Below, one piece after another: positions 1 through 64,000 of a stretch of DNA of 64,000 nt. This DNA comes from Bacteroidales bacterium. GTDB taxonomy: Bacteria; Bacteroidota; Bacteroidia; Bacteroidales; F082. The stretch is taken from contig JAGCCO010000042.1 in assembly GCA_017651645.1 (NCBI GenBank), positions 124,001-188,000 of the forward strand. Direction: 5' to 3'. The notes under the pieces are model-generated. The model was given only the letters and a program-made list of their open reading frames with translations, was not told where the DNA came from and ran no database searches. The position numbers were made by a program, and so were the translations under genes. Numbering within the stretch: position 1 is the first letter of the stretch; every line of letters begins with the position of its first letter.

Positions 1-36
1 AGACAAACGTTTTTCTGTTGCATAATTCAATTCCCT

Positions 37-948
37 TTACTTGTCATCAATAGGCAACTTGATCCATTCGCCAAGTTTATTGTCCCACTCTTCTGGTTCA
101 AACGGCATAAATCCTCCCCAATGAGAAAAGGTGAATTCACCAAAATAAACTTGACCATTTGCTTCATAAAAATCTATGCGGACATGCGTTTGCCCAATGG
201 ATAATTTTGTGGCCAATTGCTTCATCTCCTCAAAACAATGAGGCTTTTCTATTGGGACTACCGCATTTGGATGACCATTTGTGAAAGGAAGATGATTGAA
301 ATCCATATCATAAAAATCAAAAGTGACTTCATGCTCTCCTTTGGAACGTCCTGACGCAATAAAAAAAATCTTTGGGACACCGTCGAAACAGAAAAACTTA
401 TAATCGCGAAGTTCACCTGTTTCATCATCTTCTCGATACTCTTCTGCAATTATTCTATGAGGAATTCCTTTATAGCAATAATCACGACTTGGCAAAAAAT
501 AGTCTTGTTTAATACCTTTTTGCAGTCCTTCAATAACCGACTTTTTATCCATCTTCGACTTGTCTTTACAGACATACATGCCTAATCCACTATTCTGAGT
601 GCATTTGAGAACAAACTGGTTGGGTAACGCGTCAAAGTCAATGTCATTGGGATCGTTCCAAACACCCAACAAAGGTATGACATACTGCTTTCCGATCAAA
701 TTGGCAACATATTCTTTGACCGCATATTTGTCGCATAACTCTGCCGTTTTGGAATCCCTTCCATACAGTTTAAGCCATTGGATTTTCTCATTGTAGGTCT
801 TGGGGTGCTTTAAATGAAGCCTTTTCCCCATTGAAAAAAAGTACTTACAACGAAGATATAAAGCATTGGTGATGGGAAAATGCTTGGATATTAATTCCAG
901 AATTACAAGTCCCAACACCTTTGGATGTGTGATTGTATATAACTTCAT
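37..948 (-). CDS. TupA-like ATP-grasp protein
   Basis: A 303-residue protein resembling the TupA-type ATP-grasp family (teichuronopeptide and polysaccharide synthesis). Visible family landmarks are KTYNEKIQWLKLYGRD (about 49-64), FVLKCTQNSG, RIIAEEY, DYKFFCFDG, and the C-terminal FGEFTFSHWGGFMPFEP block that probably closes the nucleotide/metal site. It has no signal peptide and is probably cytoplasmic. It is the last gene read from the long minus-strand polysaccharide operon and starts 1 bp after the Wzy-like gene. By family it would ligate an amino acid or similar group to a glycan precursor, but the substrate is unknown. The family is fairly sure and the exact role is inferred from context. 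Confidence 0.8.
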   Translation of the reverse strand: MKLYTITHPKVLGLVILELISKHFPITNALYLRCKYFFSMGKRLHLKHPKTYNEKIQWLKLYGRDSKTAELCDKYAVKEYVANLIGKQYVIPLLGVWNDPNDIDFDALPNQFVLKCTQNSGLGMYVCKDKSKMDKKSVIEGLQKGIKQDYFLPSRDYCYKGIPHRIIAEEYREDDETGELRDYKFFCFDGVPKIFFIASGRSKGEHEVTFDFYDMDFNHLPFTNGHPNAVVPIEKPHCFEEMKQLATKLSIGQTHVRIDFYEANGQVYFGEFTFSHWGGFMPFEPEEWDNKLGEWIKLPIDDK

Positions 949-949
949 C

Positions 950-2266
950 TTATGACAAATTTCTACCCATTACAGTTGGGTCGTCTTTTTCTACGCCTTC
1001 TGGTATCGCTCCAAAAATGCGATCCAGGGACTGCTGGAACTGTTCTCTCTGAGATGGATGGCGGTCTTTATTGATAGCATTTAATAATTCAGGTTTGGAA
1101 GAGGCATACGTCAACAATATGGCATAGAAAACCATAATATAATTCATACAGTAGGTCCAACTCGTGAAATTGATGAACAAGACTGAAAGCAAGCCAAACA
1201 AAGCCATACCAATCTTTCTTTTCATGTGCGTCAGGTTTTTAAACAGTGAAATGACAAGCACGACATAAAATAACATGAGCAAAACGAAACCGATGAGGCC
1301 GTTTTCGCATAATTGCACCATATACTCGGAGTGAAGGACCAACTCGCCTCCCGACATGTCCATGAAATTGGTCAAGCCGATGCCCGTCCAGAAATGTTCA
1401 TGATACAGCTCTATACTGGTTTCATACTGAACGGCACGGTCACCCAACAAAGTCATCAAAAAATCATTGAATCGCTCGTTGTCCACCAATTGAACATAAA
1501 GCTGCTCGTCTGTTCCTTCTTGAATGCGTTCACCAACCGTGGTGTAATTCATCACATAATAAACACCTGACAACAATATGCCTCCGAAGAAAACAAGTCT
1601 TATCCAAGCCCAAACGTTTCGTTTTTTCCCATTGTTCAAAACCACGCCCATAAGAAGAATAACCTCGGCACCGAATGCCTTTCGGGTTCCCGACAAGTAA
1701 ATGATAATGCTAATCCCTATCGTTACTAAAACAAAGAACCACATCTTGATTTTTTCCTCAACGAACAAGATACAGGACATAAACAAGAACGCGACTGCAT
1801 GCAAAGGATAAAGGTTGCCGATTTCTTCTACATCAAATCTGCCTTCTACGTTAATGGTAAAAGAAGGGATACCGATGAGCAAATAAACTCCTAATGCTAT
1901 CCAAATAACCCAAAGACATGTATTTTTGTCTTTTCTTAGTTCCAACAACAAGAAAATAAGTAATACAAAAGAATCAAAGTATCTGTCTCTCAAAAACTTG
2001 AAAACACCAAACTCGGCATAAAAACCTTTAGATAAGGCATTAAACATCGAATAGCAGAACAAGACCACCCAGCAAAGGAAAGCAGGCGAAAGGAATGCTT
2101 TTTTCTGTTTCCAAAACTCATGAACATTTAACAACAAAGCTAAAATTGACATAATCATGATGGTACGACCTGCGCCGTCCACTTTCAATATGTATAATTG
2201 AAATGGAGGCCAAATAATACACATGAAGATGAAGAAAAGATTATAACCTTTTATGATTTGTTTCAC
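950..2266 (-). CDS. O-antigen ligase/Wzy-like polymerase
   Basis: A 438-residue integral membrane protein with about ten or more hydrophobic helices. One large hydrophilic loop (about residues 235-300) contains the Wzy_C-like stretch ending ELYHEHFWTGIGLTNF, followed by LHSEYMVQLCENGLIG. This is the layout of O-antigen polymerase/ligase proteins, which join repeat units on the periplasmic face of the inner membrane. It lies directly downstream of the flippase, as expected for a Wzx/Wzy pathway. Sequence alone does not separate polymerase from ligase. Position beside Wzx and the sugar genes favours polymerase. Confidence 0.8.
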   Translation of the reverse strand: MKQIIKGYNLFFIFMCIIWPPFQLYILKVDGAGRTIMIMSILALLLNVHEFWKQKKAFLSPAFLCWVVLFCYSMFNALSKGFYAEFGVFKFLRDRYFDSFVLLIFLLLELRKDKNTCLWVIWIALGVYLLIGIPSFTINVEGRFDVEEIGNLYPLHAVAFLFMSCILFVEEKIKMWFFVLVTIGISIIIYLSGTRKAFGAEVILLMGVVLNNGKKRNVWAWIRLVFFGGILLSGVYYVMNYTTVGERIQEGTDEQLYVQLVDNERFNDFLMTLLGDRAVQYETSIELYHEHFWTGIGLTNFMDMSGGELVLHSEYMVQLCENGLIGFVLLMLFYVVLVISLFKNLTHMKRKIGMALFGLLSVLFINFTSWTYCMNYIMVFYAILLTYASSKPELLNAINKDRHPSQREQFQQSLDRIFGAIPEGVEKDDPTVMGRNLS

Positions 2267-2293
2267 TTTACTCTTAGTTTATGAAAGACATAA

Positions 2294-3766
2294 CTACTTC
2301 TTTAAAAACTTAATCTTTGAAAGATAGTTCATTAATGACTCCTTACTCATAATGAACAATCCGCGTTTCAATTCCACAAACCATACCGCCAAAACATAAA
2401 TCACACCTATTCCACCAGCTACAAAGATGTTTAGCTTGACAAAATGGTTCAACAACACGACGGGGAGAATGAATAATACGGAGAGAAATATGATGATGCC
2501 AATTTTGTTCCACGGCATATACTGCCAAAAACTGACTTTCAAGATTTTCATTTCGAACGAGATTTGGAAAACCTTCGGAAGCAATATGCCCAACATCGCT
2601 GTGATGATTGCCCCCCATGTCCCATAATACTTGATGGAAAAATAGGCAAAAGGAAGAAAGACCACTGCGCTCCTTAGGTATGCTTTGAGTGTATATCTTG
2701 TTTTTCCTGTTGCCCTCAGCACAAGCCCAGCCCCAAGCGCCCCAATAACAAAAGAAAAGACATAAATCCTAAAGAAAGGGATGGCTTTGGCATACTCAGG
2801 AGGAAACAAGAAATCAAACAGAACACCAGCGAAAACAAAAACACCCAGGATGATAGGGATGGAAAATGACATCAGTCGTGTGACATAACTTTGTGCCAAT
2901 GAGATGGTCTCCTTGAGATTGTTTTCCTTATACGCTGCTGACATGTTAAGGATGTTTACTTCTCCCACGGATTCATACACCTGATGAATGCCGGGAATGC
3001 CATAAAAAGCAAGGCTGTAAATGGCATACTCCTCTGGCGTGATGAAAGAGATGCACAGCATTTTGTCAAAACGTTGGAAGACTGTATTCAAAATCACTGC
3101 CAGACCAAAAGGCGCGGCATAAGCAAATTGCGATTTAAGCAGTCCCCAATCAAACCAATTTCCTTTTACCTTCCGATAGGGCCAAGAGGCGTATAGTGTA
3201 ACAAAAACAAACTGCAACACATGATAAACCACCATGCTTAATAAGATGGATTCAATCGAATTGAAAACCAATGCTGTACCAATGACAATGCCAATCCTCA
3301 ACAAAGCTTCGAGAGGAGGATAAACCACCGACAAGGTCTTGTCGCCTCGAGTGACAAACAAGGGAAAAATGAGCAATATCGGTACAGAGAAGAAAATACC
3401 TACCGCCACGAGCAACGAGAAATTCATGAGTTTTTCGTTTCCAATGAATAGCTTTGCTGTGGCAGGAATCAACAGTAAAACGAAAGCGACGATGGCGAAA
3501 ACAATCATGGTAAAATACGTGTTCCCCACCAAGGCTTTTCGCCTTTGCTCATCCGAATTGGGGAAATAGTAGTACAAGTTGGATTGCATGCCAAAAGAGA
3601 ATATACTACTCATAAACCCCACCAACACATTAAACTGTGAATACAACCCGTAGTTTTCCTGTGTGAGGTAACGCGTCAAGAATATGGGCATCAGGAAACC
3701 TGCAATCATGGCCAGTATCCTGCCCGTAGCCGTAAATAAGGCAAATGAATTGTTTCGCCTTGACAT
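2294..3766 (-). CDS. Wzx-type oligosaccharide flippase
   Basis: A 490-residue polytopic membrane protein of the MATE/PST polysaccharide-export superfamily. It opens with a short basic stretch, then the characteristic first helix and GLYSQFNVLVG, and hydrophobic segments run to a basic C-terminus. By family it moves undecaprenyl-diphosphate-linked repeat units across the inner membrane. It is 3 bp downstream of the acetyltransferase and 27 bp upstream of the Wzy-like gene, so it is almost certainly co-transcribed. A second flippase-like gene lies at 37.7-39.2 kb, so the genome may handle more than one glycan. Confidence 0.88.
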   Translation of the reverse strand: MSRRNNSFALFTATGRILAMIAGFLMPIFLTRYLTQENYGLYSQFNVLVGFMSSIFSFGMQSNLYYYFPNSDEQRRKALVGNTYFTMIVFAIVAFVLLLIPATAKLFIGNEKLMNFSLLVAVGIFFSVPILLIFPLFVTRGDKTLSVVYPPLEALLRIGIVIGTALVFNSIESILLSMVVYHVLQFVFVTLYASWPYRKVKGNWFDWGLLKSQFAYAAPFGLAVILNTVFQRFDKMLCISFITPEEYAIYSLAFYGIPGIHQVYESVGEVNILNMSAAYKENNLKETISLAQSYVTRLMSFSIPIILGVFVFAGVLFDFLFPPEYAKAIPFFRIYVFSFVIGALGAGLVLRATGKTRYTLKAYLRSAVVFLPFAYFSIKYYGTWGAIITAMLGILLPKVFQISFEMKILKVSFWQYMPWNKIGIIIFLSVLFILPVVLLNHFVKLNIFVAGGIGVIYVLAVWFVELKRGLFIMSKESLMNYLSKIKFLKK

Positions 3767-3769
3767 ATC

Positions 3770-4411
3770 TTATAAAGAACTGATATATTTGTTGTATCCC
3801 TCGCAACTGGTGGGTGCCGGTATATCTTCAATGTCGGTCTTTACCACCTTTGCTGGATTGCCTGCTGCTATACAATTGGCAGGTACGCTTTTCGTCACTA
3901 CCGAATTTGCCGCTATGACAGCATTGTCGCCAATGGTTACACCCTTCAAGATACTTACATTTCGCCCAATCCAACAATTCTCACCGATTACAACAGGAGC
4001 ATGGGCAGAATGCTTCCAATACCGCGGTTCCATGTCACGACAAATTCGCATATACTTCCTATAGGAAGGGTTAACTGGATGATTATTGTTATCTGATATA
4101 TGGACATTCTCCGCAATCCCTGTATAATTGCCGATCTGGATGCTTTCGACTGCGTTTATCACACTTCCACCTCCAATCTTCGAATAATCACCAAGGATAA
4201 TCTTTCCTCCGCTTTGGGAATTCAATACACCCCACATCCAAACCTTTTCGCCAATGACAATGTCTTTTGGAGAAGAACCATCAACAAGAGAGATGGTGCT
4301 ACCTCTTTTGCAAAAGTTCTTGTCTTGGTTTGGGCTTATAGAAGCCTGTTTTTGTAAGTATTTCTTTTTTCGTTTTAGCAAAATGCTATCAAACAAATGC
4401 GAAATAAACAT
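3770..4411 (-). CDS. Left-handed beta-helix acetyltransferase
   Basis: A 213-residue protein with hexapeptide repeats (IVIGEKVWMWG, IILGDYSKIGGGS, IQIGNYTGIAEN, VVIGENCWIGRNVSILKGVTIGD) and a GNPAKVV C-terminal signature. This is the WbbJ/maltose-O-acetyltransferase type. The HISDNNNHPV segment carries the likely catalytic His. It would transfer an acetyl group from acetyl-CoA to a sugar or nucleotide sugar. In this operon it could act on the 3-amino sugar made by the FdtA/FdtB enzymes, on the WlbA pathway product, or O-acetylate the repeat unit. Sequence does not choose between these. Confidence 0.82.
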   Translation of the reverse strand: MFISHLFDSILLKRKKKYLQKQASISPNQDKNFCKRGSTISLVDGSSPKDIVIGEKVWMWGVLNSQSGGKIILGDYSKIGGGSVINAVESIQIGNYTGIAENVHISDNNNHPVNPSYRKYMRICRDMEPRYWKHSAHAPVVIGENCWIGRNVSILKGVTIGDNAVIAANSVVTKSVPANCIAAGNPAKVVKTDIEDIPAPTSCEGYNKYISSL

Positions 4412-4435
4412 GATGCTATCGTGTTATAAACCGGT

Positions 4436-5713
4436 TTATAATCTCCCGTCCACAATTCCCCTGTCCAACGTGCACTTCACATCGAAGACCACGTGGTGTT
4501 TCTTCAGCAGACTGAGGATATCCAATCCCTCAAACTTTTTGTGGGCCACGGCGGCAATACAGGCATCATAGCGGTTGGCGGTTAGCGTTGAGAGTTCGTT
4601 GATGACCTTTATGCCGTATTCGTGTTCCACGATGGCGGGATTGGCCCAGGGGTCATACACGGTGATGTTCAAGTTGTACTCTTTCAAAGCCTTGTAGATA
4701 TCGATGACCTTGGTGTTGCGCACGTCGGGGCAGTTTTCCTTGAAGGTAAAACCGAGAATGAGAATCTCACTGTTGATCACCTGTATGCCTTTCTTCAACA
4801 TCAGCTTGACGGTCTGCGTGGCCACATACTCGCCCATGCCATCGTTCATCCTTCTACCAGCGAGGATGATCTCGGGGTTGTAGCCATGACGCTGGGCGCA
4901 CTGAGCCAGATAGTATGGGTCAACTCCGATGCAGTGGCCTCCCACCAGTCCGGGACGGAAGGGCAGGAAGTTCCACTTGGTGCTGGCAGCTTCCAACACA
5001 TCCAAAGTGTCGATGCCCATCTTGTTGAAGATCTTGCTCAACTCGTTCACAAAGGCGATGTTGATGTCGCGCTGCGAGTTTTCAATCACCTTGGCTGCTT
5101 CAGCCACTTTGATGGTCGGAGCGAGGTGGGTACCGGCGGTAATGACTGAGCTATATACTTCATTGATGTATTTACCTATCTCAGGCGTACTCCCCGAAGT
5201 CACTTTCTTGATGTGCTCCACGGTGTGCTGCTTGTCACCTGGGTTGATGCGCTCGGGGCTGTAACCACCATAGAAGTCCACGTTCATCTTCAGACCAGAG
5301 ACCTTCTCCACCACAGGGATACATTCGTCTTCGGTCACGCCAGGATAGACCGTGGATTCGTAAACCACCACATCACCCTTGCCTATTACCTTACCCACAG
5401 TGGTACTTGCACCAACAAGGGGAGTCAGGTCGGGATTATTATCGCTATCAACAGGAGTGGGGACGGCAACGATATAGAAGTTGCAATCGCGAATCTTCTC
5501 GATGTCGCTGGTGCAGATAAAGCCGTGGTTCTTAATGGCGTCTTGCAACAGTTCGTCACTGACTTCCAGGGTGGCATCATGACCTGCCATCAGGGCGTCC
5601 ACACGGGCTTGGCTCATGTCGAAGCCAACGGTGGGGTATTTAGTTGAGAATAGTCGGGCGAGAGGGAGACCTACGTAGCCGAGGCCGATTACACAGATTT
5701 TGGTGTTTTTCAT
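4436..5713 (-). CDS. UDP-N-acetylhexosamine 6-dehydrogenase (TviB/WbpO-like)
   Basis: A 425-residue UDP-sugar dehydrogenase. The N-terminal NAD-binding loop is GLGYVGLP (about 10-17). The active-site motif [12 protein letters not shown] places the nucleophilic Cys at 261, and the C-terminal UDP-binding domain contains [15 protein letters not shown]. The family oxidises C6 of UDP-GlcNAc or UDP-GalNAc to the uronic acid with two NAD+. The sequence style is that of TviB/WbpO rather than simple UDP-glucose dehydrogenase. Its expected partner, a C4 epimerase, is two genes upstream, separated by an inserted four-helix-bundle gene and repeat arrays. A different dehydrogenase (WecC-like) is encoded at 24.8 kb. 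Confidence 0.88.
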
Positions 5714-5738
5714 TATTATTGAGTTTTAATTGTTTACA

Positions 5739-5762
5739 GTTTAGCGGTTAGCGGTTAGCGGG
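5739..5762. repeat. Heptamer array, GGTTAGC units
   Basis: Three in-phase 7-bp units (GTTTAGC, GGTTAGC, GGTTAGC) lie between the dehydrogenase start and the end of the four-helix gene. The TAA stop of the four-helix gene (5748-5750, minus) and its last few codons are made of this array. Units of the same sequence recur on the other side of the gene at 6167-6275. Confidence 0.85.
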
Positions 5763-6137
5763 TTTGGTGGATTCCAACTGTTTTTCGAAAGAAGAATGCA
5801 AGCCGGATAACTGTTTTCCTATTGTGTTTATTCTATCTTGTTCGTTATCAAATTCTTCGTCAGTAATATACTCCAAATCATGCGCTATATCAAGTTGACA
5901 TAAGGATTCTGCGAGAGAACCGTAAGCTATCTCGATGAAGTGCATCTTCTCTTTTATCGAAAATCTACCAGAACCTTCTGCAATGTTCGATGGGACTGAA
6001 ATCACCGATCTGCGCAGTTGGTCGCCCAAAGCATAAACTTCGTATTTTGGAAACTTTTGAAGAAGCTTATAGACCTCTTTAACTAATGCCTTTGATTCTT
6101 TATATACCCGTAAATCGAAAAAAGTGAATTTGTTCAT
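5748..6137 (-). CDS. Four-helix-bundle protein (S23/IVP-like)
   Basis: A 129-residue, all-helical protein with the family hallmarks FFDLRVYKESKALVKEVYKL, the LGDQLRRSVISVPSNIAEGSGR core and FIEIAYGSLAESLCQLDIA. The family was named from ORFs in 23S rRNA intervening sequences and is structurally related to the Avd proteins of diversity-generating retroelements. Its biochemical role is unknown. It sits between a UDP-sugar dehydrogenase and the matching epimerase, and is bracketed by GGTTAGC-type heptamer arrays. Its final residues (PANR and stop) are read from the array. This placement looks like an insertion into the sugar operon. Confidence 0.85.
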   Translation of the reverse strand: MNKFTFFDLRVYKESKALVKEVYKLLQKFPKYEVYALGDQLRRSVISVPSNIAEGSGRFSIKEKMHFIEIAYGSLAESLCQLDIAHDLEYITDEEFDNEQDRINTIGKQLSGLHSSFEKQLESTKPANR

Positions 6138-6166
6138 GTTGTTTGTTTTTATGGTTATTGTTGATT

Positions 6167-6275
6167 GGTTAGCGTTTAGCGGTTAATGGTTAGCGTTGAT
6201 CGATTAGGGGTTGGTGGTTAACGTTTTTTAGATGTCGCAACAGTTACGCTAACCGCTAACCCATAACCGCTAACC
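6167..6275. repeat. Inverted pair of GGTTAGC heptamer arrays
   Basis: Eight consecutive 7-bp units (6167-6222, GGTTAGC and variants) are followed after about 25 bp by four units in the opposite orientation (6248-6275, GCTAACC GCTAACC CATAACC GCTAACC). The second arm ends exactly at the base before the stop codon of the epimerase gene (6276-6278, minus). The two arms can fold into a stem-loop in the RNA. Confidence 0.85.
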
Positions 6276-7250
6276 TCACAGATTTGCTTTATACCATTCA
6301 ATAGCCTCATTCAATCCACGGGCGAAATCATATTCCGGGTTATAACCTAGCAAACGTTTCGCCTTGGAAATATCAGCATTCGAGTGCTTGATGTCGCCGG
6401 GGCGGTCGGGACCGAAACGGGGCTCTATGTTTTTTCCCAAAGCCTTGGTCAAGTCGTAATAGATGTCGATAAGATATTCCCTTCCGCCGTAGGCTATGTT
6501 GAAGGCTTCTCCACTGGCCTCATCGGGTGCCAGACAGGCTTTCAGATTGGCCTCAATCACATTCTCGATATATGTGAAATCCCGGCTTTGCTTGCCGTCG
6601 CCATTGATGGTGGGCTGCTCGTCGTTGATGAGCATCTTGATGAACTTGGGGATAACTGCCGCGTAGGCACCGTTGGGGTCCTGCCGTCTTCCAAAGACAT
6701 TGAAATAGCGTAAGCCTATGGTCTTCAGACCATAATGTCTGGAGTATTGTTTGGCCCATTCTTCATCGGCGCGCTTACTGACGGCATAAGGTGAGAGCAG
6801 GTTGCCTTCCACGCCTTCTTTCTTGGGCAAATGCTCCTCATCGCCATAAACTGAAGAGCTGGAAGCATAGACAAAGGTCTTCACCTTGTTCTGCCTTGCA
6901 GCCTCCAGCATATTGAGTGTGCCCAGGATATTGTTCGCGCAATAGAACAGTGGCATTTCGATAGAACGTGGCACGCTGCCCCAAGCTGCTTCGTTCAGCA
7001 CATAGTCCACGCCTTCGCAAGCATGCATGCAGGTGTCCAGGTCCTTGATGTCGCCCTTGATGAATTCGTAATTCGGATGATCCAGAAAAAGGTCGACATG
7101 GGCTTGCTTGCCCGTGCTCAAGTCGTCAAGGCAACGAACCCTATAACCCATTTTCAATATTGACTCACAAAGGTTGGAGCCTATGAAGCCAGCGCCACCG
7201 GTGACGAGGAATAGTGTGTCTTTAGGAAATTGTAGTTGAAAATAAGACAT
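6276..7250 (-). CDS. UDP-N-acetylhexosamine C4-epimerase (TviC/WbpP-like)
   Basis: An extended short-chain dehydrogenase of about 324 residues. It shows the NAD-binding GGAGFIGSN, the SSSSVYGDE catalytic Ser/Thr segment and YAVSK (the YxxxK pair), and ends in the SDR-typical NPEYDFARGL. The ATG at 7250 is preferred because the longer frame would need a TTG start at 7271. By family it interconverts UDP-GlcNAc and UDP-GalNAc, or their uronic acids, at C4, feeding the dehydrogenase encoded downstream. The stop codon directly abuts a heptamer repeat array. Substrate is inferred from the pairing with the TviB-like enzyme. Confidence 0.85.
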   Translation of the reverse strand: MSYFQLQFPKDTLFLVTGGAGFIGSNLCESILKMGYRVRCLDDLSTGKQAHVDLFLDHPNYEFIKGDIKDLDTCMHACEGVDYVLNEAAWGSVPRSIEMPLFYCANNILGTLNMLEAARQNKVKTFVYASSSSVYGDEEHLPKKEGVEGNLLSPYAVSKRADEEWAKQYSRHYGLKTIGLRYFNVFGRRQDPNGAYAAVIPKFIKMLINDEQPTINGDGKQSRDFTYIENVIEANLKACLAPDEASGEAFNIAYGGREYLIDIYYDLTKALGKNIEPRFGPDRPGDIKHSNADISKAKRLLGYNPEYDFARGLNEAIEWYKANL

Positions 7251-7292
7251 AGTTATTTTAGTAATTGTCAACCCTACTTATGATATAATTGT

Positions 7293-8261
7293 TTATTTCC
7301 ACCCAAAGGGATGTCCGCTAAGCGGCAGTTTGGCCATGGGATGGTAGTCGCCGATGAGGCCGACGGGTTTGGCGTTGCGGATTTGATACACGATGTTGAT
7401 GCAACGACGGGCTTCCTCTATGCCGAAGCCGCGACCGGCCAAGATCTCCTGATAGCTCTTGGTATGCAGCTCGGTGAAGCCTTGGCTGAACTCGAACTCC
7501 TCGCCGTCGATCATGATGGTGCGGTAGGTACGCTTCTCCCCTTCCACGGCATTGGGCGGCAAGGTGTCGGCGTTGATGCTGAGGAAATAACGCACACGGG
7601 CACGTTTCAGCTCCAGATAGCCCGCCACACGGTCGTGCGAGGCCACGTGGACGATGTTCTTCTGCACGTCGCCGAAAATCCAGCTCAACATGTCGTAGAA
7701 ATGCACGCCGATGTTGGTGGCGATGCCGCCGCTCTTGTTGATGTCGCCCTTCCACGAGGCATAATACCAGTTGCCACGCGAGGTGATATAAGTCAAGTCG
7801 ATGTCATAGATTTTGTCCTTCGGGCCTTCCTCGATTTTCTTCTTTAAAGCCACGATTTTGTCGTGCAGACGGAGCTGGAAGATGGTATACGCCTTATGGC
7901 CTTGGCGTTCTTCCACTTTCTGCAAGGCGTCGATGTTCCAAGGATTGAGCACCAGAGGCTTCTCGCAGATGACATCGGCACCGAGACGCAGTCCGTAACG
8001 GGTGTGGGCGTCGTGCAGGTAGTTGGGTGTGCAGACCGTCACGAAATCGATCTGCTTGCCTTCGTCCCTCAGCTTGGTGTTGTGGCGGTCGAAGAGCTCC
8101 TGCTCGGTGAAGAAGGCAGCCTTGGGGAAGTAGCTGTCCATGATGCCGACGCTGTCGCTTTTGTCGTAGGCGGAGACTAGGTCATTGCCTGTGTCTTTGA
8201 TGGCCTTCAAGTGGCGTGGGGCGATGTATCCCCCCACGCCAATGATTGCAAAATTTTTCAT
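7293..8261 (-). CDS. WlbA/WbpB-type Gfo/Idh/MocA oxidoreductase
   Basis: A 322-residue NAD-dependent oxidoreductase. The N-terminus FAIIGVGGYIAPRHLKAIKD, the block VTVCTPNYLHDAHTRYGLR, and EKPLVLNPWNID (carrying the catalytic Lys) closely follow WlbA/WbpB. These enzymes oxidise C3 of UDP-GlcNAcA so that an aminotransferase can install a 3-amino group on the way to UDP-2,3-diacetamido uronic acids. The required UDP-GlcNAc dehydrogenase and an aminotransferase and acetyltransferase are present in the same operon. The aminotransferase sequence looks more FdtB-like, so completion of this branch is not certain. The ATG overlaps the nagB stop (TAATG). Confidence 0.87.
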   Translation of the reverse strand: MKNFAIIGVGGYIAPRHLKAIKDTGNDLVSAYDKSDSVGIMDSYFPKAAFFTEQELFDRHNTKLRDEGKQIDFVTVCTPNYLHDAHTRYGLRLGADVICEKPLVLNPWNIDALQKVEERQGHKAYTIFQLRLHDKIVALKKKIEEGPKDKIYDIDLTYITSRGNWYYASWKGDINKSGGIATNIGVHFYDMLSWIFGDVQKNIVHVASHDRVAGYLELKRARVRYFLSINADTLPPNAVEGEKRTYRTIMIDGEEFEFSQGFTELHTKSYQEILAGRGFGIEEARRCINIVYQIRNAKPVGLIGDYHPMAKLPLSGHPFGWK

Positions 8262-9052
8262 TACAGATTATTCTTTTCGATATCCTTAAAGTACTTGACG
8301 GTCTGATACTTGAGCTCATCACAGGCTTCGTCATCGCAGACGATGATGCCCTTCGGATGCATCTGCAGCACGCTTACCGTCCACATCTGGCTCACACCAC
8401 CTTCGATGGCATGAGCAATGGCGCGGGCCTTGTTGTGGCCGTTGGCCAGGATCATCACCTCACGGCTGTCCATGACGGTACCTACACCCACGGTGAGGGC
8501 GGTCTTCGGCACCTTATTAATATCGTGGTCGAAGAAGCGGGAGTTGGCGATGATGGTGTCGGAAGTCAAGGTCTTCACACGGGTGCGTGAGGTCAGGGAG
8601 CTGCCGGGCTCGTTGAAGGCGATGTGGCCATCAGGACCGATGCCGCCCATGAAGAGGTCGATGCCACCATAGCTCTTGATCTTGGCCTCATAGCGGGCGC
8701 ATTCGGCCTCGAGGTCTTCGGCATTACCGTTCAGGATGTTGACGTTTTCCTTCTTGATATCGATGTGCTTGAAGAAATTGTTCCACATGAAACTATGGTA
8801 GCTCTCCGGATGGTCTTCGGGGATGCGGACATACTCGTCCATGTTGAAGGTGACCACATTCTTGAAGGAGACCTTGCCTTTCTTGTAGAGGCGGACCAAC
8901 TCCTTATAGGTGCCCAAGGGGGTGGAACCGGTGGGGAGACCGAGGATGAAAGGCTTCTTCGCCGTAGGCTTGAAAGCGTTGATACGTTCGACAATGTGGT
9001 TGGCTGCCCAACGCGACATGGCGTCGGCGTTTTTTTCGATGATTACTCTCAT
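8261..9052 (-). CDS. nagB: Glucosamine-6-phosphate deaminase
   Basis: A 263-residue protein, the usual length for NagB. Recognisable blocks are [15 protein letters not shown] (phosphate site), FNMDEYV with the catalytic Asp, and [20 protein letters not shown] with the catalytic His. It converts glucosamine-6-phosphate to fructose-6-phosphate and ammonia in the cytoplasm. Here it lies between the WlbA-type gene and the DUF4954 gene inside a nucleotide-sugar operon. It may therefore balance the hexosamine pool for UDP-GlcNAc synthesis rather than serve amino-sugar catabolism. The operon role is inferred and the enzyme call is firm. Confidence 0.93.
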
Positions 9053-9067
9053 TTTGTATAGTTTTAA

Positions 9068-9186
9068 GTTATTCAGTTGTTCAGTTATTCAGTTGCTTCT
9101 GGCTGCTGGCAGTTCCAACCCTTGTTTATGAGATCGCGGGTCTGTGCCCGCGATGAGGCTCGGGGCGTGGGACTGCCAGAGGCCAT
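9068..9186. repeat. Octamer array and nested REP hairpin
   Basis: An array with TTCAGTT spaced at 8 bp (TTCAGTTG, TTCAGTTA, TTCAGTTG; about 9074-9097) is followed by a REP-type palindrome at 9130-9159 (GCGGGTCTGTGCCCGC core). The palindrome is enclosed by a second inverted pair, CTGGCAGT near 9106-9113 and ACTGCCAG near 9171-9178. It fills the spacer between nagB and the DUF4954 gene. Confidence 0.7.
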
Positions 9187-9191
9187 AAGCA

Positions 9192-11405
9192 TTAAAAATG
9201 ATTTCTGATGTATTCCAAAATCGACTTCTCGAATGTCTCGGTCTCTTCGCGGATCTGTTGGACGAAGCCGACTTCATCGATCTTGCCGATGACGGCGATC
9301 TTCTCCTCCTCGTTGCGGTAGGTGGCGTTGCGGAATTCGTTTTCGTAGTCTTTCTTGCGGCTTTCGTAGACTTGGTCGCAGATGAAGTGCTGGATACGGA
9401 TAGCCTTCTCCAGGTTCTCATACCACATCTCCTTGGTGAGTATGTCGGCGTCGTCCTTGTAGAGGAACATCAGCGAGAAGTAGGCGTGACGCAGTTTCTC
9501 ATGCTGATAGTTCTCCCATAGTTCGTCGTAACGGTGATGGATCTCATCCCAGGTGTTGAGTTTGCCGTCGCGAATGTCGGCACGCAGCTGGTCAGCATAT
9601 TCCTCGGGCATGGTCTGACCGCCGAGGTTGATCCATTTGCGGAGACGTTTGCCTTTCATGTGGTTCACGATGGCCTCCATGTCCGTTTCAGGATGTTTTT
9701 TCAAATAATCCAGGAGGGTCTTCACGGCATAATAGGTAATCATGTCGCCATAAGCGTGATAGGCCTCCAATGGTTTAAGGATGCGTACTTTGCGTTTGCC
9801 TTTCTCCATGTGTTCGCCGAAGACTTCCAACGACTTCACGGTTTCGGGTTCGTTTTCAAAAAGGTTCTTGCCACATTCACGCAGGTCGTAGTACTCGTAC
9901 TTCGAGGGGTCTTCGCCCTTTGAACGGAGATAGGCCTTGGCAACCCAGACCTCCAGCAGCTTACGGGCCTCGATGGTCTCTTCGATGGTATCGGGGGCGA
10001 GGGTCTCGAACTCGATGTGTTGGATTTTGCGTAAACGCTTGTCGCGTTTCACATACTTCGAGGTGTTGCGCGCAATGGCGTACATGTTATACAACCACCA
10101 ATAGGCGGGCATGACTTCCAACTCGTTCTTGGTCGTGTTGTTGTTGACCAGACAGAACGGCAGCATGATATTGAGCTCGCTGGGGTAGTCGGCCTTGGAG
10201 AGCAAGGTGAACGAAGCGAACTTCGAGGAGTGCTTCACGCTGGAGCAGAGGCCTGGCCAGAAGCCACGCGAGGCCACAATCTCGCCATCGGTGGCGCGGC
10301 TGTTGTGGTTGGAGCCGATGGTGGCACCAGCCGCCATGTTGCTCTGACCCATCACGCAGGCCGAAATCAGGAAGGAGTTGTTGTGGTGCTGCTCGTGCGA
10401 GGGGAAGATGAGGTTGTTCAACACCTCGCAGCAGGAGATGGTGGAGTTGTCGCCCAACACGGAGTGGATGAGGCGGGCGCCGTATTTCAGGTTGCAGTTG
10501 TCGCCGAGCACGAAGCGGGTGGCCACCACCGAATAGAAGATACGGCAACCGTAGCCCGTCACGCCGTTCACCAAGATGACACCCTCGCCGATTTGCGAAG
10601 GCTCTTCTTCCGATGAGTTGATGGTGACGTTCTTCAGCTTGCTCGCACCCTTGATGTAGCAATGCGGTCCCACCTTGGCATCCTTCAGGATCCAGCAGTT
10701 CTTGATGACGCACGACTCACCGATGGTGCCATAGTAGCCACGGTGGAAGTCGACGCTGGCCTGGGTGATCTCCTTGAGACGCTCTTGCAGCTTGGTGTCG
10801 TCGGTGTATTTGGCCCAGAGGTAGGCATCGGCGGTGATCATGCCGTCGAAAGGCAGAATTTTACGGGTACCGATTTCGTTCATCACCTCGAGCCACACGC
10901 GTACGTCTTCGGGCTCACCTTCCTTGATGGTGCCGTTGCCGAACTTGGAGTGGTCGGTGGTGGAGATTTCCTGGATGTTGAAGAGGATGGTCTTGTCGCC
11001 GATGATGTAGTTGGCCATGTAATGCACATCATGGATGGCCACGTCGTCGCCGATGTCGCAGGAGATGATGCTGCTGTTGGAAATGCCCACCGGCACACGG
11101 AGGTCATGGTATTGCAGCACCTTGCGGTTGATGCGGCCGATGCGCACCTTGCCGAAGAAGTGGTTGTTGTGTACCATATTGGTGTCGAACTCGTCGGTGA
11201 CCCAGATGTCGTCCCAGTTGGTGGCCGAGTTGCTGTTTTTCACTAGGCGCTCGATCTCATCGGTATGCAGGTGTCGCCAACCTCCTGCAGGCTTTTTCAC
11301 CTGCTGGTCGCGGTAATAGTATTCGTCATGTCCGTCATGCAAGTACTTTTCGTCGATGAAGTTCTTGTATATCCGGTCATAATCTATGATTGTTACTTTA
11401 TCCAT
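9192..11405 (-). CDS. DUF4954 family beta-helix protein
   Basis: A 737-residue protein I recognise as the Bacteroidota DUF4954 type. Residues about 80-400 carry many hexapeptide-like turns (DIGDDVAIHDVHYMANYIIG, AKVGPHCYIKGASKLKNV, ILVNGVTGYGCRIFYSVV, FVLGDNCNLKYGARL) that predict a long left-handed beta-helix. The C-terminal third is helical and charged. Function is unproven. The beta-helix suggests a sugar-nucleotide acyl- or nucleotidyltransferase-like protein. It precedes nagB in the operon. Its large size and helical tail set it apart from ordinary hexapeptide acetyltransferases. Confidence 0.82.
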   Translation of the reverse strand: MDKVTIIDYDRIYKNFIDEKYLHDGHDEYYYRDQQVKKPAGGWRHLHTDEIERLVKNSNSATNWDDIWVTDEFDTNMVHNNHFFGKVRIGRINRKVLQYHDLRVPVGISNSSIISCDIGDDVAIHDVHYMANYIIGDKTILFNIQEISTTDHSKFGNGTIKEGEPEDVRVWLEVMNEIGTRKILPFDGMITADAYLWAKYTDDTKLQERLKEITQASVDFHRGYYGTIGESCVIKNCWILKDAKVGPHCYIKGASKLKNVTINSSEEEPSQIGEGVILVNGVTGYGCRIFYSVVATRFVLGDNCNLKYGARLIHSVLGDNSTISCCEVLNNLIFPSHEQHHNNSFLISACVMGQSNMAAGATIGSNHNSRATDGEIVASRGFWPGLCSSVKHSSKFASFTLLSKADYPSELNIMLPFCLVNNNTTKNELEVMPAYWWLYNMYAIARNTSKYVKRDKRLRKIQHIEFETLAPDTIEETIEARKLLEVWVAKAYLRSKGEDPSKYEYYDLRECGKNLFENEPETVKSLEVFGEHMEKGKRKVRILKPLEAYHAYGDMITYYAVKTLLDYLKKHPETDMEAIVNHMKGKRLRKWINLGGQTMPEEYADQLRADIRDGKLNTWDEIHHRYDELWENYQHEKLRHAYFSLMFLYKDDADILTKEMWYENLEKAIRIQHFICDQVYESRKKDYENEFRNATYRNEEEKIAVIGKIDEVGFVQQIREETETFEKSILEYIRNHF

Positions 11406-11591
11406 TTAATTCTGTGAGTATTTATTTAGTTTTCAATTAGTTAATTAATCCATGATGATTTTGACTGAGTTCGGGTTATTCCCGTCGTCTCAGTCAACGG
11501 TTACGGAAAAGGACGCACAACGGTACCATAACGAATGCCTTTGTGTCTATAGAACGATATGTGATTCGTTACATTCATGTATTTAGGTGCT
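11406..11591. other. Spacer with two hairpins
   Basis: This spacer separates the aminotransferase and DUF4954 genes. It contains a stem TGACTGAG/CTCAGTCA with an inner CGGG/CCCG (about 11461-11496) and a second, longer inverted pair TAACGAAT/ATTCGTTA (about 11528-11575). No gene was found. The hairpins could attenuate or process the operon transcript. Confidence 0.5.
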
Positions 11592-12698
11592 CTATGCAAA
11601 GCTATTGATCAAATCAACAACATGGCTGACCTCGTCCATGGTGATAGTGGGGCCAATGGGTAGGCTCAGCTCATGGTCGGCGATATATTCCGATATTGGA
11701 AGGTGCATCCCGTTCCATGCCTTGTAACACTCCTGTTTGTGGGGTGCGATGGGATAATGGATCAATGTTCCCACGCCGTTTTTCTCCAGATAGTCGTGCA
11801 AGGCGTCCCGTTTCTCACAAAGGATGGGGAACAGGTGATAGACGTTCTGCTCATCAGGCAATCTATCGGGAAGGGAAACCAAGGGATGCTTGATATGGTC
11901 GTAATAAAAACGGGCCACTGCCTTACGGTGGGCGTTGTCCTCCACCAGGTATTTCAGTTTCACGTCCAACACCGCGGCCTGGATCTCATCCAAACGGCTG
12001 TTGCGGCCAGTGTATTTGAAGACGTATTTCTTCGAAGAGCCGTAATTGGCTAAAGTGCGAACAGCTTTGGCGAGTTCGTCATCATTAGTAGTTACGGCCC
12101 CTCCATCACCTAAAGCACCAAGATTTTTGCCAGGATAAAAACTATGACCTGCAGCATCGCCAATGCTTCCAGTCATACGGCCATCCGAATATAAACAGCC
12201 ATGTGCCTGTGCGTTGTCTTCTACCAACTTTAAGTTATATTTCTTGCACAAGATGCCAATTATGTCAGTATAAGCATTACGACCATAGAGGTGCACGATG
12301 CAGATGGCCTTGGTTTTGGAGGTAATCCTTTCCTCTATTTTATCGTCATCGATTTCGAGCGTGTTCAACTTGGGTTCGACGAGAACGGGCTTCAATCCGT
12401 TTTCCGTGAGGGCAAGGATGGTGGCGATGTAGGTGTTGGCTGGAACGATGACTTCGTCGCCTGGTTGCATCACTCCCAGTTCGATGTAAGCGCGGAAAAT
12501 CCATATCAGGGCATCCAAGCCGTTGGCACAACCCACGGCGTGTTTGGTGCCGATAAACTTGGCATAGTCAGCCTCAAAGCATTCGTTCTCCTTGCCTTGC
12601 AGGTACCATCCGCTATTCACCACACGGGTGACCGCCGCGTTGATTTCGTCACCATGCAAGGCCGTCACGTCTTTTAGTGAAAGAAAAGGGATTTTCAT
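11592..12698 (-). CDS. FdtB/QdtB-like sugar aminotransferase (DegT family)
   Basis: A 368-residue PLP-dependent aminotransferase of the DegT/DnrJ/EryC1/StrS family. [30 protein letters not shown] and [20 protein letters not shown] are typical of the FdtB/QdtB branch. The PLP lysine is in [15 protein letters not shown]. It would convert the dTDP-3-keto-6-deoxyhexose made by the neighbouring ketoisomerase into the 3-amino sugar. It lies 17 bp downstream of that isomerase and is co-transcribed. A role in the WlbA branch (as WlbC/WbpE) is the alternative. Confidence 0.88.
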
Positions 12699-12715
12699 CT
12701 TTGTTCAATTTTGCG

Positions 12716-13597
12716 TTACAAACGATTTCTAAACTCCAAAAACGCGTCATAGTCTCTGATATAGTCTTCGGGTTGGTACACTTCCGAGGCCACCACCATG
12801 CACACCGCACCCGAAGAAAAGTCCTCCAGGTCTCTCCATAAGCCTGGCTTGACGTAAAGCCCTTGGTAGGGACGGTTCAAGAAGAACGTCTTTTTGTTCA
12901 CTCCGTCATCCAAGACCACCTTAAAAGAGCCCGACACGGCAACGATCAGTTGTTCCAAGGTCTTATGGGCATGGGCACCGCGTGACACTCCACCTGGGAC
13001 ATCATAAAGATAATACACCCTCTTGCAGTTGAACGGAAGTGTCATGCCGTTTTCAACCACGGTGAGATCACCACTTCGTTCACTATGATGCTTGTCCAAT
13101 TCAATCAGCGAACAATCCTTGACATGAAAACGTTTGTGTTCACGACAAGACGGGGCGGACAGGGGTTGCACCGGATGTGTCGCAGCAGGATGCTTTGCGA
13201 ATTCGCAAAACGCGTCATAGTCCCTGATGTAGTCATCCTCGCTGTAGGGAATGCTACCAAACTCCAAAGCCACGGCGTTGGTGGAAAACTCCCTGATCTC
13301 GCGCCATACGCCTTTCGGAATGTAAAGACCGTAATAGGAGCGGTTCAGTGTAAAGGTACGGGTGTTTGTTCCGTCGTTGATCAGAATCTCAAAAGACCCC
13401 GACAGGGCAATCACCAGTTCCTCGTTATTGATTTCGGCGTGTCCGCCACGGCTGATGCCTCCCGGGACGTCGTAGAGCCAATAGACCCGACGGATCTCAA
13501 AAGGCATCTGGGCGAATTGTTCCGCAAAGGACAGGTTGCCTCTTGCGTCCAAAAACTTGGGCAATTCAATTATCTTTGCCTCATCGACGCTCATCAT
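12716..13597 (-). CDS. Tandem FdtA/WxcM-like ketoisomerase (two cupin domains)
   Basis: A 293-residue protein made of two homologous cupin domains (about 8-135 and 158-290), roughly twice the normal FdtA length. The C-terminal half has an intact active-site block, SRGAHAHKTLEQL, with His209 and His211. The N-terminal half reads SRGGHAEINNEEL, so the second His is replaced by Glu55. Both halves keep the VYxLYDVPGG segment and end in EDYIRDYDAF-like sequence. By family it isomerises dTDP-4-keto-6-deoxyglucose to the 3-keto form. The start overlaps the rfbB stop (ATGATGA). The N-terminal half may be regulatory, structural or differently specific. Confidence 0.87.
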   Translation of the reverse strand: MMSVDEAKIIELPKFLDARGNLSFAEQFAQMPFEIRRVYWLYDVPGGISRGGHAEINNEELVIALSGSFEILINDGTNTRTFTLNRSYYGLYIPKGVWREIREFSTNAVALEFGSIPYSEDDYIRDYDAFCEFAKHPAATHPVQPLSAPSCREHKRFHVKDCSLIELDKHHSERSGDLTVVENGMTLPFNCKRVYYLYDVPGGVSRGAHAHKTLEQLIVAVSGSFKVVLDDGVNKKTFFLNRPYQGLYVKPGLWRDLEDFSSGAVCMVVASEVYQPEDYIRDYDAFLEFRNRL

Positions 13598-14736
13598 CTG
13601 TTTTTATACATGTCGTCGTAATACTTCTGGTAGTCACCCGAGGTGACGTTGTCCATCCACTCTTGGTTGTCGAGATACCAGCGGACGGTCTTTTCGATGC
13701 CTTCCTCGAACTGGAGACTCGGCTCCCAGCCCAGTTCCTTCTGGAGCTTGGTCGAGTCAATGGCGTAGCGCATATCGTGACCAGCACGGTCGGTGACGTA
13801 GGTGATCAGGTCCATGTCGGCGCCTTCGGGACGGCCCAGCAAGCGGTCAACGGTGTTAATCAAGACCTTGATGAGGTCGATGTTCTTCCACTCGTTGAAG
13901 CCGCCGATGTTGTAGGTCTCGGCGATCTTGCCCTCATGGAAGATGAGGTCGATGGCTCTTGCATGGTCCACCACATAGAGCCAGTCGCGTACGTTCTCGC
14001 CCTTGCCGTAGACAGGCAACGGCTTGCGGTGGCGGATGTTGTTGATGAACAACGGTATCAGCTTCTCGGGGAACTGATACGGGCCGTAGTTGTTGGAGCA
14101 GTTGGTCACCACCGTAGGCATGCCGTAGGTATCATGGAAGGCGCGCACGAAGTGGTCGCTGCTGGCCTTGGCAGCACTATAGGGACTGTGGGGTTGGTAT
14201 TTCAGGTCCTCGGTGAAGAACTTGTCACCGTATGCCAGATGGTGTTTGCCCGAAGAGGCCTTGGTGCTGAAGGGCGGCATGATGCCTTGGGGATCGGTGA
14301 GCTCAAGGGCGCCGTAGACTTCGTCGGTGCTGATGTGGTAGAAGCGTTTGCCTTCCCATTTCTCAGGCAGGCTCTCCCAATACAACTTGGCGGCCTGCAA
14401 CATCGACAGCGTTCCCATCACATTGGTCTGGGCGAAGGTGAACGGGTCCTTGATGGAACGGTCCACATGGCTCTCGGCGGCGAGGTGGATGATGCCGTCG
14501 ACGTGTTCGTCTTGCATGAGCTTGTAGATGGTCTCGAAGTCGCAGATGTCGGCCTTGACGAACTTGTAGTTCGGCTTGTCCTCGATGTCCTTGAGGTTGG
14601 CGAGGTTACCGGCATAGGTCAGCTTGTCGAGGTTGATGATCTTGTAGTCGGGGTATTTGTTCACGAACAGACGGACGACGTGGTTGCCGATGAAGCCTGC
14701 ACCTCCAGTGATGATAATTGAGCGTTTGTATGACAT
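13594..14736 (-). CDS. rfbB: dTDP-glucose 4,6-dehydratase
   Basis: A 380-residue extended SDR enzyme. GGAGFIGNHV binds NAD, HISTDEVYGAL carries the Thr-Asp-Glu catalytic group, and YSAAKASSDHFVRAFHDTYG supplies YxxxK. It makes dTDP-4-keto-6-deoxyglucose, the common precursor of rhamnose and of the 3-amino sugars predicted here. It lies between rfbA and the FdtA-type isomerase with short or overlapping junctions. No rfbC or rfbD is seen, which points away from rhamnose and towards the amino-sugar branch. Confidence 0.94.
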   Translation of the reverse strand: MSYKRSIIITGGAGFIGNHVVRLFVNKYPDYKIINLDKLTYAGNLANLKDIEDKPNYKFVKADICDFETIYKLMQDEHVDGIIHLAAESHVDRSIKDPFTFAQTNVMGTLSMLQAAKLYWESLPEKWEGKRFYHISTDEVYGALELTDPQGIMPPFSTKASSGKHHLAYGDKFFTEDLKYQPHSPYSAAKASSDHFVRAFHDTYGMPTVVTNCSNNYGPYQFPEKLIPLFINNIRHRKPLPVYGKGENVRDWLYVVDHARAIDLIFHEGKIAETYNIGGFNEWKNIDLIKVLINTVDRLLGRPEGADMDLITYVTDRAGHDMRYAIDSTKLQKELGWEPSLQFEEGIEKTVRWYLDNQEWMDNVTSGDYQKYYDDMYKNR

Positions 14737-14749
14737 AGTTATTGGGTTG

Positions 14750-15667
14750 TTACTGTAATTTTCTGAGTGTTTCCGAGTTGACCTCTTCCTTCATCTCGTT
14801 GATGACACGGAGCAGGTATTGTCCGTATTCGTTTTTAACCATCGGCTGGGCCAGTTCCCTCATCTTCTCTTCCGTGATCCAGCCGCGGCGGTAGGCGATA
14901 CCTTCGAGGCAGCCGACTTTCAATCCTGTGCGTTTTTCGATGACTTCAACGAAGGTGGAGGCCTCGCTCAGCGAGTCGTGGGTGCCCGTGTCGAGCCAGG
15001 CAAAGCCGCGCCCGAGGGTCTGCACCTTCAGTTCGCCAGCGCTCAGGAACTCCTGGTTCACCGTGGTGATCTCGAGCTCGCCTCTTGCCGAGGGCTTGAT
15101 GTGTTTGGCCACGTCAACGACTTTGTTCGGATAGAAATACAAGCCCACCACGGCATAGTTGCTCTTGGGCTGTTTGGGTTTTTCTTCGATGCTGAGGCAG
15201 TTGCCGTATTTGTCGAACTCGGCCACGCCGTACCGCTCCGGGTCGCTGACCCAATAGCCGAACACGGTGGCTTTTTGTTCTTCTTCGGCGGTGCGCACGG
15301 CATCGGTGAGCATCTTGGTGAAGCCGTTACCGTAGAAGATGTTGTCGCCCAAGACGAGGCAGGCGCAGTCGTCGCCGATGAACTTGTCGCCGATGATAAA
15401 GGCCTGTGCCAGACCATCGGGTGAGGGCTGCTCGGCATACTCGAAGCGGACGCCGTAGTCGGAGCCATCGCCGAGCAAGCGCTTGAAGCCCGGGAGGTCG
15501 TAAGGCGTGCTGATGATGAGGATGTCGCGGATACCGGCGAGCATCAAAGCCGAGATGGGATAATAGACCATCGGCTTGTCGTAAATCGGGAGCAGCTGCT
15601 TGCTCACGCCCTTGGTGATGGGGTACAATCTGGTGCCGGAGCCTCCGGCTAATACTATTCCTTTCAT
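14750..15667 (-). CDS. rfbA: Glucose-1-phosphate thymidylyltransferase
   Basis: A 305-residue nucleotidyltransferase beginning [18 protein letters not shown], with [15 protein letters not shown] next. Later it has [22 protein letters not shown] and TGTHDSL, the standard RmlA sequence blocks and length. It makes dTDP-glucose from glucose-1-phosphate and dTTP, the first committed step for the dTDP sugars of the operon. It lies 13 bp upstream of rfbB. Confidence 0.95.
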
Positions 15668-15707
15668 AAGTTATTCCATTATTTTCAAATTATGTCGTTT
15701 TGCTTAG

Positions 15708-15737
15708 GAGATTGCGGGTCTTCGCCCGCAATGACTC
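15708..15737. repeat. REP-like palindrome
   Basis: GAGATTGCGGGTC, a short loop and GCCCGCAATGA form a stem-loop between galE and rfbA. It matches palindromes at 9130-9159, 16807-16837 and 16923-16952. In a polycistronic transcript it could stabilise or separate the galE segment. Confidence 0.75.
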
Positions 15738-15774
15738 CTTTGAGTGTGGGTGGGGCGAATAGGCTCCAACTAAT

Positions 15775-16785
15775 TCAATATCCTTCAGGGTTGTTTTTCT
15801 GCCAGTTCCATGAGTCGCGGCACATCTCTTCCAGTCCATACTGTGCTTTCCAGCCCAGTTCGCGTTCCGCCTTGGCGGGGTCGGAATAACAGGTGGCGAT
15901 GTCGCCTGCCCTGCGAGGCTTGATGCTGTACGGGATCTTGATGCCGTTGACCTTCTCGAAAGTCTTTACCACCTGCAGTACCGAGTAGCCTTGACCTGTG
16001 CCGAGGTTATAGATGGCGCAGCCGCAGTTGCGTTCGATGGCCTGCAAAGCCGCCACATGGCCGCGTGCCAAGTCCACGACATGGATGTAGTCGCGGACGC
16101 CCGTGCCATCGGGTGTGGGATAGTCATTACCGAACACACCGAGTTCAGGGCGTTTGCCGACGGCTACCTGGGTGACGTAAGGCATCAGGTTGTTCGGGAT
16201 GCCGTTGGGGTTCTCCCCTATCCTACCGCTCGGATGGGCACCGATGGGGTTGAAGTAACGCAGCAGCACGATGTTCCATTCCTTGTCGGCCTTCTGCATG
16301 TCCATCATGATCTCCTCGAGCATGCTCTTCGTCTGCCCGTAAGGGTTGGTGCAATGCCCCTTGGGACACTCCTCCGTGATGGGGATGATGGCTGGGTCGC
16401 CGTAAACGGTGGCCGACGACGAGAAAATGATGTTTTTGCAGCCATGTTGGCGCATCACATCGAGGAGCGTCAGCGTACCGCCGATGTTGTTTTCATAGTA
16501 TTCCCAAGGCTTCTCCACGCTCTCGCCCACGGCTTTTAGTCCAGCAAAGTGGATGCAGGCGTCGAAATGATGGGCGTCCATCACGCGGTTGAGGCCTTCG
16601 CGGTCGCGGATGTCGACCTCATAGAAGGGGATTTCTTTTCCTGTCAGCTCCGCCACGCGTTCCAAGGACTTGCGGTTGCTGTTGCTGAGGTTATCGATGA
16701 CTACGGTCTTGTGGCCCGCAGCAGTGAGTTCGATTAAGGTATGGGAGCCGATGAAGCCGGCACCGCCGGTTACTAGGATGTTCAT
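15775..16785 (-). CDS. galE: UDP-glucose 4-epimerase
   Basis: A 336-residue SDR epimerase starting [20 protein letters not shown]. It has SSSATVYGD and [13 protein letters not shown] (YxxxK), then the GalE-typical [13 protein letters not shown] and [13 protein letters not shown]. It interconverts UDP-glucose and UDP-galactose. It appears to be the first gene of the minus-strand polysaccharide operon, because upstream of it are only repeats and the methylase terminus. Confidence 0.94.
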
Positions 16786-16806
16786 TGGGTTGGTCGTTTT
16801 GATTGG

Positions 16807-16952
16807 GAGATCGCGGGTCTTGCGCCCGCGATGAGGCTTTGTAGTATAAGTGTGTTGTTAAGGTGTGAGGTTTGGATAGAGTTAACCGAAGACAGCGTTA
16901 TTAAAGAAACCCAAAGCGAAAGGCCTCATGGCGGGCGCAGACCCGCCATCTC
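16807..16952. repeat. Inverted pair of REP-like palindromes
   Basis: One copy (16807-16837, GCGGGTCTTGCGCCCGC core) and one in the opposite orientation (16923-16952, GGCGGGCGCAGACCCGCC core) sit about 85 bp apart upstream of galE. Each is itself palindromic, and each ends in GATGAGGC or its complement. Paired, inverted REPs of this sort resemble the BIME arrangement. The rest of the 16786-16989 spacer shows no gene. Confidence 0.8.
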
Positions 16953-16989
16953 TTACGCTTAGGGTGTCTCGTTAGAGTGAGTGTGTCAT

Positions 16990-18705
16990 TTATCGTAAAC
17001 TAAGAATCAGATTTATCTCTTCTGTATCAAATTCATACAGTTCAAAAATCAAATCATCAATATCTGTCTGTGCGCCAGTGTCGCCGTGCAAGGCACGGTC
17101 GACGAGAGCGGTAAGTTGTCTATCTTGCTCAAGGCTGATCTTCGGGAAAGGCAAAGCCGATAAGTTGCCTTTCAGAATCTTGATATCGTTGAAGCGTTTT
17201 GCATACAAGAAGTTGAACAGCTCGGAATTCAAAAAGGCCAGGACCGTCTTGATGCTCATGCCATCCACTTTAGGGATGAGGATATTGGCGCTGTTGAGGA
17301 AGAGGCGTTGCTGGTCATCGTAGGTGAAACAGAGGTGGCTCGACACGAACTTGTACACCAGCTTTTCTTTGGCGCGATAGAACTCATCCTTGGCACATTG
17401 CTGGAAATCGGCGCGGTTGTATTTGATGTAACGGCTGGCTTTTTTCAAGCCGTACTTGCTGATGTCCTTGCCCATGAAGATAGGTTCTAAGCCCTTACGG
17501 GGCCGGTCTTTCAGCACCTTGGCGTTGTTGCCCGTGATGATGCCCAAAGCCCATTGACTGTGGGACAGGTCGTCATGACGCATCCGCTCCGCCTTGCTGA
17601 GGATGTTCTCGACGCGGTCGTCAAGCAAAGGCATGGCGCAAAAGTCATCCTCACCAGGCTGCCACGTCTTTTTGATGACTTCGTTTCGGGCGGTCTTGAC
17701 CCAATAGGTTTGTGGGCCGCTTACCGGGATCCTCCTGACTTTCAGGCTGACGAAATCCGTGAACACGCCCTTGAAACGCTCATGGTAGAGCTTCAACGTG
17801 TCGATACAAGTCTCTTGGGCCACAAAACGGCGGAAATCGGCATGGACCTTGATTTTCAGCACCGACGACGGCATCAGGAAATGCAGTATCCCATTGTCGT
17901 TCAAAAACTTAAATGACTCCGTAAAGAACAAGGTCGCCTGTTCATTCGAAGAGATGATCTCGGAACTGTGTTTTTTTCGTTTCTCGCTGCCCCAAGGCGG
18001 ATTCGTGATGATGTAGTCAAACTTTAAACCTGCCAAGGCCGACTGGGCGTGTTGGAGGAAATCCAATTGATAAATCTGAGGGTAAACATCTGATTCATGG
18101 AACTTCACCATCAGATTGGCCTTGGCAATCATCACGGCGAGCGGGTCATTGTCGATGCCGAAAAGCTGTTCCATACGGGCTCCCTTGACCTTCAGCAAAA
18201 AGATGCCGCTGCCGCAACATGGATCCAAGAAACGTTGGCTCTCGACGACTTGCACCTCCGAAAGCATCTCCTCCACAATCACCGGCTTGGTATAATACAA
18301 GCCCGTCAGGATACGGCTCCCTTCCGTCGTCAGCGACTGATACACAAAGCCAATCCAATCGTCCAGTCTGTTCTTCAATATCTGTCTTGGTATCGACAGC
18401 GACAGCTTTTGATAATGCAAATACTCCTCGAAGAAACGGTCCTTGTTGGCCGGATGGACTTTGTTGTGTTCCAGATAAGCAGCACAGAGGCTGAAAATCA
18501 AGTCTTTAATCGGATACAGCTCCGCTTTCAGGTCTTCGACAAAACGAGGTAGACTGCCTGCGCTGACATAACCGTCGGGGACAATGATTTTCTGCGAACG
18601 GATCTTATTGGCTCGCCTTTTCAGGCGGTCGTTTTCATTCGTTCGTAGCTTGTCCCAATTTCGTTTTGTGGCTTTAGAAATCAATTTTGATGTTTCCGAC
18701 TTCAT
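16990..18705 (-). CDS. Adenine-specific N6 DNA methyltransferase
   Basis: A protein of about 571 residues with the AdoMet motif DPCCGSGIFLL and catalytic motif NPPWGSEKR, as in gamma-type N6-adenine methylases. The C-terminal third (EPIFMGKDISKYGL onward, ending near LSALPFPKISLEQD) looks like a TaqI/Eco57I-type target-recognition domain. The ATG at 18705 has an AGGAGG Shine-Dalgarno sequence (minus strand of 18715-18720) at good spacing. The frame opens earlier, at 18729. No restriction endonuclease is adjacent, so it reads as an orphan methylase. It is divergent from tsaB. Confidence 0.82.
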   Translation of the reverse strand: MKSETSKLISKATKRNWDKLRTNENDRLKRRANKIRSQKIIVPDGYVSAGSLPRFVEDLKAELYPIKDLIFSLCAAYLEHNKVHPANKDRFFEEYLHYQKLSLSIPRQILKNRLDDWIGFVYQSLTTEGSRILTGLYYTKPVIVEEMLSEVQVVESQRFLDPCCGSGIFLLKVKGARMEQLFGIDNDPLAVMIAKANLMVKFHESDVYPQIYQLDFLQHAQSALAGLKFDYIITNPPWGSEKRKKHSSEIISSNEQATLFFTESFKFLNDNGILHFLMPSSVLKIKVHADFRRFVAQETCIDTLKLYHERFKGVFTDFVSLKVRRIPVSGPQTYWVKTARNEVIKKTWQPGEDDFCAMPLLDDRVENILSKAERMRHDDLSHSQWALGIITGNNAKVLKDRPRKGLEPIFMGKDISKYGLKKASRYIKYNRADFQQCAKDEFYRAKEKLVYKFVSSHLCFTYDDQQRLFLNSANILIPKVDGMSIKTVLAFLNSELFNFLYAKRFNDIKILKGNLSALPFPKISLEQDRQLTALVDRALHGDTGAQTDIDDLIFELYEFDTEEINLILSLR

Positions 18706-18795
18706 ACAGCTTCGCCTCCTAAGTCCCATTAATAACCCTTAACGAACTCTGTTTCAACTCGATACAAATTTGCCAAAAAAGGCGTTTAAAACTTG

Positions 18796-18803
18796 CAAAT
18801 ATA
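18796..18803 (-). promoter_or_regulatory. Bacteroidota -7 promoter element
   Basis: TATATTTG on the minus strand matches the TAnnTTTG -7 element. It lies about 90 bp upstream of the methylase start. Confidence 0.45.
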
Positions 18804-18887
18804 TGGTTTTTTTCAATTCCCCAACCTATTATTTATATAAAAATTAATAAGCAGTATAGAGGGGTGAGGTTGTTTTTTAAAATTGTT

Positions 18888-18895
18888 TATTTTTG
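18888..18895 (+). promoter_or_regulatory. Bacteroidota -7 promoter element for tsaB
   Basis: TATTTTTG lies 17 bp before the tsaB ATG at 18913, in the AT-rich divergent spacer. It fits the TAnnTTTG consensus and implies a short leader. Confidence 0.55.
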
Positions 18896-18912
18896 CCCCA
18901 CAAAATTTGACA

Positions 18913-19620
18913 ATGATGATACTCTGTTTGGAAACAGCGACACCTGTCTGTTCGGTCGCACTCAATTCGGCTTGCTGCACGTTGGCGTTGCGTGAGACTG
19001 AGGGACAAAATGCACATTCTGAGAAGATTACCAACTTCATCAAAGCGGTGATGGAGGAGGCGGGCATCGGCTATTCACAGCTGGATGCCGTGGCCGTAAG
19101 TCAAGGTCCGGGCTCTTATACGGGTCTGCGCATCGGCGTCAGCACGGCAAAGGGCATCTGCTATGCCGCCGACCTCCCGATGATGGCCATCGACACCTTG
19201 GAGGCCATGGCATACGGCATGAAAGAGAAGTTGGGCGGCCAATTGGATCCCGACAACCTGCTCATCCCCATGATCGATGCCCGAAGGATGGAGGTATATG
19301 CCTCTGTTTTCGATGCCGACTTGCAGAAAATCAACGATACGGCGGCGCTTGTCATCGATGAGAATTCCTTTGAAGAATTGCGGAAGGACCATCGGCTCTG
19401 GCTCTTCGGCGATGGTGCGCCAAAACTCAAGAAAGTATTTGAAAACCAACAAAATATCAACATCGTAGAAGGCTTCAGACCTTCGGCAGCGTATATGCGT
19501 CGTTTGGCGGAACAAGCCTTGATGAAACAACAGTTTGTTGATGTGGCTTATTTTGAGCCGTTTTATTTGAAGGATTTTATTGCGGGGAAGCCTCATGTGA
19601 AGGGATTAGTTGATAATTGA
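18913..19620 (+). CDS. tsaB: tRNA t6A synthesis protein TsaB
   Basis: About 235 residues of the TsaB/YeaZ type. ILCLETATPVCSVAL is the ASKHA phosphate-1 region, followed by SQGPGSYTGLRIGVSTAKGI, the family signature. TsaB partners TsaD and TsaE in making t6A37 on ANN-decoding tRNAs. The ATG at 18913 is preferred because the upstream part of the frame lies in the promoter. The last codons (GTT GAT AAT TGA) are read from a TTGATAA-type heptamer array. Confidence 0.93.
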   Translation: MMILCLETATPVCSVALNSACCTLALRETEGQNAHSEKITNFIKAVMEEAGIGYSQLDAVAVSQGPGSYTGLRIGVSTAKGICYAADLPMMAIDTLEAMAYGMKEKLGGQLDPDNLLIPMIDARRMEVYASVFDADLQKINDTAALVIDENSFEELRKDHRLWLFGDGAPKLKKVFENQQNINIVEGFRPSAAYMRRLAEQALMKQQFVDVAYFEPFYLKDFIAGKPHVKGLVDN

Positions 19621-19629
19621 TAATTGATA
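19609..19629. repeat. Heptamer array overlapping tsaB stop
   Basis: Three 7-bp units (GTTGATA, ATTGATA, ATTGATA) supply the last two residues and the stop codon of tsaB. They end 4 bp before the peptidase gene. Confidence 0.8.
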
Positions 19630-19633
19630 GCAG

Positions 19634-20851
19634 ATGAAGAAGATAGTACTTATTGCGTTGATTTTGGTGGGAGGGATGGTTGCCAGGGCGCAGGCGCCGC
19701 ATCTTTATGAACATACTTATCCTGTGATTGCGTCAGAAAACCTGGAGATTCGCGCGCTCATCGATTCGGTCTCTGTCGATAGCATCGAAGCGACCATCGT
19801 ACACCTCAGTTCGTACCACAATCGCCGCTACGACAGCCGTCACATCTGGGATGTACAAGACTGGTTGGTAAGCCGTTACGAACAAATGGGCTTCGACACA
19901 GTGATGCTGCATGATTTCCCTATCCCTGACTCAGATATCGCGACCGCCGACAACATTTTGGCCATAAAATGGGGCACGAAAACACCTCAAGAATACGTGA
20001 TTTGCGGGGCGCACTACGACTCGTGGAATGCCGACGGCTCCGACCCCGACACCATCCGCTCACCGGGTGCCGATGACAACGCTTCGGGTGTTTCGGGTAT
20101 CTTGGAAAGTGCCAGATTATTAAGTAATTACTCCTTTGACCGCACCGTCATCTTTGCCAACTGGTGCGCCGAAGAAATCGGCCTGATCGGCAGCGCAGCC
20201 TATGCGGCAGATTGTGCCGAGGCAGGCATGGACATCCTCGGCTATTTCAACCTTGACATGACAGGCTATCTCGAGGAAGGCTCCGACATTCATGTTCACC
20301 TGATGTACACCACACAAGACTCGCTCATCGCCAACTTTGTCTACAACTTCAGCCATGTCTATTTTCCCGAAATGCCTATCCGACAAGCTTGGCTCCAATG
20401 GGGCGATAGCGATTATTCCTCGTTCAACCGCAACGGCTACCCAGCCGTGCATCCTTTCGAGGATGTCCATGCCAGCTCCCCGTTTATCCATTCAAGACAA
20501 GATGTGTTAGGTCTGAGTGTCAACAACTTGGAACAGTCAAAACGCTTCACCGAACTCAACCTTGGGTTGGTGGCTACACTGGCTGGCATCAATCATGACG
20601 GCGTCTCCGAAAACGAAGAAATCCATGTGGCCATATACCCCAATCCGACTCAAGATGAGGTTCACATTTTGGCTGAAGACGGTTTGCGACACATCGAAAT
20701 CTGCAATCTGTTGGGACAAGTTATTGAAGCCTTTGACCTGCAGGGTGAAAGCTCCTGCGCTATCAACACAAGCCATTACCATTCAGGGATTTACATAGTA
20801 AAAATCTCAACTGAAAAAGCGGTTGTTGCCAAGCAGCTGATGGTCAAATAA
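19634..20851 (+). CDS. Secreted M28 family zinc peptidase with T9SS sorting domain
   Basis: 405 residues. A signal peptide (1 to about 20, ending VARAQ) is followed by an M28 aminopeptidase domain. Likely zinc ligands are the His of GAHYDSWN, the Asp of GADDNASG, the Glu pair of CAEEIG, the Asp of FNLDMTGY and a late His near DVHASSPFIHSRQD. Residues about 333-405 begin VAIYPNPTQDEV and end YHSGIYIVKIS then KQLMVK, a type A C-terminal sorting domain for the type IX secretion system. It is probably exported to the cell surface and removes N-terminal amino acids from peptides. Confidence 0.9.
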   Translation: MKKIVLIALILVGGMVARAQAPHLYEHTYPVIASENLEIRALIDSVSVDSIEATIVHLSSYHNRRYDSRHIWDVQDWLVSRYEQMGFDTVMLHDFPIPDSDIATADNILAIKWGTKTPQEYVICGAHYDSWNADGSDPDTIRSPGADDNASGVSGILESARLLSNYSFDRTVIFANWCAEEIGLIGSAAYAADCAEAGMDILGYFNLDMTGYLEEGSDIHVHLMYTTQDSLIANFVYNFSHVYFPEMPIRQAWLQWGDSDYSSFNRNGYPAVHPFEDVHASSPFIHSRQDVLGLSVNNLEQSKRFTELNLGLVATLAGINHDGVSENEEIHVAIYPNPTQDEVHILAEDGLRHIEICNLLGQVIEAFDLQGESSCAINTSHYHSGIYIVKISTEKAVVAKQLMVK

Positions 20852-20853
20852 GC

Positions 20854-23079
20854 TTATTCCATTTCCTCGTAGGTGAAGACGTGCATCTCGTAACGGGAAG
20901 GCTTCGCGAAAGTCTTCATCAAACTCTCGTCGATGGTACTCACGGAAACCTGTTCCGGTGACAGGCCTTTGGCATTCAACAAGTAATCCGAGAGCAATTC
21001 GTTCCGTCTTTTCATCAGCATAGGCAATAGCGTTTCCGACTTGTCGCGATACACCTCATAGGCCACCGATGCCACGTCTTTTTTGGAATGCAGTTTCTTT
21101 TTCTTGGAATACTGGACCGCATATTCACATAAGCCCTTGTCGTTCAACTTGATGTTGCGAATCTTTTCGTGGGTCAAAAAGTCGACGTCGGAAGGTTGTA
21201 GGTCGGGGTGGATGGAAAGATAATAATCGCGTTTCAGTTGCATGATACACAGCTGATTAACGGTTTCTTCATACTGCACCTGCTCTTCCAAGACGATACT
21301 CAAGTCGGAACGGCTTTGAAGGGTGGCAGCCACGTTGTCGATCATCACATACTGTTCAGGAGAGAAATCGAATTGCAAAGGGTCGAATGGAATGTATTTC
21401 AAGTTGTTATCCTCGTCGGTCATCAATCGGAACGGTGACGCGGCCACTTTGGTCAGTAAATTGGAAAACACCTTGCCCAAAGCCTTTCGGTAAGAAAAAG
21501 CGGGGTCGTTCAGATTGCCCGAAATCGGCAGGTCGAGGCTGACATTATTGTTCTTGTCGGTAAGCAGGTAGAACCCCAGTTTCAGGGGAACTTTGTCGTA
21601 CTGCGGATGCAGATGCTTCACCTTGTCGCCAAGCTTCGGGGAGGCAACTTGCAACTTATTGATTCCTTTTAGGTTACCGTCTGTGATCACGTTTTGGCTC
21701 CTGAACGACAAGGTGCCGTTTTCCACGGGGAAGCCGAACAGCTGCACGATGTAAGGGGAAAAATCGGCGACTTTCACGTTGCTGAGCATCAGCGTGAGGT
21801 TATGGTTATCAAGTCCGTTGAAGCAACCATGCCAATTCAGGTTGAGTTTGCCCACCTTGTTGAGGGAAGCTTGTAACTGGATAGCGTTGTTACCGTCAAG
21901 AGTGAATTGCTTGGATGTCAAGCTGATATCCGAAATCACATATTGGAAAGCCTCGGGAAGGGTATTATCCTCGTACTTCAATTCGGATTGGTTCAGAATC
22001 AAGTCGGCGATATTAATCTTCCACGCATTTTCCTCTTCGTTTTCCATCGAAATCATGTCAACGACGGGTTCCATTACCATTGTATCACGAGGGACGTATC
22101 CATCCAGCAACAAATCGAAATTCGAACTGCTATCGGCACTGATGACGTAAGCCGTGTTCAGGCCCGAGAGATAGAGCTGTTCAAGGTCTAATACTTTGTC
22201 ATTCAGCCGCAAATGATTGATCTGAGCAAAGACCGAATCGACCGATCCCAAAGGATTTCCTGTCGTGTCTTGAAAAGCCACATCGTTAAGCGCCAAGGTG
22301 CCTGTCAGATCGAAATCAAGGATATGGTCGGTAGGACCTTGGGCCTCCAAATCCAAATTGGCCAAACCTTCCAACAAGTCGACAGGATAATACTGTTGCA
22401 GATAAGGTTCAAGAACGTTGATACCTATATTATTCAGTTTCAGATTGATGGTATAGTTCTCCCCGTTCTCGGACATGCGGATGTCGGTGTGCAAAGTGGC
22501 GTTATCGGCGAGTGACAAGTCGAGCCCGACATCGGTTTTCAAATCCGAAAAATCAAGGGTAGGAATCTGCAACGAAATGTCGCGCAACAGGAACTCGTTA
22601 CCCAAGGCCAAGTCGGCATAACGGATGTCGCCTTTGTCAAGATGGATCTCGTTGAGAATCAAATCAAAACCAGAGGATTCTGTCTTAGTGCTATCGGAGA
22701 CAAACAGCTCTCGCAAGCTGTTGAAATTGAACCAGTCGTGGTTTTGCTCCACGTTGACATTCAATCCCGAAATCGTGGCTTGATTGACCAGCAGTCGACG
22801 GTTGAACAAGTCACGCCATTTGATTTTTGTTTCAAAGCGTTCGAAGCTCACAAAAGGTGTGGTGTCGTCTTCTTCAAAAAGCGTCAAATCCTTGACTTTC
22901 AGCTTTCCCGTGAAAACATTCACACTCACCTTCTCTACGTTCAACTCGCGGCCGGTCCATTCCTTGCCGTGGCGTTTCGCATAGTTTTTCGCTATCGGCC
23001 CAGCCAAAAAGTTGACCAACAGGAGCAGGACAACGACCACTCCTAGTATAATCAGCGGGATTTTGAACGCTTTTTTCAT
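20854..23079 (-). CDS. AsmA-like DUF748 protein
   Basis: 741 residues with an N-terminal transmembrane anchor (FKIPLIILGVVVVLLLLVNF) followed by FVSFERFETKIKWRDLFNRR and a long beta-rich region. This is typical of AsmA/DUF748 envelope proteins, some of which form bridges for lipid transport between membranes. The C-terminal 150 residues are more helical and charged. It ends 2 bp from the convergent M28 gene and lies 1 bp downstream of gltX, so it is probably co-transcribed with gltX. Its substrate is unknown. Confidence 0.78.
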   Translation of the reverse strand: MKKAFKIPLIILGVVVVLLLLVNFLAGPIAKNYAKRHGKEWTGRELNVEKVSVNVFTGKLKVKDLTLFEEDDTTPFVSFERFETKIKWRDLFNRRLLVNQATISGLNVNVEQNHDWFNFNSLRELFVSDSTKTESSGFDLILNEIHLDKGDIRYADLALGNEFLLRDISLQIPTLDFSDLKTDVGLDLSLADNATLHTDIRMSENGENYTINLKLNNIGINVLEPYLQQYYPVDLLEGLANLDLEAQGPTDHILDFDLTGTLALNDVAFQDTTGNPLGSVDSVFAQINHLRLNDKVLDLEQLYLSGLNTAYVISADSSSNFDLLLDGYVPRDTMVMEPVVDMISMENEEENAWKINIADLILNQSELKYEDNTLPEAFQYVISDISLTSKQFTLDGNNAIQLQASLNKVGKLNLNWHGCFNGLDNHNLTLMLSNVKVADFSPYIVQLFGFPVENGTLSFRSQNVITDGNLKGINKLQVASPKLGDKVKHLHPQYDKVPLKLGFYLLTDKNNNVSLDLPISGNLNDPAFSYRKALGKVFSNLLTKVAASPFRLMTDEDNNLKYIPFDPLQFDFSPEQYVMIDNVAATLQSRSDLSIVLEEQVQYEETVNQLCIMQLKRDYYLSIHPDLQPSDVDFLTHEKIRNIKLNDKGLCEYAVQYSKKKKLHSKKDVASVAYEVYRDKSETLLPMLMKRRNELLSDYLLNAKGLSPEQVSVSTIDESLMKTFAKPSRYEMHVFTYEEME

Positions 23080-23080
23080 T

Positions 23081-24598
23081 TTATCCTAAGGCTTTCACGC
23101 CGGCGTCGATGCGCTTGAGGGTCTCTTCCTTGCCCAAAAGCTCAAGGATCTCGCCGATGTGCGGACCCTTGCCGGCACCGACCACCATCAGACGCAAACC
23201 GTTCATCACGAGGCCCATGTTCAACTCATTGGAAGTGATCCAGTTGTTGAGTGTCTCGTCGATGTTGGCCAGGCTAAAAGGCTCGATGCCCTTGATGACT
23301 TCCTTCACCTTGAGCATGGTCTCGGCCGAGTTCTCTTTCCAGCGTTTCTTTACCGTCACGGGGTCGTATTCCGTCGGGGCCTCGAAGAAGAAGAAGCTTT
23401 GGTCCCAAATTTCCTTCACAAAATTGACTCTATCTTTCACCAAACCAGCCACTTTCACAGCAAAGTCGATCGGGGCATCGATGCCCTTCTCGGTCTTCAG
23501 CCATTCTTGATAGTCCTTGCCGACTTCCTCATTGGATTTGCGCATGAGCCACTCGTGGTTGAACCACTTGGTCTTCTCCACGTTGAACTTGGCGCCGCTC
23601 TTGCTGCAACGCTCTAAAGAGAAGGCCTGGATGAGCTCGTCCATGGTAAAGATCTCCTGCTCGGTACCCGGATTCCAACCCAACAGTGCCAACATATTAA
23701 TGAAGGCCTCAGGATAGTAGCCCGACTGTTTGTAGCCCATGGCCGTGTCGCCTGTCTTCGGGTCGACCCAATACATGGGAAACACAGGAAAGCCAAGGCG
23801 GTCGCCATCGCGCTTGCTGAGCTTGCCATTGCCATCGGGTTTGAGCAACAGGGGCAGGTGGGCAAACTGCGGCGCCTCCCAACCGAAGGCCTCATAGAGC
23901 ATGACATGCAATGGCATGGAAGGCAGCCATTCCTCGCCACGGATGACATGGCTGATCTGCATCAGGTGGTCGTCGACGATGTTGGCCAGGTGGTAAGTAG
24001 GCATACCGTCACTCTTGAACAGGACCTTGTCGTCCAAGGTGTTGGTCTGCACCTTCACCTCGCCACGAATCAGGTCGTGCATCACGATCTCCCGGTCTTC
24101 AGGGATCATGAAACGCACCGTGTAAGGTGTGCCTTCAGCAATGAGTTTGTCGACTTCTTCCTTACTCATTGTCAAGCTGTTGCGCAGATGTTTGCGGCTT
24201 TGGCAGTTATAGATGAAAGTCTGCTTGTTGGCTTCGGCCTCCTTGCGGTATTTATCCAGTTCTTCGGCCGTGTCGAAGGCGATATAGGCACAGCCTTTGA
24301 CCAGCAGCTCGTCGCTGTATTGTTTATAAAGATGCTTGCGGTTGCTCTGCTTGTAAGGACCAAATTCGCCACCCACATAGTCACTCTCGTCGAACTTGAT
24401 GCCACACCAGTCCAAGGACTCCACGATGTACTGTTCAGCACCTGGCACAAAACGGGTCTGGTCGGTGTCCTCGATACGAAGGATCATTTTTCCACCGTTC
24501 TTCTTGGCAAACAGATAGTTATATAATGCGGTACGCACGCCCCCAATGTGCAAAGGACCCGTCGGGCTGGGGGCAAATCTCACTCTGACTTCTTTCAT
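23081..24598 (-). CDS. gltX: Glutamyl-tRNA synthetase
   Basis: 505 residues of a class I synthetase. [20 protein letters not shown] contains the HIGH-equivalent [16 protein letters not shown] is the KMSKS-equivalent, and [10 protein letters not shown] follows the Rossmann start. It charges tRNA-Glu with glutamate. A TAnnTTTG element lies about 30 bp upstream on the minus strand. Confidence 0.96.
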
Positions 24599-24625
24599 AT
24601 AATTGTGTTATTTCGTTTGAGGCTG

Positions 24626-24633
24626 CAAAAATA
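24626..24633 (-). promoter_or_regulatory. -7 promoter element for gltX
   Basis: TATTTTTG on the minus strand, about 28 bp before the gltX ATG. A CAAA (TTTG on the minus strand) about 22 bp further upstream could be the -33 element. Confidence 0.55.
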
Positions 24634-24737
24634 AGCATTCTGACATATTAAGGGTCAAAGATTGTATTTTATTGCGCATCTTTTCGTTAGAAAAGCAAAA
24701 AAGACCGTAATACTTCCTATTATCCGTTTCTTTTTCC

Positions 24738-24745
24738 TAATTTTG
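24738..24745 (+). promoter_or_regulatory. -7 promoter element for wecC
   Basis: TAATTTTG lies 20 bp before the wecC ATG in the 167-bp divergent spacer shared with gltX. Confidence 0.5.
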
Positions 24746-24765
24746 CCGCGTTTTTTAATAAATAT

Positions 24766-25989
24766 ATGATTAACGTTATTGGACTCGGCTATATCGGACT
24801 GCCGACGGCATTGATGATGGCTTCGCACGGTGTGGAAGTCATCGGAACAGACTACAACAAAGAACTGGTTGCTACCCTTAATGCGGGCAAGACCACTTTC
24901 AAGGAAAAGGGATTGGATGAACTCTTTGCCGCCGCATTGAAAGCGGGCATCAAATTCACCACGGAATACCAAAAGACGGACATGTATATCGTCTCCGTGC
25001 CCACCCCTTACGACAAGTTCAGCAAGAAGGTGGACGCTTGTTATGTGGTAGCCGCCGTGAAGGAAGTGATGAAGGTTTGCCCGAAAGGAGCCACTGTGGT
25101 TGTTGAGTCGACAGTCAGTCCAGGCACGATGGACAAGTTTGTGCGCCCCGTGGTGGAAACCAATGGCTTCAAGATCGGTGAAGACATCCATCTCGTCCAT
25201 GCCCCTGAGCGCATCATCCCGGGCAACATGGTCTACGAACTGCTGCATAACAACCGCACCATCGGTGCCGATAGCCGTGAGATTGGTGAAAAGGTGAAGA
25301 AGTACTATGCTTCGTTCTGCCAAGGCGAGATCGTGGTGACCGACATCCGCACCGCCGAGATGACCAAAGTGGTGGAGAACACCTACCGGGCCGTCAATAT
25401 CGCCTTTGCCAACGAGTTGAGCCGCATCTGCCGTCACGACAACATGGACGTGTATGAAATCATCCGTATCTGTAACATGCATCCGCGTGTAAACATCCTG
25501 CAGCCTGGTCCCGGCGTGGGCGGCCATTGCATTAGCGTCGACCCTTGGTTCCTTGTGGGCGACTATCCCCAACTGGCCAAGGTGATTGACGAGTCGATGA
25601 AGACCAACGATACACAACCTGTGTTTGTGCTGGAACGCATCTACGAAATCATGAAGGCGCACAACATCACCGATAGCCGCCGTGTGGGTCTCTATGGTAT
25701 CACCTACAAGGAGAACGTGGATGACATTCGTGAAAGCCCGACCTTGCAGATGCTTGATATCCAGAAACGCCATTTGGCCCGTCCGCTGAAGAGCTTTGAC
25801 CCGTTCTTCACCGACAAGGAGATCATGCCGAACCAGATTCTTGATTTCGACCAATTCTTGTCGGAGATTGACATGGTGGTTATCATGGTGAAGCATGATC
25901 ATATCAAGCAGAACTGGGACAAGTTGAAAGGTAAGGTGATTTTGGATTGTCATAATATTTGCCCTTTGGAGGGAGCGTATCATATTTAG
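24766..25989 (+). CDS. wecC: UDP-N-acetyl-D-mannosamine dehydrogenase
   Basis: 407 residues. The N-terminal NAD loop is GLGYIGLPTALMMASHG. The active-site Cys is in GPGVGGHCISVDPWFLVG, and the UDP-binding end has YGITYKENVDDIRESP. The WF in DPWFL and overall pattern fit WecC rather than the TviB type at 4.4 kb. It oxidises UDP-ManNAc to UDP-ManNAcA, using the product of wecB encoded just downstream. The TAG stop sits at the edge of a heptamer repeat array. Confidence 0.92.
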   Translation: MINVIGLGYIGLPTALMMASHGVEVIGTDYNKELVATLNAGKTTFKEKGLDELFAAALKAGIKFTTEYQKTDMYIVSVPTPYDKFSKKVDACYVVAAVKEVMKVCPKGATVVVESTVSPGTMDKFVRPVVETNGFKIGEDIHLVHAPERIIPGNMVYELLHNNRTIGADSREIGEKVKKYYASFCQGEIVVTDIRTAEMTKVVENTYRAVNIAFANELSRICRHDNMDVYEIIRICNMHPRVNILQPGPGVGGHCISVDPWFLVGDYPQLAKVIDESMKTNDTQPVFVLERIYEIMKAHNITDSRRVGLYGITYKENVDDIRESPTLQMLDIQKRHLARPLKSFDPFFTDKEIMPNQILDFDQFLSEIDMVVIMVKHDHIKQNWDKLKGKVILDCHNICPLEGAYHI

Positions 25990-26029
25990 TTTAGAGTTCA
26001 GAGTTTAGAGTTTAGAGTTGGTCAGAGTT
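25988..26029. repeat. Heptamer array, AGTTTAG units
   Basis: About five in-phase 7-bp units (AGTTTAG, AGTTCAG, AGTTTAG, AGTTTAG, AGTTGGT) lie between wecC and wecB. The wecC stop codon overlaps the first unit. The complementary, inverted units occur inside wecB at 26692-26788. Confidence 0.85.
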
Positions 26030-26047
26030 TAAAGTAGGAAGGATGTT

Positions 26048-27307
26048 ATGAAAAAAATCATACTCGTCTTCGGTACGCGTCCTGAGGCCATCAAGATGTG
26101 TCCTTTGGTCAAGGAGTTCCAAAAGTATCCACAGGACTTTGAAACCATCGTCTGTGTGACGGGACAACATAGGGAAATGTTGGATCAAGTTCTCCGTATC
26201 TTCGAGGTTCAGCCTGACTACGATCTCAATATCATGAAGCAGGGACAGGACCTGTATGACGTGACCGCCCGAGTGCTGGTAGGCATGCGCGATGTGCTGA
26301 AAAAAGCACAACCTGATGTGGTGCTTGTCCATGGCGACACCACTACTTCCACCGCTGCCGCCCTTGCGGCTTTCTATCAGCAAATACCCGTGGGACACGT
26401 GGAGGCTGGTTTGCGTACCCATAATATCTATAGCCCTTGGCCGGAGGAGATGAACCGTCAAATCACTGGACGCATTGCCACCTATGACTTCGCCCCTACC
26501 CCATTGAGCAAGGCTAATCTTCTAAATGAAAATGTGAGCGAAGACAAAATTTTCGTGACAGGCAATACTGTGATAGATGCTCTACACATGGTGGTCGATA
26601 AGCTCAAGAGCAACAAGGCTCTGGCCGATGAGCAAGTGAATGTTCTCAAAGCCGCCGGCTACGACGTTACTCGTTTAACACAAACCATTGACTCTAAATT
26701 GACTCCGTCGAATGCTTCGCATTTCTCAACTCTAAACTCTAAACTTACCACTGACTCTAAACTCTCAACTCTAAACTCTCAACTAAACCAGCGCAAGCTG
26801 GTATTAATAACCGGCCACCGTCGCGAGAATTTCGGCGAAGGATTCATCAGCATGGTCACTGCCATGAAAGACCTCTCTGAAAAGTATCCCGAGGTTGACT
26901 TCGTGTACCCTATGCACTTGAACCCCAATGTGCGCAAGCCGATTCATGAGGTGTTTGGCGAAGACCTGACGGTATATAAAAACTTCTTCTTCATCGAGCC
27001 ACTCCAATACTTGGAGTTCGTCTACCTCATGGAAAAGAGTTATTTGGTGCTGACCGACAGCGGCGGCATTCAGGAAGAAGCTCCTGGCTTGGGCAAGCCT
27101 GTCTTGGTGATGCGCAACACCACCGAACGTCCCGAGGCACTGGACGCTGGCACGGTGAAGTTGGTGGGCACCGACCACGACCTCATTGTCAGTGAAGTGA
27201 GCCGCCTGATTGAGGATCCATCCTATTACGACAAGATGAGCAAGGCCGTGAACCCTTACGGCGATGGCTTGGCTTGCAGTAGAATCGTCAAATCATTTAT
27301 TGGATAA
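26048..27307 (+). CDS. wecB: UDP-N-acetylglucosamine 2-epimerase with repeat-encoded insert
   Basis: 419 residues against about 375-390 for the family. The start MKKIILVFGTRPEAIK, the HGDTTTSTAAALAAFY block, GHVEAGLRTHN, ITGHRRENFGEG, and DSGGIQEEAPGLGKPVLVMR are all intact. Residues about 211-247 (between the two Rossmann halves) are Ser/Leu/Asn/Thr-rich and are read from an in-frame heptamer array. This places GHRREN around 256-261, about 40 residues late. The enzyme makes UDP-ManNAc for WecC. All recognisable active-site blocks flank the insert, so activity may be kept. Confidence 0.92.
   Translation: MKKIILVFGTRPEAIKMCPLVKEFQKYPQDFETIVCVTGQHREMLDQVLRIFEVQPDYDLNIMKQGQDLYDVTARVLVGMRDVLKKAQPDVVLVHGDTTTSTAAALAAFYQQIPVGHVEAGLRTHNIYSPWPEEMNRQITGRIATYDFAPTPLSKANLLNENVSEDKIFVTGNTVIDALHMVVDKLKSNKALADEQVNVLKAAGYDVTRLTQTIDSKLTPSNASHFSTLNSKLTTDSKLSTLNSQLNQRKLVLITGHRRENFGEGFISMVTAMKDLSEKYPEVDFVYPMHLNPNVRKPIHEVFGEDLTVYKNFFFIEPLQYLEFVYLMEKSYLVLTDSGGIQEEAPGLGKPVLVMRNTTERPEALDAGTVKLVGTDHDLIVSEVSRLIEDPSYYDKMSKAVNPYGDGLACSRIVKSFIG
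26692..26788. repeat. Heptamer array inside wecB
   Basis: Units TCTCAAC and TCTAAAC recur at 7-bp spacing (26724-26744 and 26756-26783), preceded by a small hairpin AATGC-TTC-GCATT (26711-26723). The array is in reverse orientation to the one upstream of wecB at 25988-26029. It adds codons without a stop or frameshift. Confidence 0.88.
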
Positions 27308-27318
27308 AACACCTTGTT

Positions 27319-27341
27319 ATTATCAAGTTTTTCTTGATAAT
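27319..27341 (+). terminator. Hairpin after wecB
   Basis: A perfect 9-bp stem ATTATCAAG/CTTGATAAT with a TTTTT loop lies 12 bp after the wecB stop. It lacks a downstream U-run, so it may be a processing or stability hairpin rather than a classical terminator. Confidence 0.45.
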
Positions 27342-27375
27342 GCACTAAGTCTCCCTCTCTTTCAAGGAAATTCTC

Positions 27376-27383
27376 TATCTTTG
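27376..27383 (+). promoter_or_regulatory. -7 promoter element for the DUF4175 gene
   Basis: TATCTTTG, an exact TAnnTTTG match, lies 20 bp before the ATG at 27404. Confidence 0.6.
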
Positions 27384-27403
27384 CAGGTTATTCTATATTG
27401 GAT

Positions 27404-30400
27404 ATGTTTGCACCTAACAAATTGATAGAGAAAATCGAAGGCTTCACGCGAAAGTACTACTTTAACCGCCTGATACAAGGCGTGTTGGTGGGTGCCGTGT
27501 TGTGGATTGTCTTCTATCTGCTCATCAATGGGCTGGAGTATTTCTCATGGTTCCCGCCCAAAGGTCGTTTTGTGCTATTCCTGTTTTTGCTGGCAGGTAG
27601 CGCCTTTGTGTTGGTGTATTATTTCCTTATCCCGCTTTTTAACCTCATTAGGTTCCGAAAGAAGATGTCGGTGGAACAGGCATCGGTGATGATTGGCAAG
27701 TTTTTCCCAGAGATTAAGGACAAGCTGCTGAATACGATTCAACTGAGCCATCAGATGGAAGAAAGCGCCGACAATGCCCTGTTGGCGGCCACCATCGAAC
27801 AGCGTAGTGCCCGCCTCTCCCCTATCCGATTCTCCGACGCCGTCGACCTACGTGGAAATTTGAAGTATCTCGGCATCTTTTTCGGCTCGCTCCTATTATT
27901 AATAGCCTTGATGGTGTTTCTCCCCTCCTTTGCCGTGCAGCCTACGCAGCGCATCGTCAATTACGAGCAGCATTTCGAGAAACCCCTCCCCTATCAGGTT
28001 GAAATCGAGCAGGACGACATCGAGACCACCCAGGGCAAAGAGGTGAAGTTCAACATCCGCGTCACGGGCGACCGCATCCCCGACGCCTTCTATGTGAAGA
28101 GTGAACTGGGACAGCAGCTGATGACCAAAGGCTCGGCAAACGATTTCAGCTACACCTTCAAGAACCTCTTCAATGATTTGACCTTTAACGTCATCGGCGG
28201 CGAATACACCAGCCATCCTTTGCATATCACGGTGCACCCCAACCCTACCCTACTCTCCTACCGCTGCGAGTTGCACTATCCAGCCTACATCCACCGCACC
28301 AACGAGACCTTGGACGCCAAGACGCGACTCATCGTGCCCCAAGGCACCAAGCTCATCTTCAGTTTCAACACGCGCGACACCGACCAGATGACCCTCACCC
28401 ACGACTCGTTGACCACCGACTTGCCAGTTACCGACGACGTCTTTGAATACCAATTCGTCGCGGCACAATCCACCAAATTTGAAGTGCAAGTGCAGAACGC
28501 CTGGAACCAAACCATAGAGCCCCTCCCCTTCTCTGTCGACGTGCTGCCCGATGCCTATCCTGACATCCGCGTGGAGTCGTTCGATGAGCAGCTCTCCACC
28601 GATGTGTATTTCTCGGGTCTTGTCACCGATGACTATGGCTTCAGCAGGCTGACCTTTAACTGCACAGTCAAGGAGCCCATCGAAAAAAACATCATCAAGA
28701 CCGTGCCGTTGGACCTCAAACAGACACGTTCCTCTTTCTTCTACAGCTTTAATATGGACAGCCTCGGCATCATGCCTGGTCAGAACATGGAGGTCTATTT
28801 CGTGGTGTGGGACAATGACGGCTTCCATGGGCCCAAGTCGAAGCGCTCGGAGACCTTCACTTACTATAAGCCTTCGGAGTCAGCCTTGGATAGCATCGCC
28901 AACCAGCAATCGGAAGACATTATGGAGCGGCTTCAGGAGAAGTCGCAAGAGGCCGACAAACTGCAGAATGAAATTGAGAAGATGCTGCAAGACCTCATCC
29001 AGAAGAAAGACTTGGACTGGTCGGACAAGGAGAAAATGAAAGACCTGTTGGAAAAACAACAACAGATCCAAGACGAGTGGAACAAGTTGCAGCAGGAGCA
29101 GGAGAAACTGGCCGATTTCATGAAGGAGCACGACATCGCCAACGAGGACCTCATCAAAAAGCAGGAACAGATCAACAAGCTCTTCGACGAGGTGATTCCT
29201 GAAGAATTGCGCAAGATGATGGAGCAGATCGACAAGTTGCTAGAGGACATGCCGCGCGAGCAGATGCAGCAAATGATGCAAGACATCAAGAAAAACAATC
29301 AGTCGATGCAGGAACTGCTCGACCGTAACCTGTCGCTTCTGGAACAATTGAAGATGGAGAAAGACCTCAATGACTTGGCCAACAAATTGGACAAACTCGG
29401 CGAGGAATTACAAAAGGAAGAGTCTGAGAATCAGAACAAAGAAGCAGGGGAGGAGGGCGACCAGAAATCGGCCGAGGAGGCTAAGGAGGAATTCGACCAA
29501 ATGATGGAAGAACTCGACCAGCTCTTGGAGAAAAACCAAGGCCTGCAACAGCCTTTCGACCTTGAGAAAGACGAGGAGATGCAGGAAAGCATCGACCAAG
29601 ACCTGCAAGACGCCATGCAAAACGAGCAAAATGGTCAGCAGTCGCAGTCGCAGCAAAAGAAACAGGATGCAGGTCAGAAGATGCAACAGATGGCCAACCA
29701 GATGATGATGCAGATGCAGATGGGAGGCATGGAACAGTTGGCCGAAGATGCCCATTTGGTTCGTATATTGCTCGAAAATGTAGTCCACGCCTCGCACGAG
29801 CAAGAAGCTTTGATGACCGAAATCGGACACCTGCATAACGATGACCCGTCGTTGGTTGATAAGGTCATCCATCAGAAAGAGATCGCCGACAACTTCAACA
29901 TGGTACGGGACTCTTTGCGCAACATGGCCATGCGCCAGCCCATGATCCAAAACTTCATTTTCGACGAGTTGCACGTCATCGAGAATCAGACTGAAAACGC
30001 CATGAAATACCTCAACAACTTGAAGCTGTCGCAGGCCACACGCCACCAGCAGACCGCCATGATGTCGATGAACAACTTGGCTTTGATGTTGGCCGAGTCG
30101 TTGGAAAACATGGAAAATAGCATGGATGCCATGGGTATGCCGATGTCGTGTTCCAACCCAAAATCAGGTCAAGGCCAGCAGAGCATGAAGAACATGCAGC
30201 AGCTGCAGCAACAGCTCAGCGAGCAACTGAAGCAGATGCAGCAGCAGATGGAGAAGTCGGGGCAGCAGATGCCCAACTCGATGAGCGAGGAATTTGCGCG
30301 TATGGCCGCCGAACAGGAGATGCTGCGACAGGGTATGCAGGAGATGCTCAATAACATGAAGGAGAACGGACAAATCGGCGACGACGGCCTCAACGAGATC

Positions 30401-30709
30401 ATCAAGGACATGGAGAAACTGGAGGAGGAGCTGGTGAACAAAAAGATCAACCGGCAGATGATCGAGCGCAGCCAACGCATCGAATCCAGGATGCTGGAGT
30501 CGCAGAAGGCGCAGGAGAAACGTGATCAGGAGGAGAAGCGGAAGTCCAACGAATACAAGGGCTCGCATTTCGACCGTAAGATTGACGAGTATCTGTATGA
30601 GCAGTCGCTCAAGAAAAATCAAGAGTTCTTGCGCAGCAATCCTATTGAATTCGCACCTTATTACAAGGATAAGATCAACGAGTATTACCTGAAGAAAAAC
30701 ACGCATTGA
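27404..30709 (+). CDS. DUF4175-type membrane/coiled-coil protein
   Basis: About 1101 residues. Two N-terminal transmembrane helices (about 25-45 and 55-75) and a third near 160-180 precede a beta-rich, probably periplasmic region (about 185-490). The C-terminal 600 residues are long coiled coils rich in Gln, Glu, Lys and Met (repeated QQMQ and MMEQ patterns), with low-complexity stretches at about 680-780 and 920-970. I recognise it as the Bacteroidota DUF4175 type, of unknown function. It is followed after 1 bp by ybeY. ATG 27404 is chosen over the TTG at 27398. Confidence 0.8.
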   Translation: MFAPNKLIEKIEGFTRKYYFNRLIQGVLVGAVLWIVFYLLINGLEYFSWFPPKGRFVLFLFLLAGSAFVLVYYFLIPLFNLIRFRKKMSVEQASVMIGKFFPEIKDKLLNTIQLSHQMEESADNALLAATIEQRSARLSPIRFSDAVDLRGNLKYLGIFFGSLLLLIALMVFLPSFAVQPTQRIVNYEQHFEKPLPYQVEIEQDDIETTQGKEVKFNIRVTGDRIPDAFYVKSELGQQLMTKGSANDFSYTFKNLFNDLTFNVIGGEYTSHPLHITVHPNPTLLSYRCELHYPAYIHRTNETLDAKTRLIVPQGTKLIFSFNTRDTDQMTLTHDSLTTDLPVTDDVFEYQFVAAQSTKFEVQVQNAWNQTIEPLPFSVDVLPDAYPDIRVESFDEQLSTDVYFSGLVTDDYGFSRLTFNCTVKEPIEKNIIKTVPLDLKQTRSSFFYSFNMDSLGIMPGQNMEVYFVVWDNDGFHGPKSKRSETFTYYKPSESALDSIANQQSEDIMERLQEKSQEADKLQNEIEKMLQDLIQKKDLDWSDKEKMKDLLEKQQQIQDEWNKLQQEQEKLADFMKEHDIANEDLIKKQEQINKLFDEVIPEELRKMMEQIDKLLEDMPREQMQQMMQDIKKNNQSMQELLDRNLSLLEQLKMEKDLNDLANKLDKLGEELQKEESENQNKEAGEEGDQKSAEEAKEEFDQMMEELDQLLEKNQGLQQPFDLEKDEEMQESIDQDLQDAMQNEQNGQQSQSQQKKQDAGQKMQQMANQMMMQMQMGGMEQLAEDAHLVRILLENVVHASHEQEALMTEIGHLHNDDPSLVDKVIHQKEIADNFNMVRDSLRNMAMRQPMIQNFIFDELHVIENQTENAMKYLNNLKLSQATRHQQTAMMSMNNLALMLAESLENMENSMDAMGMPMSCSNPKSGQGQQSMKNMQQLQQQLSEQLKQMQQQMEKSGQQMPNSMSEEFARMAAEQEMLRQGMQEMLNNMKENGQIGDDGLNEIIKDMEKLEEELVNKKINRQMIERSQRIESRMLESQKAQEKRDQEEKRKSNEYKGSHFDRKIDEYLYEQSLKKNQEFLRSNPIEFAPYYKDKINEYYLKKNTH

Positions 30710-30710
30710 G

Positions 30711-31190
30711 ATGATCAGATTCAGCACATTGGATGTGGTGATGCCGCCCATTGACCCGCAGCGCGTTAAGGCCTGGATCGGTGAAGTGGTTGAGAAGCAC
30801 GGCAAGACGATAGGGGAGTTGTACTACTATTTCTGCAGCGATGAACGACTGTTAGAGATCAACAGAGAGCGTCTCGGCCACGACTTCTATACTGACATCG
30901 TCACCTTCCCGCTGACGGATTGTGAGACGATACTTTCGGGTGAGTTCTGCATCAGCGTTGACCGGATTAAAGAGAATGCCGAGACCTTTGGCCGCAGCTA
31001 TGAGAGCGAGTTACACCGCGTCATCATCCATGGCGTGTTGCACCTCATCGGCTTCGACGACCTGACGGATGAGGAGGAGAAAGAGATGAGAGAACAGGAA
31101 GAAATATCTTTGGAATTATATAAGACTATGGCCTCTGACTATGACTATGACCACCCCTATTGTAAAAGTGGTCATTGTCATTGTCAATAG
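30711..31190 (+). CDS. ybeY: rRNA maturation endoribonuclease YbeY with repeat-derived tail
   Basis: 159 residues. LYYYFCSDERLLEINRERLGHDFYTDIVTFPL and the metal site HGVLHLIGFDD (two His, with Asp in place of a third His, as I recall for Bacteroidota members) identify YbeY, which processes 16S rRNA ends and helps ribosome quality control. The family fold should end near residue 140. The last 18-20 residues (DYDYDHPYCKSGHCHCQ) are read from a heptamer-rich hairpin at 31124-31198 that also includes the stop codon. Confidence 0.9.
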   Translation: MIRFSTLDVVMPPIDPQRVKAWIGEVVEKHGKTIGELYYYFCSDERLLEINRERLGHDFYTDIVTFPLTDCETILSGEFCISVDRIKENAETFGRSYESELHRVIIHGVLHLIGFDDLTDEEEKEMREQEEISLELYKTMASDYDYDHPYCKSGHCHCQ

Positions 31191-31198
31191 CCATAGTC
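31124..31198. repeat. Inverted array at the ybeY 3' end, GACTATG units
   Basis: The left arm (31124-31152) and right arm (31170-31198) are each 29 nt and complementary at 24 positions, with a 17-nt loop. The arms are built of 7-bp-spaced units such as GACTATG and TCATTGT. The left arm and part of the right encode the ybeY C-terminus. The same units appear in the leader of the EnvC-like gene. Confidence 0.85.
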
Positions 31199-31238
31199 AA
31201 ACAATATAAAAAACAGATAATCAAAGTATTATAAATAA

Positions 31239-31254
31239 TGTTTCCCGTGAAACA
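31239..31254. other. parS-like site upstream of mnmG
   Basis: TGTTTCCCGTGAAACA differs at one base from the parS consensus TGTTTCACGTGAAACA. It lies 12 bp before mnmG. ParB spreading sites usually cluster near the replication origin. Confidence 0.65.
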
Positions 31255-31266
31255 TCAATAAAGAAC

Positions 31267-33138
31267 ATGGTTTTTGAACTGTATGATATCATCGTTGTAG
31301 GCGCAGGTCACGCGGGCTGTGAAGCAGCAGCGGCAGCGGCCAATATGGGCAGCAAGGTCCTGCTCATCACCATGGACTTGCGACTGTTTGCCTCCATGTC
31401 ATGCAACCCTGCCATGGGCGGCATCGCCAAGGGACAAATCGTCAGAGAGATTGATGCCATGGGGGGCTATTCGGGCATCGTCAGCGACCGCACCATGATC
31501 CAGTTCAGGATGCTCAACAAGTCGAAAGGTCCTGCCATGTGGAGTCCAAGATGCCAAAGCGACAAGATGATGTTTTCGGCCGAATGGCGCAGCTTGTTGG
31601 AAAAGACACCCAATGTCGACTTCTGGCAAGACACCGTGACCGAGCTCCTCATCGAGGGCGACCAAGTGAAAGGTGTCAAGACCATGATGGGCGGCAAGAT
31701 TGAGAGTAAGGCGGTCATCTTGACTAACGGCACCTTCTTAAACGGTTTGATTCATATTGGGGAACAACATTTCCCAGGCGGTAGAATGGGCGAGGTGGCC
31801 AGCCATGGCATCACCGAACAACTCAAGGAATTTGGTTTTGAAGCCAAACGTTTGAAGACCGGAACGCCTGTCCGTATCGATGGTCGAACCATTGACTTCA
31901 GCAAACTTGTGGAACAAAAGGGCGATGACGAAGTGGTCGGTTTCTCCTATACCGAGCCTTTTAAGATCAGCAAGCAAAGAAGCTGTTGGATTGCCCACAC
32001 CTCATTAAAGGTACACGAGACGCTTCGAAAAGGGTTTAAATACTCACCCATGTTCAACGGACGGATCCAAGGGGTTGGTCCCAGGTATTGTCCAAGCATC
32101 GAGGATAAGATTGAACGCTTTTCGGGAAAGGATAGCCACCAACTCTTTGTGGAACCCGAGGGTTGGACTACGGAGGAATATTACCTCAACGGCTTCAGTT
32201 CGTCGTTACCGGATTACATCCAATATGAGGCTTTGCGACAGATAGAAGGCTTCGAAAACGCCAAAATCTATCGCCCCGGCTACGCCATTGAATACGACTA
32301 TTTCCCACCAGAACAATTGCACCATTCACTGGAGACAAGGCTGATGCATGGGCTGTATTTCGCTGGACAGATCAACGGAACGACAGGCTATGAGGAAGCC
32401 GCCTGCCAAGGTATGATGGCGGGCATCAATGCAAGTTTGGCATTACGCGATGAAAAACCATTGGTATTGTCAAGAACTGAAGCCTATATTGGCGTGCTGA
32501 TTGACGACCTCATCACTAAAGGTGTGGATGAACCGTACAGGATGTTCACCAGCAGGGCAGAATACCGCATCCTACTGCGACAGGACAATGCCGATGCCCG
32601 ACTAACGGCTCTGTCATACAAACTTGGTTTGGCTAAAGAAGACCGTTACCAAAAGTACCTTGAAAAACAGCAAAAGGTAGAAGAAATCAAACGGTTCCTT
32701 AACGAAAACTATGTTTATCCAGACGAAATCAACGGGCTTTTGGAACAAAAGGAAAGCACCAAGATTGACCAAAAGATGAAGATGGATTACCTTTTGTTAC
32801 GGCCACAAATCAATTTGGCAGACATGATCGAGGCTTTGCCATCGTTAGAACCCTATAAAACGCAGGACAGGTTCATGAGAGAATGCCTTGAAGAGGCAGA
32901 GATCCAGATCAAATACGATAGCTATATCCAAAAAGAGAATGAACTGGCGGAGAAACTCAACCGTTTGGAAAACGTCAAACTGCGTACAGATTTCGACTAC
33001 CATACCATACAATCACTATCATATGAATGCCGCGAAAAACTGAATCGCTACAAACCCGAGACCTTGGGACAAGCCTCCCGGATAAGCGGCATCTCACCCG
33101 CCGACATTAACGTGTTGGCTATCTATTTGGGAAGATAA
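31267..33138 (+). CDS. mnmG: tRNA uridine 5-carboxymethylaminomethyl modification enzyme MnmG
   Basis: 623 residues, the normal length. It starts with DIIVVGAGHAGCEAA (FAD site), then SCNPAMGGIAKGQIVREID, GPRYCPSIEDKI and GQINGTTGYEEAACQGMMAG, and has the C-terminal helical GidA-associated domain. With MnmE it installs the cmnm5 group at U34 of several tRNAs. It is bracketed by two parS-like palindromes, which recalls the origin-proximal position of gidA in many bacteria. Confidence 0.96.
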   Translation: MVFELYDIIVVGAGHAGCEAAAAAANMGSKVLLITMDLRLFASMSCNPAMGGIAKGQIVREIDAMGGYSGIVSDRTMIQFRMLNKSKGPAMWSPRCQSDKMMFSAEWRSLLEKTPNVDFWQDTVTELLIEGDQVKGVKTMMGGKIESKAVILTNGTFLNGLIHIGEQHFPGGRMGEVASHGITEQLKEFGFEAKRLKTGTPVRIDGRTIDFSKLVEQKGDDEVVGFSYTEPFKISKQRSCWIAHTSLKVHETLRKGFKYSPMFNGRIQGVGPRYCPSIEDKIERFSGKDSHQLFVEPEGWTTEEYYLNGFSSSLPDYIQYEALRQIEGFENAKIYRPGYAIEYDYFPPEQLHHSLETRLMHGLYFAGQINGTTGYEEAACQGMMAGINASLALRDEKPLVLSRTEAYIGVLIDDLITKGVDEPYRMFTSRAEYRILLRQDNADARLTALSYKLGLAKEDRYQKYLEKQQKVEEIKRFLNENYVYPDEINGLLEQKESTKIDQKMKMDYLLLRPQINLADMIEALPSLEPYKTQDRFMRECLEEAEIQIKYDSYIQKENELAEKLNRLENVKLRTDFDYHTIQSLSYECREKLNRYKPETLGQASRISGISPADINVLAIYLGR

Positions 33139-33143
33139 CCTAA

Positions 33144-33159
33144 TGTTTCACATGAAACA
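33144..33159. other. parS-like site downstream of mnmG
   Basis: TGTTTCACATGAAACA has one mismatch to TGTTTCACGTGAAACA. It lies 5 bp after the mnmG stop and just before the next gene, whose apparent upstream ATG at 33143 falls inside it. Confidence 0.65.
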
Positions 33160-33169
33160 CGAAGAAGAA

Positions 33170-34048
33170 ATGAACAAACAATGCCCTTGGTGCGGATCGG
33201 AAAAATCACAGATACATCTTTGGTTGAAAGATGAATTCCTGACCAAAGAAGACTTCCAAATCTATGAATGCAAAAACTGCGGTCTGCTTTATACCGAACC
33301 AAGACCCGACAAGGAAAAAATTGGGCAATACTACAAGTCGGAGGCATACTACAGTCATCAGGAAAATAAAAAAGGGTTCATTCCCAAGCTGTATGAAAGC
33401 GTTAAAAGCGTCAATCTGAAAAAGAAATACAAAATCGCCACAAGAGGCCTGAAAACAGGGAAGGTGTTGGATATTGGCTGCGGGGTAGGTGACTTTCTCC
33501 ATACGATGGAACAAATGGGCTGGGAAGGTAGTGGAATCGAACCCTCGGTAGAGGCAAAGGAAATCGCCAGAAAAAGAGTCAGGTCCCGGATTTGGCAACC
33601 TCAAGATATCAGTTCATTACCCGACAATAGCTTTGACCTGATCACCATGTGGCATGTATTAGAACATGTGGATGACGTGAAAGAAGAGATACGTCAACTG
33701 CAACGTTTAGTGAAAAAAGGCGGAAGACTTGTATTGGCATTGCCCAATTTCAAATCATACGATGCACAATACTACAACGCACAATGGGCCGCTTACGACG
33801 TACCGCGACATCTGAATCACTTCTGCAAGGAATCCATTGTCAGGATCTTTAGAGACAGCTCCTTTGAACTCACAAGGACCGACAAATTGGTTTGGGATGC
33901 ATATTATATCTCCTATATGAGCGAAACCTACCGCAACCATTCACTCCCATTGCTCAGAGGCATGTTTAGAGGTTTGGTGTCGAATTGCAAAGCAAGAAGC
34001 TCAGGTGAGTGGTCGAGCAAGGTGTACATTTTTGAGAAAAAAGCATAA
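33170..34048 (+). CDS. Zinc-ribbon class I SAM methyltransferase
   Basis: About 292 residues from the ATG at 33170. The frame also opens at 33143, but that ATG is the first base triplet of a parS-like palindrome, so the later start is preferred. A zinc ribbon (CPWCGSEK, CKNCGL) comes first. It is followed by the AdoMet motif VLDIGCGVGDFLHTM, SFDLITMWHVLEHVDD, and LVLALPNFKSYDAQYY, as in Methyltransf_23 proteins. These are often encoded among polysaccharide or small-molecule genes. The acceptor is unknown. Confidence 0.8.
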   Translation: MNKQCPWCGSEKSQIHLWLKDEFLTKEDFQIYECKNCGLLYTEPRPDKEKIGQYYKSEAYYSHQENKKGFIPKLYESVKSVNLKKKYKIATRGLKTGKVLDIGCGVGDFLHTMEQMGWEGSGIEPSVEAKEIARKRVRSRIWQPQDISSLPDNSFDLITMWHVLEHVDDVKEEIRQLQRLVKKGGRLVLALPNFKSYDAQYYNAQWAAYDVPRHLNHFCKESIVRIFRDSSFELTRTDKLVWDAYYISYMSETYRNHSLPLLRGMFRGLVSNCKARSSGEWSSKVYIFEKKA

Positions 34049-34198
34049 AATCGGATTTTTGGCCATTTTTAGTCGTTTTAAGCGATTTTTGATTGGATTT
34101 GACCCGGAACACAAAAAGAGAATAAAAACCCGAAAAATAAAAGATTTTGTAACGAGCACGGTATCAATAAAATACACTTACTATTGAAAAATCGAGAA

Positions 34199-37192
34199 AT
34201 GAAGAACAAGCGGACAAAAAGAATCGGCAAGTTTTTATGTTGGGTCGGGCTCTTATTGGGGCTCGGGGTTGGCGCTTTCTTCTATTATACCTTAAATACG
34301 GATTTCCTCCAACGCAACATGCAGAAATCGGTACTGAAGATGGAAAAGGAAATGCAGTCGCTGATAGAGAAAGGGCTGAACCATGACGAACTCGAGAAAA
34401 CCCAAACAGGGCTGAACGTCTTCATGAGTGATACTTTGGTGTTCTGGAATAGTAATGAGGTCAACCCAAAACTGATGAAACGCAAAGTCACGGTGGGTCA
34501 CGATACCATCTGTCCGCTGCTCTCAGGCAACTACTACGTGAAGTCGTACCAAAGCGGCATCATGACTTATTATGTATATAAGCAGATCAACACCACTTAC
34601 CCAATCGAAAACCAATACATCAAGAATACCACACAGACACTTCCCAAATTCATCGACGCCAAAATCAAACTACTAGGGAATGGCGACGGCATCCAAGTGA
34701 CCAACAGCGCAGGGAAGGTGTTGACTCACTACCAAATCGCAGACAAACCCAAGCTGAAAAAACCCGTGGCATACTTATGGCCATTACCCTTTGTCCTTTT
34801 GATCATCATTGGTGTTGTTTTATCCACCAGAAAGCCAAAGAAGACATTATCTTCTGAAAGAAAGAGCTCCCGAATCATCGAAATCGGCATTGCCATCATC
34901 ATACTCATTTCGGCTATAGGCACATACATCTACCACAGAATCAGCGAAAAACAGGAAAACGAAGCGATGAGACAACGGGCTCAAATCTTAATGGAAAAAC
35001 GAGACCTTGCTTTTGAAAGTAGTTATGCGATATTTGCCGAACAGTTGAAAGCCGACACTTCGGTCAGGGAGATGCTGTTTGCGGAGAGCAACGTGTTGTC
35101 GGATGTCATCTTAGGCTACTCCAAAGAGCTGCTCTTCGACAATACCATGCAAAACTACATCACTTCGTTGACGCTCTGTGCGCCAGGCGATGAAATCAGC
35201 ATACAACCGGAAGGCTATGTCACCGACTGCGACAACTACTTTCTCGAAAAACTAGCCAACAACAAGCAGAAAAGGGTAGGGGATGGCTTGTATTTCATGG
35301 ATTATTACACGTTGGATCCCAATTATTTAGGTAAGATCAGAATCGACTCCAAAGACTCACTGCAACAGAAAACCCTCTATTTTGAGTTCTATAAACCCAT
35401 CGCTCCCGAAGGATTCGGTTTGCCACAGCTTTTGAAACAAAGCAATAGCCAAAAATCCTCTGAGTACTCGGTGGCCAACTACCGCGACAACTTGCTCGTC
35501 TACAAATACGGCCGATACGTGTACCCAAATTTCATGAACAGCCTGAAAGTCAAAGACCAAGAATTCGTGTGCACCAAAAAATACAAGCACTACACCCTTA
35601 TCGATAACGAAAACAACGCGCTGGTCATCAGCACACCCACAAAAGGCTGGTCGGAAAAAACGGCACCCTTCGCCTTGTTTTTCCTTGGCTTGTTGCTACC
35701 GTTCCTGTTAATCGTCTGGTTGGTAAGTCCCAAGGGACATCGAAAATGGCGTGACCGGAGTTTCCGCAAAAGGCTTCAGACGGTGGTTTTCTCAACCCTC
35801 GCTATCGCATTTTTAGCTATCGGTCCAGTTTCGGTCATCTATATGCAGGCACTCTACAACCAAAAGACCACGGCATCACAATTCGAGACCACCAGAACCC
35901 TTGCACTTGAGATGCGCAACGACTTGGATTTCAACACCTTGTTGAGGACTAAATCGAGAGACACTTGGACCGAAATCCTGCAACATTATGCAACCATCTT
36001 CTTCACCGATTTAAACCTGTACCAACTCAACGGACAATTGCTGGCCACCACTCGTCCTGAAATCCAGGAACTGAATCTGCAGGCCCCTTTGATGAACGCC
36101 GATGCCTTCCAACAAATGTACCGAAACAAAGAGCTTTTCTATACCCATGAAGAGCAGCTCGGACAAGGCAAATACGAATCCTCCTATATCCCCATCACTG
36201 ATGACGATGGCAACACATTGGCCTATCTCAATACACCTTATTTTTCAAGCACGACTGACCTGCACAACGAAATCAAGAACTTCATCCTCACTTATATCAA
36301 TATCATCCTCTTGCTCTTGGGCGTTGCCTTGTTTATCATCTTAAGGATGACCCGACGACTGACACAGCCTTTATCACTGATTCAGAATAAATTAGGCAAC
36401 ATCAAGATCGACAAGAAGAACGAGCCCATTGAATGGAAAAACAACGATGAAATCGGGGCGTTGGTCAAGCAATACAACCTGCTCATCGTGGAGTTGGAAA
36501 AGAGCGCAGCCGAGCTGAAACGTACCACCACGGAAACGGCATGGCGTGGCGTGGCCCGACAGGTGGCCCATGAAATCAAGAACTCGCTCACGCCGATGCG
36601 CCTTAGCGTGCAGCTACTGCAACACAACATCGACAACGGCAAAGCCACCCCTGAGCAAATCCAGCGGACGACCAACACGCTCATCGAGCAGATTGATGCC
36701 TTGTCGGACATCGCCTCTTCGTTCTCACGCTATGCCAAGCTGCCCGAAAACCATCCGCAGCCCTTGGACTTGGCCGAACTGGTCGGAAATGTCGTGAACC
36801 TCTATGACAATGCTGAAAATATTGCATTCTACTACGAATTCGACAAGACAAAAGACCACACCTTCAACGGTGACAAGACCAACTTGAACAGTGCTGTGAG
36901 CAACCTCATCAAGAATGCCGTGCAGGCCATAGGTATGAAAACCGACGGGCATATCAATGTCGGCCTGAAGGACGCAGAAACCTCATTCGTCATCAGTGTG
37001 AAAGACAACGGCAAGGGCATCAAGGACGAGGACAAAGACCGCATCTTTTTGCCCAATTTCACCACCAAGTCAGGCGGCTCAGGGGTGGGGCTCTCGCTGA
37101 CCTACAACATTGTTCATGCTGCCGGCGGAACCATCTCTTTCGAAAGCCAGGAAGGGGAAGGGGCGGAGTTTATAATCACGCTACCAAAGTAA
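34199..37192 (+). CDS. NtrY-like membrane sensor histidine kinase
   Basis: About 997 residues (the ATG at 34199 is preferred over a TTG at 34184). An N-terminal helix (about 10-30) and further helices near 195-215, 230-250, 500-520, 550-570 and 700-720 frame two large periplasmic regions. HAMP follows (RMTRRLTQPLSLIQNKLG), then the H-box RQVAHEIKNSLTPMRLSVQL, N-box NLIKNAVQA, and G-boxes DNGKGI and GGSGVGLSLTYNIVHAAGG. The double sensor makes it much larger than usual. No response regulator gene is adjacent, so its partner must be elsewhere. Confidence 0.87.
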   Translation: MKNKRTKRIGKFLCWVGLLLGLGVGAFFYYTLNTDFLQRNMQKSVLKMEKEMQSLIEKGLNHDELEKTQTGLNVFMSDTLVFWNSNEVNPKLMKRKVTVGHDTICPLLSGNYYVKSYQSGIMTYYVYKQINTTYPIENQYIKNTTQTLPKFIDAKIKLLGNGDGIQVTNSAGKVLTHYQIADKPKLKKPVAYLWPLPFVLLIIIGVVLSTRKPKKTLSSERKSSRIIEIGIAIIILISAIGTYIYHRISEKQENEAMRQRAQILMEKRDLAFESSYAIFAEQLKADTSVREMLFAESNVLSDVILGYSKELLFDNTMQNYITSLTLCAPGDEISIQPEGYVTDCDNYFLEKLANNKQKRVGDGLYFMDYYTLDPNYLGKIRIDSKDSLQQKTLYFEFYKPIAPEGFGLPQLLKQSNSQKSSEYSVANYRDNLLVYKYGRYVYPNFMNSLKVKDQEFVCTKKYKHYTLIDNENNALVISTPTKGWSEKTAPFALFFLGLLLPFLLIVWLVSPKGHRKWRDRSFRKRLQTVVFSTLAIAFLAIGPVSVIYMQALYNQKTTASQFETTRTLALEMRNDLDFNTLLRTKSRDTWTEILQHYATIFFTDLNLYQLNGQLLATTRPEIQELNLQAPLMNADAFQQMYRNKELFYTHEEQLGQGKYESSYIPITDDDGNTLAYLNTPYFSSTTDLHNEIKNFILTYINIILLLLGVALFIILRMTRRLTQPLSLIQNKLGNIKIDKKNEPIEWKNNDEIGALVKQYNLLIVELEKSAAELKRTTTETAWRGVARQVAHEIKNSLTPMRLSVQLLQHNIDNGKATPEQIQRTTNTLIEQIDALSDIASSFSRYAKLPENHPQPLDLAELVGNVVNLYDNAENIAFYYEFDKTKDHTFNGDKTNLNSAVSNLIKNAVQAIGMKTDGHINVGLKDAETSFVISVKDNGKGIKDEDKDRIFLPNFTTKSGGSGVGLSLTYNIVHAAGGTISFESQEGEGAEFIITLPK

Positions 37193-37221
37193 AGAAAACA
37201 TATAGAATCAATTAATTTGTA

Positions 37222-37229
37222 TATTTTTG
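37222..37229 (+). promoter_or_regulatory. -7 promoter element for hicBA
   Basis: TATTTTTG lies 24 bp before the hicB ATG. HicB antitoxins usually autorepress at their own promoter. Confidence 0.45.
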
Positions 37230-37252
37230 CAGGCAAAAGAAAACATAACAAC

Positions 37253-37480
37253 ATGAATCGGACATACAAAATAAACCTTAGGAAAGAAGAAGAGGGAGGA
37301 TATACCGCTTTTGTGCCATCCTTACCTGGTTGTATCACATACGGCGAAACCATTGATGAAGCTATTGTTATGGCTAAGGAAGCTATCGAATTATACATTG
37401 AAGAATTAATTGAAAGAGGGGAACCTGTTCCTGATGATAACAATGTATTAGAGTATTCCCTGAACCTAATCGCCGTATGA
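37253..37480 (+). CDS. hicB: HicB-like antitoxin
   Basis: 75 residues with the HicB partial RNase-H fold: GGYTAFVPSLPGCITYGETIDEAI and the helix EAIELYIEELIERGEPVP. It lacks a visible C-terminal DNA-binding domain. It neutralises HicA, whose gene overlaps it by 4 bp (ATGA). The antitoxin-first order is common for this subgroup. The ATG at 37253 is used because the open frame upstream runs through the promoter. Confidence 0.85.
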   Translation: MNRTYKINLRKEEEGGYTAFVPSLPGCITYGETIDEAIVMAKEAIELYIEELIERGEPVPDDNNVLEYSLNLIAV

Positions 37481-37668
37481 ATTTAAGCCCAACATATTTG
37501 ATTCAATTGCTTGAGAAAAACGGCTATATTTTCAAAAGAGCAAAAGGCTCACATAGATTATATTACAATCCCATAAACAATAAGACCATTATTGTTCCGT
37601 TCCATAACGGTAAAGACTTAAAGAAAGGGACTTTTCTGGCTATCCTAAAACAAGCTGGAATAGAATAA
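37477..37668 (+). CDS. hicA: HicA-like mRNA interferase toxin
   Basis: 63 residues. RAKGSHRLYYNP carries the catalytic His, followed by IIVPFHNGKDLKKGTFLAILKQAGI, the double-stranded-RNA-binding-like HicA fold. By family it cleaves translated mRNA when not bound by HicB. The full length and catalytic His suggest it is functional. Confidence 0.87.
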   Translation: MNLSPTYLIQLLEKNGYIFKRAKGSHRLYYNPINNKTIIVPFHNGKDLKKGTFLAILKQAGIE

Positions 37669-37681
37669 TCAATTTTTCATT

Positions 37682-39184
37682 ATGTCAGAAAACAGATTAG
37701 GCTCCCTGGCGAAGCAAACCGCCATTTACGGCTTGAGCAGCATCATCGGCAGGTTTTTGAACTACTTGCTGGTGCCGCTGTATACCTATAAAATCGCCGC
37801 TGAATCGGGTGGGTATGGCATCGTTACCAACCTGTATGCCTACACCGCCTTGCTCCTCGTCATCCTGACCTTCGGCATGGAGACGACTTTCTTCCGCTTT
37901 TCGAACAAAGAAGGTGTCGACCCCAACAAAGCCTTTTCCACCTCAGGACTCACCGTGGGGCTTGTAAGTCTAATCTTTGTGATTCTGGTCAGCATTTTCC
38001 TCAAGCCTATCTCCAATGCCTTGCATTATGCCTCGCATCCCGAATATGTTGAAATCATGGCCATCATTGTGGCTTTGGACGCCTTCCAAGCCATCTTGTT
38101 TGCCCGTCTGCGTTACGAAAACAAGGCCATTAAGTTTGCCACATTAAAGCTGTTATTTATCTTCCTCAACATAGGACTGAACCTATTCATTTTCCTAGTC
38201 GCTCCTGGCTTGAAAGAGAGCCATCCAGCCTTGATGGGTTGGTACGAAAACAGCTATCAAGTCGGGTATATCTTCATCGTCAACCTCATCTGTACGGGTT
38301 TGATTACCCTCGGTTTTATCCCTGAAATCAAGAAGTTGCGCTTCGGCATCGACCGCGAGATGTTGAAACAGATGCTGCATTACACCTGGCCTTTGCTGCT
38401 CTTAGGTTTGGCAGGCATCCTCAACCAAGTGGCCGACAAGATCTGTTACCGGTTCATCGTTCCAGGCGAAGAAGGTGACGTGCAGTTGGGCATCTATGGC
38501 GCTTGTGTGAAAATCGCGATGATCATGGCGATGATTACCCAAGCCTTCCGCTATGCTTACGAGCCATTTGTCTTTGGCGGCAAGCGCGACACAGCCGACA
38601 AGGAGACCCAGGCCAAGGTGATGAAATACTTCATCATCTTCACCTTATTGGCTTTCCTCGCCGTGGTGATGTATATGCCCATTTTGCGGCACATCATCAA
38701 GTCCGACTATTGGGAAGGCCTGCGCGTGGTGCCCATTGTGATGATGGCCGAGATCTTCATGGGCATTTATTTCAACCTCTCGTTCTGGTATAAACTCATC
38801 GATGAGACTTGGTGGGGCGCTATCTTTTCGGCCATTGGCTGTGTGGTATTGTTGGCCATCAATTTCATCTTTGTGCCGAAATACGGCTACATGGCTTGCG
38901 CCTGGGGCGGTTTTGCGGGCTATGGCACTTGTATGGTTTTGTCGTACTTAGTAGGGCAGAAAAAGGCGCCAATACCCTATAATCTGAAATCTGCGTTCAT
39001 CTATTTTGCTGTCGCCTCGGCTTTGTTCTTCGTGCAAAAATACCTCCATTTTGAAAGCATCGCTTTGACTTTGGTCGTCAACACAATATTGCTGTTGGTT
39101 TTCTTCGCCTTCATCTGCTGGATGGAGAAAGACTTGGTTAAAGGCGTCGGTTCTTTTGTCAAAAGAAAAACCTCCAAATCCTGA
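37682..39184 (+). CDS. Oligosaccharide flippase family protein
   Basis: 500 residues, polytopic, beginning GSLAKQTAIYGLSSIIGRFLNYLLVPLY, which is the N-terminus of polysaccharide-export flippases common in Bacteroidota. About 12-14 hydrophobic helices follow. Such proteins flip lipid-linked glycans. This one is not next to glycosyltransferase genes, lying with dut and a TPR gene downstream, so its lipid substrate is unknown. A 39181-39224 spacer of TTTGAAT-like 7-8 bp repeats separates it from dut. Confidence 0.82.
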   Translation: MSENRLGSLAKQTAIYGLSSIIGRFLNYLLVPLYTYKIAAESGGYGIVTNLYAYTALLLVILTFGMETTFFRFSNKEGVDPNKAFSTSGLTVGLVSLIFVILVSIFLKPISNALHYASHPEYVEIMAIIVALDAFQAILFARLRYENKAIKFATLKLLFIFLNIGLNLFIFLVAPGLKESHPALMGWYENSYQVGYIFIVNLICTGLITLGFIPEIKKLRFGIDREMLKQMLHYTWPLLLLGLAGILNQVADKICYRFIVPGEEGDVQLGIYGACVKIAMIMAMITQAFRYAYEPFVFGGKRDTADKETQAKVMKYFIIFTLLAFLAVVMYMPILRHIIKSDYWEGLRVVPIVMMAEIFMGIYFNLSFWYKLIDETWWGAIFSAIGCVVLLAINFIFVPKYGYMACAWGGFAGYGTCMVLSYLVGQKKAPIPYNLKSAFIYFAVASALFFVQKYLHFESIALTLVVNTILLLVFFAFICWMEKDLVKGVGSFVKRKTSKS

Positions 39185-39222
39185 ATCTTTGAATTTTGAA
39201 TCTTTGAATCATTAAATCTTGA
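39181..39222. repeat. Short-unit array before dut
   Basis: GAATCTTT and GAATTTT-like units recur at 7-8 bp spacing from the flippase stop codon to 3 bp before the dut ATG. The array touches the stop codon of the upstream gene, as at other loci. Confidence 0.7.
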
Positions 39223-39224
39223 AT

Positions 39225-39710
<486 letters not shown>

Positions 39711-39716
39711 AAAGTG

Positions 39717-41306
39717 ATGAAGAATAGAGCTTTTGTATTGTTTTTGACAATGGTGTGCGCAACATGGGGATTTGCACAACAAGTAGATGTCAAAAAGAAC
39801 GCCACCTACTTCTCGAACGGCTTACAATGCAAGTACCGTGAGGATACCGAAGGCGCCATCCGCAATTTTGAGCAGGCGTTGCGTTTCATGCCTGACGACG
39901 CTGCCAGCATGTACGAGCTAAGCGAACAGTATTACGATGCCAACCGCATTGAAGAGGCGTTTAATATGAGCAAGAAAGCTGCCGAACTCGACCCTGAAAA
40001 CAAGTGGTATCAGTTGCGTTTGGGGATGTTTTACCGTAACCTGGAGCAATATGACGACTTCATTGATCTGTATGAAAAACTGACCAAGCAATACCCCGAC
40101 GACCCCGAGATGCTCAGCGAACTCATCGACGCCTATCTCTACACTGAGAGATACGACAAAGCCTTGGCCAAGATGAACCTGCTGGAAGAACAAATCGGGC
40201 AAAACGAAGTGATTACCGAGCAACGCCTCAACATCTATAAACGTCAAGGTAGCGACAAAAAGCTCATCGCCGAGCTGGAGCGGCTCATCAAGGAGAATCC
40301 CGAGAACCTGCGCTATTACAACATGTTGGCCCAAGTCTACACCGACAACGGCAAGGAAAAGGAAGCCCTGAAGACCTACGAGAGGATCAAGGAGCTCAAT
40401 CCCAACGACCCATATATCAACATTTCGTTGCTGGAGTTTTACGAAAACAACGGTGACAACGAAAAGGCCTTCAACGAGCTGATTGCCGCTATCCGTAACA
40501 AGAACCTCGACCTCACCACGAAATCCAACATCTACGACTACTGGATGAACAAAAACCAGAACTCCAAACAGATCACGGAGCAGGCGAAGCTATGCGGTTT
40601 GGCCTTCAGCGAAACGCATCCTGACGACAAAATCGGCTATCTCATCCTCGGGTCATATTATATCGTCACCGAGAACGCGTCCTTGGCCAGAACCTATTAC
40701 AAGAAATCCCTCGCCATCGACAGCACCGATTTTCTCTCGTGGCAGAACCTCATCATCAGCGAGAGCCGACTCGAAGAGAACGAGGCTGTGCGTGACCATG
40801 CCGTGGCCGCCTTGAAGTACTATCCCATGCAGCCTGTGTTCTATTGGTACGCGGGTGTGGCCAATGCCGTGCTGAAAAACAACGAGGATGCCATTATCTA
40901 TTTGGATAAAGGCAGGAGATACACCACCGACAAGGTGCAGATTGCCAACTTCGACGCTTTTTTGGGCGACCTCTACCACGAGCAAGGTGATGAGGAGCAA
41001 GCCTTTGCAGCCTACGACCGTACTTTGCGCAACGACCCCGACAACACATTGGTTCTCAACAACTACGCCTATTTCCTTGCGTTGAAAAACCAAGACTTGG
41101 ACAAGGCCTTGGAGATGTCGACCAAAGCCATCACCTTGGAACCCAACAACCCCACCTATCTCGACACACACGCCTGGGTGCTCTACATGAAAGGCGACTA
41201 CAAGGAAGCCGAGAAACAGATGAAGAAAGCCATGAAGCTGCTGAAACAACCCGATGCCACCTATCAGGAGCATTATGATGCGATCCAACTCAAACTCAAA
41301 AAATGA
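39717..41306 (+). CDS. Secreted or periplasmic TPR-repeat protein
   Basis: About 529 residues. A signal peptide (residues 1 to about 22, ending GFAQQ) is followed by about a dozen tetratricopeptide repeats. Examples are GAIRNFEQALRFMPDDAASM, KAAELDPENKWYQLRLGMFY and AITLEPNNPTYLDTHAWVLY. TPR arrays scaffold protein complexes. The two downstream genes encode a LolB-like lipoprotein and an EnvC-like protein, overlapping or nearly so, so it probably works in envelope assembly. ATG 39717 is preferred to the TTG at 39708. Confidence 0.82.
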   Translation: MKNRAFVLFLTMVCATWGFAQQVDVKKNATYFSNGLQCKYREDTEGAIRNFEQALRFMPDDAASMYELSEQYYDANRIEEAFNMSKKAAELDPENKWYQLRLGMFYRNLEQYDDFIDLYEKLTKQYPDDPEMLSELIDAYLYTERYDKALAKMNLLEEQIGQNEVITEQRLNIYKRQGSDKKLIAELERLIKENPENLRYYNMLAQVYTDNGKEKEALKTYERIKELNPNDPYINISLLEFYENNGDNEKAFNELIAAIRNKNLDLTTKSNIYDYWMNKNQNSKQITEQAKLCGLAFSETHPDDKIGYLILGSYYIVTENASLARTYYKKSLAIDSTDFLSWQNLIISESRLEENEAVRDHAVAALKYYPMQPVFYWYAGVANAVLKNNEDAIIYLDKGRRYTTDKVQIANFDAFLGDLYHEQGDEEQAFAAYDRTLRNDPDNTLVLNNYAYFLALKNQDLDKALEMSTKAITLEPNNPTYLDTHAWVLYMKGDYKEAEKQMKKAMKLLKQPDATYQEHYDAIQLKLKK

Positions 41307-41854
41307 GATCTCGATTAGTCATAGCATTCCTCACCTTATTGCTCGTGGCCTCCTCCTGCGCCTCGCGCAAGAAAACCGTTGTGCCCACACAGCCCCAAGC
41401 CTTTGAATGGCTCACCGCCAACCTGAGCATCCAAGCCGAAGACAATGGCGTGTTGTTCGACGACCTCTCGGGGCAGCTGAGGATGCGCCAAGACAGTCTC
41501 GTGTGGCTCAGTGTCACCGCCACCATGGGCGTGGAAGTGATGCGCGCCAAAGTCAGCTCAGACTCCGTTTGGATTGTCAACCGCTTGGAAAAGACCTATC
41601 TGGCCGAGCCTTTGGACACGGTTTCTGCCCAATTGGGCATGCCTTTCAGCCTGCCTTGGATACAAACGCTCCTTCTGGACAATAACGAGGGCCTTCCGCC
41701 CGTTGAGAATCAGACGGTACAGCTGAAGACCTTCGTGATGGGCAACCTGTCCGCCAAAATCAGATACAACAACATCAAACTCAACGAGAAGACGACATTC
41801 CCGCTAAGGATTACGGATAAGATGGAGCGTATTAAACTCAAATTGAGACGATGA
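41303..41854 (+). CDS. DUF4292 lipoprotein (LolB-like)
   Basis: 183 residues with a lipobox (LVASSCAS, Cys19), so probably an outer-membrane lipoprotein. The body (LTANLSIQAEDNGVLFD, LSGQLRMRQDSLVWLSVTAT) alternates polar and apolar residues and matches DUF4292 proteins, which are often compared with LolB, the lipoprotein acceptor. It overlaps the TPR stop (ATGA) and the next gene start (ATGA), so translation is probably coupled. Confidence 0.82.
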   Translation: MRSRLVIAFLTLLLVASSCASRKKTVVPTQPQAFEWLTANLSIQAEDNGVLFDDLSGQLRMRQDSLVWLSVTATMGVEVMRAKVSSDSVWIVNRLEKTYLAEPLDTVSAQLGMPFSLPWIQTLLLDNNEGLPPVENQTVQLKTFVMGNLSAKIRYNNIKLNEKTTFPLRITDKMERIKLKLRR

Positions 41855-43272
41855 GTAATATAAAAGACACAAGATTGAGGACTATGACCGATGACTATGA
41901 CTATGGCCTGCTTCACCAAAGGTACGAGTGTCACCCTTTGGAAATCGCGAGCCATAGTCATGGTCATAAGCCATGGTCAACTTCCTTATGGTCAAAGTTA
42001 ATACCCATCTTTTGTCTCCTTATCTTGGTATTCTCTTTCACTCCATCATACGCCCAGAAGACGAAAGGCAAGACAAAGAAACAGCTGCAGAGCGAAATCA
42101 CCTCGTTGCAGAAGGAGATCTCGACCGCCAACCAACTGCTGAAAAAGACCAAAAAAGACAAGGAGATGACCCTAAACGAAGTCTCTATCCTCGACAAGAA
42201 AATCAAGCAGCGCGAGAACCTCATCAAGGCCTACAACGAGCAAATCGCCGTCTTAGACGATGACATCCATACCGGGCAAGACAACATCAAGACACTCAAT
42301 TCCGACTTGAAAAAACTCCGTAAAGAATACGCGAAAATGATCGTTTTCGCCAACAAAAACCGCAGCAACTACGATAAAATAGGCTTCATCTTCGCCTCCA
42401 AGGACTTCAATCAAGCCTTCAGCCGACTGCGCTACATCCGCGAGTTCAACGAGGCCAGAAAGGTCAAAATCGACCAAATTGCCAGTACCGAACGGCGCAT
42501 CAGCGAGGAGGTAGAAGCCAACCAAAAAGCACGCGAGGAACAGGCCGCCTTGCTGAAAGACGAGAAGACCCAAAAGGAAGCCCTGCAAAAAGAGAAAAAA
42601 GACCTCAACGGACAGGTGGCCAAACTCAAGAAGAAGGAAGGCAGCATCCAGCAGGACATCAAGAACAAGCAACAGCAGGCCAAGAAACTGCAAAAGGCCA
42701 TCGATGACATCATCGCCGAGGAAATCAGGAAGGCTAACGCGGAGGCGGAGCGGAAACGCAAGGAAGAAGAAAAAAAGAACGCCGGTAAAGGCAAGACCAC
42801 CACGGCGCCGGCACCCAAAGAGAAAGGCATGGCCTTGACTCCAGCCGAGAAGACACTGTCGTCCAACTTCGTCAACAACAAAGGCAACCTGCCCTGGCCT
42901 GTGGAACGCGGCGTTATCTCTTCCTCCTACGGCAAACACACCTCCGTGGTCTCCGACAGGGTCACCGTGACCAACAACGGCATTGACATTGCCACCACCG
43001 AGGGTGCCCAAGCCCGTGCTGTCTTCGACGGCGAGGTGACCAGCGTCACCAAGCTGATGGGCTCCAACACCGTCGTCATCATCCGCCATGGCGAGTACTT
43101 TACCGTCTACTCCAACCTCGAAAACGTCACGGTGAAACGTGGCGACAAGGTGAAGACCAAACAAAACATCGGACAAGTTCACACCAGCAAGACCGAAAAC
43201 AAGACGGAACTGCACTTCGAGCTTCTGAAAGAACAAAGCCGACAGAATCCTGCTAATTGGTTATCGAAATGA
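41851..43272 (+). CDS. EnvC-like M23 murein hydrolase activator
   Basis: 473 residues. A hydrophobic signal segment (LIPIFCLLILVFSFTPSYAQ, about 51-70) is preceded by 50 residues read from an inverted repeat array. A long coiled coil follows (about 75-320), then a C-terminal M23/LytM domain (NKGNLPWPVERGVISSSYG, GIDIATTEGAQARAVFDGEV, HFELLKEQSRQNPANWL). The LytM metal His set appears incomplete: GID stands where H-x3-D is usual, as in EnvC activators. It probably controls amidases at division. No in-frame ATG lies near the signal peptide, so the leader must be translated or another start used. Confidence 0.85.
   Translation: MSNIKDTRLRTMTDDYDYGLLHQRYECHPLEIASHSHGHKPWSTSLWSKLIPIFCLLILVFSFTPSYAQKTKGKTKKQLQSEITSLQKEISTANQLLKKTKKDKEMTLNEVSILDKKIKQRENLIKAYNEQIAVLDDDIHTGQDNIKTLNSDLKKLRKEYAKMIVFANKNRSNYDKIGFIFASKDFNQAFSRLRYIREFNEARKVKIDQIASTERRISEEVEANQKAREEQAALLKDEKTQKEALQKEKKDLNGQVAKLKKKEGSIQQDIKNKQQQAKKLQKAIDDIIAEEIRKANAEAERKRKEEEKKNAGKGKTTTAPAPKEKGMALTPAEKTLSSNFVNNKGNLPWPVERGVISSSYGKHTSVVSDRVTVTNNGIDIATTEGAQARAVFDGEVTSVTKLMGSNTVVIIRHGEYFTVYSNLENVTVKRGDKVKTKQNIGQVHTSKTENKTELHFELLKEQSRQNPANWLSK
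41880..41994. repeat. Inverted array in the EnvC-like leader, GACTATG units
   Basis: ATGACTATGACTATGGC (41891-41907) is complementary at 16 of 17 positions to a segment in 41951-41967. Inside it is a second pair, CCAAAGG/CCTTTGG. Units match those at the ybeY 3' end (31124-31198), 10.7 kb away. Confidence 0.8.
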
Positions 43273-43445
43273 AAAAGAAGTTATTGATATTACTATTGTT
43301 AGGCTTAACCTTGTTTGTTTCCTCCTGTAAGACCAAGGAAGTGCCAGGCCGTCGCCGCACGCCGCGTCACTGCAACACCTGCACCAAGTGGAGCTACGTG
43401 CCACAAGAAACCCCCGCAAACCCGTGGACAAGCGATGAAGCCTGA
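43269..43445 (+). CDS. Small lipoprotein
   Basis: 58 residues with a lipobox (LFVSSCKTK, Cys20) followed by a short Arg- and Cys-containing tail (RRTPRHCNTCTKWSYVPQ). The start overlaps the EnvC stop (ATGA) and the end overlaps the SprT-like gene by 11 bp, so it belongs to this operon. No function is recognised. The CNTC pair could bind a metal or form a disulfide. Confidence 0.65.
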   Translation: MKKKLLILLLLGLTLFVSSCKTKEVPGRRRTPRHCNTCTKWSYVPQETPANPWTSDEA

Positions 43446-44052
43446 AGAACTGGAACTGCTGAAACGCTATTTCCCTGAGGCTTCGGTGGCGATGGTTGGA
43501 ACTATGTACGAACAACGGCGTTTCAAGCTGCATTTCAAGCGGCCACGTAGCTCCAAATTGGGGGATTTCCGTCCACCAAGAACCAAAAACGGCATCTGCG
43601 CTATCACCCTCAACTTGGATTTGAACCCTTATCAGATGCTCATCACATACGTCCATGAGGTGGCGCATTACGATGTGTATCAGCGATGGGGTTCAAGACG
43701 CGTGCAACCCCATGGCCAAGAATGGCAAACCTGTTTCTCTTCTCTCTTGCAGCCGTTTTTGATTGAAACCATCTTTCCAAACGATATCCTCGTCGCCTTG
43801 CAAAAGCATCTCCACCACATCAAAGCCAGCAGCACCGCCGACCAAAACCTGCAAAGGGTCTTAAAGAAATATGACAAGAACCCTGAAACTGTCAGCACTG
43901 TGGAAAGCTTGCCAAACGGTGCCAGATTCATGTTGAAAAACGGTTTGGTCTTCCAAAAAGGGGAGAAGCAGCGCACCCGTTATAAATGCTACTGCGAGAG
44001 CAACGGACGTTGGTATTTCGTGGCGGCTTTAGCGGAAGTAAAAGCTGTTTAG
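43435..44052 (+). CDS. SprT-like zinc metalloprotease-domain protein
   Basis: About 205 residues from the ATG at 43435. An earlier ATG would overlap the lipoprotein gene entirely and is rejected. The zinc signature HEVAHYDVY followed by HGQEWQTCFSSLL is the SprT/Spartan pattern. A C-terminal YKCYCESNGRWYFV resembles the family's zinc ribbon with some Cys missing. Spartan-type proteases act on DNA-protein crosslinks, but bacterial SprT proteins are poorly studied. Confidence 0.8.
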   Translation: MKPEELELLKRYFPEASVAMVGTMYEQRRFKLHFKRPRSSKLGDFRPPRTKNGICAITLNLDLNPYQMLITYVHEVAHYDVYQRWGSRRVQPHGQEWQTCFSSLLQPFLIETIFPNDILVALQKHLHHIKASSTADQNLQRVLKKYDKNPETVSTVESLPNGARFMLKNGLVFQKGEKQRTRYKCYCESNGRWYFVAALAEVKAV

Positions 44053-44178
44053 ATTCCCTTCGGGAATGGAATAGGGCATCATCTTATCATGCGGCGGCTT
44101 CATTATCCCACTATCCATTAATGACCAAAGCCACCGTCAATTAATAACAACTCTCTCTCCATTCCCGTTAGGAAATCT
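44052..44178. repeat. Inverted element with REP-like ends
   Basis: GATTCCCTTCGGGAATGG (44052-44069) and CCATTCCCGTTAGGAAATC (near 44158-44176) are inverted relatives enclosing about 90 bp without a gene. Each end is itself a small hairpin, ATTCCC-TTC-GGGAAT in the first. A similar hairpin sequence occurs at 56716-56738. Confidence 0.65.
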
Positions 44179-44188
44179 CTAATTTTTC

Positions 44189-44196
44189 TATCTTTG
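44189..44196 (+). promoter_or_regulatory. -7 promoter element for the fusion kinase gene
   Basis: TATCTTTG, an exact TAnnTTTG match, lies 18 bp before the ATG at 44215. Confidence 0.6.
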
Positions 44197-44214
44197 CCGC
44201 AAAATCAAAACTTA

Positions 44215-45384
44215 ATGACTAAAAAAGTATTTGTTTCGGGCTGCTACGACCTGCTGCACAGCGGACATGTCGAGTTTTTCCGGCAAGCGGCGCAATATGG
44301 CGACCTTTATGTCGGTATCGGCTCCGACGAGACCATCCTGCATTACAAAAACCACAAGACGCTCTATCCCGAGAAGGAACGCCTTTTTATGGTGAAGGCC
44401 ATCCGCTACGTGAAGGATGCCTTTATCAATGATGGGGCAGGGGTAATGGATTTTGTTGGCACGGTTGATAGGTTAAAGCCTGATATTTTTGTAGTCAACG
44501 AAGACGGCGCCTCTGAGACAAAACGCAAGTTTTGCGAGGAACGCGGCATCGAATATGTGGTGCTGCAACGCACCCCTTCAGAAGGCTTGGAGGCTCGCTC
44601 GTCGACGGCTTTGAAACACGACCTCTGTCAGATTCCCACCCGCTTGGACCTAGCCGGCACGTGGATTGACCAACCTTACGTCTCGTGCTTTGCCCCTGGA
44701 TGGGCTATCACCATCTCCTTGGAACCTACTTTTGAGGTGCGTGAACGTTGTGGCCTCTCCACATCAACACGCAACATGATTAAGAAAATCTGGCCTTTGC
44801 AACTGCCCGAAATGGATCCTGAAACCCTTGCCAAGTTGGTCTTCTGCTTCGAGAACGACCCCGAGCGCAGCGACGGCATCATCAGCGGGGCACAGGACAG
44901 CATCGGCATCTGCATGCCAGGTTTGGTGCGGCACTATTACGACAAACTCTATTGGCCCCTCAAAATCGAGACCTGTCAAGACGACGCCATCTTGAGCTGG
45001 CTTGAAAACCACCTTGTCATGATTCCTATGGAGCCACGCCAACCTGGATGTTCCGTGGTGGAAGGCAAGGACATCACCGAGTCGAAAGTCAAGGCTTTGG
45101 CTCAGGCCGCCGATGACTGCTGGAAAGCTATCATGGACAAGGATTTGATCGCTTTCGCTAAGGCATACAAGGCCTCTTTTGAAGCCCAGACTGCCATGTT
45201 CCCTGCCATGATTCAAGGCTCGGTACATAGTTATATCGACAAATACTCCGCGATGGACAAAGTGTTAGCCTGGAAAATGCCCGGTGCCGGCGGTGGAGGC
45301 TATCTCGCTTGTGTGGTCAAGGATACGACCGTATTTTGTAAAAACCATTCTGAAGCAATACCGTTAAAAATCAGAAGAAAATGA
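44215..45384 (+). CDS. Nucleotidyltransferase-GHMP kinase-like fusion
   Basis: About 389 residues. Residues 1-130 are a cytidylyltransferase-like fold: FVSGCYDLLHSGH (HxGH at 15-18) and GLEARSSTALK. From about 142 a GHMP-kinase-like part follows: RLDLAGTWID, GLSTSTRN in place of the usual Gly/Ser-rich ATP loop, SGAQDSIGICMPG, and the C-terminal PGAGGGGYLA. The kinase part is only about 245 residues. Downstream are a FucP-like porter and a sugar mutarotase, so a sugar-1-phosphate or NDP-sugar salvage role is likely. The sugar is not identifiable. ATG 44215 is preferred to the TTG at 44194. Confidence 0.75.
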   Translation: MTKKVFVSGCYDLLHSGHVEFFRQAAQYGDLYVGIGSDETILHYKNHKTLYPEKERLFMVKAIRYVKDAFINDGAGVMDFVGTVDRLKPDIFVVNEDGASETKRKFCEERGIEYVVLQRTPSEGLEARSSTALKHDLCQIPTRLDLAGTWIDQPYVSCFAPGWAITISLEPTFEVRERCGLSTSTRNMIKKIWPLQLPEMDPETLAKLVFCFENDPERSDGIISGAQDSIGICMPGLVRHYYDKLYWPLKIETCQDDAILSWLENHLVMIPMEPRQPGCSVVEGKDITESKVKALAQAADDCWKAIMDKDLIAFAKAYKASFEAQTAMFPAMIQGSVHSYIDKYSAMDKVLAWKMPGAGGGGYLACVVKDTTVFCKNHSEAIPLKIRRK

Positions 45385-45413
45385 TAATAAATGTAAATGT
45401 ATGATTCGCTTCA

Positions 45414-45492
45414 CGTCACTGCGAGGTACGAAGCAGTCTAGACAAAAAGCTTATTCTCTAGATTGCTTCGTCGTTCCTCCTCGCAATGACGC
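45414..45492. repeat. REP-like hairpin (CGTCAYTGCGAGG type)
   Basis: CGTCACTGCGAGG followed by CGAAGCAGTCTAGA pairs with TCTAGATTGCTTCG and CCTCGCAATGACG across a short AT-rich loop. The outer 13 bases differ at one position. The far end overlaps an in-frame ATG at 45486 of the next gene. Confidence 0.75.
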
Positions 45493-45515
45493 AAAGCGTC
45501 GAAAAACCGAAAACA

Positions 45516-46811
45516 ATGAATAAAGTAGTAGAAAAGAAATACCTCTTGGCCTTCGTGCTAGTGACCTGTTGCTTCGCCTTGTGGGGCTTCGCCAACGACA
45601 TCACCAACCCCATGGTGAAGGCCTTCTCTAAGATCTTCCGCATGAGCGTCACCGACGGCGCCTTAGTACAATTGGCCTTCTATGGCGGCTATTTCTGCAT
45701 GGCCCTACCTGCCGCCTTGTTTGTGCGCAAATTCTCCTACAAAGCCGGTCTGTTGATGGGTCTCGGATTGTATGCCGTAGGCGCCTTAATGTTCCTCCCC
45801 GCCAAGGCGACAGGCAGTTATTATCCTTTCCTCATCGCCTACTTCGTCCTCACTTGCGGCCTCTCTTTCCTTGAGACGACAGCGAATCCTTATATCCTCT
45901 CCATGGGCAGCAAGGACACCGCCACACGCCGACTCAATCTGGCACAGGCTTTTAATCCCATCGGTTCGTTAGCGGGTATGTTTGTGGCGATGCAATTCAT
46001 CCAGGCCAAACTCAACCCACTAAGCACCGAGGAACGTGCCTTATTGTCCGAAAACCAGTTTGAAGCCGTCAAAAGTGCCGACCTCGCTGTGTTGAGCCGA
46101 CCCTATGTCATCATCGGTGCAGTGTTGGTGGCCTTTTTTATCGTAATCTTACTCTTGGTGAAGACACAAGCCAAAACGGAAGAAAGCAACGACCAGAAGT
46201 TCGGTCCCACGGTGAAACGTCTGTGGCAGAACAAACCCTATCGTTATGGCGTGGTGGCTCAGTTCTTTTATGTCGGCGTGCAGATCATGTGCTGGACCTT
46301 CATCATCCAATACGGCACACGCGTCTTCATGAACGAAGGCATGACGGAACAAGCCGCTGAGGTGCTCTCACAACGCTACAACATCGTGGCCATGGCTATC
46401 TTCTGCCTGAGCCGCTTCATCTGCACCTTCCTGCTGAAATACATCCACCCTTCCAAACTGCTGACTTATTTGGGCATTGCCGGAGCCGTGCTGGTGTTGG
46501 GTGTCATTTTCCTTGACGGTCGCGCCGGAATGTATTGCTTGGTAGCCGTCTCGGCTTGCATGAGCCTGATGTTCCCGACCATCTACGGCATCGCCTTGAC
46601 CGACACGGGTGAGGATGCTAAACTCGGTGCGGCTGGCCTCATCATGGCCATCTTGGGCGGTTCGGTATTGCCTCCTTTACAAGCCCGCATCATCGATGGC
46701 GGCGGATTGGGAAGCATCGCCTCCGTGAATTTGAGCTTCATTTTGCCGCTGATATGCTTTGTGGTCATCGTGCTCTACGGATTGTTTATCACAAAAACAG
46801 AAAAATCATGA
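45516..46811 (+). CDS. fucP: FucP-like MFS sugar:proton symporter
   Basis: About 431 residues with 12 predicted helices. AFVLVTCCFALWGFANDITNP and FLETTANPYILSMGS are typical of the L-fucose permease branch of the major facilitator superfamily. It imports a deoxysugar with protons across the inner membrane. The ATG at 45516 is preferred. The earlier in-frame ATG at 45486 lies inside the REP-like hairpin. It overlaps the mutarotase gene by 4 bp. Confidence 0.87.
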   Translation: MNKVVEKKYLLAFVLVTCCFALWGFANDITNPMVKAFSKIFRMSVTDGALVQLAFYGGYFCMALPAALFVRKFSYKAGLLMGLGLYAVGALMFLPAKATGSYYPFLIAYFVLTCGLSFLETTANPYILSMGSKDTATRRLNLAQAFNPIGSLAGMFVAMQFIQAKLNPLSTEERALLSENQFEAVKSADLAVLSRPYVIIGAVLVAFFIVILLLVKTQAKTEESNDQKFGPTVKRLWQNKPYRYGVVAQFFYVGVQIMCWTFIIQYGTRVFMNEGMTEQAAEVLSQRYNIVAMAIFCLSRFICTFLLKYIHPSKLLTYLGIAGAVLVLGVIFLDGRAGMYCLVAVSACMSLMFPTIYGIALTDTGEDAKLGAAGLIMAILGGSVLPPLQARIIDGGGLGSIASVNLSFILPLICFVVIVLYGLFITKTEKS

Positions 46812-47131
46812 AACGCTATTGCCAGACCTTAGAACTCGTCAACGACCCGGAACTCATCGAGAAATATTGTGAACTTCATGCCCATGTGTGGCCCGAAGTG
46901 ATAGAAGGCCAACGCCAAGTCGGTATCCTTGATATGCAGATATATCGTTATGAAAACCAAGTGTTTATGATATGCGATACCGTGGATGATTTCGATTGGG
47001 AGAAAGACATGGCCCGATTGGCCACTTTGCCCCGTCAGGCCGAGTGGGAAGCCCATGTGGCCCGGTGCCAAGGTGCCGACCCCAACTTGCCATCAACGGG
47101 AAAATGGCATTTGATGGAAAAAATATTTTGA
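46808..47131 (+). CDS. L-rhamnose mutarotase-family protein
   Basis: 107 residues. MKRYCQTLELVNDPELIEKY, ELHAHVWPEV (catalytic His) and YRYENQVFMICDTVDDFDWEK are characteristic of the DUF718/RhaM family, which interconverts alpha and beta anomers. It overlaps the FucP-like gene (ATGA), so the two are translationally coupled. The imported sugar may be fucose or rhamnose. No isomerase or aldolase gene is nearby. Confidence 0.87.
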   Translation: MKRYCQTLELVNDPELIEKYCELHAHVWPEVIEGQRQVGILDMQIYRYENQVFMICDTVDDFDWEKDMARLATLPRQAEWEAHVARCQGADPNLPSTGKWHLMEKIF

Positions 47132-47158
47132 AATTAAAAAAGTATTGTTGTAGTTTTG
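47127..47158 (+). promoter_or_regulatory. Promoter, -33 TTTG and -7 TAGTTTTG
   Basis: TTTG at 47127-47130 and TAGTTTTG at 47151-47158 are 20 bp apart, matching the Bacteroidota sigma-ABfr layout. The start codon of the dehydratase gene is 27 bp downstream. Confidence 0.6.
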
Positions 47159-47184
47159 CAGATTGAAATAATCTGCATTGCTTT

Positions 47185-49098
47185 ATGTATAGTCTTGTTA
47201 CACGCTTTTGCAATTTCATATTCGGCAAGCATAAGAGCAACACGCTACCTCGCATTTGGATTCTGGCGGTTGACATGGTCATCGTTGTTTTAGCCTATAT
47301 TGTAGCGCTCTTCATGTTGTATTTCAAGGATTTCGGTGCTTCAATTTTTGATTGGAGCCGAATCTGGTTGATACCTATTGCTTACCTTATCGCTTTCTTA
47401 ATCAGCAGAACCTATGACGGTATGTTGCGTTATTCGGGCTTTAATGACATCCGAAAACTGTTTGCCGCCTGTACCTGCACATTGGCTTTCCTCGTGGTCA
47501 GTAAGATGGTTGTTGCTCAGATTTCACCCGATTTGGCCACCAATATCTATCCGCGTTACGTGACCATCATCTACCATTACCTCATCACGCTGGTGGTCAT
47601 GATTATCATGCGCTTTACCATCAGACGTCTTTACAACGAGGTGTACAAAAACACGGCGGATAAGATGAACACGCTCATCTATGGTGCGGGCGACGGAGGC
47701 ACCATGCTGATGCGTACTCTGAGCCAGGACACCAAATCTAAGTTCAAGGTCAGGGCTTTTGTCGACGATGACCCAAAACGCGCCAAATCACAGATTAATA
47801 CCATCAAGGTATACCCGCCCAAGATTGCCATGACGCCTGAATTCATCAAGAAATACGACATCGATGTGATGATTCTGGCCATCCCTAGTCTGAGTGAAGA
47901 ACGACAGAAAGAGATTATCGAGCAGGGGCTGGCCCTCAATATCATTGTGAAGTCCATTCCAGCTTTCGACAAATGGGTGGACGGAAAAATCTCTTCCAGC
48001 CAGATTCAAGACATCAAGATTGAAGACCTGCTGGGGCGCAAACCTATCACGCTGGGCAAGGAAAACGTGACCCGCGAAATCAACGACAAAGTGGTGCTTG
48101 TGACTGGTGCCGCAGGTTCCATCGGCAGTGAGATTTGCCGTCAGGTGATGCATTACAATCCCACCAAGCTTATCATGCTCGACCAGGCTGAGTCGCCGCT
48201 CTACGACTTCCAGTTTGAGATGAACAACACGCCCGACTTTAGGTATCTACTCGACAAGATGGCTTTTGTGGTCACCAATGTGAAAGACCCAATCCGCATG
48301 AGGGAAGTCTTTGAGCAATACCATCCGCAGATTGTGTATCATGCCGCAGCCTACAAGCATGTGCCTTTCATGGAGGAGAATGCCTACGAAGCCGTGTTTG
48401 TCAACGTGTTCGGCACCAAGAATGTAGCTGACCTTGCGGTAGAGTTTGGTGCGGAAAAGTTTGTCATGATTTCCACCGACAAGGCCGTCAACCCGACCAA
48501 TGTCATGGGTGCCACCAAGCGCATAGCCGAGATTTACACACAAAGCCGTCAAGGCAACACCAAGTTCATCACCACGAGATTCGGCAATGTGTTAGGCAGT
48601 AATGGCTCGGTGGTGCCGCTGTTCCGAAAACAAATCGAGAAAGGTGGTCCCATCACCGTTACCGACCGCCGTATCACACGTTTCTTCATGACCATCCCCG
48701 AAGCCTGCAGCCTTGTGCTTGAGGCAGGTTCCATTGGCGAAGGCGGTGATATCTTCGTTTTCGACATGGGCGAGAAAGTCAAAATTTGGGATTTGGCCGA
48801 GAAGATGCGCAAGCTGGCTCACCGACCCGAAATTGAAATTGTTGAGACGGGGCTGCGTCCAGGAGAAAAGCTTTATGAAGAAGTGCTGGCCAACGAAGAG
48901 AACACCATCAAGACGGAGAACGAGAAGATCATGCATGCTGTGGTGCGCAAATACGAAGCTGCAGACGTGGACGCCATGATCGAACAACTCCACACCGAGC
49001 TTGAGACCTGCGATCCGATGAAGATTGTGGCGCAAATGAAGGTCATCGTGCCCGAATTCAAGAGCAACAACAGCATTTTCAGCCAGTTGGACAAATAA
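47185..49098 (+). CDS. Membrane-anchored NDP-sugar 4,6-dehydratase (PglF/CapD-like)
   Basis: 637 residues. Four N-terminal transmembrane helices (about 25-140) are followed by a CoA-binding-like NAD domain (YGAGDGGTMLMRTL) and an SDR dehydratase domain (VTGAAGSIGSEICRQV, AAAYKHVPFMEENAYEAV). STDKAVNPTNVMGATKR has the Met-for-Tyr replacement typical of this class. It makes UDP-4-keto-6-deoxy-HexNAc for diacetamido-sugars. It begins the second polysaccharide stretch and is followed by an unrelated oxidase. Confidence 0.9.
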   Translation: MYSLVTRFCNFIFGKHKSNTLPRIWILAVDMVIVVLAYIVALFMLYFKDFGASIFDWSRIWLIPIAYLIAFLISRTYDGMLRYSGFNDIRKLFAACTCTLAFLVVSKMVVAQISPDLATNIYPRYVTIIYHYLITLVVMIIMRFTIRRLYNEVYKNTADKMNTLIYGAGDGGTMLMRTLSQDTKSKFKVRAFVDDDPKRAKSQINTIKVYPPKIAMTPEFIKKYDIDVMILAIPSLSEERQKEIIEQGLALNIIVKSIPAFDKWVDGKISSSQIQDIKIEDLLGRKPITLGKENVTREINDKVVLVTGAAGSIGSEICRQVMHYNPTKLIMLDQAESPLYDFQFEMNNTPDFRYLLDKMAFVVTNVKDPIRMREVFEQYHPQIVYHAAAYKHVPFMEENAYEAVFVNVFGTKNVADLAVEFGAEKFVMISTDKAVNPTNVMGATKRIAEIYTQSRQGNTKFITTRFGNVLGSNGSVVPLFRKQIEKGGPITVTDRRITRFFMTIPEACSLVLEAGSIGEGGDIFVFDMGEKVKIWDLAEKMRKLAHRPEIEIVETGLRPGEKLYEEVLANEENTIKTENEKIMHAVVRKYEAADVDAMIEQLHTELETCDPMKIVAQMKVIVPEFKSNNSIFSQLDK

Positions 49099-49104
49099 GC
49101 CGAG

Positions 49105-52100
49105 ATGTACACGATTTTTACCGACCCTTTACATCGCATCGCCTACGCCACCGATGCCTCAGCCTATCGTGAGGTACCACAAGGCGTGGCCTTCCCTGAA
49201 AATGAACAGGATATTGTTTACCTCATTGAGACGGCTCGTGAACAAAAGACCCATCTTATCCCGAGGGCTGGCGGAACTTCTATCGCTGGTCAGGTGGTGG
49301 GCAACGGCATCGTGGTCGACATCAGCAAGCATTTCAAGAAGATCCTGGAAATCAACAAGGAAGAACGCTGGGCAAGGGTACAACCTGGTGTGGTTCTTGA
49401 CGAATTGAATCTCGTTTTGGATCCATACGGACTCTTCTTCAGCCCCGAGACTTCGACCAGCAACCGCTGTTGCATCGGAGGCATGTTCGGTAACAACTCT
49501 TGTGGTTCACATTCATTGATTTATGGCAGCACCCGTCACCATGTATTGGAAGCTCGTGGCGTGCTTTGCGATGGCAGCATTGAGGTGTTCAAGACCTATT
49601 CCATCCGTGAACTGGAAGAAAGGTTTGGAAACCGTTTCTGGGAAACCCAATCCGACCTTCTGATACAAAACATATACACCCAACTCATTCGCTGGTCCTT
49701 GGACGAGAAGACCGTCCAAAGCATCGAGGACAACTACCCTGACAAAAGCCTGCGCCGTCGTTCTTGTGGCTATGCCATCGACGAAGTCATTGAGGACTTA
49801 CACAATGTCCAAAAACCGCTTGAAGAACGCACCATCAACCTCTGCAAAGTCTTGGCAGGCAGTGAAGGTACCTTGGCCTTCATCACCGAAATCAAAGTCG
49901 ACCTTGACCCCTTGCCGCCTAAGGAGAAGATGGTGGTCTGCGCTCATTGTGATACTTTACAAAAGAGTTTTTTGGGCAATCTTGTCGCCTTGAAATTCCA
50001 TCCCTCAGCTGTGGAACTGATGGACCGCAACATCTTGGAACTTAGCAAACAGAATGTTGAGCAACAAAAAAACCGTTTCTTTGTGCAAGGCGACCCTGCT
50101 GCCATCCTCATCATCGAGTTACGCGGGGAGACAAGGGCTGAAATCGATGCCGTTGCCGACCAACTTGAAAAGGCATTAATCGAAAACGAGGAACTTTTGG
50201 TTTACGCTTGTTCAAGGGTTTATGGTTCCGAAATCAGCAAGGTATGGAGTCTGCGAAAGGCAGGCTTGGGACTGCTCACCAGTATGAAAGGCGATGCCAA
50301 ACCCATCGGTGTCATTGAGGATACGGCAGTAGCTCCTGAAAAACTACCTGCTTATATGGCTGATTTCGCCAAAATGTTGGAGGATTTAGGCTTGAGTTGC
50401 GTCTATCATGCGCATATCAGCACGGGTGAACTGCATCTGCGGCCCATCATCAATATCAAAGAGGCGGAAGGCAAACGGAAGTTTCGCGAGGTGGCTTATC
50501 AGACCGCTTTGTTGGTCAAGAAATACAAAGGCTCGCTCAGTGGCGAGCATGGTGATGGCCGGCTACGCGGCGAGTTCATCCAACTGCTCTATGGCGACGA
50601 AGTCTATGGTTTGATGCAAGCGTTGAAACGTTGTTGGGACCCGATGCGAGTTTTCAATCTGCACAAGATTGTCGACACGCTGCCCATGGACAGCATGTTG
50701 CGGTTTGAGGTCGGGCAGCAATATGCTATTGAGAAGGAATTAATGGACGGCCCTTCGACAAGCTCAGGGACCTGCCACACTTATTACAACTGGAAGGCCG
50801 CCTTTGACGAATGCAAGGTGGAAGGTGCCACAGGGGCCCGAACCCAACTTCATGCTTTGATGTGCAGTATTGAGCAATGCAACGGAGCCGGCGATTGCCG
50901 CAAGTCGAACTTGATTGGTGGCACACTTTGTCCTGCATTCAAGGTGAGTGGCGACGAAACCAAAGCTACTCGTGCCCGGGCCAACGTGCTTCGCGAAATC
51001 CTGACAAGAGGGTGGGGGAGCGAGGCCTTCACACAAGCCCTCAACAAAGACAAAAGCATCTTGAAATCGGAAGAGTTGGCCGAGGTTTTGGATAGCTGCC
51101 TGGCCTGCAAAGGCTGCCGCAGCGAGTGCCCTTCTAACGTCGACATGACCCGTCTACGTTCCGAGATCCTGCAACAGAAATACGATGTCAGCGGCATGCC
51201 TTTGCGTTCCTTTGCCGTGTCGCGCATGGCCACGGTGGAGCAATTGGGGCATCTCGTTTGGCCTATTTACAATCTCTTTGCCTCGTGGAAGTTCTCGTCC
51301 AATATCATCAAGCGCATCATCAAGTTCACGACAGAAAGAGATATCCCGACGCTTAGCCGCGTGACGATGCGAAAGGCTGTGAAAAAGGAATGTAGACGAC
51401 ACAAAGGGCAGACGACCAAAGGCAAGGTCTATCTCTTCGCCGACGAGTTCACCAACTTCCAGGAAGCCGAGCTTGGGTTGACTTTTGCTAAACTTTTGCT
51501 CCGCTTGGGTTATGAAGTGGAAATCCCGAAACATGTGGAAAGCGGTCGCGCTGCCATCTCGAAGGGCAACTTGAAACTGGCAAAGAAGTTTGCCTTGAAG
51601 AATGTCAACTTGCTGAAAGACAAGATTACGGACCAAGCGCCTTTGATTGGCATAGAGCCTTCGTGTATTCTCAGTTTCCGTGACGAATACCCTGATTTAG
51701 TGCCTGCAGAACTGCGCTCACAAGCCCAAGCCTTAGGTCATAATGCTTTGCTCTTCGATGAGTTCATCATGCGTGAAGTAGCCGCCGGTCGCATCAGCAG
51801 CGAAGATTTCAAGACCGATGCCGTTGAAATATGGCTTCACGGCCATTGTCATCAGAAGGCTTTGGTGGGAACGGAAAAGACTGTTGCAGCATTGAAACTC
51901 CTGAAAAACGCCAAAGTCAATGTTATTCCCAGTGGCTGTTGTGGTATGGCGGGCTCGTTCGGTTATGAGAAAGAACATTACAAAACCTCTTTGGCCATCG
52001 GTGAGATGGTCTTGTTCCCAACCATACGAAAGGCCATGGAAAAGACGGATGGCGTTACACCTTGTATTGTGTCGGCACCAGGCACTTCCTGTCGTCAGCA

Positions 52101-52167
52101 GATCCTCGATGGTACGGGTATCCATGCTGTCCATCCCATTGAGATTCTCTACCGTTGGGTGAAATAA
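49105..52167 (+). CDS. FAD-linked oxidase and Fe-S fusion (GlcD/GlpC type)
   Basis: 1020 residues. An N-terminal PCMH FAD domain (IPRAGGTSIAGQVVG, GGMFGNNSCGSHS) is followed by a C-terminal FAD-oxidase domain (HHAHISTGELH-like HIS block, SGEHGDGRLRGEF). Next come a 4Fe-4S dicluster region (CLACKGCRSECP) and paired CCG domains (HGHCHQKALVG, SGCCGMAGSFGYE). This is the layout of membrane-peripheral D-lactate or D-2-hydroxyacid dehydrogenases. Residues 549-556 (GPSTSSGT) are read from a 24-bp palindromic repeat inserted in phase. Confidence 0.88.
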   Translation: MYTIFTDPLHRIAYATDASAYREVPQGVAFPENEQDIVYLIETAREQKTHLIPRAGGTSIAGQVVGNGIVVDISKHFKKILEINKEERWARVQPGVVLDELNLVLDPYGLFFSPETSTSNRCCIGGMFGNNSCGSHSLIYGSTRHHVLEARGVLCDGSIEVFKTYSIRELEERFGNRFWETQSDLLIQNIYTQLIRWSLDEKTVQSIEDNYPDKSLRRRSCGYAIDEVIEDLHNVQKPLEERTINLCKVLAGSEGTLAFITEIKVDLDPLPPKEKMVVCAHCDTLQKSFLGNLVALKFHPSAVELMDRNILELSKQNVEQQKNRFFVQGDPAAILIIELRGETRAEIDAVADQLEKALIENEELLVYACSRVYGSEISKVWSLRKAGLGLLTSMKGDAKPIGVIEDTAVAPEKLPAYMADFAKMLEDLGLSCVYHAHISTGELHLRPIINIKEAEGKRKFREVAYQTALLVKKYKGSLSGEHGDGRLRGEFIQLLYGDEVYGLMQALKRCWDPMRVFNLHKIVDTLPMDSMLRFEVGQQYAIEKELMDGPSTSSGTCHTYYNWKAAFDECKVEGATGARTQLHALMCSIEQCNGAGDCRKSNLIGGTLCPAFKVSGDETKATRARANVLREILTRGWGSEAFTQALNKDKSILKSEELAEVLDSCLACKGCRSECPSNVDMTRLRSEILQQKYDVSGMPLRSFAVSRMATVEQLGHLVWPIYNLFASWKFSSNIIKRIIKFTTERDIPTLSRVTMRKAVKKECRRHKGQTTKGKVYLFADEFTNFQEAELGLTFAKLLLRLGYEVEIPKHVESGRAAISKGNLKLAKKFALKNVNLLKDKITDQAPLIGIEPSCILSFRDEYPDLVPAELRSQAQALGHNALLFDEFIMREVAAGRISSEDFKTDAVEIWLHGHCHQKALVGTEKTVAALKLLKNAKVNVIPSGCCGMAGSFGYEKEHYKTSLAIGEMVLFPTIRKAMEKTDGVTPCIVSAPGTSCRQQILDGTGIHAVHPIEILYRWVK
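50749..50772. repeat. 24-bp palindromic repeat inside the oxidase gene
   Basis: The core CCCTTCGACAAGCTCAGGG has CCCT/AGGG ends and sits exactly in codon phase, adding eight residues (GPSTSSGT). I recall this palindrome as a common dispersed repeat in many bacterial genomes. Copy number in this genome cannot be counted here. Confidence 0.8.
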
Positions 52168-52199
52168 AAGGCAAATATTGCCGTTTTCTGAAAAAGCAC

Positions 52200-52207
52200 T
52201 ATATTTG
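52200..52207 (+). promoter_or_regulatory. -7 promoter element for the DUF3298 gene
   Basis: TATATTTG lies 28 bp before the ATG at 52235. Confidence 0.5.
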
Positions 52208-52234
52208 CAACATTGAACCCATAATACATTCATC

Positions 52235-52993
52235 ATGAAAAAGCTATTTATCCCTTTGGTTTTGCTACTTTTTGTCGTATTGGGATGCAACCGTACCAAA
52301 GAAAACCCCAACGAAGTCAAAGTGGAGAGTTACACCATCAGCGACAGTGTTTTCCTTGAAAACGAATTTGGTCAGGATTATTCACGTTATTACATGTATC
52401 TTGAGCTTCCTGTCACTGATAACGATACCTTGCGTGAAAACATCATTGAATGGATGCTTGAACCTGGAACTGAGGATTATGTGGCTTTCTTCAAAGCCGA
52501 CAAAGACCGCTTTTTCGCTGAGGAAGGCGATGAACCGGAGTCAGAGTTTAATGGAAGTTATGCACTGTTGGAACAAACAGACAGTTATGTCACTTACATT
52601 GCAGACGGCTATGTCTATACAGGGGGTGCCCATCCTATGCCTTGGTATTATGGTGTCACTTTCAGCAAATTGGACGGAAGCGTGTTGGGTTATGATTTGT
52701 TTGATGATGATATCTTTGATGCTCCGGAACAACTTGTTGAGCTGATCTCCATCAACATTCGCGACCAGTATTTTGACAAAATCAACAACGAAGAAGAAGA
52801 ATACCTCTTTGAACCCGATGACTTTTTCCCGTTACCCACCAACCAACCTTGGGTTGAATCCGACAGCGTGGTGTTTTGCTATGGTCCTTTCGAAATTGCC
52901 CCATACGCAGCAGGAATGCCGCTTTGCAAGATCCCGATCAAAGACCTGCAACCTTATTTGAGCGAAAAAGGGAAATCGTTATTCAACAACTGA
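52235..52993 (+). CDS. DUF3298-type lipoprotein
   Basis: 252 residues with a lipobox (LFVVLGCNRT, Cys18). The middle has SYVTYIADGYVYTGGAHP, and YGVTFSKLDGSVL and the later SDSVVFCYGPFEIAPYAAG are typical of DUF3298 domains (as in RsiV-like and Bacteroides lipoproteins). These bind peptidoglycan-related ligands in some members, but function here is unknown. It ends 5 bp before manC, so the two may be co-transcribed. Confidence 0.78.
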   Translation: MKKLFIPLVLLLFVVLGCNRTKENPNEVKVESYTISDSVFLENEFGQDYSRYYMYLELPVTDNDTLRENIIEWMLEPGTEDYVAFFKADKDRFFAEEGDEPESEFNGSYALLEQTDSYVTYIADGYVYTGGAHPMPWYYGVTFSKLDGSVLGYDLFDDDIFDAPEQLVELISINIRDQYFDKINNEEEEYLFEPDDFFPLPTNQPWVESDSVVFCYGPFEIAPYAAGMPLCKIPIKDLQPYLSEKGKSLFNN

Positions 52994-52998
52994 ATTTC

Positions 52999-54129
52999 AT
53001 GAACAACTATTGCATCATCATGGCCGGTGGCATCGGAAGCCGTTTCTGGCCCCTCAGCAAGGACAATTATCCGAAGCAATTCCTTGATATATTAGGCACG
53101 GGAAAGAGTTTCATCCGTAGCACATACGAGCGTTTCAGCCCTGTCATCCCCGACGAGAACTTCCTCGTGGTGACGAACAAAGCCTACAAACAACTCGTTT
53201 TGGAGCACCTGCCCATGCTGCGTCCTGACCAAGTGCTTTGTGAACCTGCCCGCCGTAATACAGCCCCTTGCATCGCCTACGCTGCCTATCATATCCAAAG
53301 CCGTTGCACGGATGCCAACATTGTCGTCACTCCTGCCGATCATTTGGTGACCAACGAAGTGGAGTTTCAGCGCATCATTCGTTTGGGCTTTGATTTCTTG
53401 ACCAAGAACCAAAACGCCTTGTTGACTATTGGCATCAAGCCCAGCCGACCTGAGACGGGGTATGGTTATATTCAAGTACCTAAAGAGAATGCTGAATGTA
53501 GAATGCTGAATGTAGAATGCAAAAAGGATTCTGATAAGAATAATTCAGCATTCAGCATTCATAATTCAGCATTTCCGGAGGTGGTAAAAGTGGAAATGTT
53601 CAAGGAAAAACCCAATTACGAAACGGCTTTGAAGTTCGTCGCTGAAGGCAACTTTTTCTGGAACAGCGGCATTTTCCTTTGGACACTTGACGGCATCATG
53701 AAGGCGTTCAAGCAATACTTGCCGGAGATGGTTGAAGTCTTCGAAAAAGGCATCTACAACTTCGGTACACCTGAGGAGCAGGACTTCATCAACGACCATT
53801 TTGTGGACTGTCCCAACATCAGCATCGATTATGGGGTGATGGAGAAGTCGCCGAACACTTACACTATCCCTGCCGACTTTGGTTGGAGCGACATCGGCAC
53901 TTGGGGTTCGTTGTTCACCCATGCCAAAAAAGACGACCTTGGCAATGCTCTGCGAGGCAAGGTGGTCTCAGTGGACAACAAAAACACTATCATCAATATA
54001 GAGGAAGGCAACGAAGCCGTGGTAGAAGGCTTGGAGGATTATCTCGTGGCTTTCCGTGATCATTCATTGCTAGTGTGTAAGCTCAGTGATGAGCAACAGA
54101 TTAAAGTTTGGATTGAAGGATTGAAATAA
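52999..54129 (+). CDS. manC: Mannose-1-phosphate guanylyltransferase with repeat-encoded insert
   Basis: 376 residues. MAGGIGSRFWPLSKDNYPKQFLDIL is the signature-containing N-terminus, TPADHLVT follows, and NSGIFLWTLD and DFGWSDIGTWGSL mark the C-terminal end of the fold. It makes GDP-mannose from mannose-1-phosphate and GTP. Residues about 163-192 are read from an inverted heptamer array placed in phase between IKPSRPETGYGYIQV and VVKVEMFKEKP. The ATG at 52999 is chosen since the upstream open frame lies inside the DUF3298 gene. Confidence 0.92.
   Translation: MNNYCIIMAGGIGSRFWPLSKDNYPKQFLDILGTGKSFIRSTYERFSPVIPDENFLVVTNKAYKQLVLEHLPMLRPDQVLCEPARRNTAPCIAYAAYHIQSRCTDANIVVTPADHLVTNEVEFQRIIRLGFDFLTKNQNALLTIGIKPSRPETGYGYIQVPKENAECRMLNVECKKDSDKNNSAFSIHNSAFPEVVKVEMFKEKPNYETALKFVAEGNFFWNSGIFLWTLDGIMKAFKQYLPEMVEVFEKGIYNFGTPEEQDFINDHFVDCPNISIDYGVMEKSPNTYTIPADFGWSDIGTWGSLFTHAKKDDLGNALRGKVVSVDNKNTIINIEEGNEAVVEGLEDYLVAFRDHSLLVCKLSDEQQIKVWIEGLK
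53487..53573. repeat. Inverted heptamer array inside manC
   Basis: The left arm (53487-53520) is GAATGCT, GAATGTA, GAATGCT, GAATGTA, GAATGC. The right arm (53543-53573) is ATTCAGC, ATTCAGC, ATTCATA, ATTCAGC, ATT. The arms are complementary around a 22-bp loop, and the whole 87-bp element is a multiple of three. Confidence 0.9.
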
Positions 54130-54139
54130 TACTTGTGCC

Positions 54140-54895
54140 GTGGAAAATCAGCCGTTAGTTTCTGTTATCATGCCATGCTACAACATGGAGAAGTTCATTG
54201 CCTACACTATAGAATCGGTGCAGCGACAGACTTATCCACATTGGGAGCTTCTTATCGTTGATGACGCATCGACGGACAGGACGGCTGATATTATCAAAAG
54301 TCATCAAGAGCAAGATGACAGGATTCGGTTTTTCGTTAAATCCCAGCACTCCGGCATTGCTGACACCCGAAATCGATGCTTGAAAATGGCCAATGGCCAG
54401 TTTTTGGCTTTTCTCGATTCCGATGACCTCTGGCATCCGGAAAAAATTGAACAGCAGTTACAATTCATGACCGAGCGAAACATTGGTTTCAGTTATTCAA
54501 GCTACGATTGCGTTGACGAGGCGGGAAAACCATTGGGGAAAACCATCAAATCGATAGGAGATTTGAACTACGAAGCCTATCTTCGAAACACTATCATCGG
54601 TTGTTCCACCGTCATGGTCGACAAAACCATTGTCGGTGAAGTCGTCGTTCCTAATTTCCGTACCAGTGAAGACACCGCCACATGGCTCAATATCCTGAAA
54701 AGAGGTTTTCTGGCTTATGCCATTGAGCAGCCTTTGACTTCTTATCGAATCCGGCAACACTCGGCCAGTTCCAACAAACTGAAAGCCTCTTCTGACCTTT
54801 GGAGAGTGTACCGAAAAAACGAGAAACTGCCTCTGCTTAAAGCCCTTGCTTGTTTTAGTAGCTACGCTTTCAACGCCATCAAAAAACGCCTGTGA
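54140..54895 (+). CDS. Family 2 glycosyltransferase
   Basis: 251 residues, starting at GTG. VSVIMPCYNMEKFIAYTIESV, VDDASTDRTADIIK and FLDSDDLWHPEKIE (DxD) are the GT-A fold motifs. It transfers a sugar to the growing repeat unit at the cytoplasmic face of the membrane. Donor and linkage cannot be read from the sequence. It lies 10 bp after manC and overlaps the next gene. Confidence 0.9.
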   Translation: MENQPLVSVIMPCYNMEKFIAYTIESVQRQTYPHWELLIVDDASTDRTADIIKSHQEQDDRIRFFVKSQHSGIADTRNRCLKMANGQFLAFLDSDDLWHPEKIEQQLQFMTERNIGFSYSSYDCVDEAGKPLGKTIKSIGDLNYEAYLRNTIIGCSTVMVDKTIVGEVVVPNFRTSEDTATWLNILKRGFLAYAIEQPLTSYRIRQHSASSNKLKASSDLWRVYRKNEKLPLLKALACFSSYAFNAIKKRL

Positions 54896-55758
54896 TGCAA
54901 AGTCACAATCAGTGGAAATATTATCTCTATAGGAATGCTTGGCGTTTTGCCGGACCTCCCCACGAAGAACAAAAGCTCAGTCAAGAGGCTTACAGCAACC
55001 TTCTTAGTATGGGTGGATTGTTGGTAAGGAATACGTATGATTTTGATTGTCAAGAAAAAACTAGCTTTTGGTATGTCATCAAAGATTCGTTCAATGGATT
55101 GGATGAGTTTTCCTCAAACGAGAGGAACAAAATCAGGCGTGCAGAGAAAGCTTTGGTTTTCAAAAGAATAGATATCGATTTATTGAAAACAAAAGGCTGG
55201 AGCATCCTGAAAGCCACGTATGAGGATTATGCCGTTTCGGACCGGGATATGGATGAAACTGTGTTTTTGAATTATCTTTCGGAGTGTGAAAAACAGGATT
55301 TCGACTATTGGGGCATTTTTGATCAAGACCGACTTATCGGTTTTTGTACCGTATGGTTATGGCTTTCAGAGACTTGGGAATATGGACTTGTTGGTAACAA
55401 ATCTAACTATAAGCTCAACAGCTGTGAATATGGTCTTATCGGTATCTTACCTGAATATAAGCACAACAACACTTATCCTTATTATGGGCTTTTCTACAAG
55501 ATGAACGAGTATTATTTGGGCGAAAAAAAGTACCGTTATGTGGCTGATGGTGCCCGATCCATTACTGAGCACTCGCACATTCAAGACTTTCTCATGCAAA
55601 ACCTCAACTTTCGAAAAGCTTATTGTCAACTTGAGGTGCACTATAAATGGTGGATGAAGATTGCGGTCAAAATGTTGTATCCATTCAGAAAAATCATAAC
55701 TTTGCCGCGGATTAAGGCGATTCTCAACATGGAGGCCATGCAACGTGGAGAAAAATAG
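54895..55758 (+). CDS. FemAB/GNAT-like aminoacyl- or acyltransferase
   Basis: About 287 residues. Features suggest an N-acyltransferase fold: RNKIRRAEKAL, DFDYWGIFDQDRLIGFCTVW, and PEYKHNNTYPYYGLFYKMN, which resemble FemAB/GNAT-like proteins of exopolysaccharide loci. It probably decorates a glycan or lipid-linked precursor with an amino acid or acyl group. The family assignment is uncertain. It starts at the ATG overlapping the GT2 stop by 1 bp and is followed by the sugar transferase with a 14-bp overlap. Confidence 0.5.
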   Translation: MQSHNQWKYYLYRNAWRFAGPPHEEQKLSQEAYSNLLSMGGLLVRNTYDFDCQEKTSFWYVIKDSFNGLDEFSSNERNKIRRAEKALVFKRIDIDLLKTKGWSILKATYEDYAVSDRDMDETVFLNYLSECEKQDFDYWGIFDQDRLIGFCTVWLWLSETWEYGLVGNKSNYKLNSCEYGLIGILPEYKHNNTYPYYGLFYKMNEYYLGEKKYRYVADGARSITEHSHIQDFLMQNLNFRKAYCQLEVHYKWWMKIAVKMLYPFRKIITLPRIKAILNMEAMQRGEK

Positions 55759-56350
55759 ACACAACATAGGATTCTTCTTCAAATGGTGCTTCGACCGTGT
55801 CGTGGCATTAGTAGGCCTTGTCCTTTTGTTTCTTCCATTGCTGCTTATCGCTATTCTCATCAAATTCGATTCTAAAGGTCCTGTTTTCTTTATGCAGTGG
55901 CGTATTGGAAAAGACGGCAAACCTTTTAGAATCTGCAAGTTTCGCACCATGCATATGCAAGCGCAAGGCGATTCCATCACCACGGCCAATGATCCGCGGG
56001 TGACTCGGATAGGTCGTTGGTTGCGCCACAGCAAGGTGGATTGTCTCACCGAGCTTGTCAATGTCTTTATTGGACAGATGAGCTTCGTGGGGCCGCGTCC
56101 CGATGTGCCGGGTTATGCCGACCAACTTCAAGGCGACGACCGTCGTATCTTGCAACTTCGTCCAGGCATCACGGGTCCCGCCAGCATCAAATACCGTAAC
56201 GAAGAGGAGCTGCTCGCGCAACAAGCTGACCCGAAATGGTACAATGACAATGTCATTTGGCCTGACAAAGTGAAAATCAACTTGGATTATTTAGACCATT
56301 GGAGTTTCTTCGGTGATATCAAGTTGATTTTCAAGACCGTGTTTCATTAA
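55745..56350 (+). CDS. Undecaprenyl-phosphate sugar-1-phosphate transferase (short WcaJ/PglC type)
   Basis: 201 residues from a GTG. One hydrophobic helix (about 18-38), then FRICKFRTMHMQ, RIGRWLRHSKVDCLTELVNV and MSFVGPRPDVPGYADQL form the bacterial sugar transferase catalytic domain. It lacks the N-terminal multi-helix part of full WcaJ. It would start lipid-linked repeat-unit synthesis by moving a sugar-phosphate from NDP-sugar to undecaprenyl phosphate. Confidence 0.9.
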   Translation: MEKNRHNIGFFFKWCFDRVVALVGLVLLFLPLLLIAILIKFDSKGPVFFMQWRIGKDGKPFRICKFRTMHMQAQGDSITTANDPRVTRIGRWLRHSKVDCLTELVNVFIGQMSFVGPRPDVPGYADQLQGDDRRILQLRPGITGPASIKYRNEEELLAQQADPKWYNDNVIWPDKVKINLDYLDHWSFFGDIKLIFKTVFH

Positions 56351-56401
56351 TCCCAGCCCCAGAGGGGCGACAGGAGCTAAAGCAGACGATGAAGTCCCTC
56401 C

Positions 56402-56438
56402 TTTTTGCATGTGGTCGGCTGCATGCAGTTGACCACAT
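56402..56438. terminator. Hairpin after the sugar transferase, convergent region
   Basis: ATGTGGTC/GACCACAT (about 56409-56438) encloses CTGCATGCAG. It is flanked by T5 on the left and A7 on the right, so it could terminate from either strand. Confidence 0.55.
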
Positions 56439-56474
56439 AAAAAAACCCCGTATTATTGGGGAAATAATACGAGG
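56439..56474 (-). terminator. Rho-independent terminator of tRNA-Asn
   Basis: On the minus strand a 12-bp stem (arms 56463-56474 and 56446-56457, one G-U) with a 5-nt loop is followed by seven U residues. It begins 33 bp after the tRNA end. Confidence 0.8.
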
Positions 56475-56507
56475 CCAAAAAATTAATAACATGAAACATA
56501 AAAATTG

Positions 56508-56581
56508 CGCCCCCTTCAGGACTTGAACCTGAGACCCCCTGATTAACAGTCAGATGCTCTGACCAACTGAGCTAAGGAGGC
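56508..56581 (-). tRNA. tRNA-Asn (GTT)
   Basis: A 74-nt cloverleaf. The acceptor is GCCTCCT/AGGGGGC with discriminator G. The D-arm is GCTC/GAGC, the anticodon loop CTGTTAA (GUU), and the T-arm TCAGG-TTCAAGT-CCTGA. CCA is not encoded. A TATTTTTG promoter element lies about 35 bp upstream on the minus strand. Confidence 0.95.
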
Positions 56582-56615
56582 TGCACAACGTCACAGAACT
56601 TTCGTTTTGCGGCTG

Positions 56616-56623
56616 CAAAAATA
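56616..56623 (-). promoter_or_regulatory. -7 promoter element for tRNA-Asn
   Basis: TATTTTTG on the minus strand, 34 bp upstream of the tRNA 5' end. Confidence 0.5.
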
Positions 56624-56749
56624 CGGCTTTTTCTATTACCGACAATATTTTTCGGACAAAAATTTTCAAATATTTTGTATCTACCTGAAAATCAACATGG
56701 ATTTTCCAGTGTATGTTAGAGATTCCCTGCGGGGAATTTATTTTTTTCC

Positions 56750-56757
56750 TATCTTTG
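56750..56757 (+). promoter_or_regulatory. -7 promoter element for the adenosine kinase gene
   Basis: TATCTTTG, an exact match, lies 21 bp before the ATG at 56779. A REP-like hairpin (ATTCCC/GGGGAAT, about 56722-56738) lies just upstream. Confidence 0.55.
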
Positions 56758-56778
56758 CCACTCTAAAAGCAAAATACT

Positions 56779-57765
56779 ATGCAACAAAAGAAAATCCTCG
56801 GAATAGGAAGCGCGCTTGTCGACATATTGAGCCAGATTCCCAATGAACAAGTGCTGCAAGAACTCAACCTCCCAAAAGGAAGCATGACCTATGTCAACAC
56901 CTCTGATATCGTCAAAATCGGCGATCATATCCACCAGAAGTACGGTAGCCAACGTGCCAGCGGCGGCTCAACGGCCAACACGATGTGCGGCTTGTCGCGA
57001 CTTGGCGTTGAAACCGGTTTCCTAAGCAAAATCGGCAAAGACGAAGTGGGCGAGTTTTTCAAGAAACAAATGATTGACTGTAACGTGAAACCTCAGCTGC
57101 TGACTACCGACACGCCTTCAGGTCGCGTCATCGCTATGGTGACTCCCGACGGCGAGCGCACCTTCGCCACTTGCCTCGGCGCCGCCATCGAGATGGGTCC
57201 TGACGATATCCATCCCGACCTCTTGGAGGGCTGGGATATCTTCTACGTAGAAGGCTATCTCGTGGCTAATCCTCCTTTGCTCGAGAAAGCCCTCGACACC
57301 GCCTACGCCAAAGGCATGACAATCGCCATGGATATGGCTAGCTACAACGAAGTACAGAAACACCGAGACCTGGTACTCCGTCTTTTGGAAGACAGGTTGG
57401 ACATTGTGTTTGCCAACGAACAAGAAGCCCAAGTGCTGACGGGATTGGAAGATCCCGAAGAAGCCTTGCATTACATCGCCGAACGCTGCCAAATCGCCGT
57501 GGTGAAGGTGGGTGCCAAAGGGGCATTCATCCAACGTGGCAACGAAGTCGTCACCGTGCCACCCATGACAGCCAATGTGATTGACACCACAGGAGCTGGT
57601 GACTTATGGGCCTCAGGATTCCTCGCTGGACTCGTAAAAGGTGAAGACCTCCAGAAATGCGGCATGATGGGCGCTATCGTGGCCAAGAATATCATTGAAG
57701 TCGTAGGGGCTAAGATGGATGACGAACGTTGGGAAAACATTCACAAGGCCATTTCGCTTTTATAA
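56779..57765 (+). CDS. PfkB-family kinase, adenosine kinase-like
   Basis: 328 residues. GIGSALVDILSQIPNEQVLQ, RASGGSTANTMCGLSRLG and DTTGAGDLWASGFLAGL (anion hole and catalytic Asp) are the ribokinase-fold signatures. This branch is usually annotated as adenosine kinase in Bacteroidota. It phosphorylates a nucleoside or sugar with ATP. Its stop codon is directly followed by an inverted repeat element. Confidence 0.85.
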   Translation: MQQKKILGIGSALVDILSQIPNEQVLQELNLPKGSMTYVNTSDIVKIGDHIHQKYGSQRASGGSTANTMCGLSRLGVETGFLSKIGKDEVGEFFKKQMIDCNVKPQLLTTDTPSGRVIAMVTPDGERTFATCLGAAIEMGPDDIHPDLLEGWDIFYVEGYLVANPPLLEKALDTAYAKGMTIAMDMASYNEVQKHRDLVLRLLEDRLDIVFANEQEAQVLTGLEDPEEALHYIAERCQIAVVKVGAKGAFIQRGNEVVTVPPMTANVIDTTGAGDLWASGFLAGLVKGEDLQKCGMMGAIVAKNIIEVVGAKMDDERWENIHKAISLL

Positions 57766-57940
57766 TCACAAAACCCACAAAACTTTCAAAACCAATTTAT
57801 TATGATGCATTACAACGACTCCCAACCGAGTCGTCGTTGTAATGCTGTAAAAGTTTGGACTGCATACAAAGGATGCGTAGGAAAGGAGCCAGTTGGCGAC
57901 TTTCTTAGTAAGAGTTTTGAGGGTTTTGAAGGTTTTGTGA
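57766..57940. repeat. Nested inverted-repeat element between adoK-like gene and fusA paralog
   Basis: The outer arms (57766-57793, 57914-57940) consist of CAAAACC- and GGTTTTG-type units spaced 9 bp apart and are about 80% complementary. An inner perfect 12-bp pair GCATTACAACGA/TCGTTGTAATGC (57807-57845) sits between them. The element starts the base after the kinase stop. No convincing gene is present in the spacer to 58051. Confidence 0.75.
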
Positions 57941-57982
57941 CAATAATATATGTATTTTGGTTGAAGATATTAGGTTTTTTCG

Positions 57983-57990
57983 TAATTTTG
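57983..57990 (+). promoter_or_regulatory. -7 promoter element for the EF-G paralog
   Basis: TAATTTTG lies 61 bp before the start codon, leaving an AT-rich leader (57991-58051). Confidence 0.5.
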
Positions 57991-58051
57991 CGCCCACTAT
58001 AGTGATTTTCGCGAAAAGTAAATATTTAATAATTAGCTAGTTAGATAAAAA

Positions 58052-60187
58052 ATGAAGGAATTCCAGACAAAAGACATCCGTAACGTTGCCCTTATCGGTG
58101 CAGCTAAATCGGGTAAGACCATCCTTGCCGAAAACATGCTTTTCGAAGGCAAGCTCATCAACAGAAAAGGAAGCACCGAGGAGAAAAACACCGTCTCTGA
58201 CTATCGTCCCATCGAGATGGAACGTCAGATTTCAGTGAACGCTTCCATGATGTACACCATCTACAACGACAAGAAGATCAACATCCTGGACACCCCTGGT
58301 TTCAGTGACTTCTCTGGCGACATCGTCAGCTGTCTCAGCGCCGCCGACATCGCCGTGTGCACGGTCAACGCACAATCGGGTGTGGAAGCCACCACCGAGA
58401 ACGCCTGGCGTCATGCTGCCAACACACATAAGCCTGTTGTGTTCTTCATGAACCAACTCGACCACAGCAACGCCAACTTCGACAACACGGTCCGCGAACT
58501 GAAAGAATATTTCGGTGACAAGGTCACGCCTATCCAATATCCCGTCAACACCGGTGAAGACTTCAACGCCGTCATCGACTTGATCATGATGAAGATGTTG
58601 GTCTTCAAGAACGGCAACGGCGCCCCTGAGATTCAGGACATTCCTGCCGCCGAGATGGACAAGGCCGAAGAGCTGCACAACAACCTCATTGAGCACGCCG
58701 CCGAAGGTGAAGAAGCCCTGATGGAGAAGTTCTTCGAAGAGATGACCCTGAGCGAGGAAGACATGGAACGCGGTATCCACCTGGGTATCGTCAACCGTGA
58801 GATGTTCCCCGTCCTTTGTGGAGCTGCCAAGCGTGGCGTGGGTGTCACCCGTCTGATGGAGTTCCTCATCAACGCCTGCCCGTCGCCTGCTGACATGCCA
58901 GCCATCAAAGCCAAGAACGGCCAGGAGTTCCACAACAGCGTCGACGACCCGACCGCCCTGTTCATCTTCAAGGTGACCACCGAACAGAACCTCGGCGACG
59001 TGGCTTGGATGCGCGTTTATGGCGGTTCCGTCGTGAAGAGCCAAGACCTCATCAACCCGCGCACAGGCAACAAGGAGCGCATCTCACAGCTGCTTGCCTT
59101 CCGTGGCAAGAACCGTGAAGAGGTGGAAAAGGTCAACGCTGGTGATATCATCTGCACCATCAAGCTGAAGGACGGCCGCATCGGTGATTCTCTGGTCGAC
59201 GCCAAGGCCGCCGAAGCCACCTTCCCCGAGATCCCGTTCCCGACCCCGATCTTCTCGATCGCCGTCAAGGCCGTCAACTCACAAGAAGACGAGAAGCTGG
59301 GCAGCATCCTCAACGACATCCACAAGACCGATCCGACTGTCATCAGCGGCATGTCGCGTGAGCTGCGTCAGAACATCCTGCAGTGCCAGGGCGAATATCA
59401 CTTCAACACCCTGAAGTGGTACTTCGATAACGTCTATAAGCTTGCCATTGAGACCACTTCCCCGAAGATCCCGTATCGTGAGACCATCACCAAGAGCGCT
59501 AGCGCCAGCTACCGTCATAAGAAACAATCCGGTGGTAGCGGTCAGTTCGGTGAGGTGCACATGCAGCTGGCTCCTTACTTCGAGGGTTACACCGACCCGA
59601 GCGAACTGCAGGTGCGCGACAAGCAGGAGTACGAACTGCCTTGGGGCGGTAAGCTCATCTTCGCCAACTGCGTCGTCGGTGGTGCCATCGATGCCCGATT
59701 CATGCCCGCCATCCTGAAGGGTGTGAACGAACGTCTGGAGCAGGGCCCGCTCACGGGTTCCTACGCTCGCGACATCATCGTCTACATCTACGATGGTAAG
59801 ATGCACCCGGTCGACTCCAACGAAATGGCCTTTAAGATCGCTGGTCGTATGGCCTTCAGCGCCGCCTTTAAGAACGCTGGCCCGAAGATCATGGAGCCTA
59901 TCTACGACCTTGACGTGCGCATGCCCGCTGACCTCATGGGTGCTGTGATGACCGACCTGCAAGGCCGTCGTGCCATCGTGATGGGTATGGACAGCGACCA
60001 TAACTACCAGACCATCCACGCCAAGGTTCCGTTGGCCGAGATGGACCGCTATTCGACCTCATTGAGCTCACTGACCTCGGGCCGTGGAACCTTCACCATG
60101 AAGTATGCTGAATACCAGCAGGTTCCTACCGATGTCCAGAACCGCCTCCTCAAGGAGTACGAAGAGAGCCAGAAGGAAGAAGAATAA
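58052..60187 (+). CDS. Elongation factor G paralog (EF-G2-like), catalytic His replaced
   Basis: 711 residues with EF-G domains I-V. The P-loop GAAKSGKT (16-23) and G4 NQLD are present. G3 reads DTPGFSDF, so the His that activates GTP hydrolysis (DTPGHVDF in normal EF-G) is Phe84. Switch I is also altered (EMERQIS instead of EQERGIT). Domain IV loops (SGGSGQFGEVHMQL) are conserved. This matches the Bacteroides EF-G2 paralog, reported to support translation without GTP hydrolysis. Codon use looks biased, suggesting high expression. A strong terminator follows. Confidence 0.9.
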   Translation: MKEFQTKDIRNVALIGAAKSGKTILAENMLFEGKLINRKGSTEEKNTVSDYRPIEMERQISVNASMMYTIYNDKKINILDTPGFSDFSGDIVSCLSAADIAVCTVNAQSGVEATTENAWRHAANTHKPVVFFMNQLDHSNANFDNTVRELKEYFGDKVTPIQYPVNTGEDFNAVIDLIMMKMLVFKNGNGAPEIQDIPAAEMDKAEELHNNLIEHAAEGEEALMEKFFEEMTLSEEDMERGIHLGIVNREMFPVLCGAAKRGVGVTRLMEFLINACPSPADMPAIKAKNGQEFHNSVDDPTALFIFKVTTEQNLGDVAWMRVYGGSVVKSQDLINPRTGNKERISQLLAFRGKNREEVEKVNAGDIICTIKLKDGRIGDSLVDAKAAEATFPEIPFPTPIFSIAVKAVNSQEDEKLGSILNDIHKTDPTVISGMSRELRQNILQCQGEYHFNTLKWYFDNVYKLAIETTSPKIPYRETITKSASASYRHKKQSGGSGQFGEVHMQLAPYFEGYTDPSELQVRDKQEYELPWGGKLIFANCVVGGAIDARFMPAILKGVNERLEQGPLTGSYARDIIVYIYDGKMHPVDSNEMAFKIAGRMAFSAAFKNAGPKIMEPIYDLDVRMPADLMGAVMTDLQGRRAIVMGMDSDHNYQTIHAKVPLAEMDRYSTSLSSLTSGRGTFTMKYAEYQQVPTDVQNRLLKEYEESQKEEE

Positions 60188-60227
60188 AAAAAGAACAAGA
60201 GTATTTTTTCATAAGTATTGCATTTTT

Positions 60228-60260
60228 CCCCGTCGCAAGTTTTTGTGGCGGGGTTTTTTT
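60228..60260 (+). terminator. Rho-independent terminator after the EF-G paralog
   Basis: An 11-bp stem (CCCCGTCGCAA / TTGTGGCGGGG with G-U pairs) and a 4-nt loop precede seven T residues, 41 bp after the stop. Confidence 0.9.
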
Positions 60261-60269
60261 ATGCGAACA

Positions 60270-60301
60270 TTTGCAAATCTGTGGAGGTTGTATTATCTTT
60301 G
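60270..60301 (+). promoter_or_regulatory. Promoter, -33 TTTG and -7 TATCTTTG
   Basis: TTTG at 60270-60273 and TATCTTTG at 60294-60301 are 20 bp apart, a full Bacteroidota sigma-ABfr promoter. It is followed by an unusually strong AAGGAGGT Shine-Dalgarno sequence (60311-60318) before the ATG at 60322. Confidence 0.75.
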
Positions 60302-60321
60302 CCTGCAAAAAAGGAGGTAAC

Positions 60322-60933
60322 ATGAAATTATTGCAAATAATATGGAACAAGAAAACTTCTCTTATTCTATCCATCATTTTATGTTTGATGTTTATTGGAT
60401 GCGATAATCCAAATAAACAAAATACTAATATTGCTTCAAATGACAGTATTTGTAACGACACAATTAAAAAAGAAGAAACGAGTGCATTTAGTCCGGTACT
60501 TTTGAAAGAAATCATGTCTTTTATTGATAAAACCGATGATTTTGACATGGTAATTCCCATTTGGGCAATTAAAAAAGGAAATGTATGCAGTCTGTTTATT
60601 TCTAATTCATATTATTATGACACACGATTTCTCATTGGTTATCAAATAATTGAAAACAAGATGGTTGCATTTTATTACAAATATGCAGATGAAAAAATGA
60701 ATTATTCTGATTTTCATAAAATGTTAGATACAATAGACAAAAGCGAATTGGAAGATGAAAGCAGTTGTTTGGATTGTTTGATTGACAGGTCAAAACTAAA
60801 AGTAGATTATCCAACGGATTATCTTAATGAAAACTCTGAAGAAGTGAGTAATTGGTTTTTCGATCCAATTGGTAGACGATACATTATTCATAATCCAGAT
60901 AGTTTAGAACTCGTCTTTGAAGGTTGTTATTAA
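60322..60933 (+). CDS. Putative lipoprotein, unknown function
   Basis: About 203 residues. A lipobox (LMFIGCDNP, Cys27) suggests lipid anchoring. The rest is polar and AT-rich in codon use, with a C-terminal block FFDPIGRRYIIHNPDSLEL. No family was recognised. A degraded copy of the C-terminal block follows within 110 bp. The strong Shine-Dalgarno sequence and AT-rich codons differ from surrounding genes. Confidence 0.72.
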   Translation: MKLLQIIWNKKTSLILSIILCLMFIGCDNPNKQNTNIASNDSICNDTIKKEETSAFSPVLLKEIMSFIDKTDDFDMVIPIWAIKKGNVCSLFISNSYYYDTRFLIGYQIIENKMVAFYYKYADEKMNYSDFHKMLDTIDKSELEDESSCLDCLIDRSKLKVDYPTDYLNENSEEVSNWFFDPIGRRYIIHNPDSLELVFEGCY

Positions 60934-60937
60934 AAAA

Positions 60938-61042
60938 CTAAACTCAGACGAAGCTTTGTACACGCTGTTTGACCCATACGGAAAGATTTTCAAGGTGCAC
61001 GATTGTGATAGTTTGGAATTGATATATGAAGGGGGACTTTAG
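60938..61042 (+). pseudogene. C-terminal remnant of a paralog of the preceding lipoprotein
   Basis: In a frame different from the upstream gene, LFDPYGKIFKVHDCDSLELIYEGGL ends at a TAG (61040-61042). It aligns over its whole length with FFDPIGRRYIIHNPDSLELVFEGCY at the end of the preceding gene. No start or upstream domain is present, so it looks like the surviving 3' end of a duplicated gene. Confidence 0.65.
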
Positions 61043-61043
61043 A

Positions 61044-61102
61044 AAAGTTTCCTCTTTTTTAGGAAAGATTTTAGAAAAGTTTCCCCAATTTTAGGAAACT
61101 TT
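61044..61102. repeat. Tandem inverted repeats with AAAGTTTCC/GGAAACTTT
   Basis: AAAGTTTCC (61076-61084) and GGAAACTTT (61094-61102) form a perfect 9-bp inverted pair around a 9-bp loop. A related, shorter copy lies at 61044-61068. It precedes the RelB gene and could be an operator or terminator. Confidence 0.6.
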
Positions 61103-61169
61103 GTATTCTCTATAATAATCATATTGATATTTTTTTGATTTAAAACATACAAATATTCAAAAATTGCTG

Positions 61170-61177
61170 TATTTTTG
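61170..61177 (+). promoter_or_regulatory. -7 promoter element for the relB/PIN pair
   Basis: TATTTTTG lies 19 bp before the ATG at 61197. Confidence 0.5.
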
Positions 61178-61196
61178 CAGTCAAAATATCAACATT

Positions 61197-61490
61197 ATGT
61201 CACAATCTGCTTATACTATCCGTTTGGATTCAGATTTAAAAAATCGGTTTGATACGCTCTGCGAGGATTTCGGCATGAGCGCAACAACTGCTTTCAACAT
61301 CTTTATTCGTACCGTTATCCGCAAGCGCAAAATACCTTTCGAAATCGAAATTTCTGAAAAAGATGCCATCCATGAGGAAGGCCGTAGAGCATTTTGGGAA
61401 ATCAGAAAAATGGCGGAACAAGGTGCATTTCCTGATATGACTTTGGATGAAATCAATGAAGAGATCAGATTGACAAGGGAGGAGAAGTGA
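61197..61490 (+). CDS. RelB/DinJ-family antitoxin
   Basis: 97 residues. The N-terminal RHH DNA-binding stretch is SAYTIRLDSDLKNRFDTLCEDFGMSATTAFNIFIRTVI, typical of RelB/DinJ. The C-terminal helix would wrap the toxin. Its stop overlaps the next gene by 1 bp. RelB antitoxins usually pair with RelE/YafQ toxins, but the downstream gene encodes a PIN protein. The RHH part should autoregulate the promoter at 61170. Confidence 0.85.
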   Translation: MSQSAYTIRLDSDLKNRFDTLCEDFGMSATTAFNIFIRTVIRKRKIPFEIEISEKDAIHEEGRRAFWEIRKMAEQGAFPDMTLDEINEEIRLTREEK

Positions 61491-61903
61491 TGAGCAAAAT
61501 ATTTGCAGTCATTGACACCAATGTTGTCGTTTCAGGTATGATTACAAAAAATCCTGAATCTCCAACAGTGGGTGTATTGGCAAGTTTAGGCGACAAAAAC
61601 ATTACGCCATTGTATTGTGAAGAAATACTTGAAGAATACAAAAGCGTATTGAACAGAGAGAAGTTCCAACTCCCAAAAGAAAAAATAGAAAACTTCATCA
61701 ACATGTTGAAATCAGATGGTGTTTCAACAACAAGAAAACCTTCAAAAGAGTTCTTTCCCGACCCACAGGATATAGTGTTTTACGAGGTGGCTTTGTCAAA
61801 AGAAGATTCGTTTCTCGTAACGGGCAATATGAAACATTATCCGAAAGTGGATTTCGTAGTAACGCCTGCCGAGATGATGAAAATAATTGAAAGCAATAAA
61901 TAA
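61490..61903 (+). CDS. PIN-domain toxin component
   Basis: 137 residues. AVIDTNVVVSGMIT (first catalytic Asp), a mid-protein Glu/Asp set (EEILEEY, DPQDIVFYEVALS) and LVTGNMKHYP match the PIN family described as putative toxin component (COG1569 type). It would cleave RNA with bound Mg2+. The ATG at 61490 overlaps the antitoxin stop. Confidence 0.85.
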   Translation: MSKIFAVIDTNVVVSGMITKNPESPTVGVLASLGDKNITPLYCEEILEEYKSVLNREKFQLPKEKIENFINMLKSDGVSTTRKPSKEFFPDPQDIVFYEVALSKEDSFLVTGNMKHYPKVDFVVTPAEMMKIIESNK

Positions 61904-61908
61904 GTTAT

Positions 61909-63276
61909 TTAAAGATTCCTCTCCCGCCACTGTTGGCTGAACGACTTGGAGGCAAACTCGGGCAGGGGTCTTTCGCCCCAAAGCGGTCCCAATAGGCGTT
62001 TTATTTCCAGTTTCTTGAAAAACAACGGGCTGTCCATCTTTTTGCGTGACTTGCAATGCCAGACCATAGCCTTCACCAAGGCATCAAAGCGGGCATTGCC
62101 TTGTTTGTCCGTCATGGCCTGATGGCGGTTTTCGATAATTAAGTCATCCAACGGAATTTTCACGGGACAGATGTCGACACACTTACCGCATAGCGCACAA
62201 GCGGCATTCAAATGATGATATTCCTCCATGCCTGCCATCAAAGGGGTCATCACTACGCCTACCGGTCCGATGTGTTTGCTGCCATAGGAATAACCTCCGA
62301 TGTTCTTATAGACAGGACAAACGCTTACGCAAGCCCCACAATGAATGCATGACATGGCTTTGCGCTGTTTCTCATGAGAAAGCAACTCTGAGCGGTTGTT
62401 GTCCAATAGGATGACATACATCTGCCCAGGGCCTTTGCCTGTCTTGGCCGGACCAAAGGTGATGGTATTGCAAGCCGCCATGCTTTGTCCTGAAGAATGC
62501 AAGGAAAGCAGAGGCAACAGCACAGCCAGATCGTCCATGGTAGGAATCACCTTGGCGATGCCTGCCACCACGATATGAATCCTAGCTGATGAGGTGGATT
62601 TCAAGATATTGCCTTCATTTTCGGTCAGCACCACGCCACCGACATCGGAAAGCAAGAAGTTGGCACCCGTGATGCAAATCGGAACATTTTTCGATTCAAC
62701 ACTCACCTCATGACGCACAAAGTTGACCATCTGCTTGACTGTGCTGTCAGGTTTCAATTTGAAGGCACCTGTAAGAATAGCGTTGTTCTCTTCCTTAGAG
62801 AGGTGGATGGAAGGTGACAGAGGATGATAGGACTTCTGCTTGCCTTCATGAAGAATGAAACGCCCAACTTCAGTCTCCACCACATGGATGTTTTTTCGTT
62901 CAAGGAATCCGTTGAGTTCTATTTCATCGAGCACCATGGAGTTGGAACGCATGATGGCATTGGCTTTCTCTTTGCAGATAAGGTCGAAAATCATGGTCAA
63001 GGCATCATCGGCATTGCGCGCCCAAAGTACTTTTCCTCCGTTTTCGGTGAAATGGGTCTCAAAATCAACCAAAAGTTTCTCCAAACTCAATAGTGACTTG
63101 TTGCGTAAAGTATAGGCGCGTTGTTTTTCCAAGTCGAGGTTGCGGTAGTTCACCTTGCCTTTGGCAAAGCTGCTCTCGAAACAACCTGTGCTATAGTTGA
63201 TTTTCTGCCAATGCTCCTCATCGAAAGCTGTTGCACAGCCTTGTTGGAATAAAGTATTCGGTTCACTCATCATCAT
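61909..63276 (-). CDS. LutB-like LUD-domain iron-sulfur protein
   Basis: About 455 residues. The LUD domain (QRAYTLRNKSLLSLEKLL, ANAIMRSNSMVLDEIELNGFL, ITGANFLLSDVGGVVLTENEG) is followed by two 4Fe-4S motifs (CIHCGACVSVCPVY, CALCGKCVDICPVKIPL). In L-lactate utilisation, LutB works with LutA and LutC in a lactate-oxidising complex. Neither partner is adjacent. The frame is open much further upstream, but that part is antisense-overlapping rpiB. The three ATGs at 63276, 63273 and 63270 are equally placed. Confidence 0.87.
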   Translation of the reverse strand: MMMSEPNTLFQQGCATAFDEEHWQKINYSTGCFESSFAKGKVNYRNLDLEKQRAYTLRNKSLLSLEKLLVDFETHFTENGGKVLWARNADDALTMIFDLICKEKANAIMRSNSMVLDEIELNGFLERKNIHVVETEVGRFILHEGKQKSYHPLSPSIHLSKEENNAILTGAFKLKPDSTVKQMVNFVRHEVSVESKNVPICITGANFLLSDVGGVVLTENEGNILKSTSSARIHIVVAGIAKVIPTMDDLAVLLPLLSLHSSGQSMAACNTITFGPAKTGKGPGQMYVILLDNNRSELLSHEKQRKAMSCIHCGACVSVCPVYKNIGGYSYGSKHIGPVGVVMTPLMAGMEEYHHLNAACALCGKCVDICPVKIPLDDLIIENRHQAMTDKQGNARFDALVKAMVWHCKSRKKMDSPLFFKKLEIKRLLGPLWGERPLPEFASKSFSQQWRERNL

Positions 63277-63718
63277 GATTCTCAATAGGTTCAATTTTTT
63301 GTACTCTTCTCGCGTGGCGACCGCCTTCAAAGTCAGTGTTGAGGAAAACTTGCACCATTTCCCAAGCCAATTCGTTGGAAATGAAACGACCAGGCAAGGC
63401 AAGGATATTGGCATCATTATGTTGACGGGCCAGTTTGGCCAGTTCCACATTCCAACATAAGGCTGCACGCACATTGTGGTGATGGTTGGCTGTCATTTGG
63501 GCACCGTTGCCACTGCCACAAAGGATGATGCCTAACGGATATTGTCCAGATTCTATGGCATTCGCCAAAGGATGAATCATGTCAGGATAGTCGACGCTAT
63601 CAGGGGTGTATGTGCCATAATCATCGACTTGATAACCCGCCTCTGTCAGCTTTTCAATCAGATATTGCTTCATCTCAAAACCACCATGGTCGCTTGCAAT
63701 GGGGATGATGTGTTCCAT
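63263..63718 (-). CDS. rpiB: Ribose-5-phosphate isomerase B
   Basis: 151 residues. IPIASDHGGFEMKQYL, VDDYGTYTPDSVDYPD, GIILCGSGNGAQMTANHHHNVRAALCW (catalytic Cys in the loop) and ILALPGRFIS are RpiB landmarks. It interconverts ribose-5-phosphate and ribulose-5-phosphate. The internal ATG at 63718 is chosen because the residues before it do not match the family. It overlaps the LutB-like gene. Confidence 0.94.
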   Translation of the reverse strand: MEHIIPIASDHGGFEMKQYLIEKLTEAGYQVDDYGTYTPDSVDYPDMIHPLANAIESGQYPLGIILCGSGNGAQMTANHHHNVRAALCWNVELAKLARQHNDANILALPGRFISNELAWEMVQVFLNTDFEGGRHARRVQKIEPIENHDDE

Positions 63719-63727
63719 TTTTTCTGC

Positions 63728-64000
63728 TGTTGATAATTCGATTCGCAAAATTACATATTTTCGTTACGCTCTACCGCCCTATCATATTATTTCTGAAAGA
63801 CTTACCCCCTCTGAAAAAATCAACAAATTTGAAATAATAAAATGATTATCAATAAAATAATAAGTTATCAACAGAATATTTGTTGATAACTTTTTCATTC
63901 GGGTGAATAAAAACCAGGAAGAAATTAATCAACAATATTTCGACTTATTCGAACGCAAAAATCAACATCATTTTAAAAAATCGGGGTCTATTTTATCCAA
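63728..64000. other. AT-rich spacer with DnaA-box-like motifs
   Basis: Copies of TTATCAACA (63865-63873), its complement (63728-63736 and 63881-63889) and TTATCAATA (63846-63854) occur. The central pair forms a perfect 10-bp inverted repeat, GTTATCAACA...TGTTGATAAC (63864-63890). No gene was found to the window end, where TTATCCAA follows. Confidence 0.45.
63746..63753 (-). promoter_or_regulatory. -7 promoter element for rpiB
   Basis: TAATTTTG on the minus strand, about 28 bp before the rpiB ATG. Confidence 0.5.

Follow-up and report, generated by a model that had tools for sequence, protein, structure and literature searches.

Most of the short-unit repeat arrays in this 64,000-nucleotide stretch of Bacteroidales DNA, which was analysed as a whole and is called the window here, are probably the inverted arms of small intergenic gene cassettes, or their remnants in the form of single arms or of inserts that have lost the ORF. 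Several direct observations carry this reading, namely the association of the arrays with cassette genes, an array period that in the genus is specific for the ORF, the occurrence of one and the same host site in filled, empty and ORF-less form, arm identity, and compensatory changes. The elements are best read as gene cassettes resembling the intervening sequences (IVS) of 23S rRNA but located outside rRNA, and from these patterns we infer how they may move.

Repeat arrays and the IVP cassette of the window

The twelve places for which short-period arrays had been listed in the first-pass annotation all carry them, in some cases a few bases off. Exact runs with at least 10 matches were found seven times for period 7 and four times for period 6, each against about 0.1 expected from 30 order-4 Markov copies; no such run within the 64 kb had a period of 4, 5 or 8-12. 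The arrays are thus commoner than chance, and a chance origin is rejected by the period-7 counts. They are also not confined to the window: period 7 ranks first among periods 4-13 in 8 of 11 relatives, and its arrays reach 9.4 per 100 kb in the window compared with 0 to 5 in the 11 relatives, whose scanned contigs had been chosen for holding matches.

Other parts of the initial description need correction. Period 7 is prominent, but the elements at 31124 and 41880 are palindromes of mixed 6/7-bp units rather than clean 7-bp arrays, and the element at 57766 has a period of 9. The arrays are not mostly inverted, since inverted pairs occur at 5 of the 12 sites, and among 73 clean period-7/8 arrays from the window and 1.19 Mb of relatives an inverted partner of at least 14 bases was found at 4 and a direct continuation at 19. 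The top five inverted repeats of the window (arms at most 200 bp apart) are those at 6167, 31124, 41880, 53487 and 57766. The supposed locus-specific sequence was not confirmed either: GACTATG is present at both 31124 and 41880, GGTTAGC at 4569, 5741 and 6167, and AGTTTAG/AGAGTTG at 25988, 26724 and 39655, and most window units were found again in relatives. A locus-specific origin is therefore rejected.

One complete cassette is located between positions 5739 and 6275; it is listed here with a short array of its unit family:

4569..4587, no strand assigned: short TAGCGGT array of the same unit family as the IVP cassette arms
5739..5762, + strand: downstream arm of the IVP cassette, three TTAGCGG units, inverted relative to 6246-6275
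5748..6137, - strand: IVP ORF (PF05635, 6e-36; TIGR02436, 8e-34; PDB 2gsc, 1e-16)
6167..6275, no strand assigned: upstream arm of the IVP cassette, composed of an inner array (6167-6220) and an outer array (6246-6275)

The IVP ORF is placed between inverted GGTTAGC arrays, and the arm at 5739..5762 overlaps its 3' end. The neighbours are an epimerase gene and a UDP-sugar dehydrogenase gene, one on each side; the outer array is a hairpin of its own and adjoins the epimerase stop codon (6276-6278). The upstream arm has a fold z of -4.3, and in the RNA fold of the whole cassette a predicted terminal stem joins the arms, mildly better than in shuffles (z -2.1). Among 13 relatives with a readable orthologous gap (7 of 20 without both anchors were left out), the gap is empty (0-38 bp) in 9 and contains an insert with another ORF in 3. 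At this one site, CTGT flanks the cassette on both sides, compared with a single CTGT or TTGT in several empty sites, a pattern that might represent a target-site duplication. A search with the GGTTAGC hairpin gave a match in only 1 of 99 relatives, and only in part, hence the unit appears nearly private to the genome of the window.

The remaining arrays and elements are as follows:

9067..9097, no strand assigned: period-8 CAGTTATT array; the best flank match is a ParE control
19609..19629, + strand: TTGATAA array, placed where a TsaD-family (tsaB-like) ORF ends
25988..26029, + strand: direct AGTTTAG array in the ugd-wecB gap; IVP cassette flank match 19, whereas 25 random segments scored no more than 12
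26692..26788, + strand: AACTCTA/AACTCTC arrays in frame inside wecB; match 30 to the flank of IVP cassette L344, compared with at most 14
31124..31198, + strand: stand-alone palindrome of the dispersed GACTATG family, forming the C-terminal tail of ybeY; fold z -9.0
39181..39222, + strand: TGAATCTT array ahead of dut; match 27 to the flank of IVP cassette L350, compared with at most 16
39655..39710, + strand: AGAGTTG/ATAATTG array across the dut stop codon; weak IVP flank match, 15 compared with at most 13
41880..41994, + strand: another palindrome of the GACTATG type, read in frame within the N-terminal portion of an M23 peptidase ORF; fold z -6.1
53487..53573, + strand: GAATGCT hairpin in frame inside manC; fold z -6.5
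57766..57940, + strand: period-9 (CAAAAC + 3) palindromic element without ORF, of the GxxExxY (PF13366) cassette type

The hairpins at 31124 and 41880 match IVP cassette arms, and the left arm of the stand-alone GACTATG consensus is identical to the arm of IVP cassette L321 at 30 of 32 positions. Covariation in the family of 31124 amounted to 16 cells, a value reached by none of 500 shuffles, compared with 6.4 after shuffling; one of five covariation measures gave no excess. Unit number is variable between species, the element at 31124 being one 6-bp unit longer than its counterparts L021 and L054. The arrays at 26692..26788 are absent from a wecB ortholog (L009). In the family of 57766, a GxxExxY ORF lies beside the match in 6 of the 30 best loci, whereas 70 loci from two other families had none, and 8 of its 60 best-ranked places are near PF13366 genes. 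The GAATGCT family is dispersed over 47 of 99 relatives, and none of 30 of its loci contained an IVP, GxxExxY or GIY-YIG ORF. No match to the sampled cassette arms was obtained for the arrays at 53487, 9067 and 19609.

Cassette genes and their flanks in relatives

The genus-level set comprised 99 genomes, from which the best 30 matches each of IVP, GxxExxY, GIY-YIG and ParE genes were taken together with 40 hand-picked IVP places, hence a non-random sample; IVP locus L336 (no ORF or flank) and GxxExxY loci L414, L421 and L433 were left out before counting. Inverted flanks with a score of at least 14 were found at 66 of the 69 IVP loci measured, corresponding to 21 of 22 host-site clusters, and at 18/27 GxxExxY and 20/30 GIY-YIG loci, compared with 9 of 926 all-gene controls and none of 30 ParE genes. 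When the nine control genes with strong inverted flanks were scanned, four turned out to be members of the three ORF families and five of none.

The arms also differ in their period. Autocorrelation of the IVP arms was 0.67 at lag 7 and 0.61 at lag 14, that of the GxxExxY arms 0.50 at lag 9 (the lag-9 score reached 12 at only 8 of 27 loci), and the remaining lags of both ranged from 0.18 to 0.31; the GIY-YIG arms at the genus loci showed no period. The first-pass annotation had suggested slippage templated on a nearby hairpin, but plain slippage of this kind is disfavoured, because it does not predict a period tied to the ORF (7 for IVP, 9 for GxxExxY, none for GIY-YIG). Pairing of at least 14 was observed for 95.7% of arms within a locus compared with 10.2% across loci. 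This comparison was made over all loci; its same-site version is confounded, since the cassette was found in both orientations at one host site and the flanks thus include host sequence. At 58 of 66 loci the arms begin at a stop codon, which is partly built in because many units hold stop codons.

At one host site, 18 readable loci (12 of 30 without anchors were left out) comprised 5 complete cassettes, 5 empty sites and 8 ORF-less inserts, i.e. presence or absence between species. The unit varies between genomes at this site, but its period of 7 bp and the inverted arrangement remain constant. The proposal of a mechanism acting more on period and layout than on sequence is supported by this; plain hairpin-templated slippage, in contrast, is also opposed by units that are common to several loci and genomes. 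The number of cassettes per genome does not simply follow the array families: genomes G041 and G028 have 12 and 11 IVP matches, respectively, and none to the GAATGCT query, and G030, which is maybe incomplete, has GACTATG and GAATGCT copies and no PF05635 match.

Similar framing was found outside the genus. Among 8 of the 23 cyanobacterial plasmid matches to IVP genes (Nostoc, Calothrix, Anabaena), 7 had lag-7 heptamers and 5 had inverted flanks, compared with 6 and 2 of 132 controls, which fits the previously proposed link to the heptanucleotide repeats of cyanobacteria. Across the Bacteroidota (loci L371 and L375, without ORF or flank, left out), inverted framing of at least 11 was found at 17/28 IVP loci compared with 1/17 neighbour genes, and of at least 14 at 11/28 IVP loci only; lag 7 showed no IVP excess in this sample (4/28 compared with 3/17 neighbour genes).

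Competing explanations and related systems

Ordinary replication slippage favouring 7-bp units, corresponding to the polymerase-contact length, could act in weakly selected intergenic DNA, with fold-back template switching giving inverted pairs and IVP genes merely sitting in slippage-prone gaps. Two publications (PMC4679880, PMC4692102) contain this polymerase-contact idea and the result of a survey in which heptamers outnumbered all other long simple repeats in most genomes. The variable unit number, the many clean arrays without inversion and the phylum-wide lag 7, which is no commoner at IVP genes than at their neighbours, are also in line with slippage; nevertheless, we regard it as very improbable, given that the period in the genus is set by the ORF carried, that ParE genes, which are small too, lack such flanks, that units are common to loci and genomes, and that the arms of unlinked copies match. 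It is unlikely, albeit less so, that the hairpins are REP/MITE-like and moved in trans by a transposase (e.g. RAYT), with the IVP, GxxExxY and GIY-YIG genes as captured passengers. This is opposed by the separate arm grammar found for each ORF family and by the four controls with inverted flanks that belong to the three families; the many dispersed hairpins without ORF, the insertion sites common to different hairpin families and the five controls that are other genes would be compatible with movement in trans. Finally, the hairpins might be selected RNA signals at gene ends, serving transcript-end protection, attenuation or translation coupling, through which the IVP protein regulates. Their position at stop codons, compensatory changes and stable folds would suit such a role, but many relatives have empty sites, one site swaps unit sequences and families, and copies occur in frame within enzyme ORFs, making this explanation quite improbable.

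The preferred reading as IVS-like cassettes shares features with several known elements. REPIN/RAYT systems consist of a hairpin-flanked gene and many dispersed hairpins without gene, as observed here; however, the gene here is IVP, PD-(D/E)XK or GIY-YIG instead of a Y1 transposase, and the arms are short-unit arrays. Among the cassette ORFs scanned, only PF05635, PF13366 or PF01541 and no Y1 (RAYT) transposase were detected. Rickettsia palindromic elements are palindromes in frame within protein genes, and to our knowledge no ORF is associated with them; the in-frame insertions are alike, whereas sequence families and hosts differ. Terminal inverted repeats are shared with MITEs. Regarding diversity-generating retroelements, the IVP ORF has a bAvd-like match (1e-7) below the cut-off of its model and scores 37.9 bits with the Avd model of these retroelements, whose cut-off is 80, and no reverse transcriptase was found among 20 scanned window ORFs of 123 listed.

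The closest parallel is the 23S rRNA IVS of Coxiella, a few hundred bp with an S23/IVP ORF and complementary ends, for which a selfish or mobile origin is proposed (PMC4990558). The window cassette likewise encodes an S23/IVP protein, and complementary ends closing a stem are found at the 66 of 69 genus loci mentioned above. Unlike these IVS, the cassettes lie at stop codons between protein genes, their arms are tandem 7-bp units varying by site, and many copies have no ORF. Rfam at gathering threshold detected only a tRNA in the 64-kb window, no 23S rRNA, and only a tRNA in eight cassette loci (in L310, over 500 bp away from its ORF), no group I/II intron. IVS are removed from RNA by RNase III, and similar excision would be predicted for the cassettes under this reading. 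The cassettes are best read as IVS-like, outside rRNA and with tandem-unit arms that vary between sites.

Heptanucleotide repeats (STRR) with 7-bp units have been known in cyanobacteria since about 1990, and we know of no explanation for their origin; the window arrays likewise consist of 7-bp units in tandem and belong to arrays spread over the genome. In the Nostoc tRNA-Leu intron, the P6b stem is built of heptamers, and unit classes have repeatedly replaced each other in one stem-loop; the accessible text (PMC4476775) describes no link to IVP, whereas the arrays here frame IVP genes. According to PMC4679880, TAACTGA arrays occur between genes in Beggiatoaceae, cyanobacteria and five Bacteroidetes, patchily over phyla, such that the impression of an undescribed Bacteroidota counterpart was not correct. 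Those arrays have one fixed unit, are situated mainly ahead of start codons, rarely form inverted pairs and were read there as a possible binding site. They resemble ours in being intergenic and patchy across phyla; unlike them, the units here vary and frame genes as inverted arms. A literature search, largely without subscription papers, found no report that connects such arrays with IVP, GxxExxY or GIY-YIG genes, and the papers listed among those retrieved with DNA words were unrelated, judged by titles and abstracts.

Possible origin and implications

Cassettes would insert between genes, mostly directly where the upstream gene has its stop codon. The 7-bp arrays would derive from cassettes with an IVP/S23 four-helix-bundle gene and the 9-bp element at 57766 from the type with a GxxExxY (PD-(D/E)XK) gene. 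Once transcribed, or when the DNA is single-stranded, their arms might pair and thereby place the ORF in a loop, as in the 23S rRNA intervening sequences. Deletion from arm to arm would give a stand-alone hairpin and loss of one arm a solo array, and slippage might expand or replace units provided that arm complementarity holds. The encoded protein possibly recognises its own arms, thereby fixing the period, and may move the cassette together with host enzymes.

On a wider and clearly more tentative scale, Bacteroidota and Cyanobacteriota might share minimal mobile cassettes, located outside rRNA, with one small IVP, PD-(D/E)XK or GIY-YIG ORF, whose protein dictates the arm grammar (7, 9 or plain palindrome) and reads its own arms as an RNA or ssDNA hairpin, thus spreading cassettes and ORF-less hairpins; the cyanobacterial heptanucleotide repeats could then be debris of the IVP branch, as could the heptamer-built stem in the Nostoc tRNA-Leu intron.

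Bacterial heptamer repeats thereby gain a possible source that can be checked gene by gene. The genes annotated as 'four helix bundle protein', which are widespread but unexplained, likely function as part of a mobile cassette. The recurrence of some palindromic repeats across genomes also becomes understandable, because each seemingly surrounds a gene of its own, coding for a small nuclease or an IVP, and the cassettes would offer a route for the in-frame entry of repeats into enzymes.

Short-period arrays and their unit families

Tandem Repeats Finder and a lag scan detected short-period arrays at or near all places listed in the first-pass annotation. Exact period-7 runs of at least 10 matches were in large excess (7 in 64 kb versus 0.1 in order-4 Markov copies). 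The claim that the arrays mostly form inverted pairs was not confirmed; when inverted repeats with arms no more than 200 bp apart were ranked over the window, those at 57760, 31124, 53488, 6167 and 41880 took the first five places. Nor are the arrays confined to the window, because period 7 was ahead of the other periods (4 to 13) in 8 of 11 relatives (1.19 Mb). Per 100 kb these relatives had between 0 and 5 arrays, densities that do not represent a fair genome average, because the contigs were picked for holding matches. The best relatives of the window's MnmG, 92% identical, are metagenome genomes from goat abomasum or with the label RUG (rumen); accordingly, the window looks like DNA of an uncultured rumen-type Bacteroidales. 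A 32-bp direct repeat (TTTAGAAAAGTTTCCCCAATTTTAGGAAAGAT) occurs twice at 61038-61098 of the window, which also contains two genes of the UDP-glucose/GDP-mannose dehydrogenase family (4436-5713 and 24766-25989).

The unit sequences had been regarded as locus-specific, a view that has to be given up, since the same unit families reappear both within the window and in relatives. AAACTCT was the top unit among 55 period-7 arrays, including those of the window. When 1.9 kb containing the ugd and wecB arrays served as query, each of 12 relatives returned 6 to 72 matches, and those listed fell mostly on the arrays. Copies of the 75-bp GACTATG hairpin (31124) are scattered over unrelated places in many of the 99 genus-level genomes, and a 401-bp query around it that includes ybeY matched in 60 of the 99. 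For the GAATGCT hairpin, 47 of these genomes had matches, as many as for the CAAAACC element; the GGTTAGC hairpin gave a partial match in a single genome. Of 40 fetched GACTATG copies, some from one and the same host site, 22 were aligned with the window copy, and 97.6% of cells pair in the structure derived from that same alignment (at most 52% in slid pairings). Two-sided changes occur at 5 of 24 pairs; 16 cells are changed on both sides, versus 6.4 after shuffling (a value of 16 was reached in 0 of 500 shuffles), while further pair types in this alignment, one of five covariation measures, showed no excess (12 versus 12.1).

IVP genes between inverted heptamer arrays

Two GGTTAGC arrays of the window enclose a small gene:

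5748-6137, minus strand: ORF matching the 23S-rRNA-intervening-sequence protein family (IVP, PF05635), between the arrays at 5739 and 6167-6275

Matches to PF05635 were found in 96 of 99 genus-level genomes, with up to 12 per genome, and inverted heptamer arrays surround nearly all of the 30 best loci read by flank. With 200-bp flanks and thresholds of 14 for the inversion score and 12 for the lag-7 score, the former was reached at 66 of 69 IVP loci versus 9 of 926 control ORFs and 0 of 30 ParE loci, the latter at 47 of 69 versus 55 of 926 and 0 of 30. Host flanks group the 69 loci into 22 clusters, and the median was at least 14 for inversion in 21 and at least 12 for lag 7 in 14 of them. The upstream and downstream arms of one gene pair at 14 or more in 95.7%, arms of different genes in 10.2%, a value that still counts orthologs. 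At one site (loci L281-L296 from relatives) the IVP cassette faces either way with respect to the host genes, L281 and L282 differing from the rest, as if the inverted arms permit flipping.

Across the phylum, 116 of 148 sampled genomes also carried PF05635. Among the 28 measurable of the 30 best loci, 11 reached an inversion score of 14 and 17 a score of 11, versus 1 of 17 neighbour genes at each of these thresholds. Lag 7 was not in excess at these loci (4/28 versus 3/17 neighbour genes), and several have 8-9 bp units by eye (e.g. L353, L369). Moreover, 23 plasmid records, 21 of them named as cyanobacteria, matched the window IVP protein. Heptamer arrays occurred at 7 of 8 inspected plasmid loci, inverted at 5; on four of those plasmids, 132 control ORFs had them in 6 cases, inverted in 2. 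In L382 and L387 (Anabaena and Pseudanabaena plasmids) the IVP gene is flanked by cas6 and cas4, the L387 arrays being direct; in L381 it sits between ribonucleotide reductase genes.

Filled, empty and ORF-less sites

For one host site, bounded throughout by one pair of host genes, 30 loci were fetched and 18 of them were readable: five contain the IVP cassette, five are empty, stop and start being three to five bases apart, and eight have an insert without ORF. The latter comprise TTAGC, TCAGC, GTAAGC and GGCTTCT hairpins, a GAATGCT/TTTGAATC array and a CTTCGACAAGCTCA hairpin. The window's IVP site is empty in 9 of 13 readable relatives (0-38 bp versus 546 in the window); in one relative a small hairpin lies in an insert of 88 bp, and the other three carry a different insert with an ORF that is listed as PF13366 (GxxExxY) in two and is PF13366-like by eye in L393. 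The empty junction reads AATTTGTAAACAATT (L401), the filled one AATCTGT-cassette-CTGTAAACAATT, in which the first cassette bases restore the stop as TGA; this suggests insertion into the host stop codon. CTGT flanks the cassette on both sides and may be a target duplication, though a single case is thin evidence. In 58 of 66 IVP cassettes the outer arm edge has a host stop at most 12 bp away, partly because many units contain stop codons. In some gaps arrays of different units adjoin (L091:9549-9642, L125:10883-10945, L147:83-276), as though remnants of older cassettes served as landing places for new ones.

Stand-alone copies resemble cassettes minus the ORF. The left arm of the stand-alone GACTATG consensus is identical to the arm of IVP cassette L321 at 30 of 32 positions; scores were 50 for L321, 48 for L322 and 44 for L317, and eight further loci exceeded the shuffled maximum of 20. 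Window arrays 26692, 39181, 41880, 31124 and 25988 matched IVP cassette flanks well, where 41880 needs care, as one random segment scored 29, probably via host homology; 39655 and 5739 matched weakly, and 9067, 19609 and 53487 did not match these flanks. No ORFs of the IVP, GxxExxY or GIY-YIG families were found at 30 GAATGCT and 40 GACTATG loci. Arrays also lie in frame in the wecB and manC ORFs, the insert being absent from wecB of L009, and the 31124 copy adds a tail of about 22 residues to ybeY. This tail (31124-31190; KTMASDYDYDHPYCKSGHCHCQ) is Asp/His/Cys-rich and varies between species. In L032, the gap between dut and a TPR gene holds about five near-identical GCACCCCATCGGGGTGCCACATCGGTAG copies.

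Other framed families and an IVS-like reading

Among nine scanned control genes with strong inverted flanks, four belong to three small families (two GxxExxY PD-(D/E)XK, one GIY-YIG, one IVP), four are other genes and one is without family. A direct search found inverted flanks at 18 of 27 GxxExxY and 20 of 30 GIY-YIG loci. GxxExxY loci reached 12 at lag 9 in 8 of 27 and at lag 7 in none, and the within-arm match was 0.50 at lag 9 (IVP at lag 7, 0.67). No short period was found in the GIY-YIG arms, which consist of two palindromes, ..CTTCGACAGGCTCAGGGACC.. and ..GTCATTGCGG.. (L443-L472). These are known as common repeats, and framing of GIY-YIG genes may account for their recurrence. REP-like palindromes TGTAGAGACG..CGTCTCTACA with GTAG/CTAC ends also recur in relatives (L117:3566-3648, L118:8871-8940, L098:9718-9755). 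For the period-9 family of 57766, a GxxExxY ORF lies directly beside the match in 6 of the 30 best loci, and 8 of the 60 best-ranked places have a listed PF13366 match no more than 300 bp away; 57766 is therefore best read as an ORF-less relative of a GxxExxY cassette.

Heptamers have been described as the leading long repeat class, with polymerase contact proposed as a reason (Mrazek 2007, cited in PMC4679880 and PMC4692102), and an inverted pair is shown for Xanthomonas (PMC4692102). The nearest precedent for a fixed layout with changing unit is the Nostoc tRNA-Leu intron stem, built from either of two 7-nt motifs, with repeated replacement of one motif by the other (PMC4476775). The Coxiella IVS is described as a 428-nt element of unsettled origin with an S23 ORF, a 28-bp closing stem and RNase III excision (PMC4990558); it lies in rRNA, whereas the window cassette lies outside. 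PF05635 proteins are reported to be similar to Avd of diversity-generating retroelements (PMC10053308).

No known RNA family matched at eight cassette loci. The predicted fold of the window cassette has a terminal stem closed between the arms but is only mildly better than shuffles (z -2.1); stand-alone hairpins were predicted to fold strongly (z -4.3 to -9.0), linear arrays were not. The best reading is that of an IVS-like cassette outside rRNA. Conceivably, a ring-forming, nucleic-acid-binding protein could read a hairpin of this kind, one unit per 7 bp.
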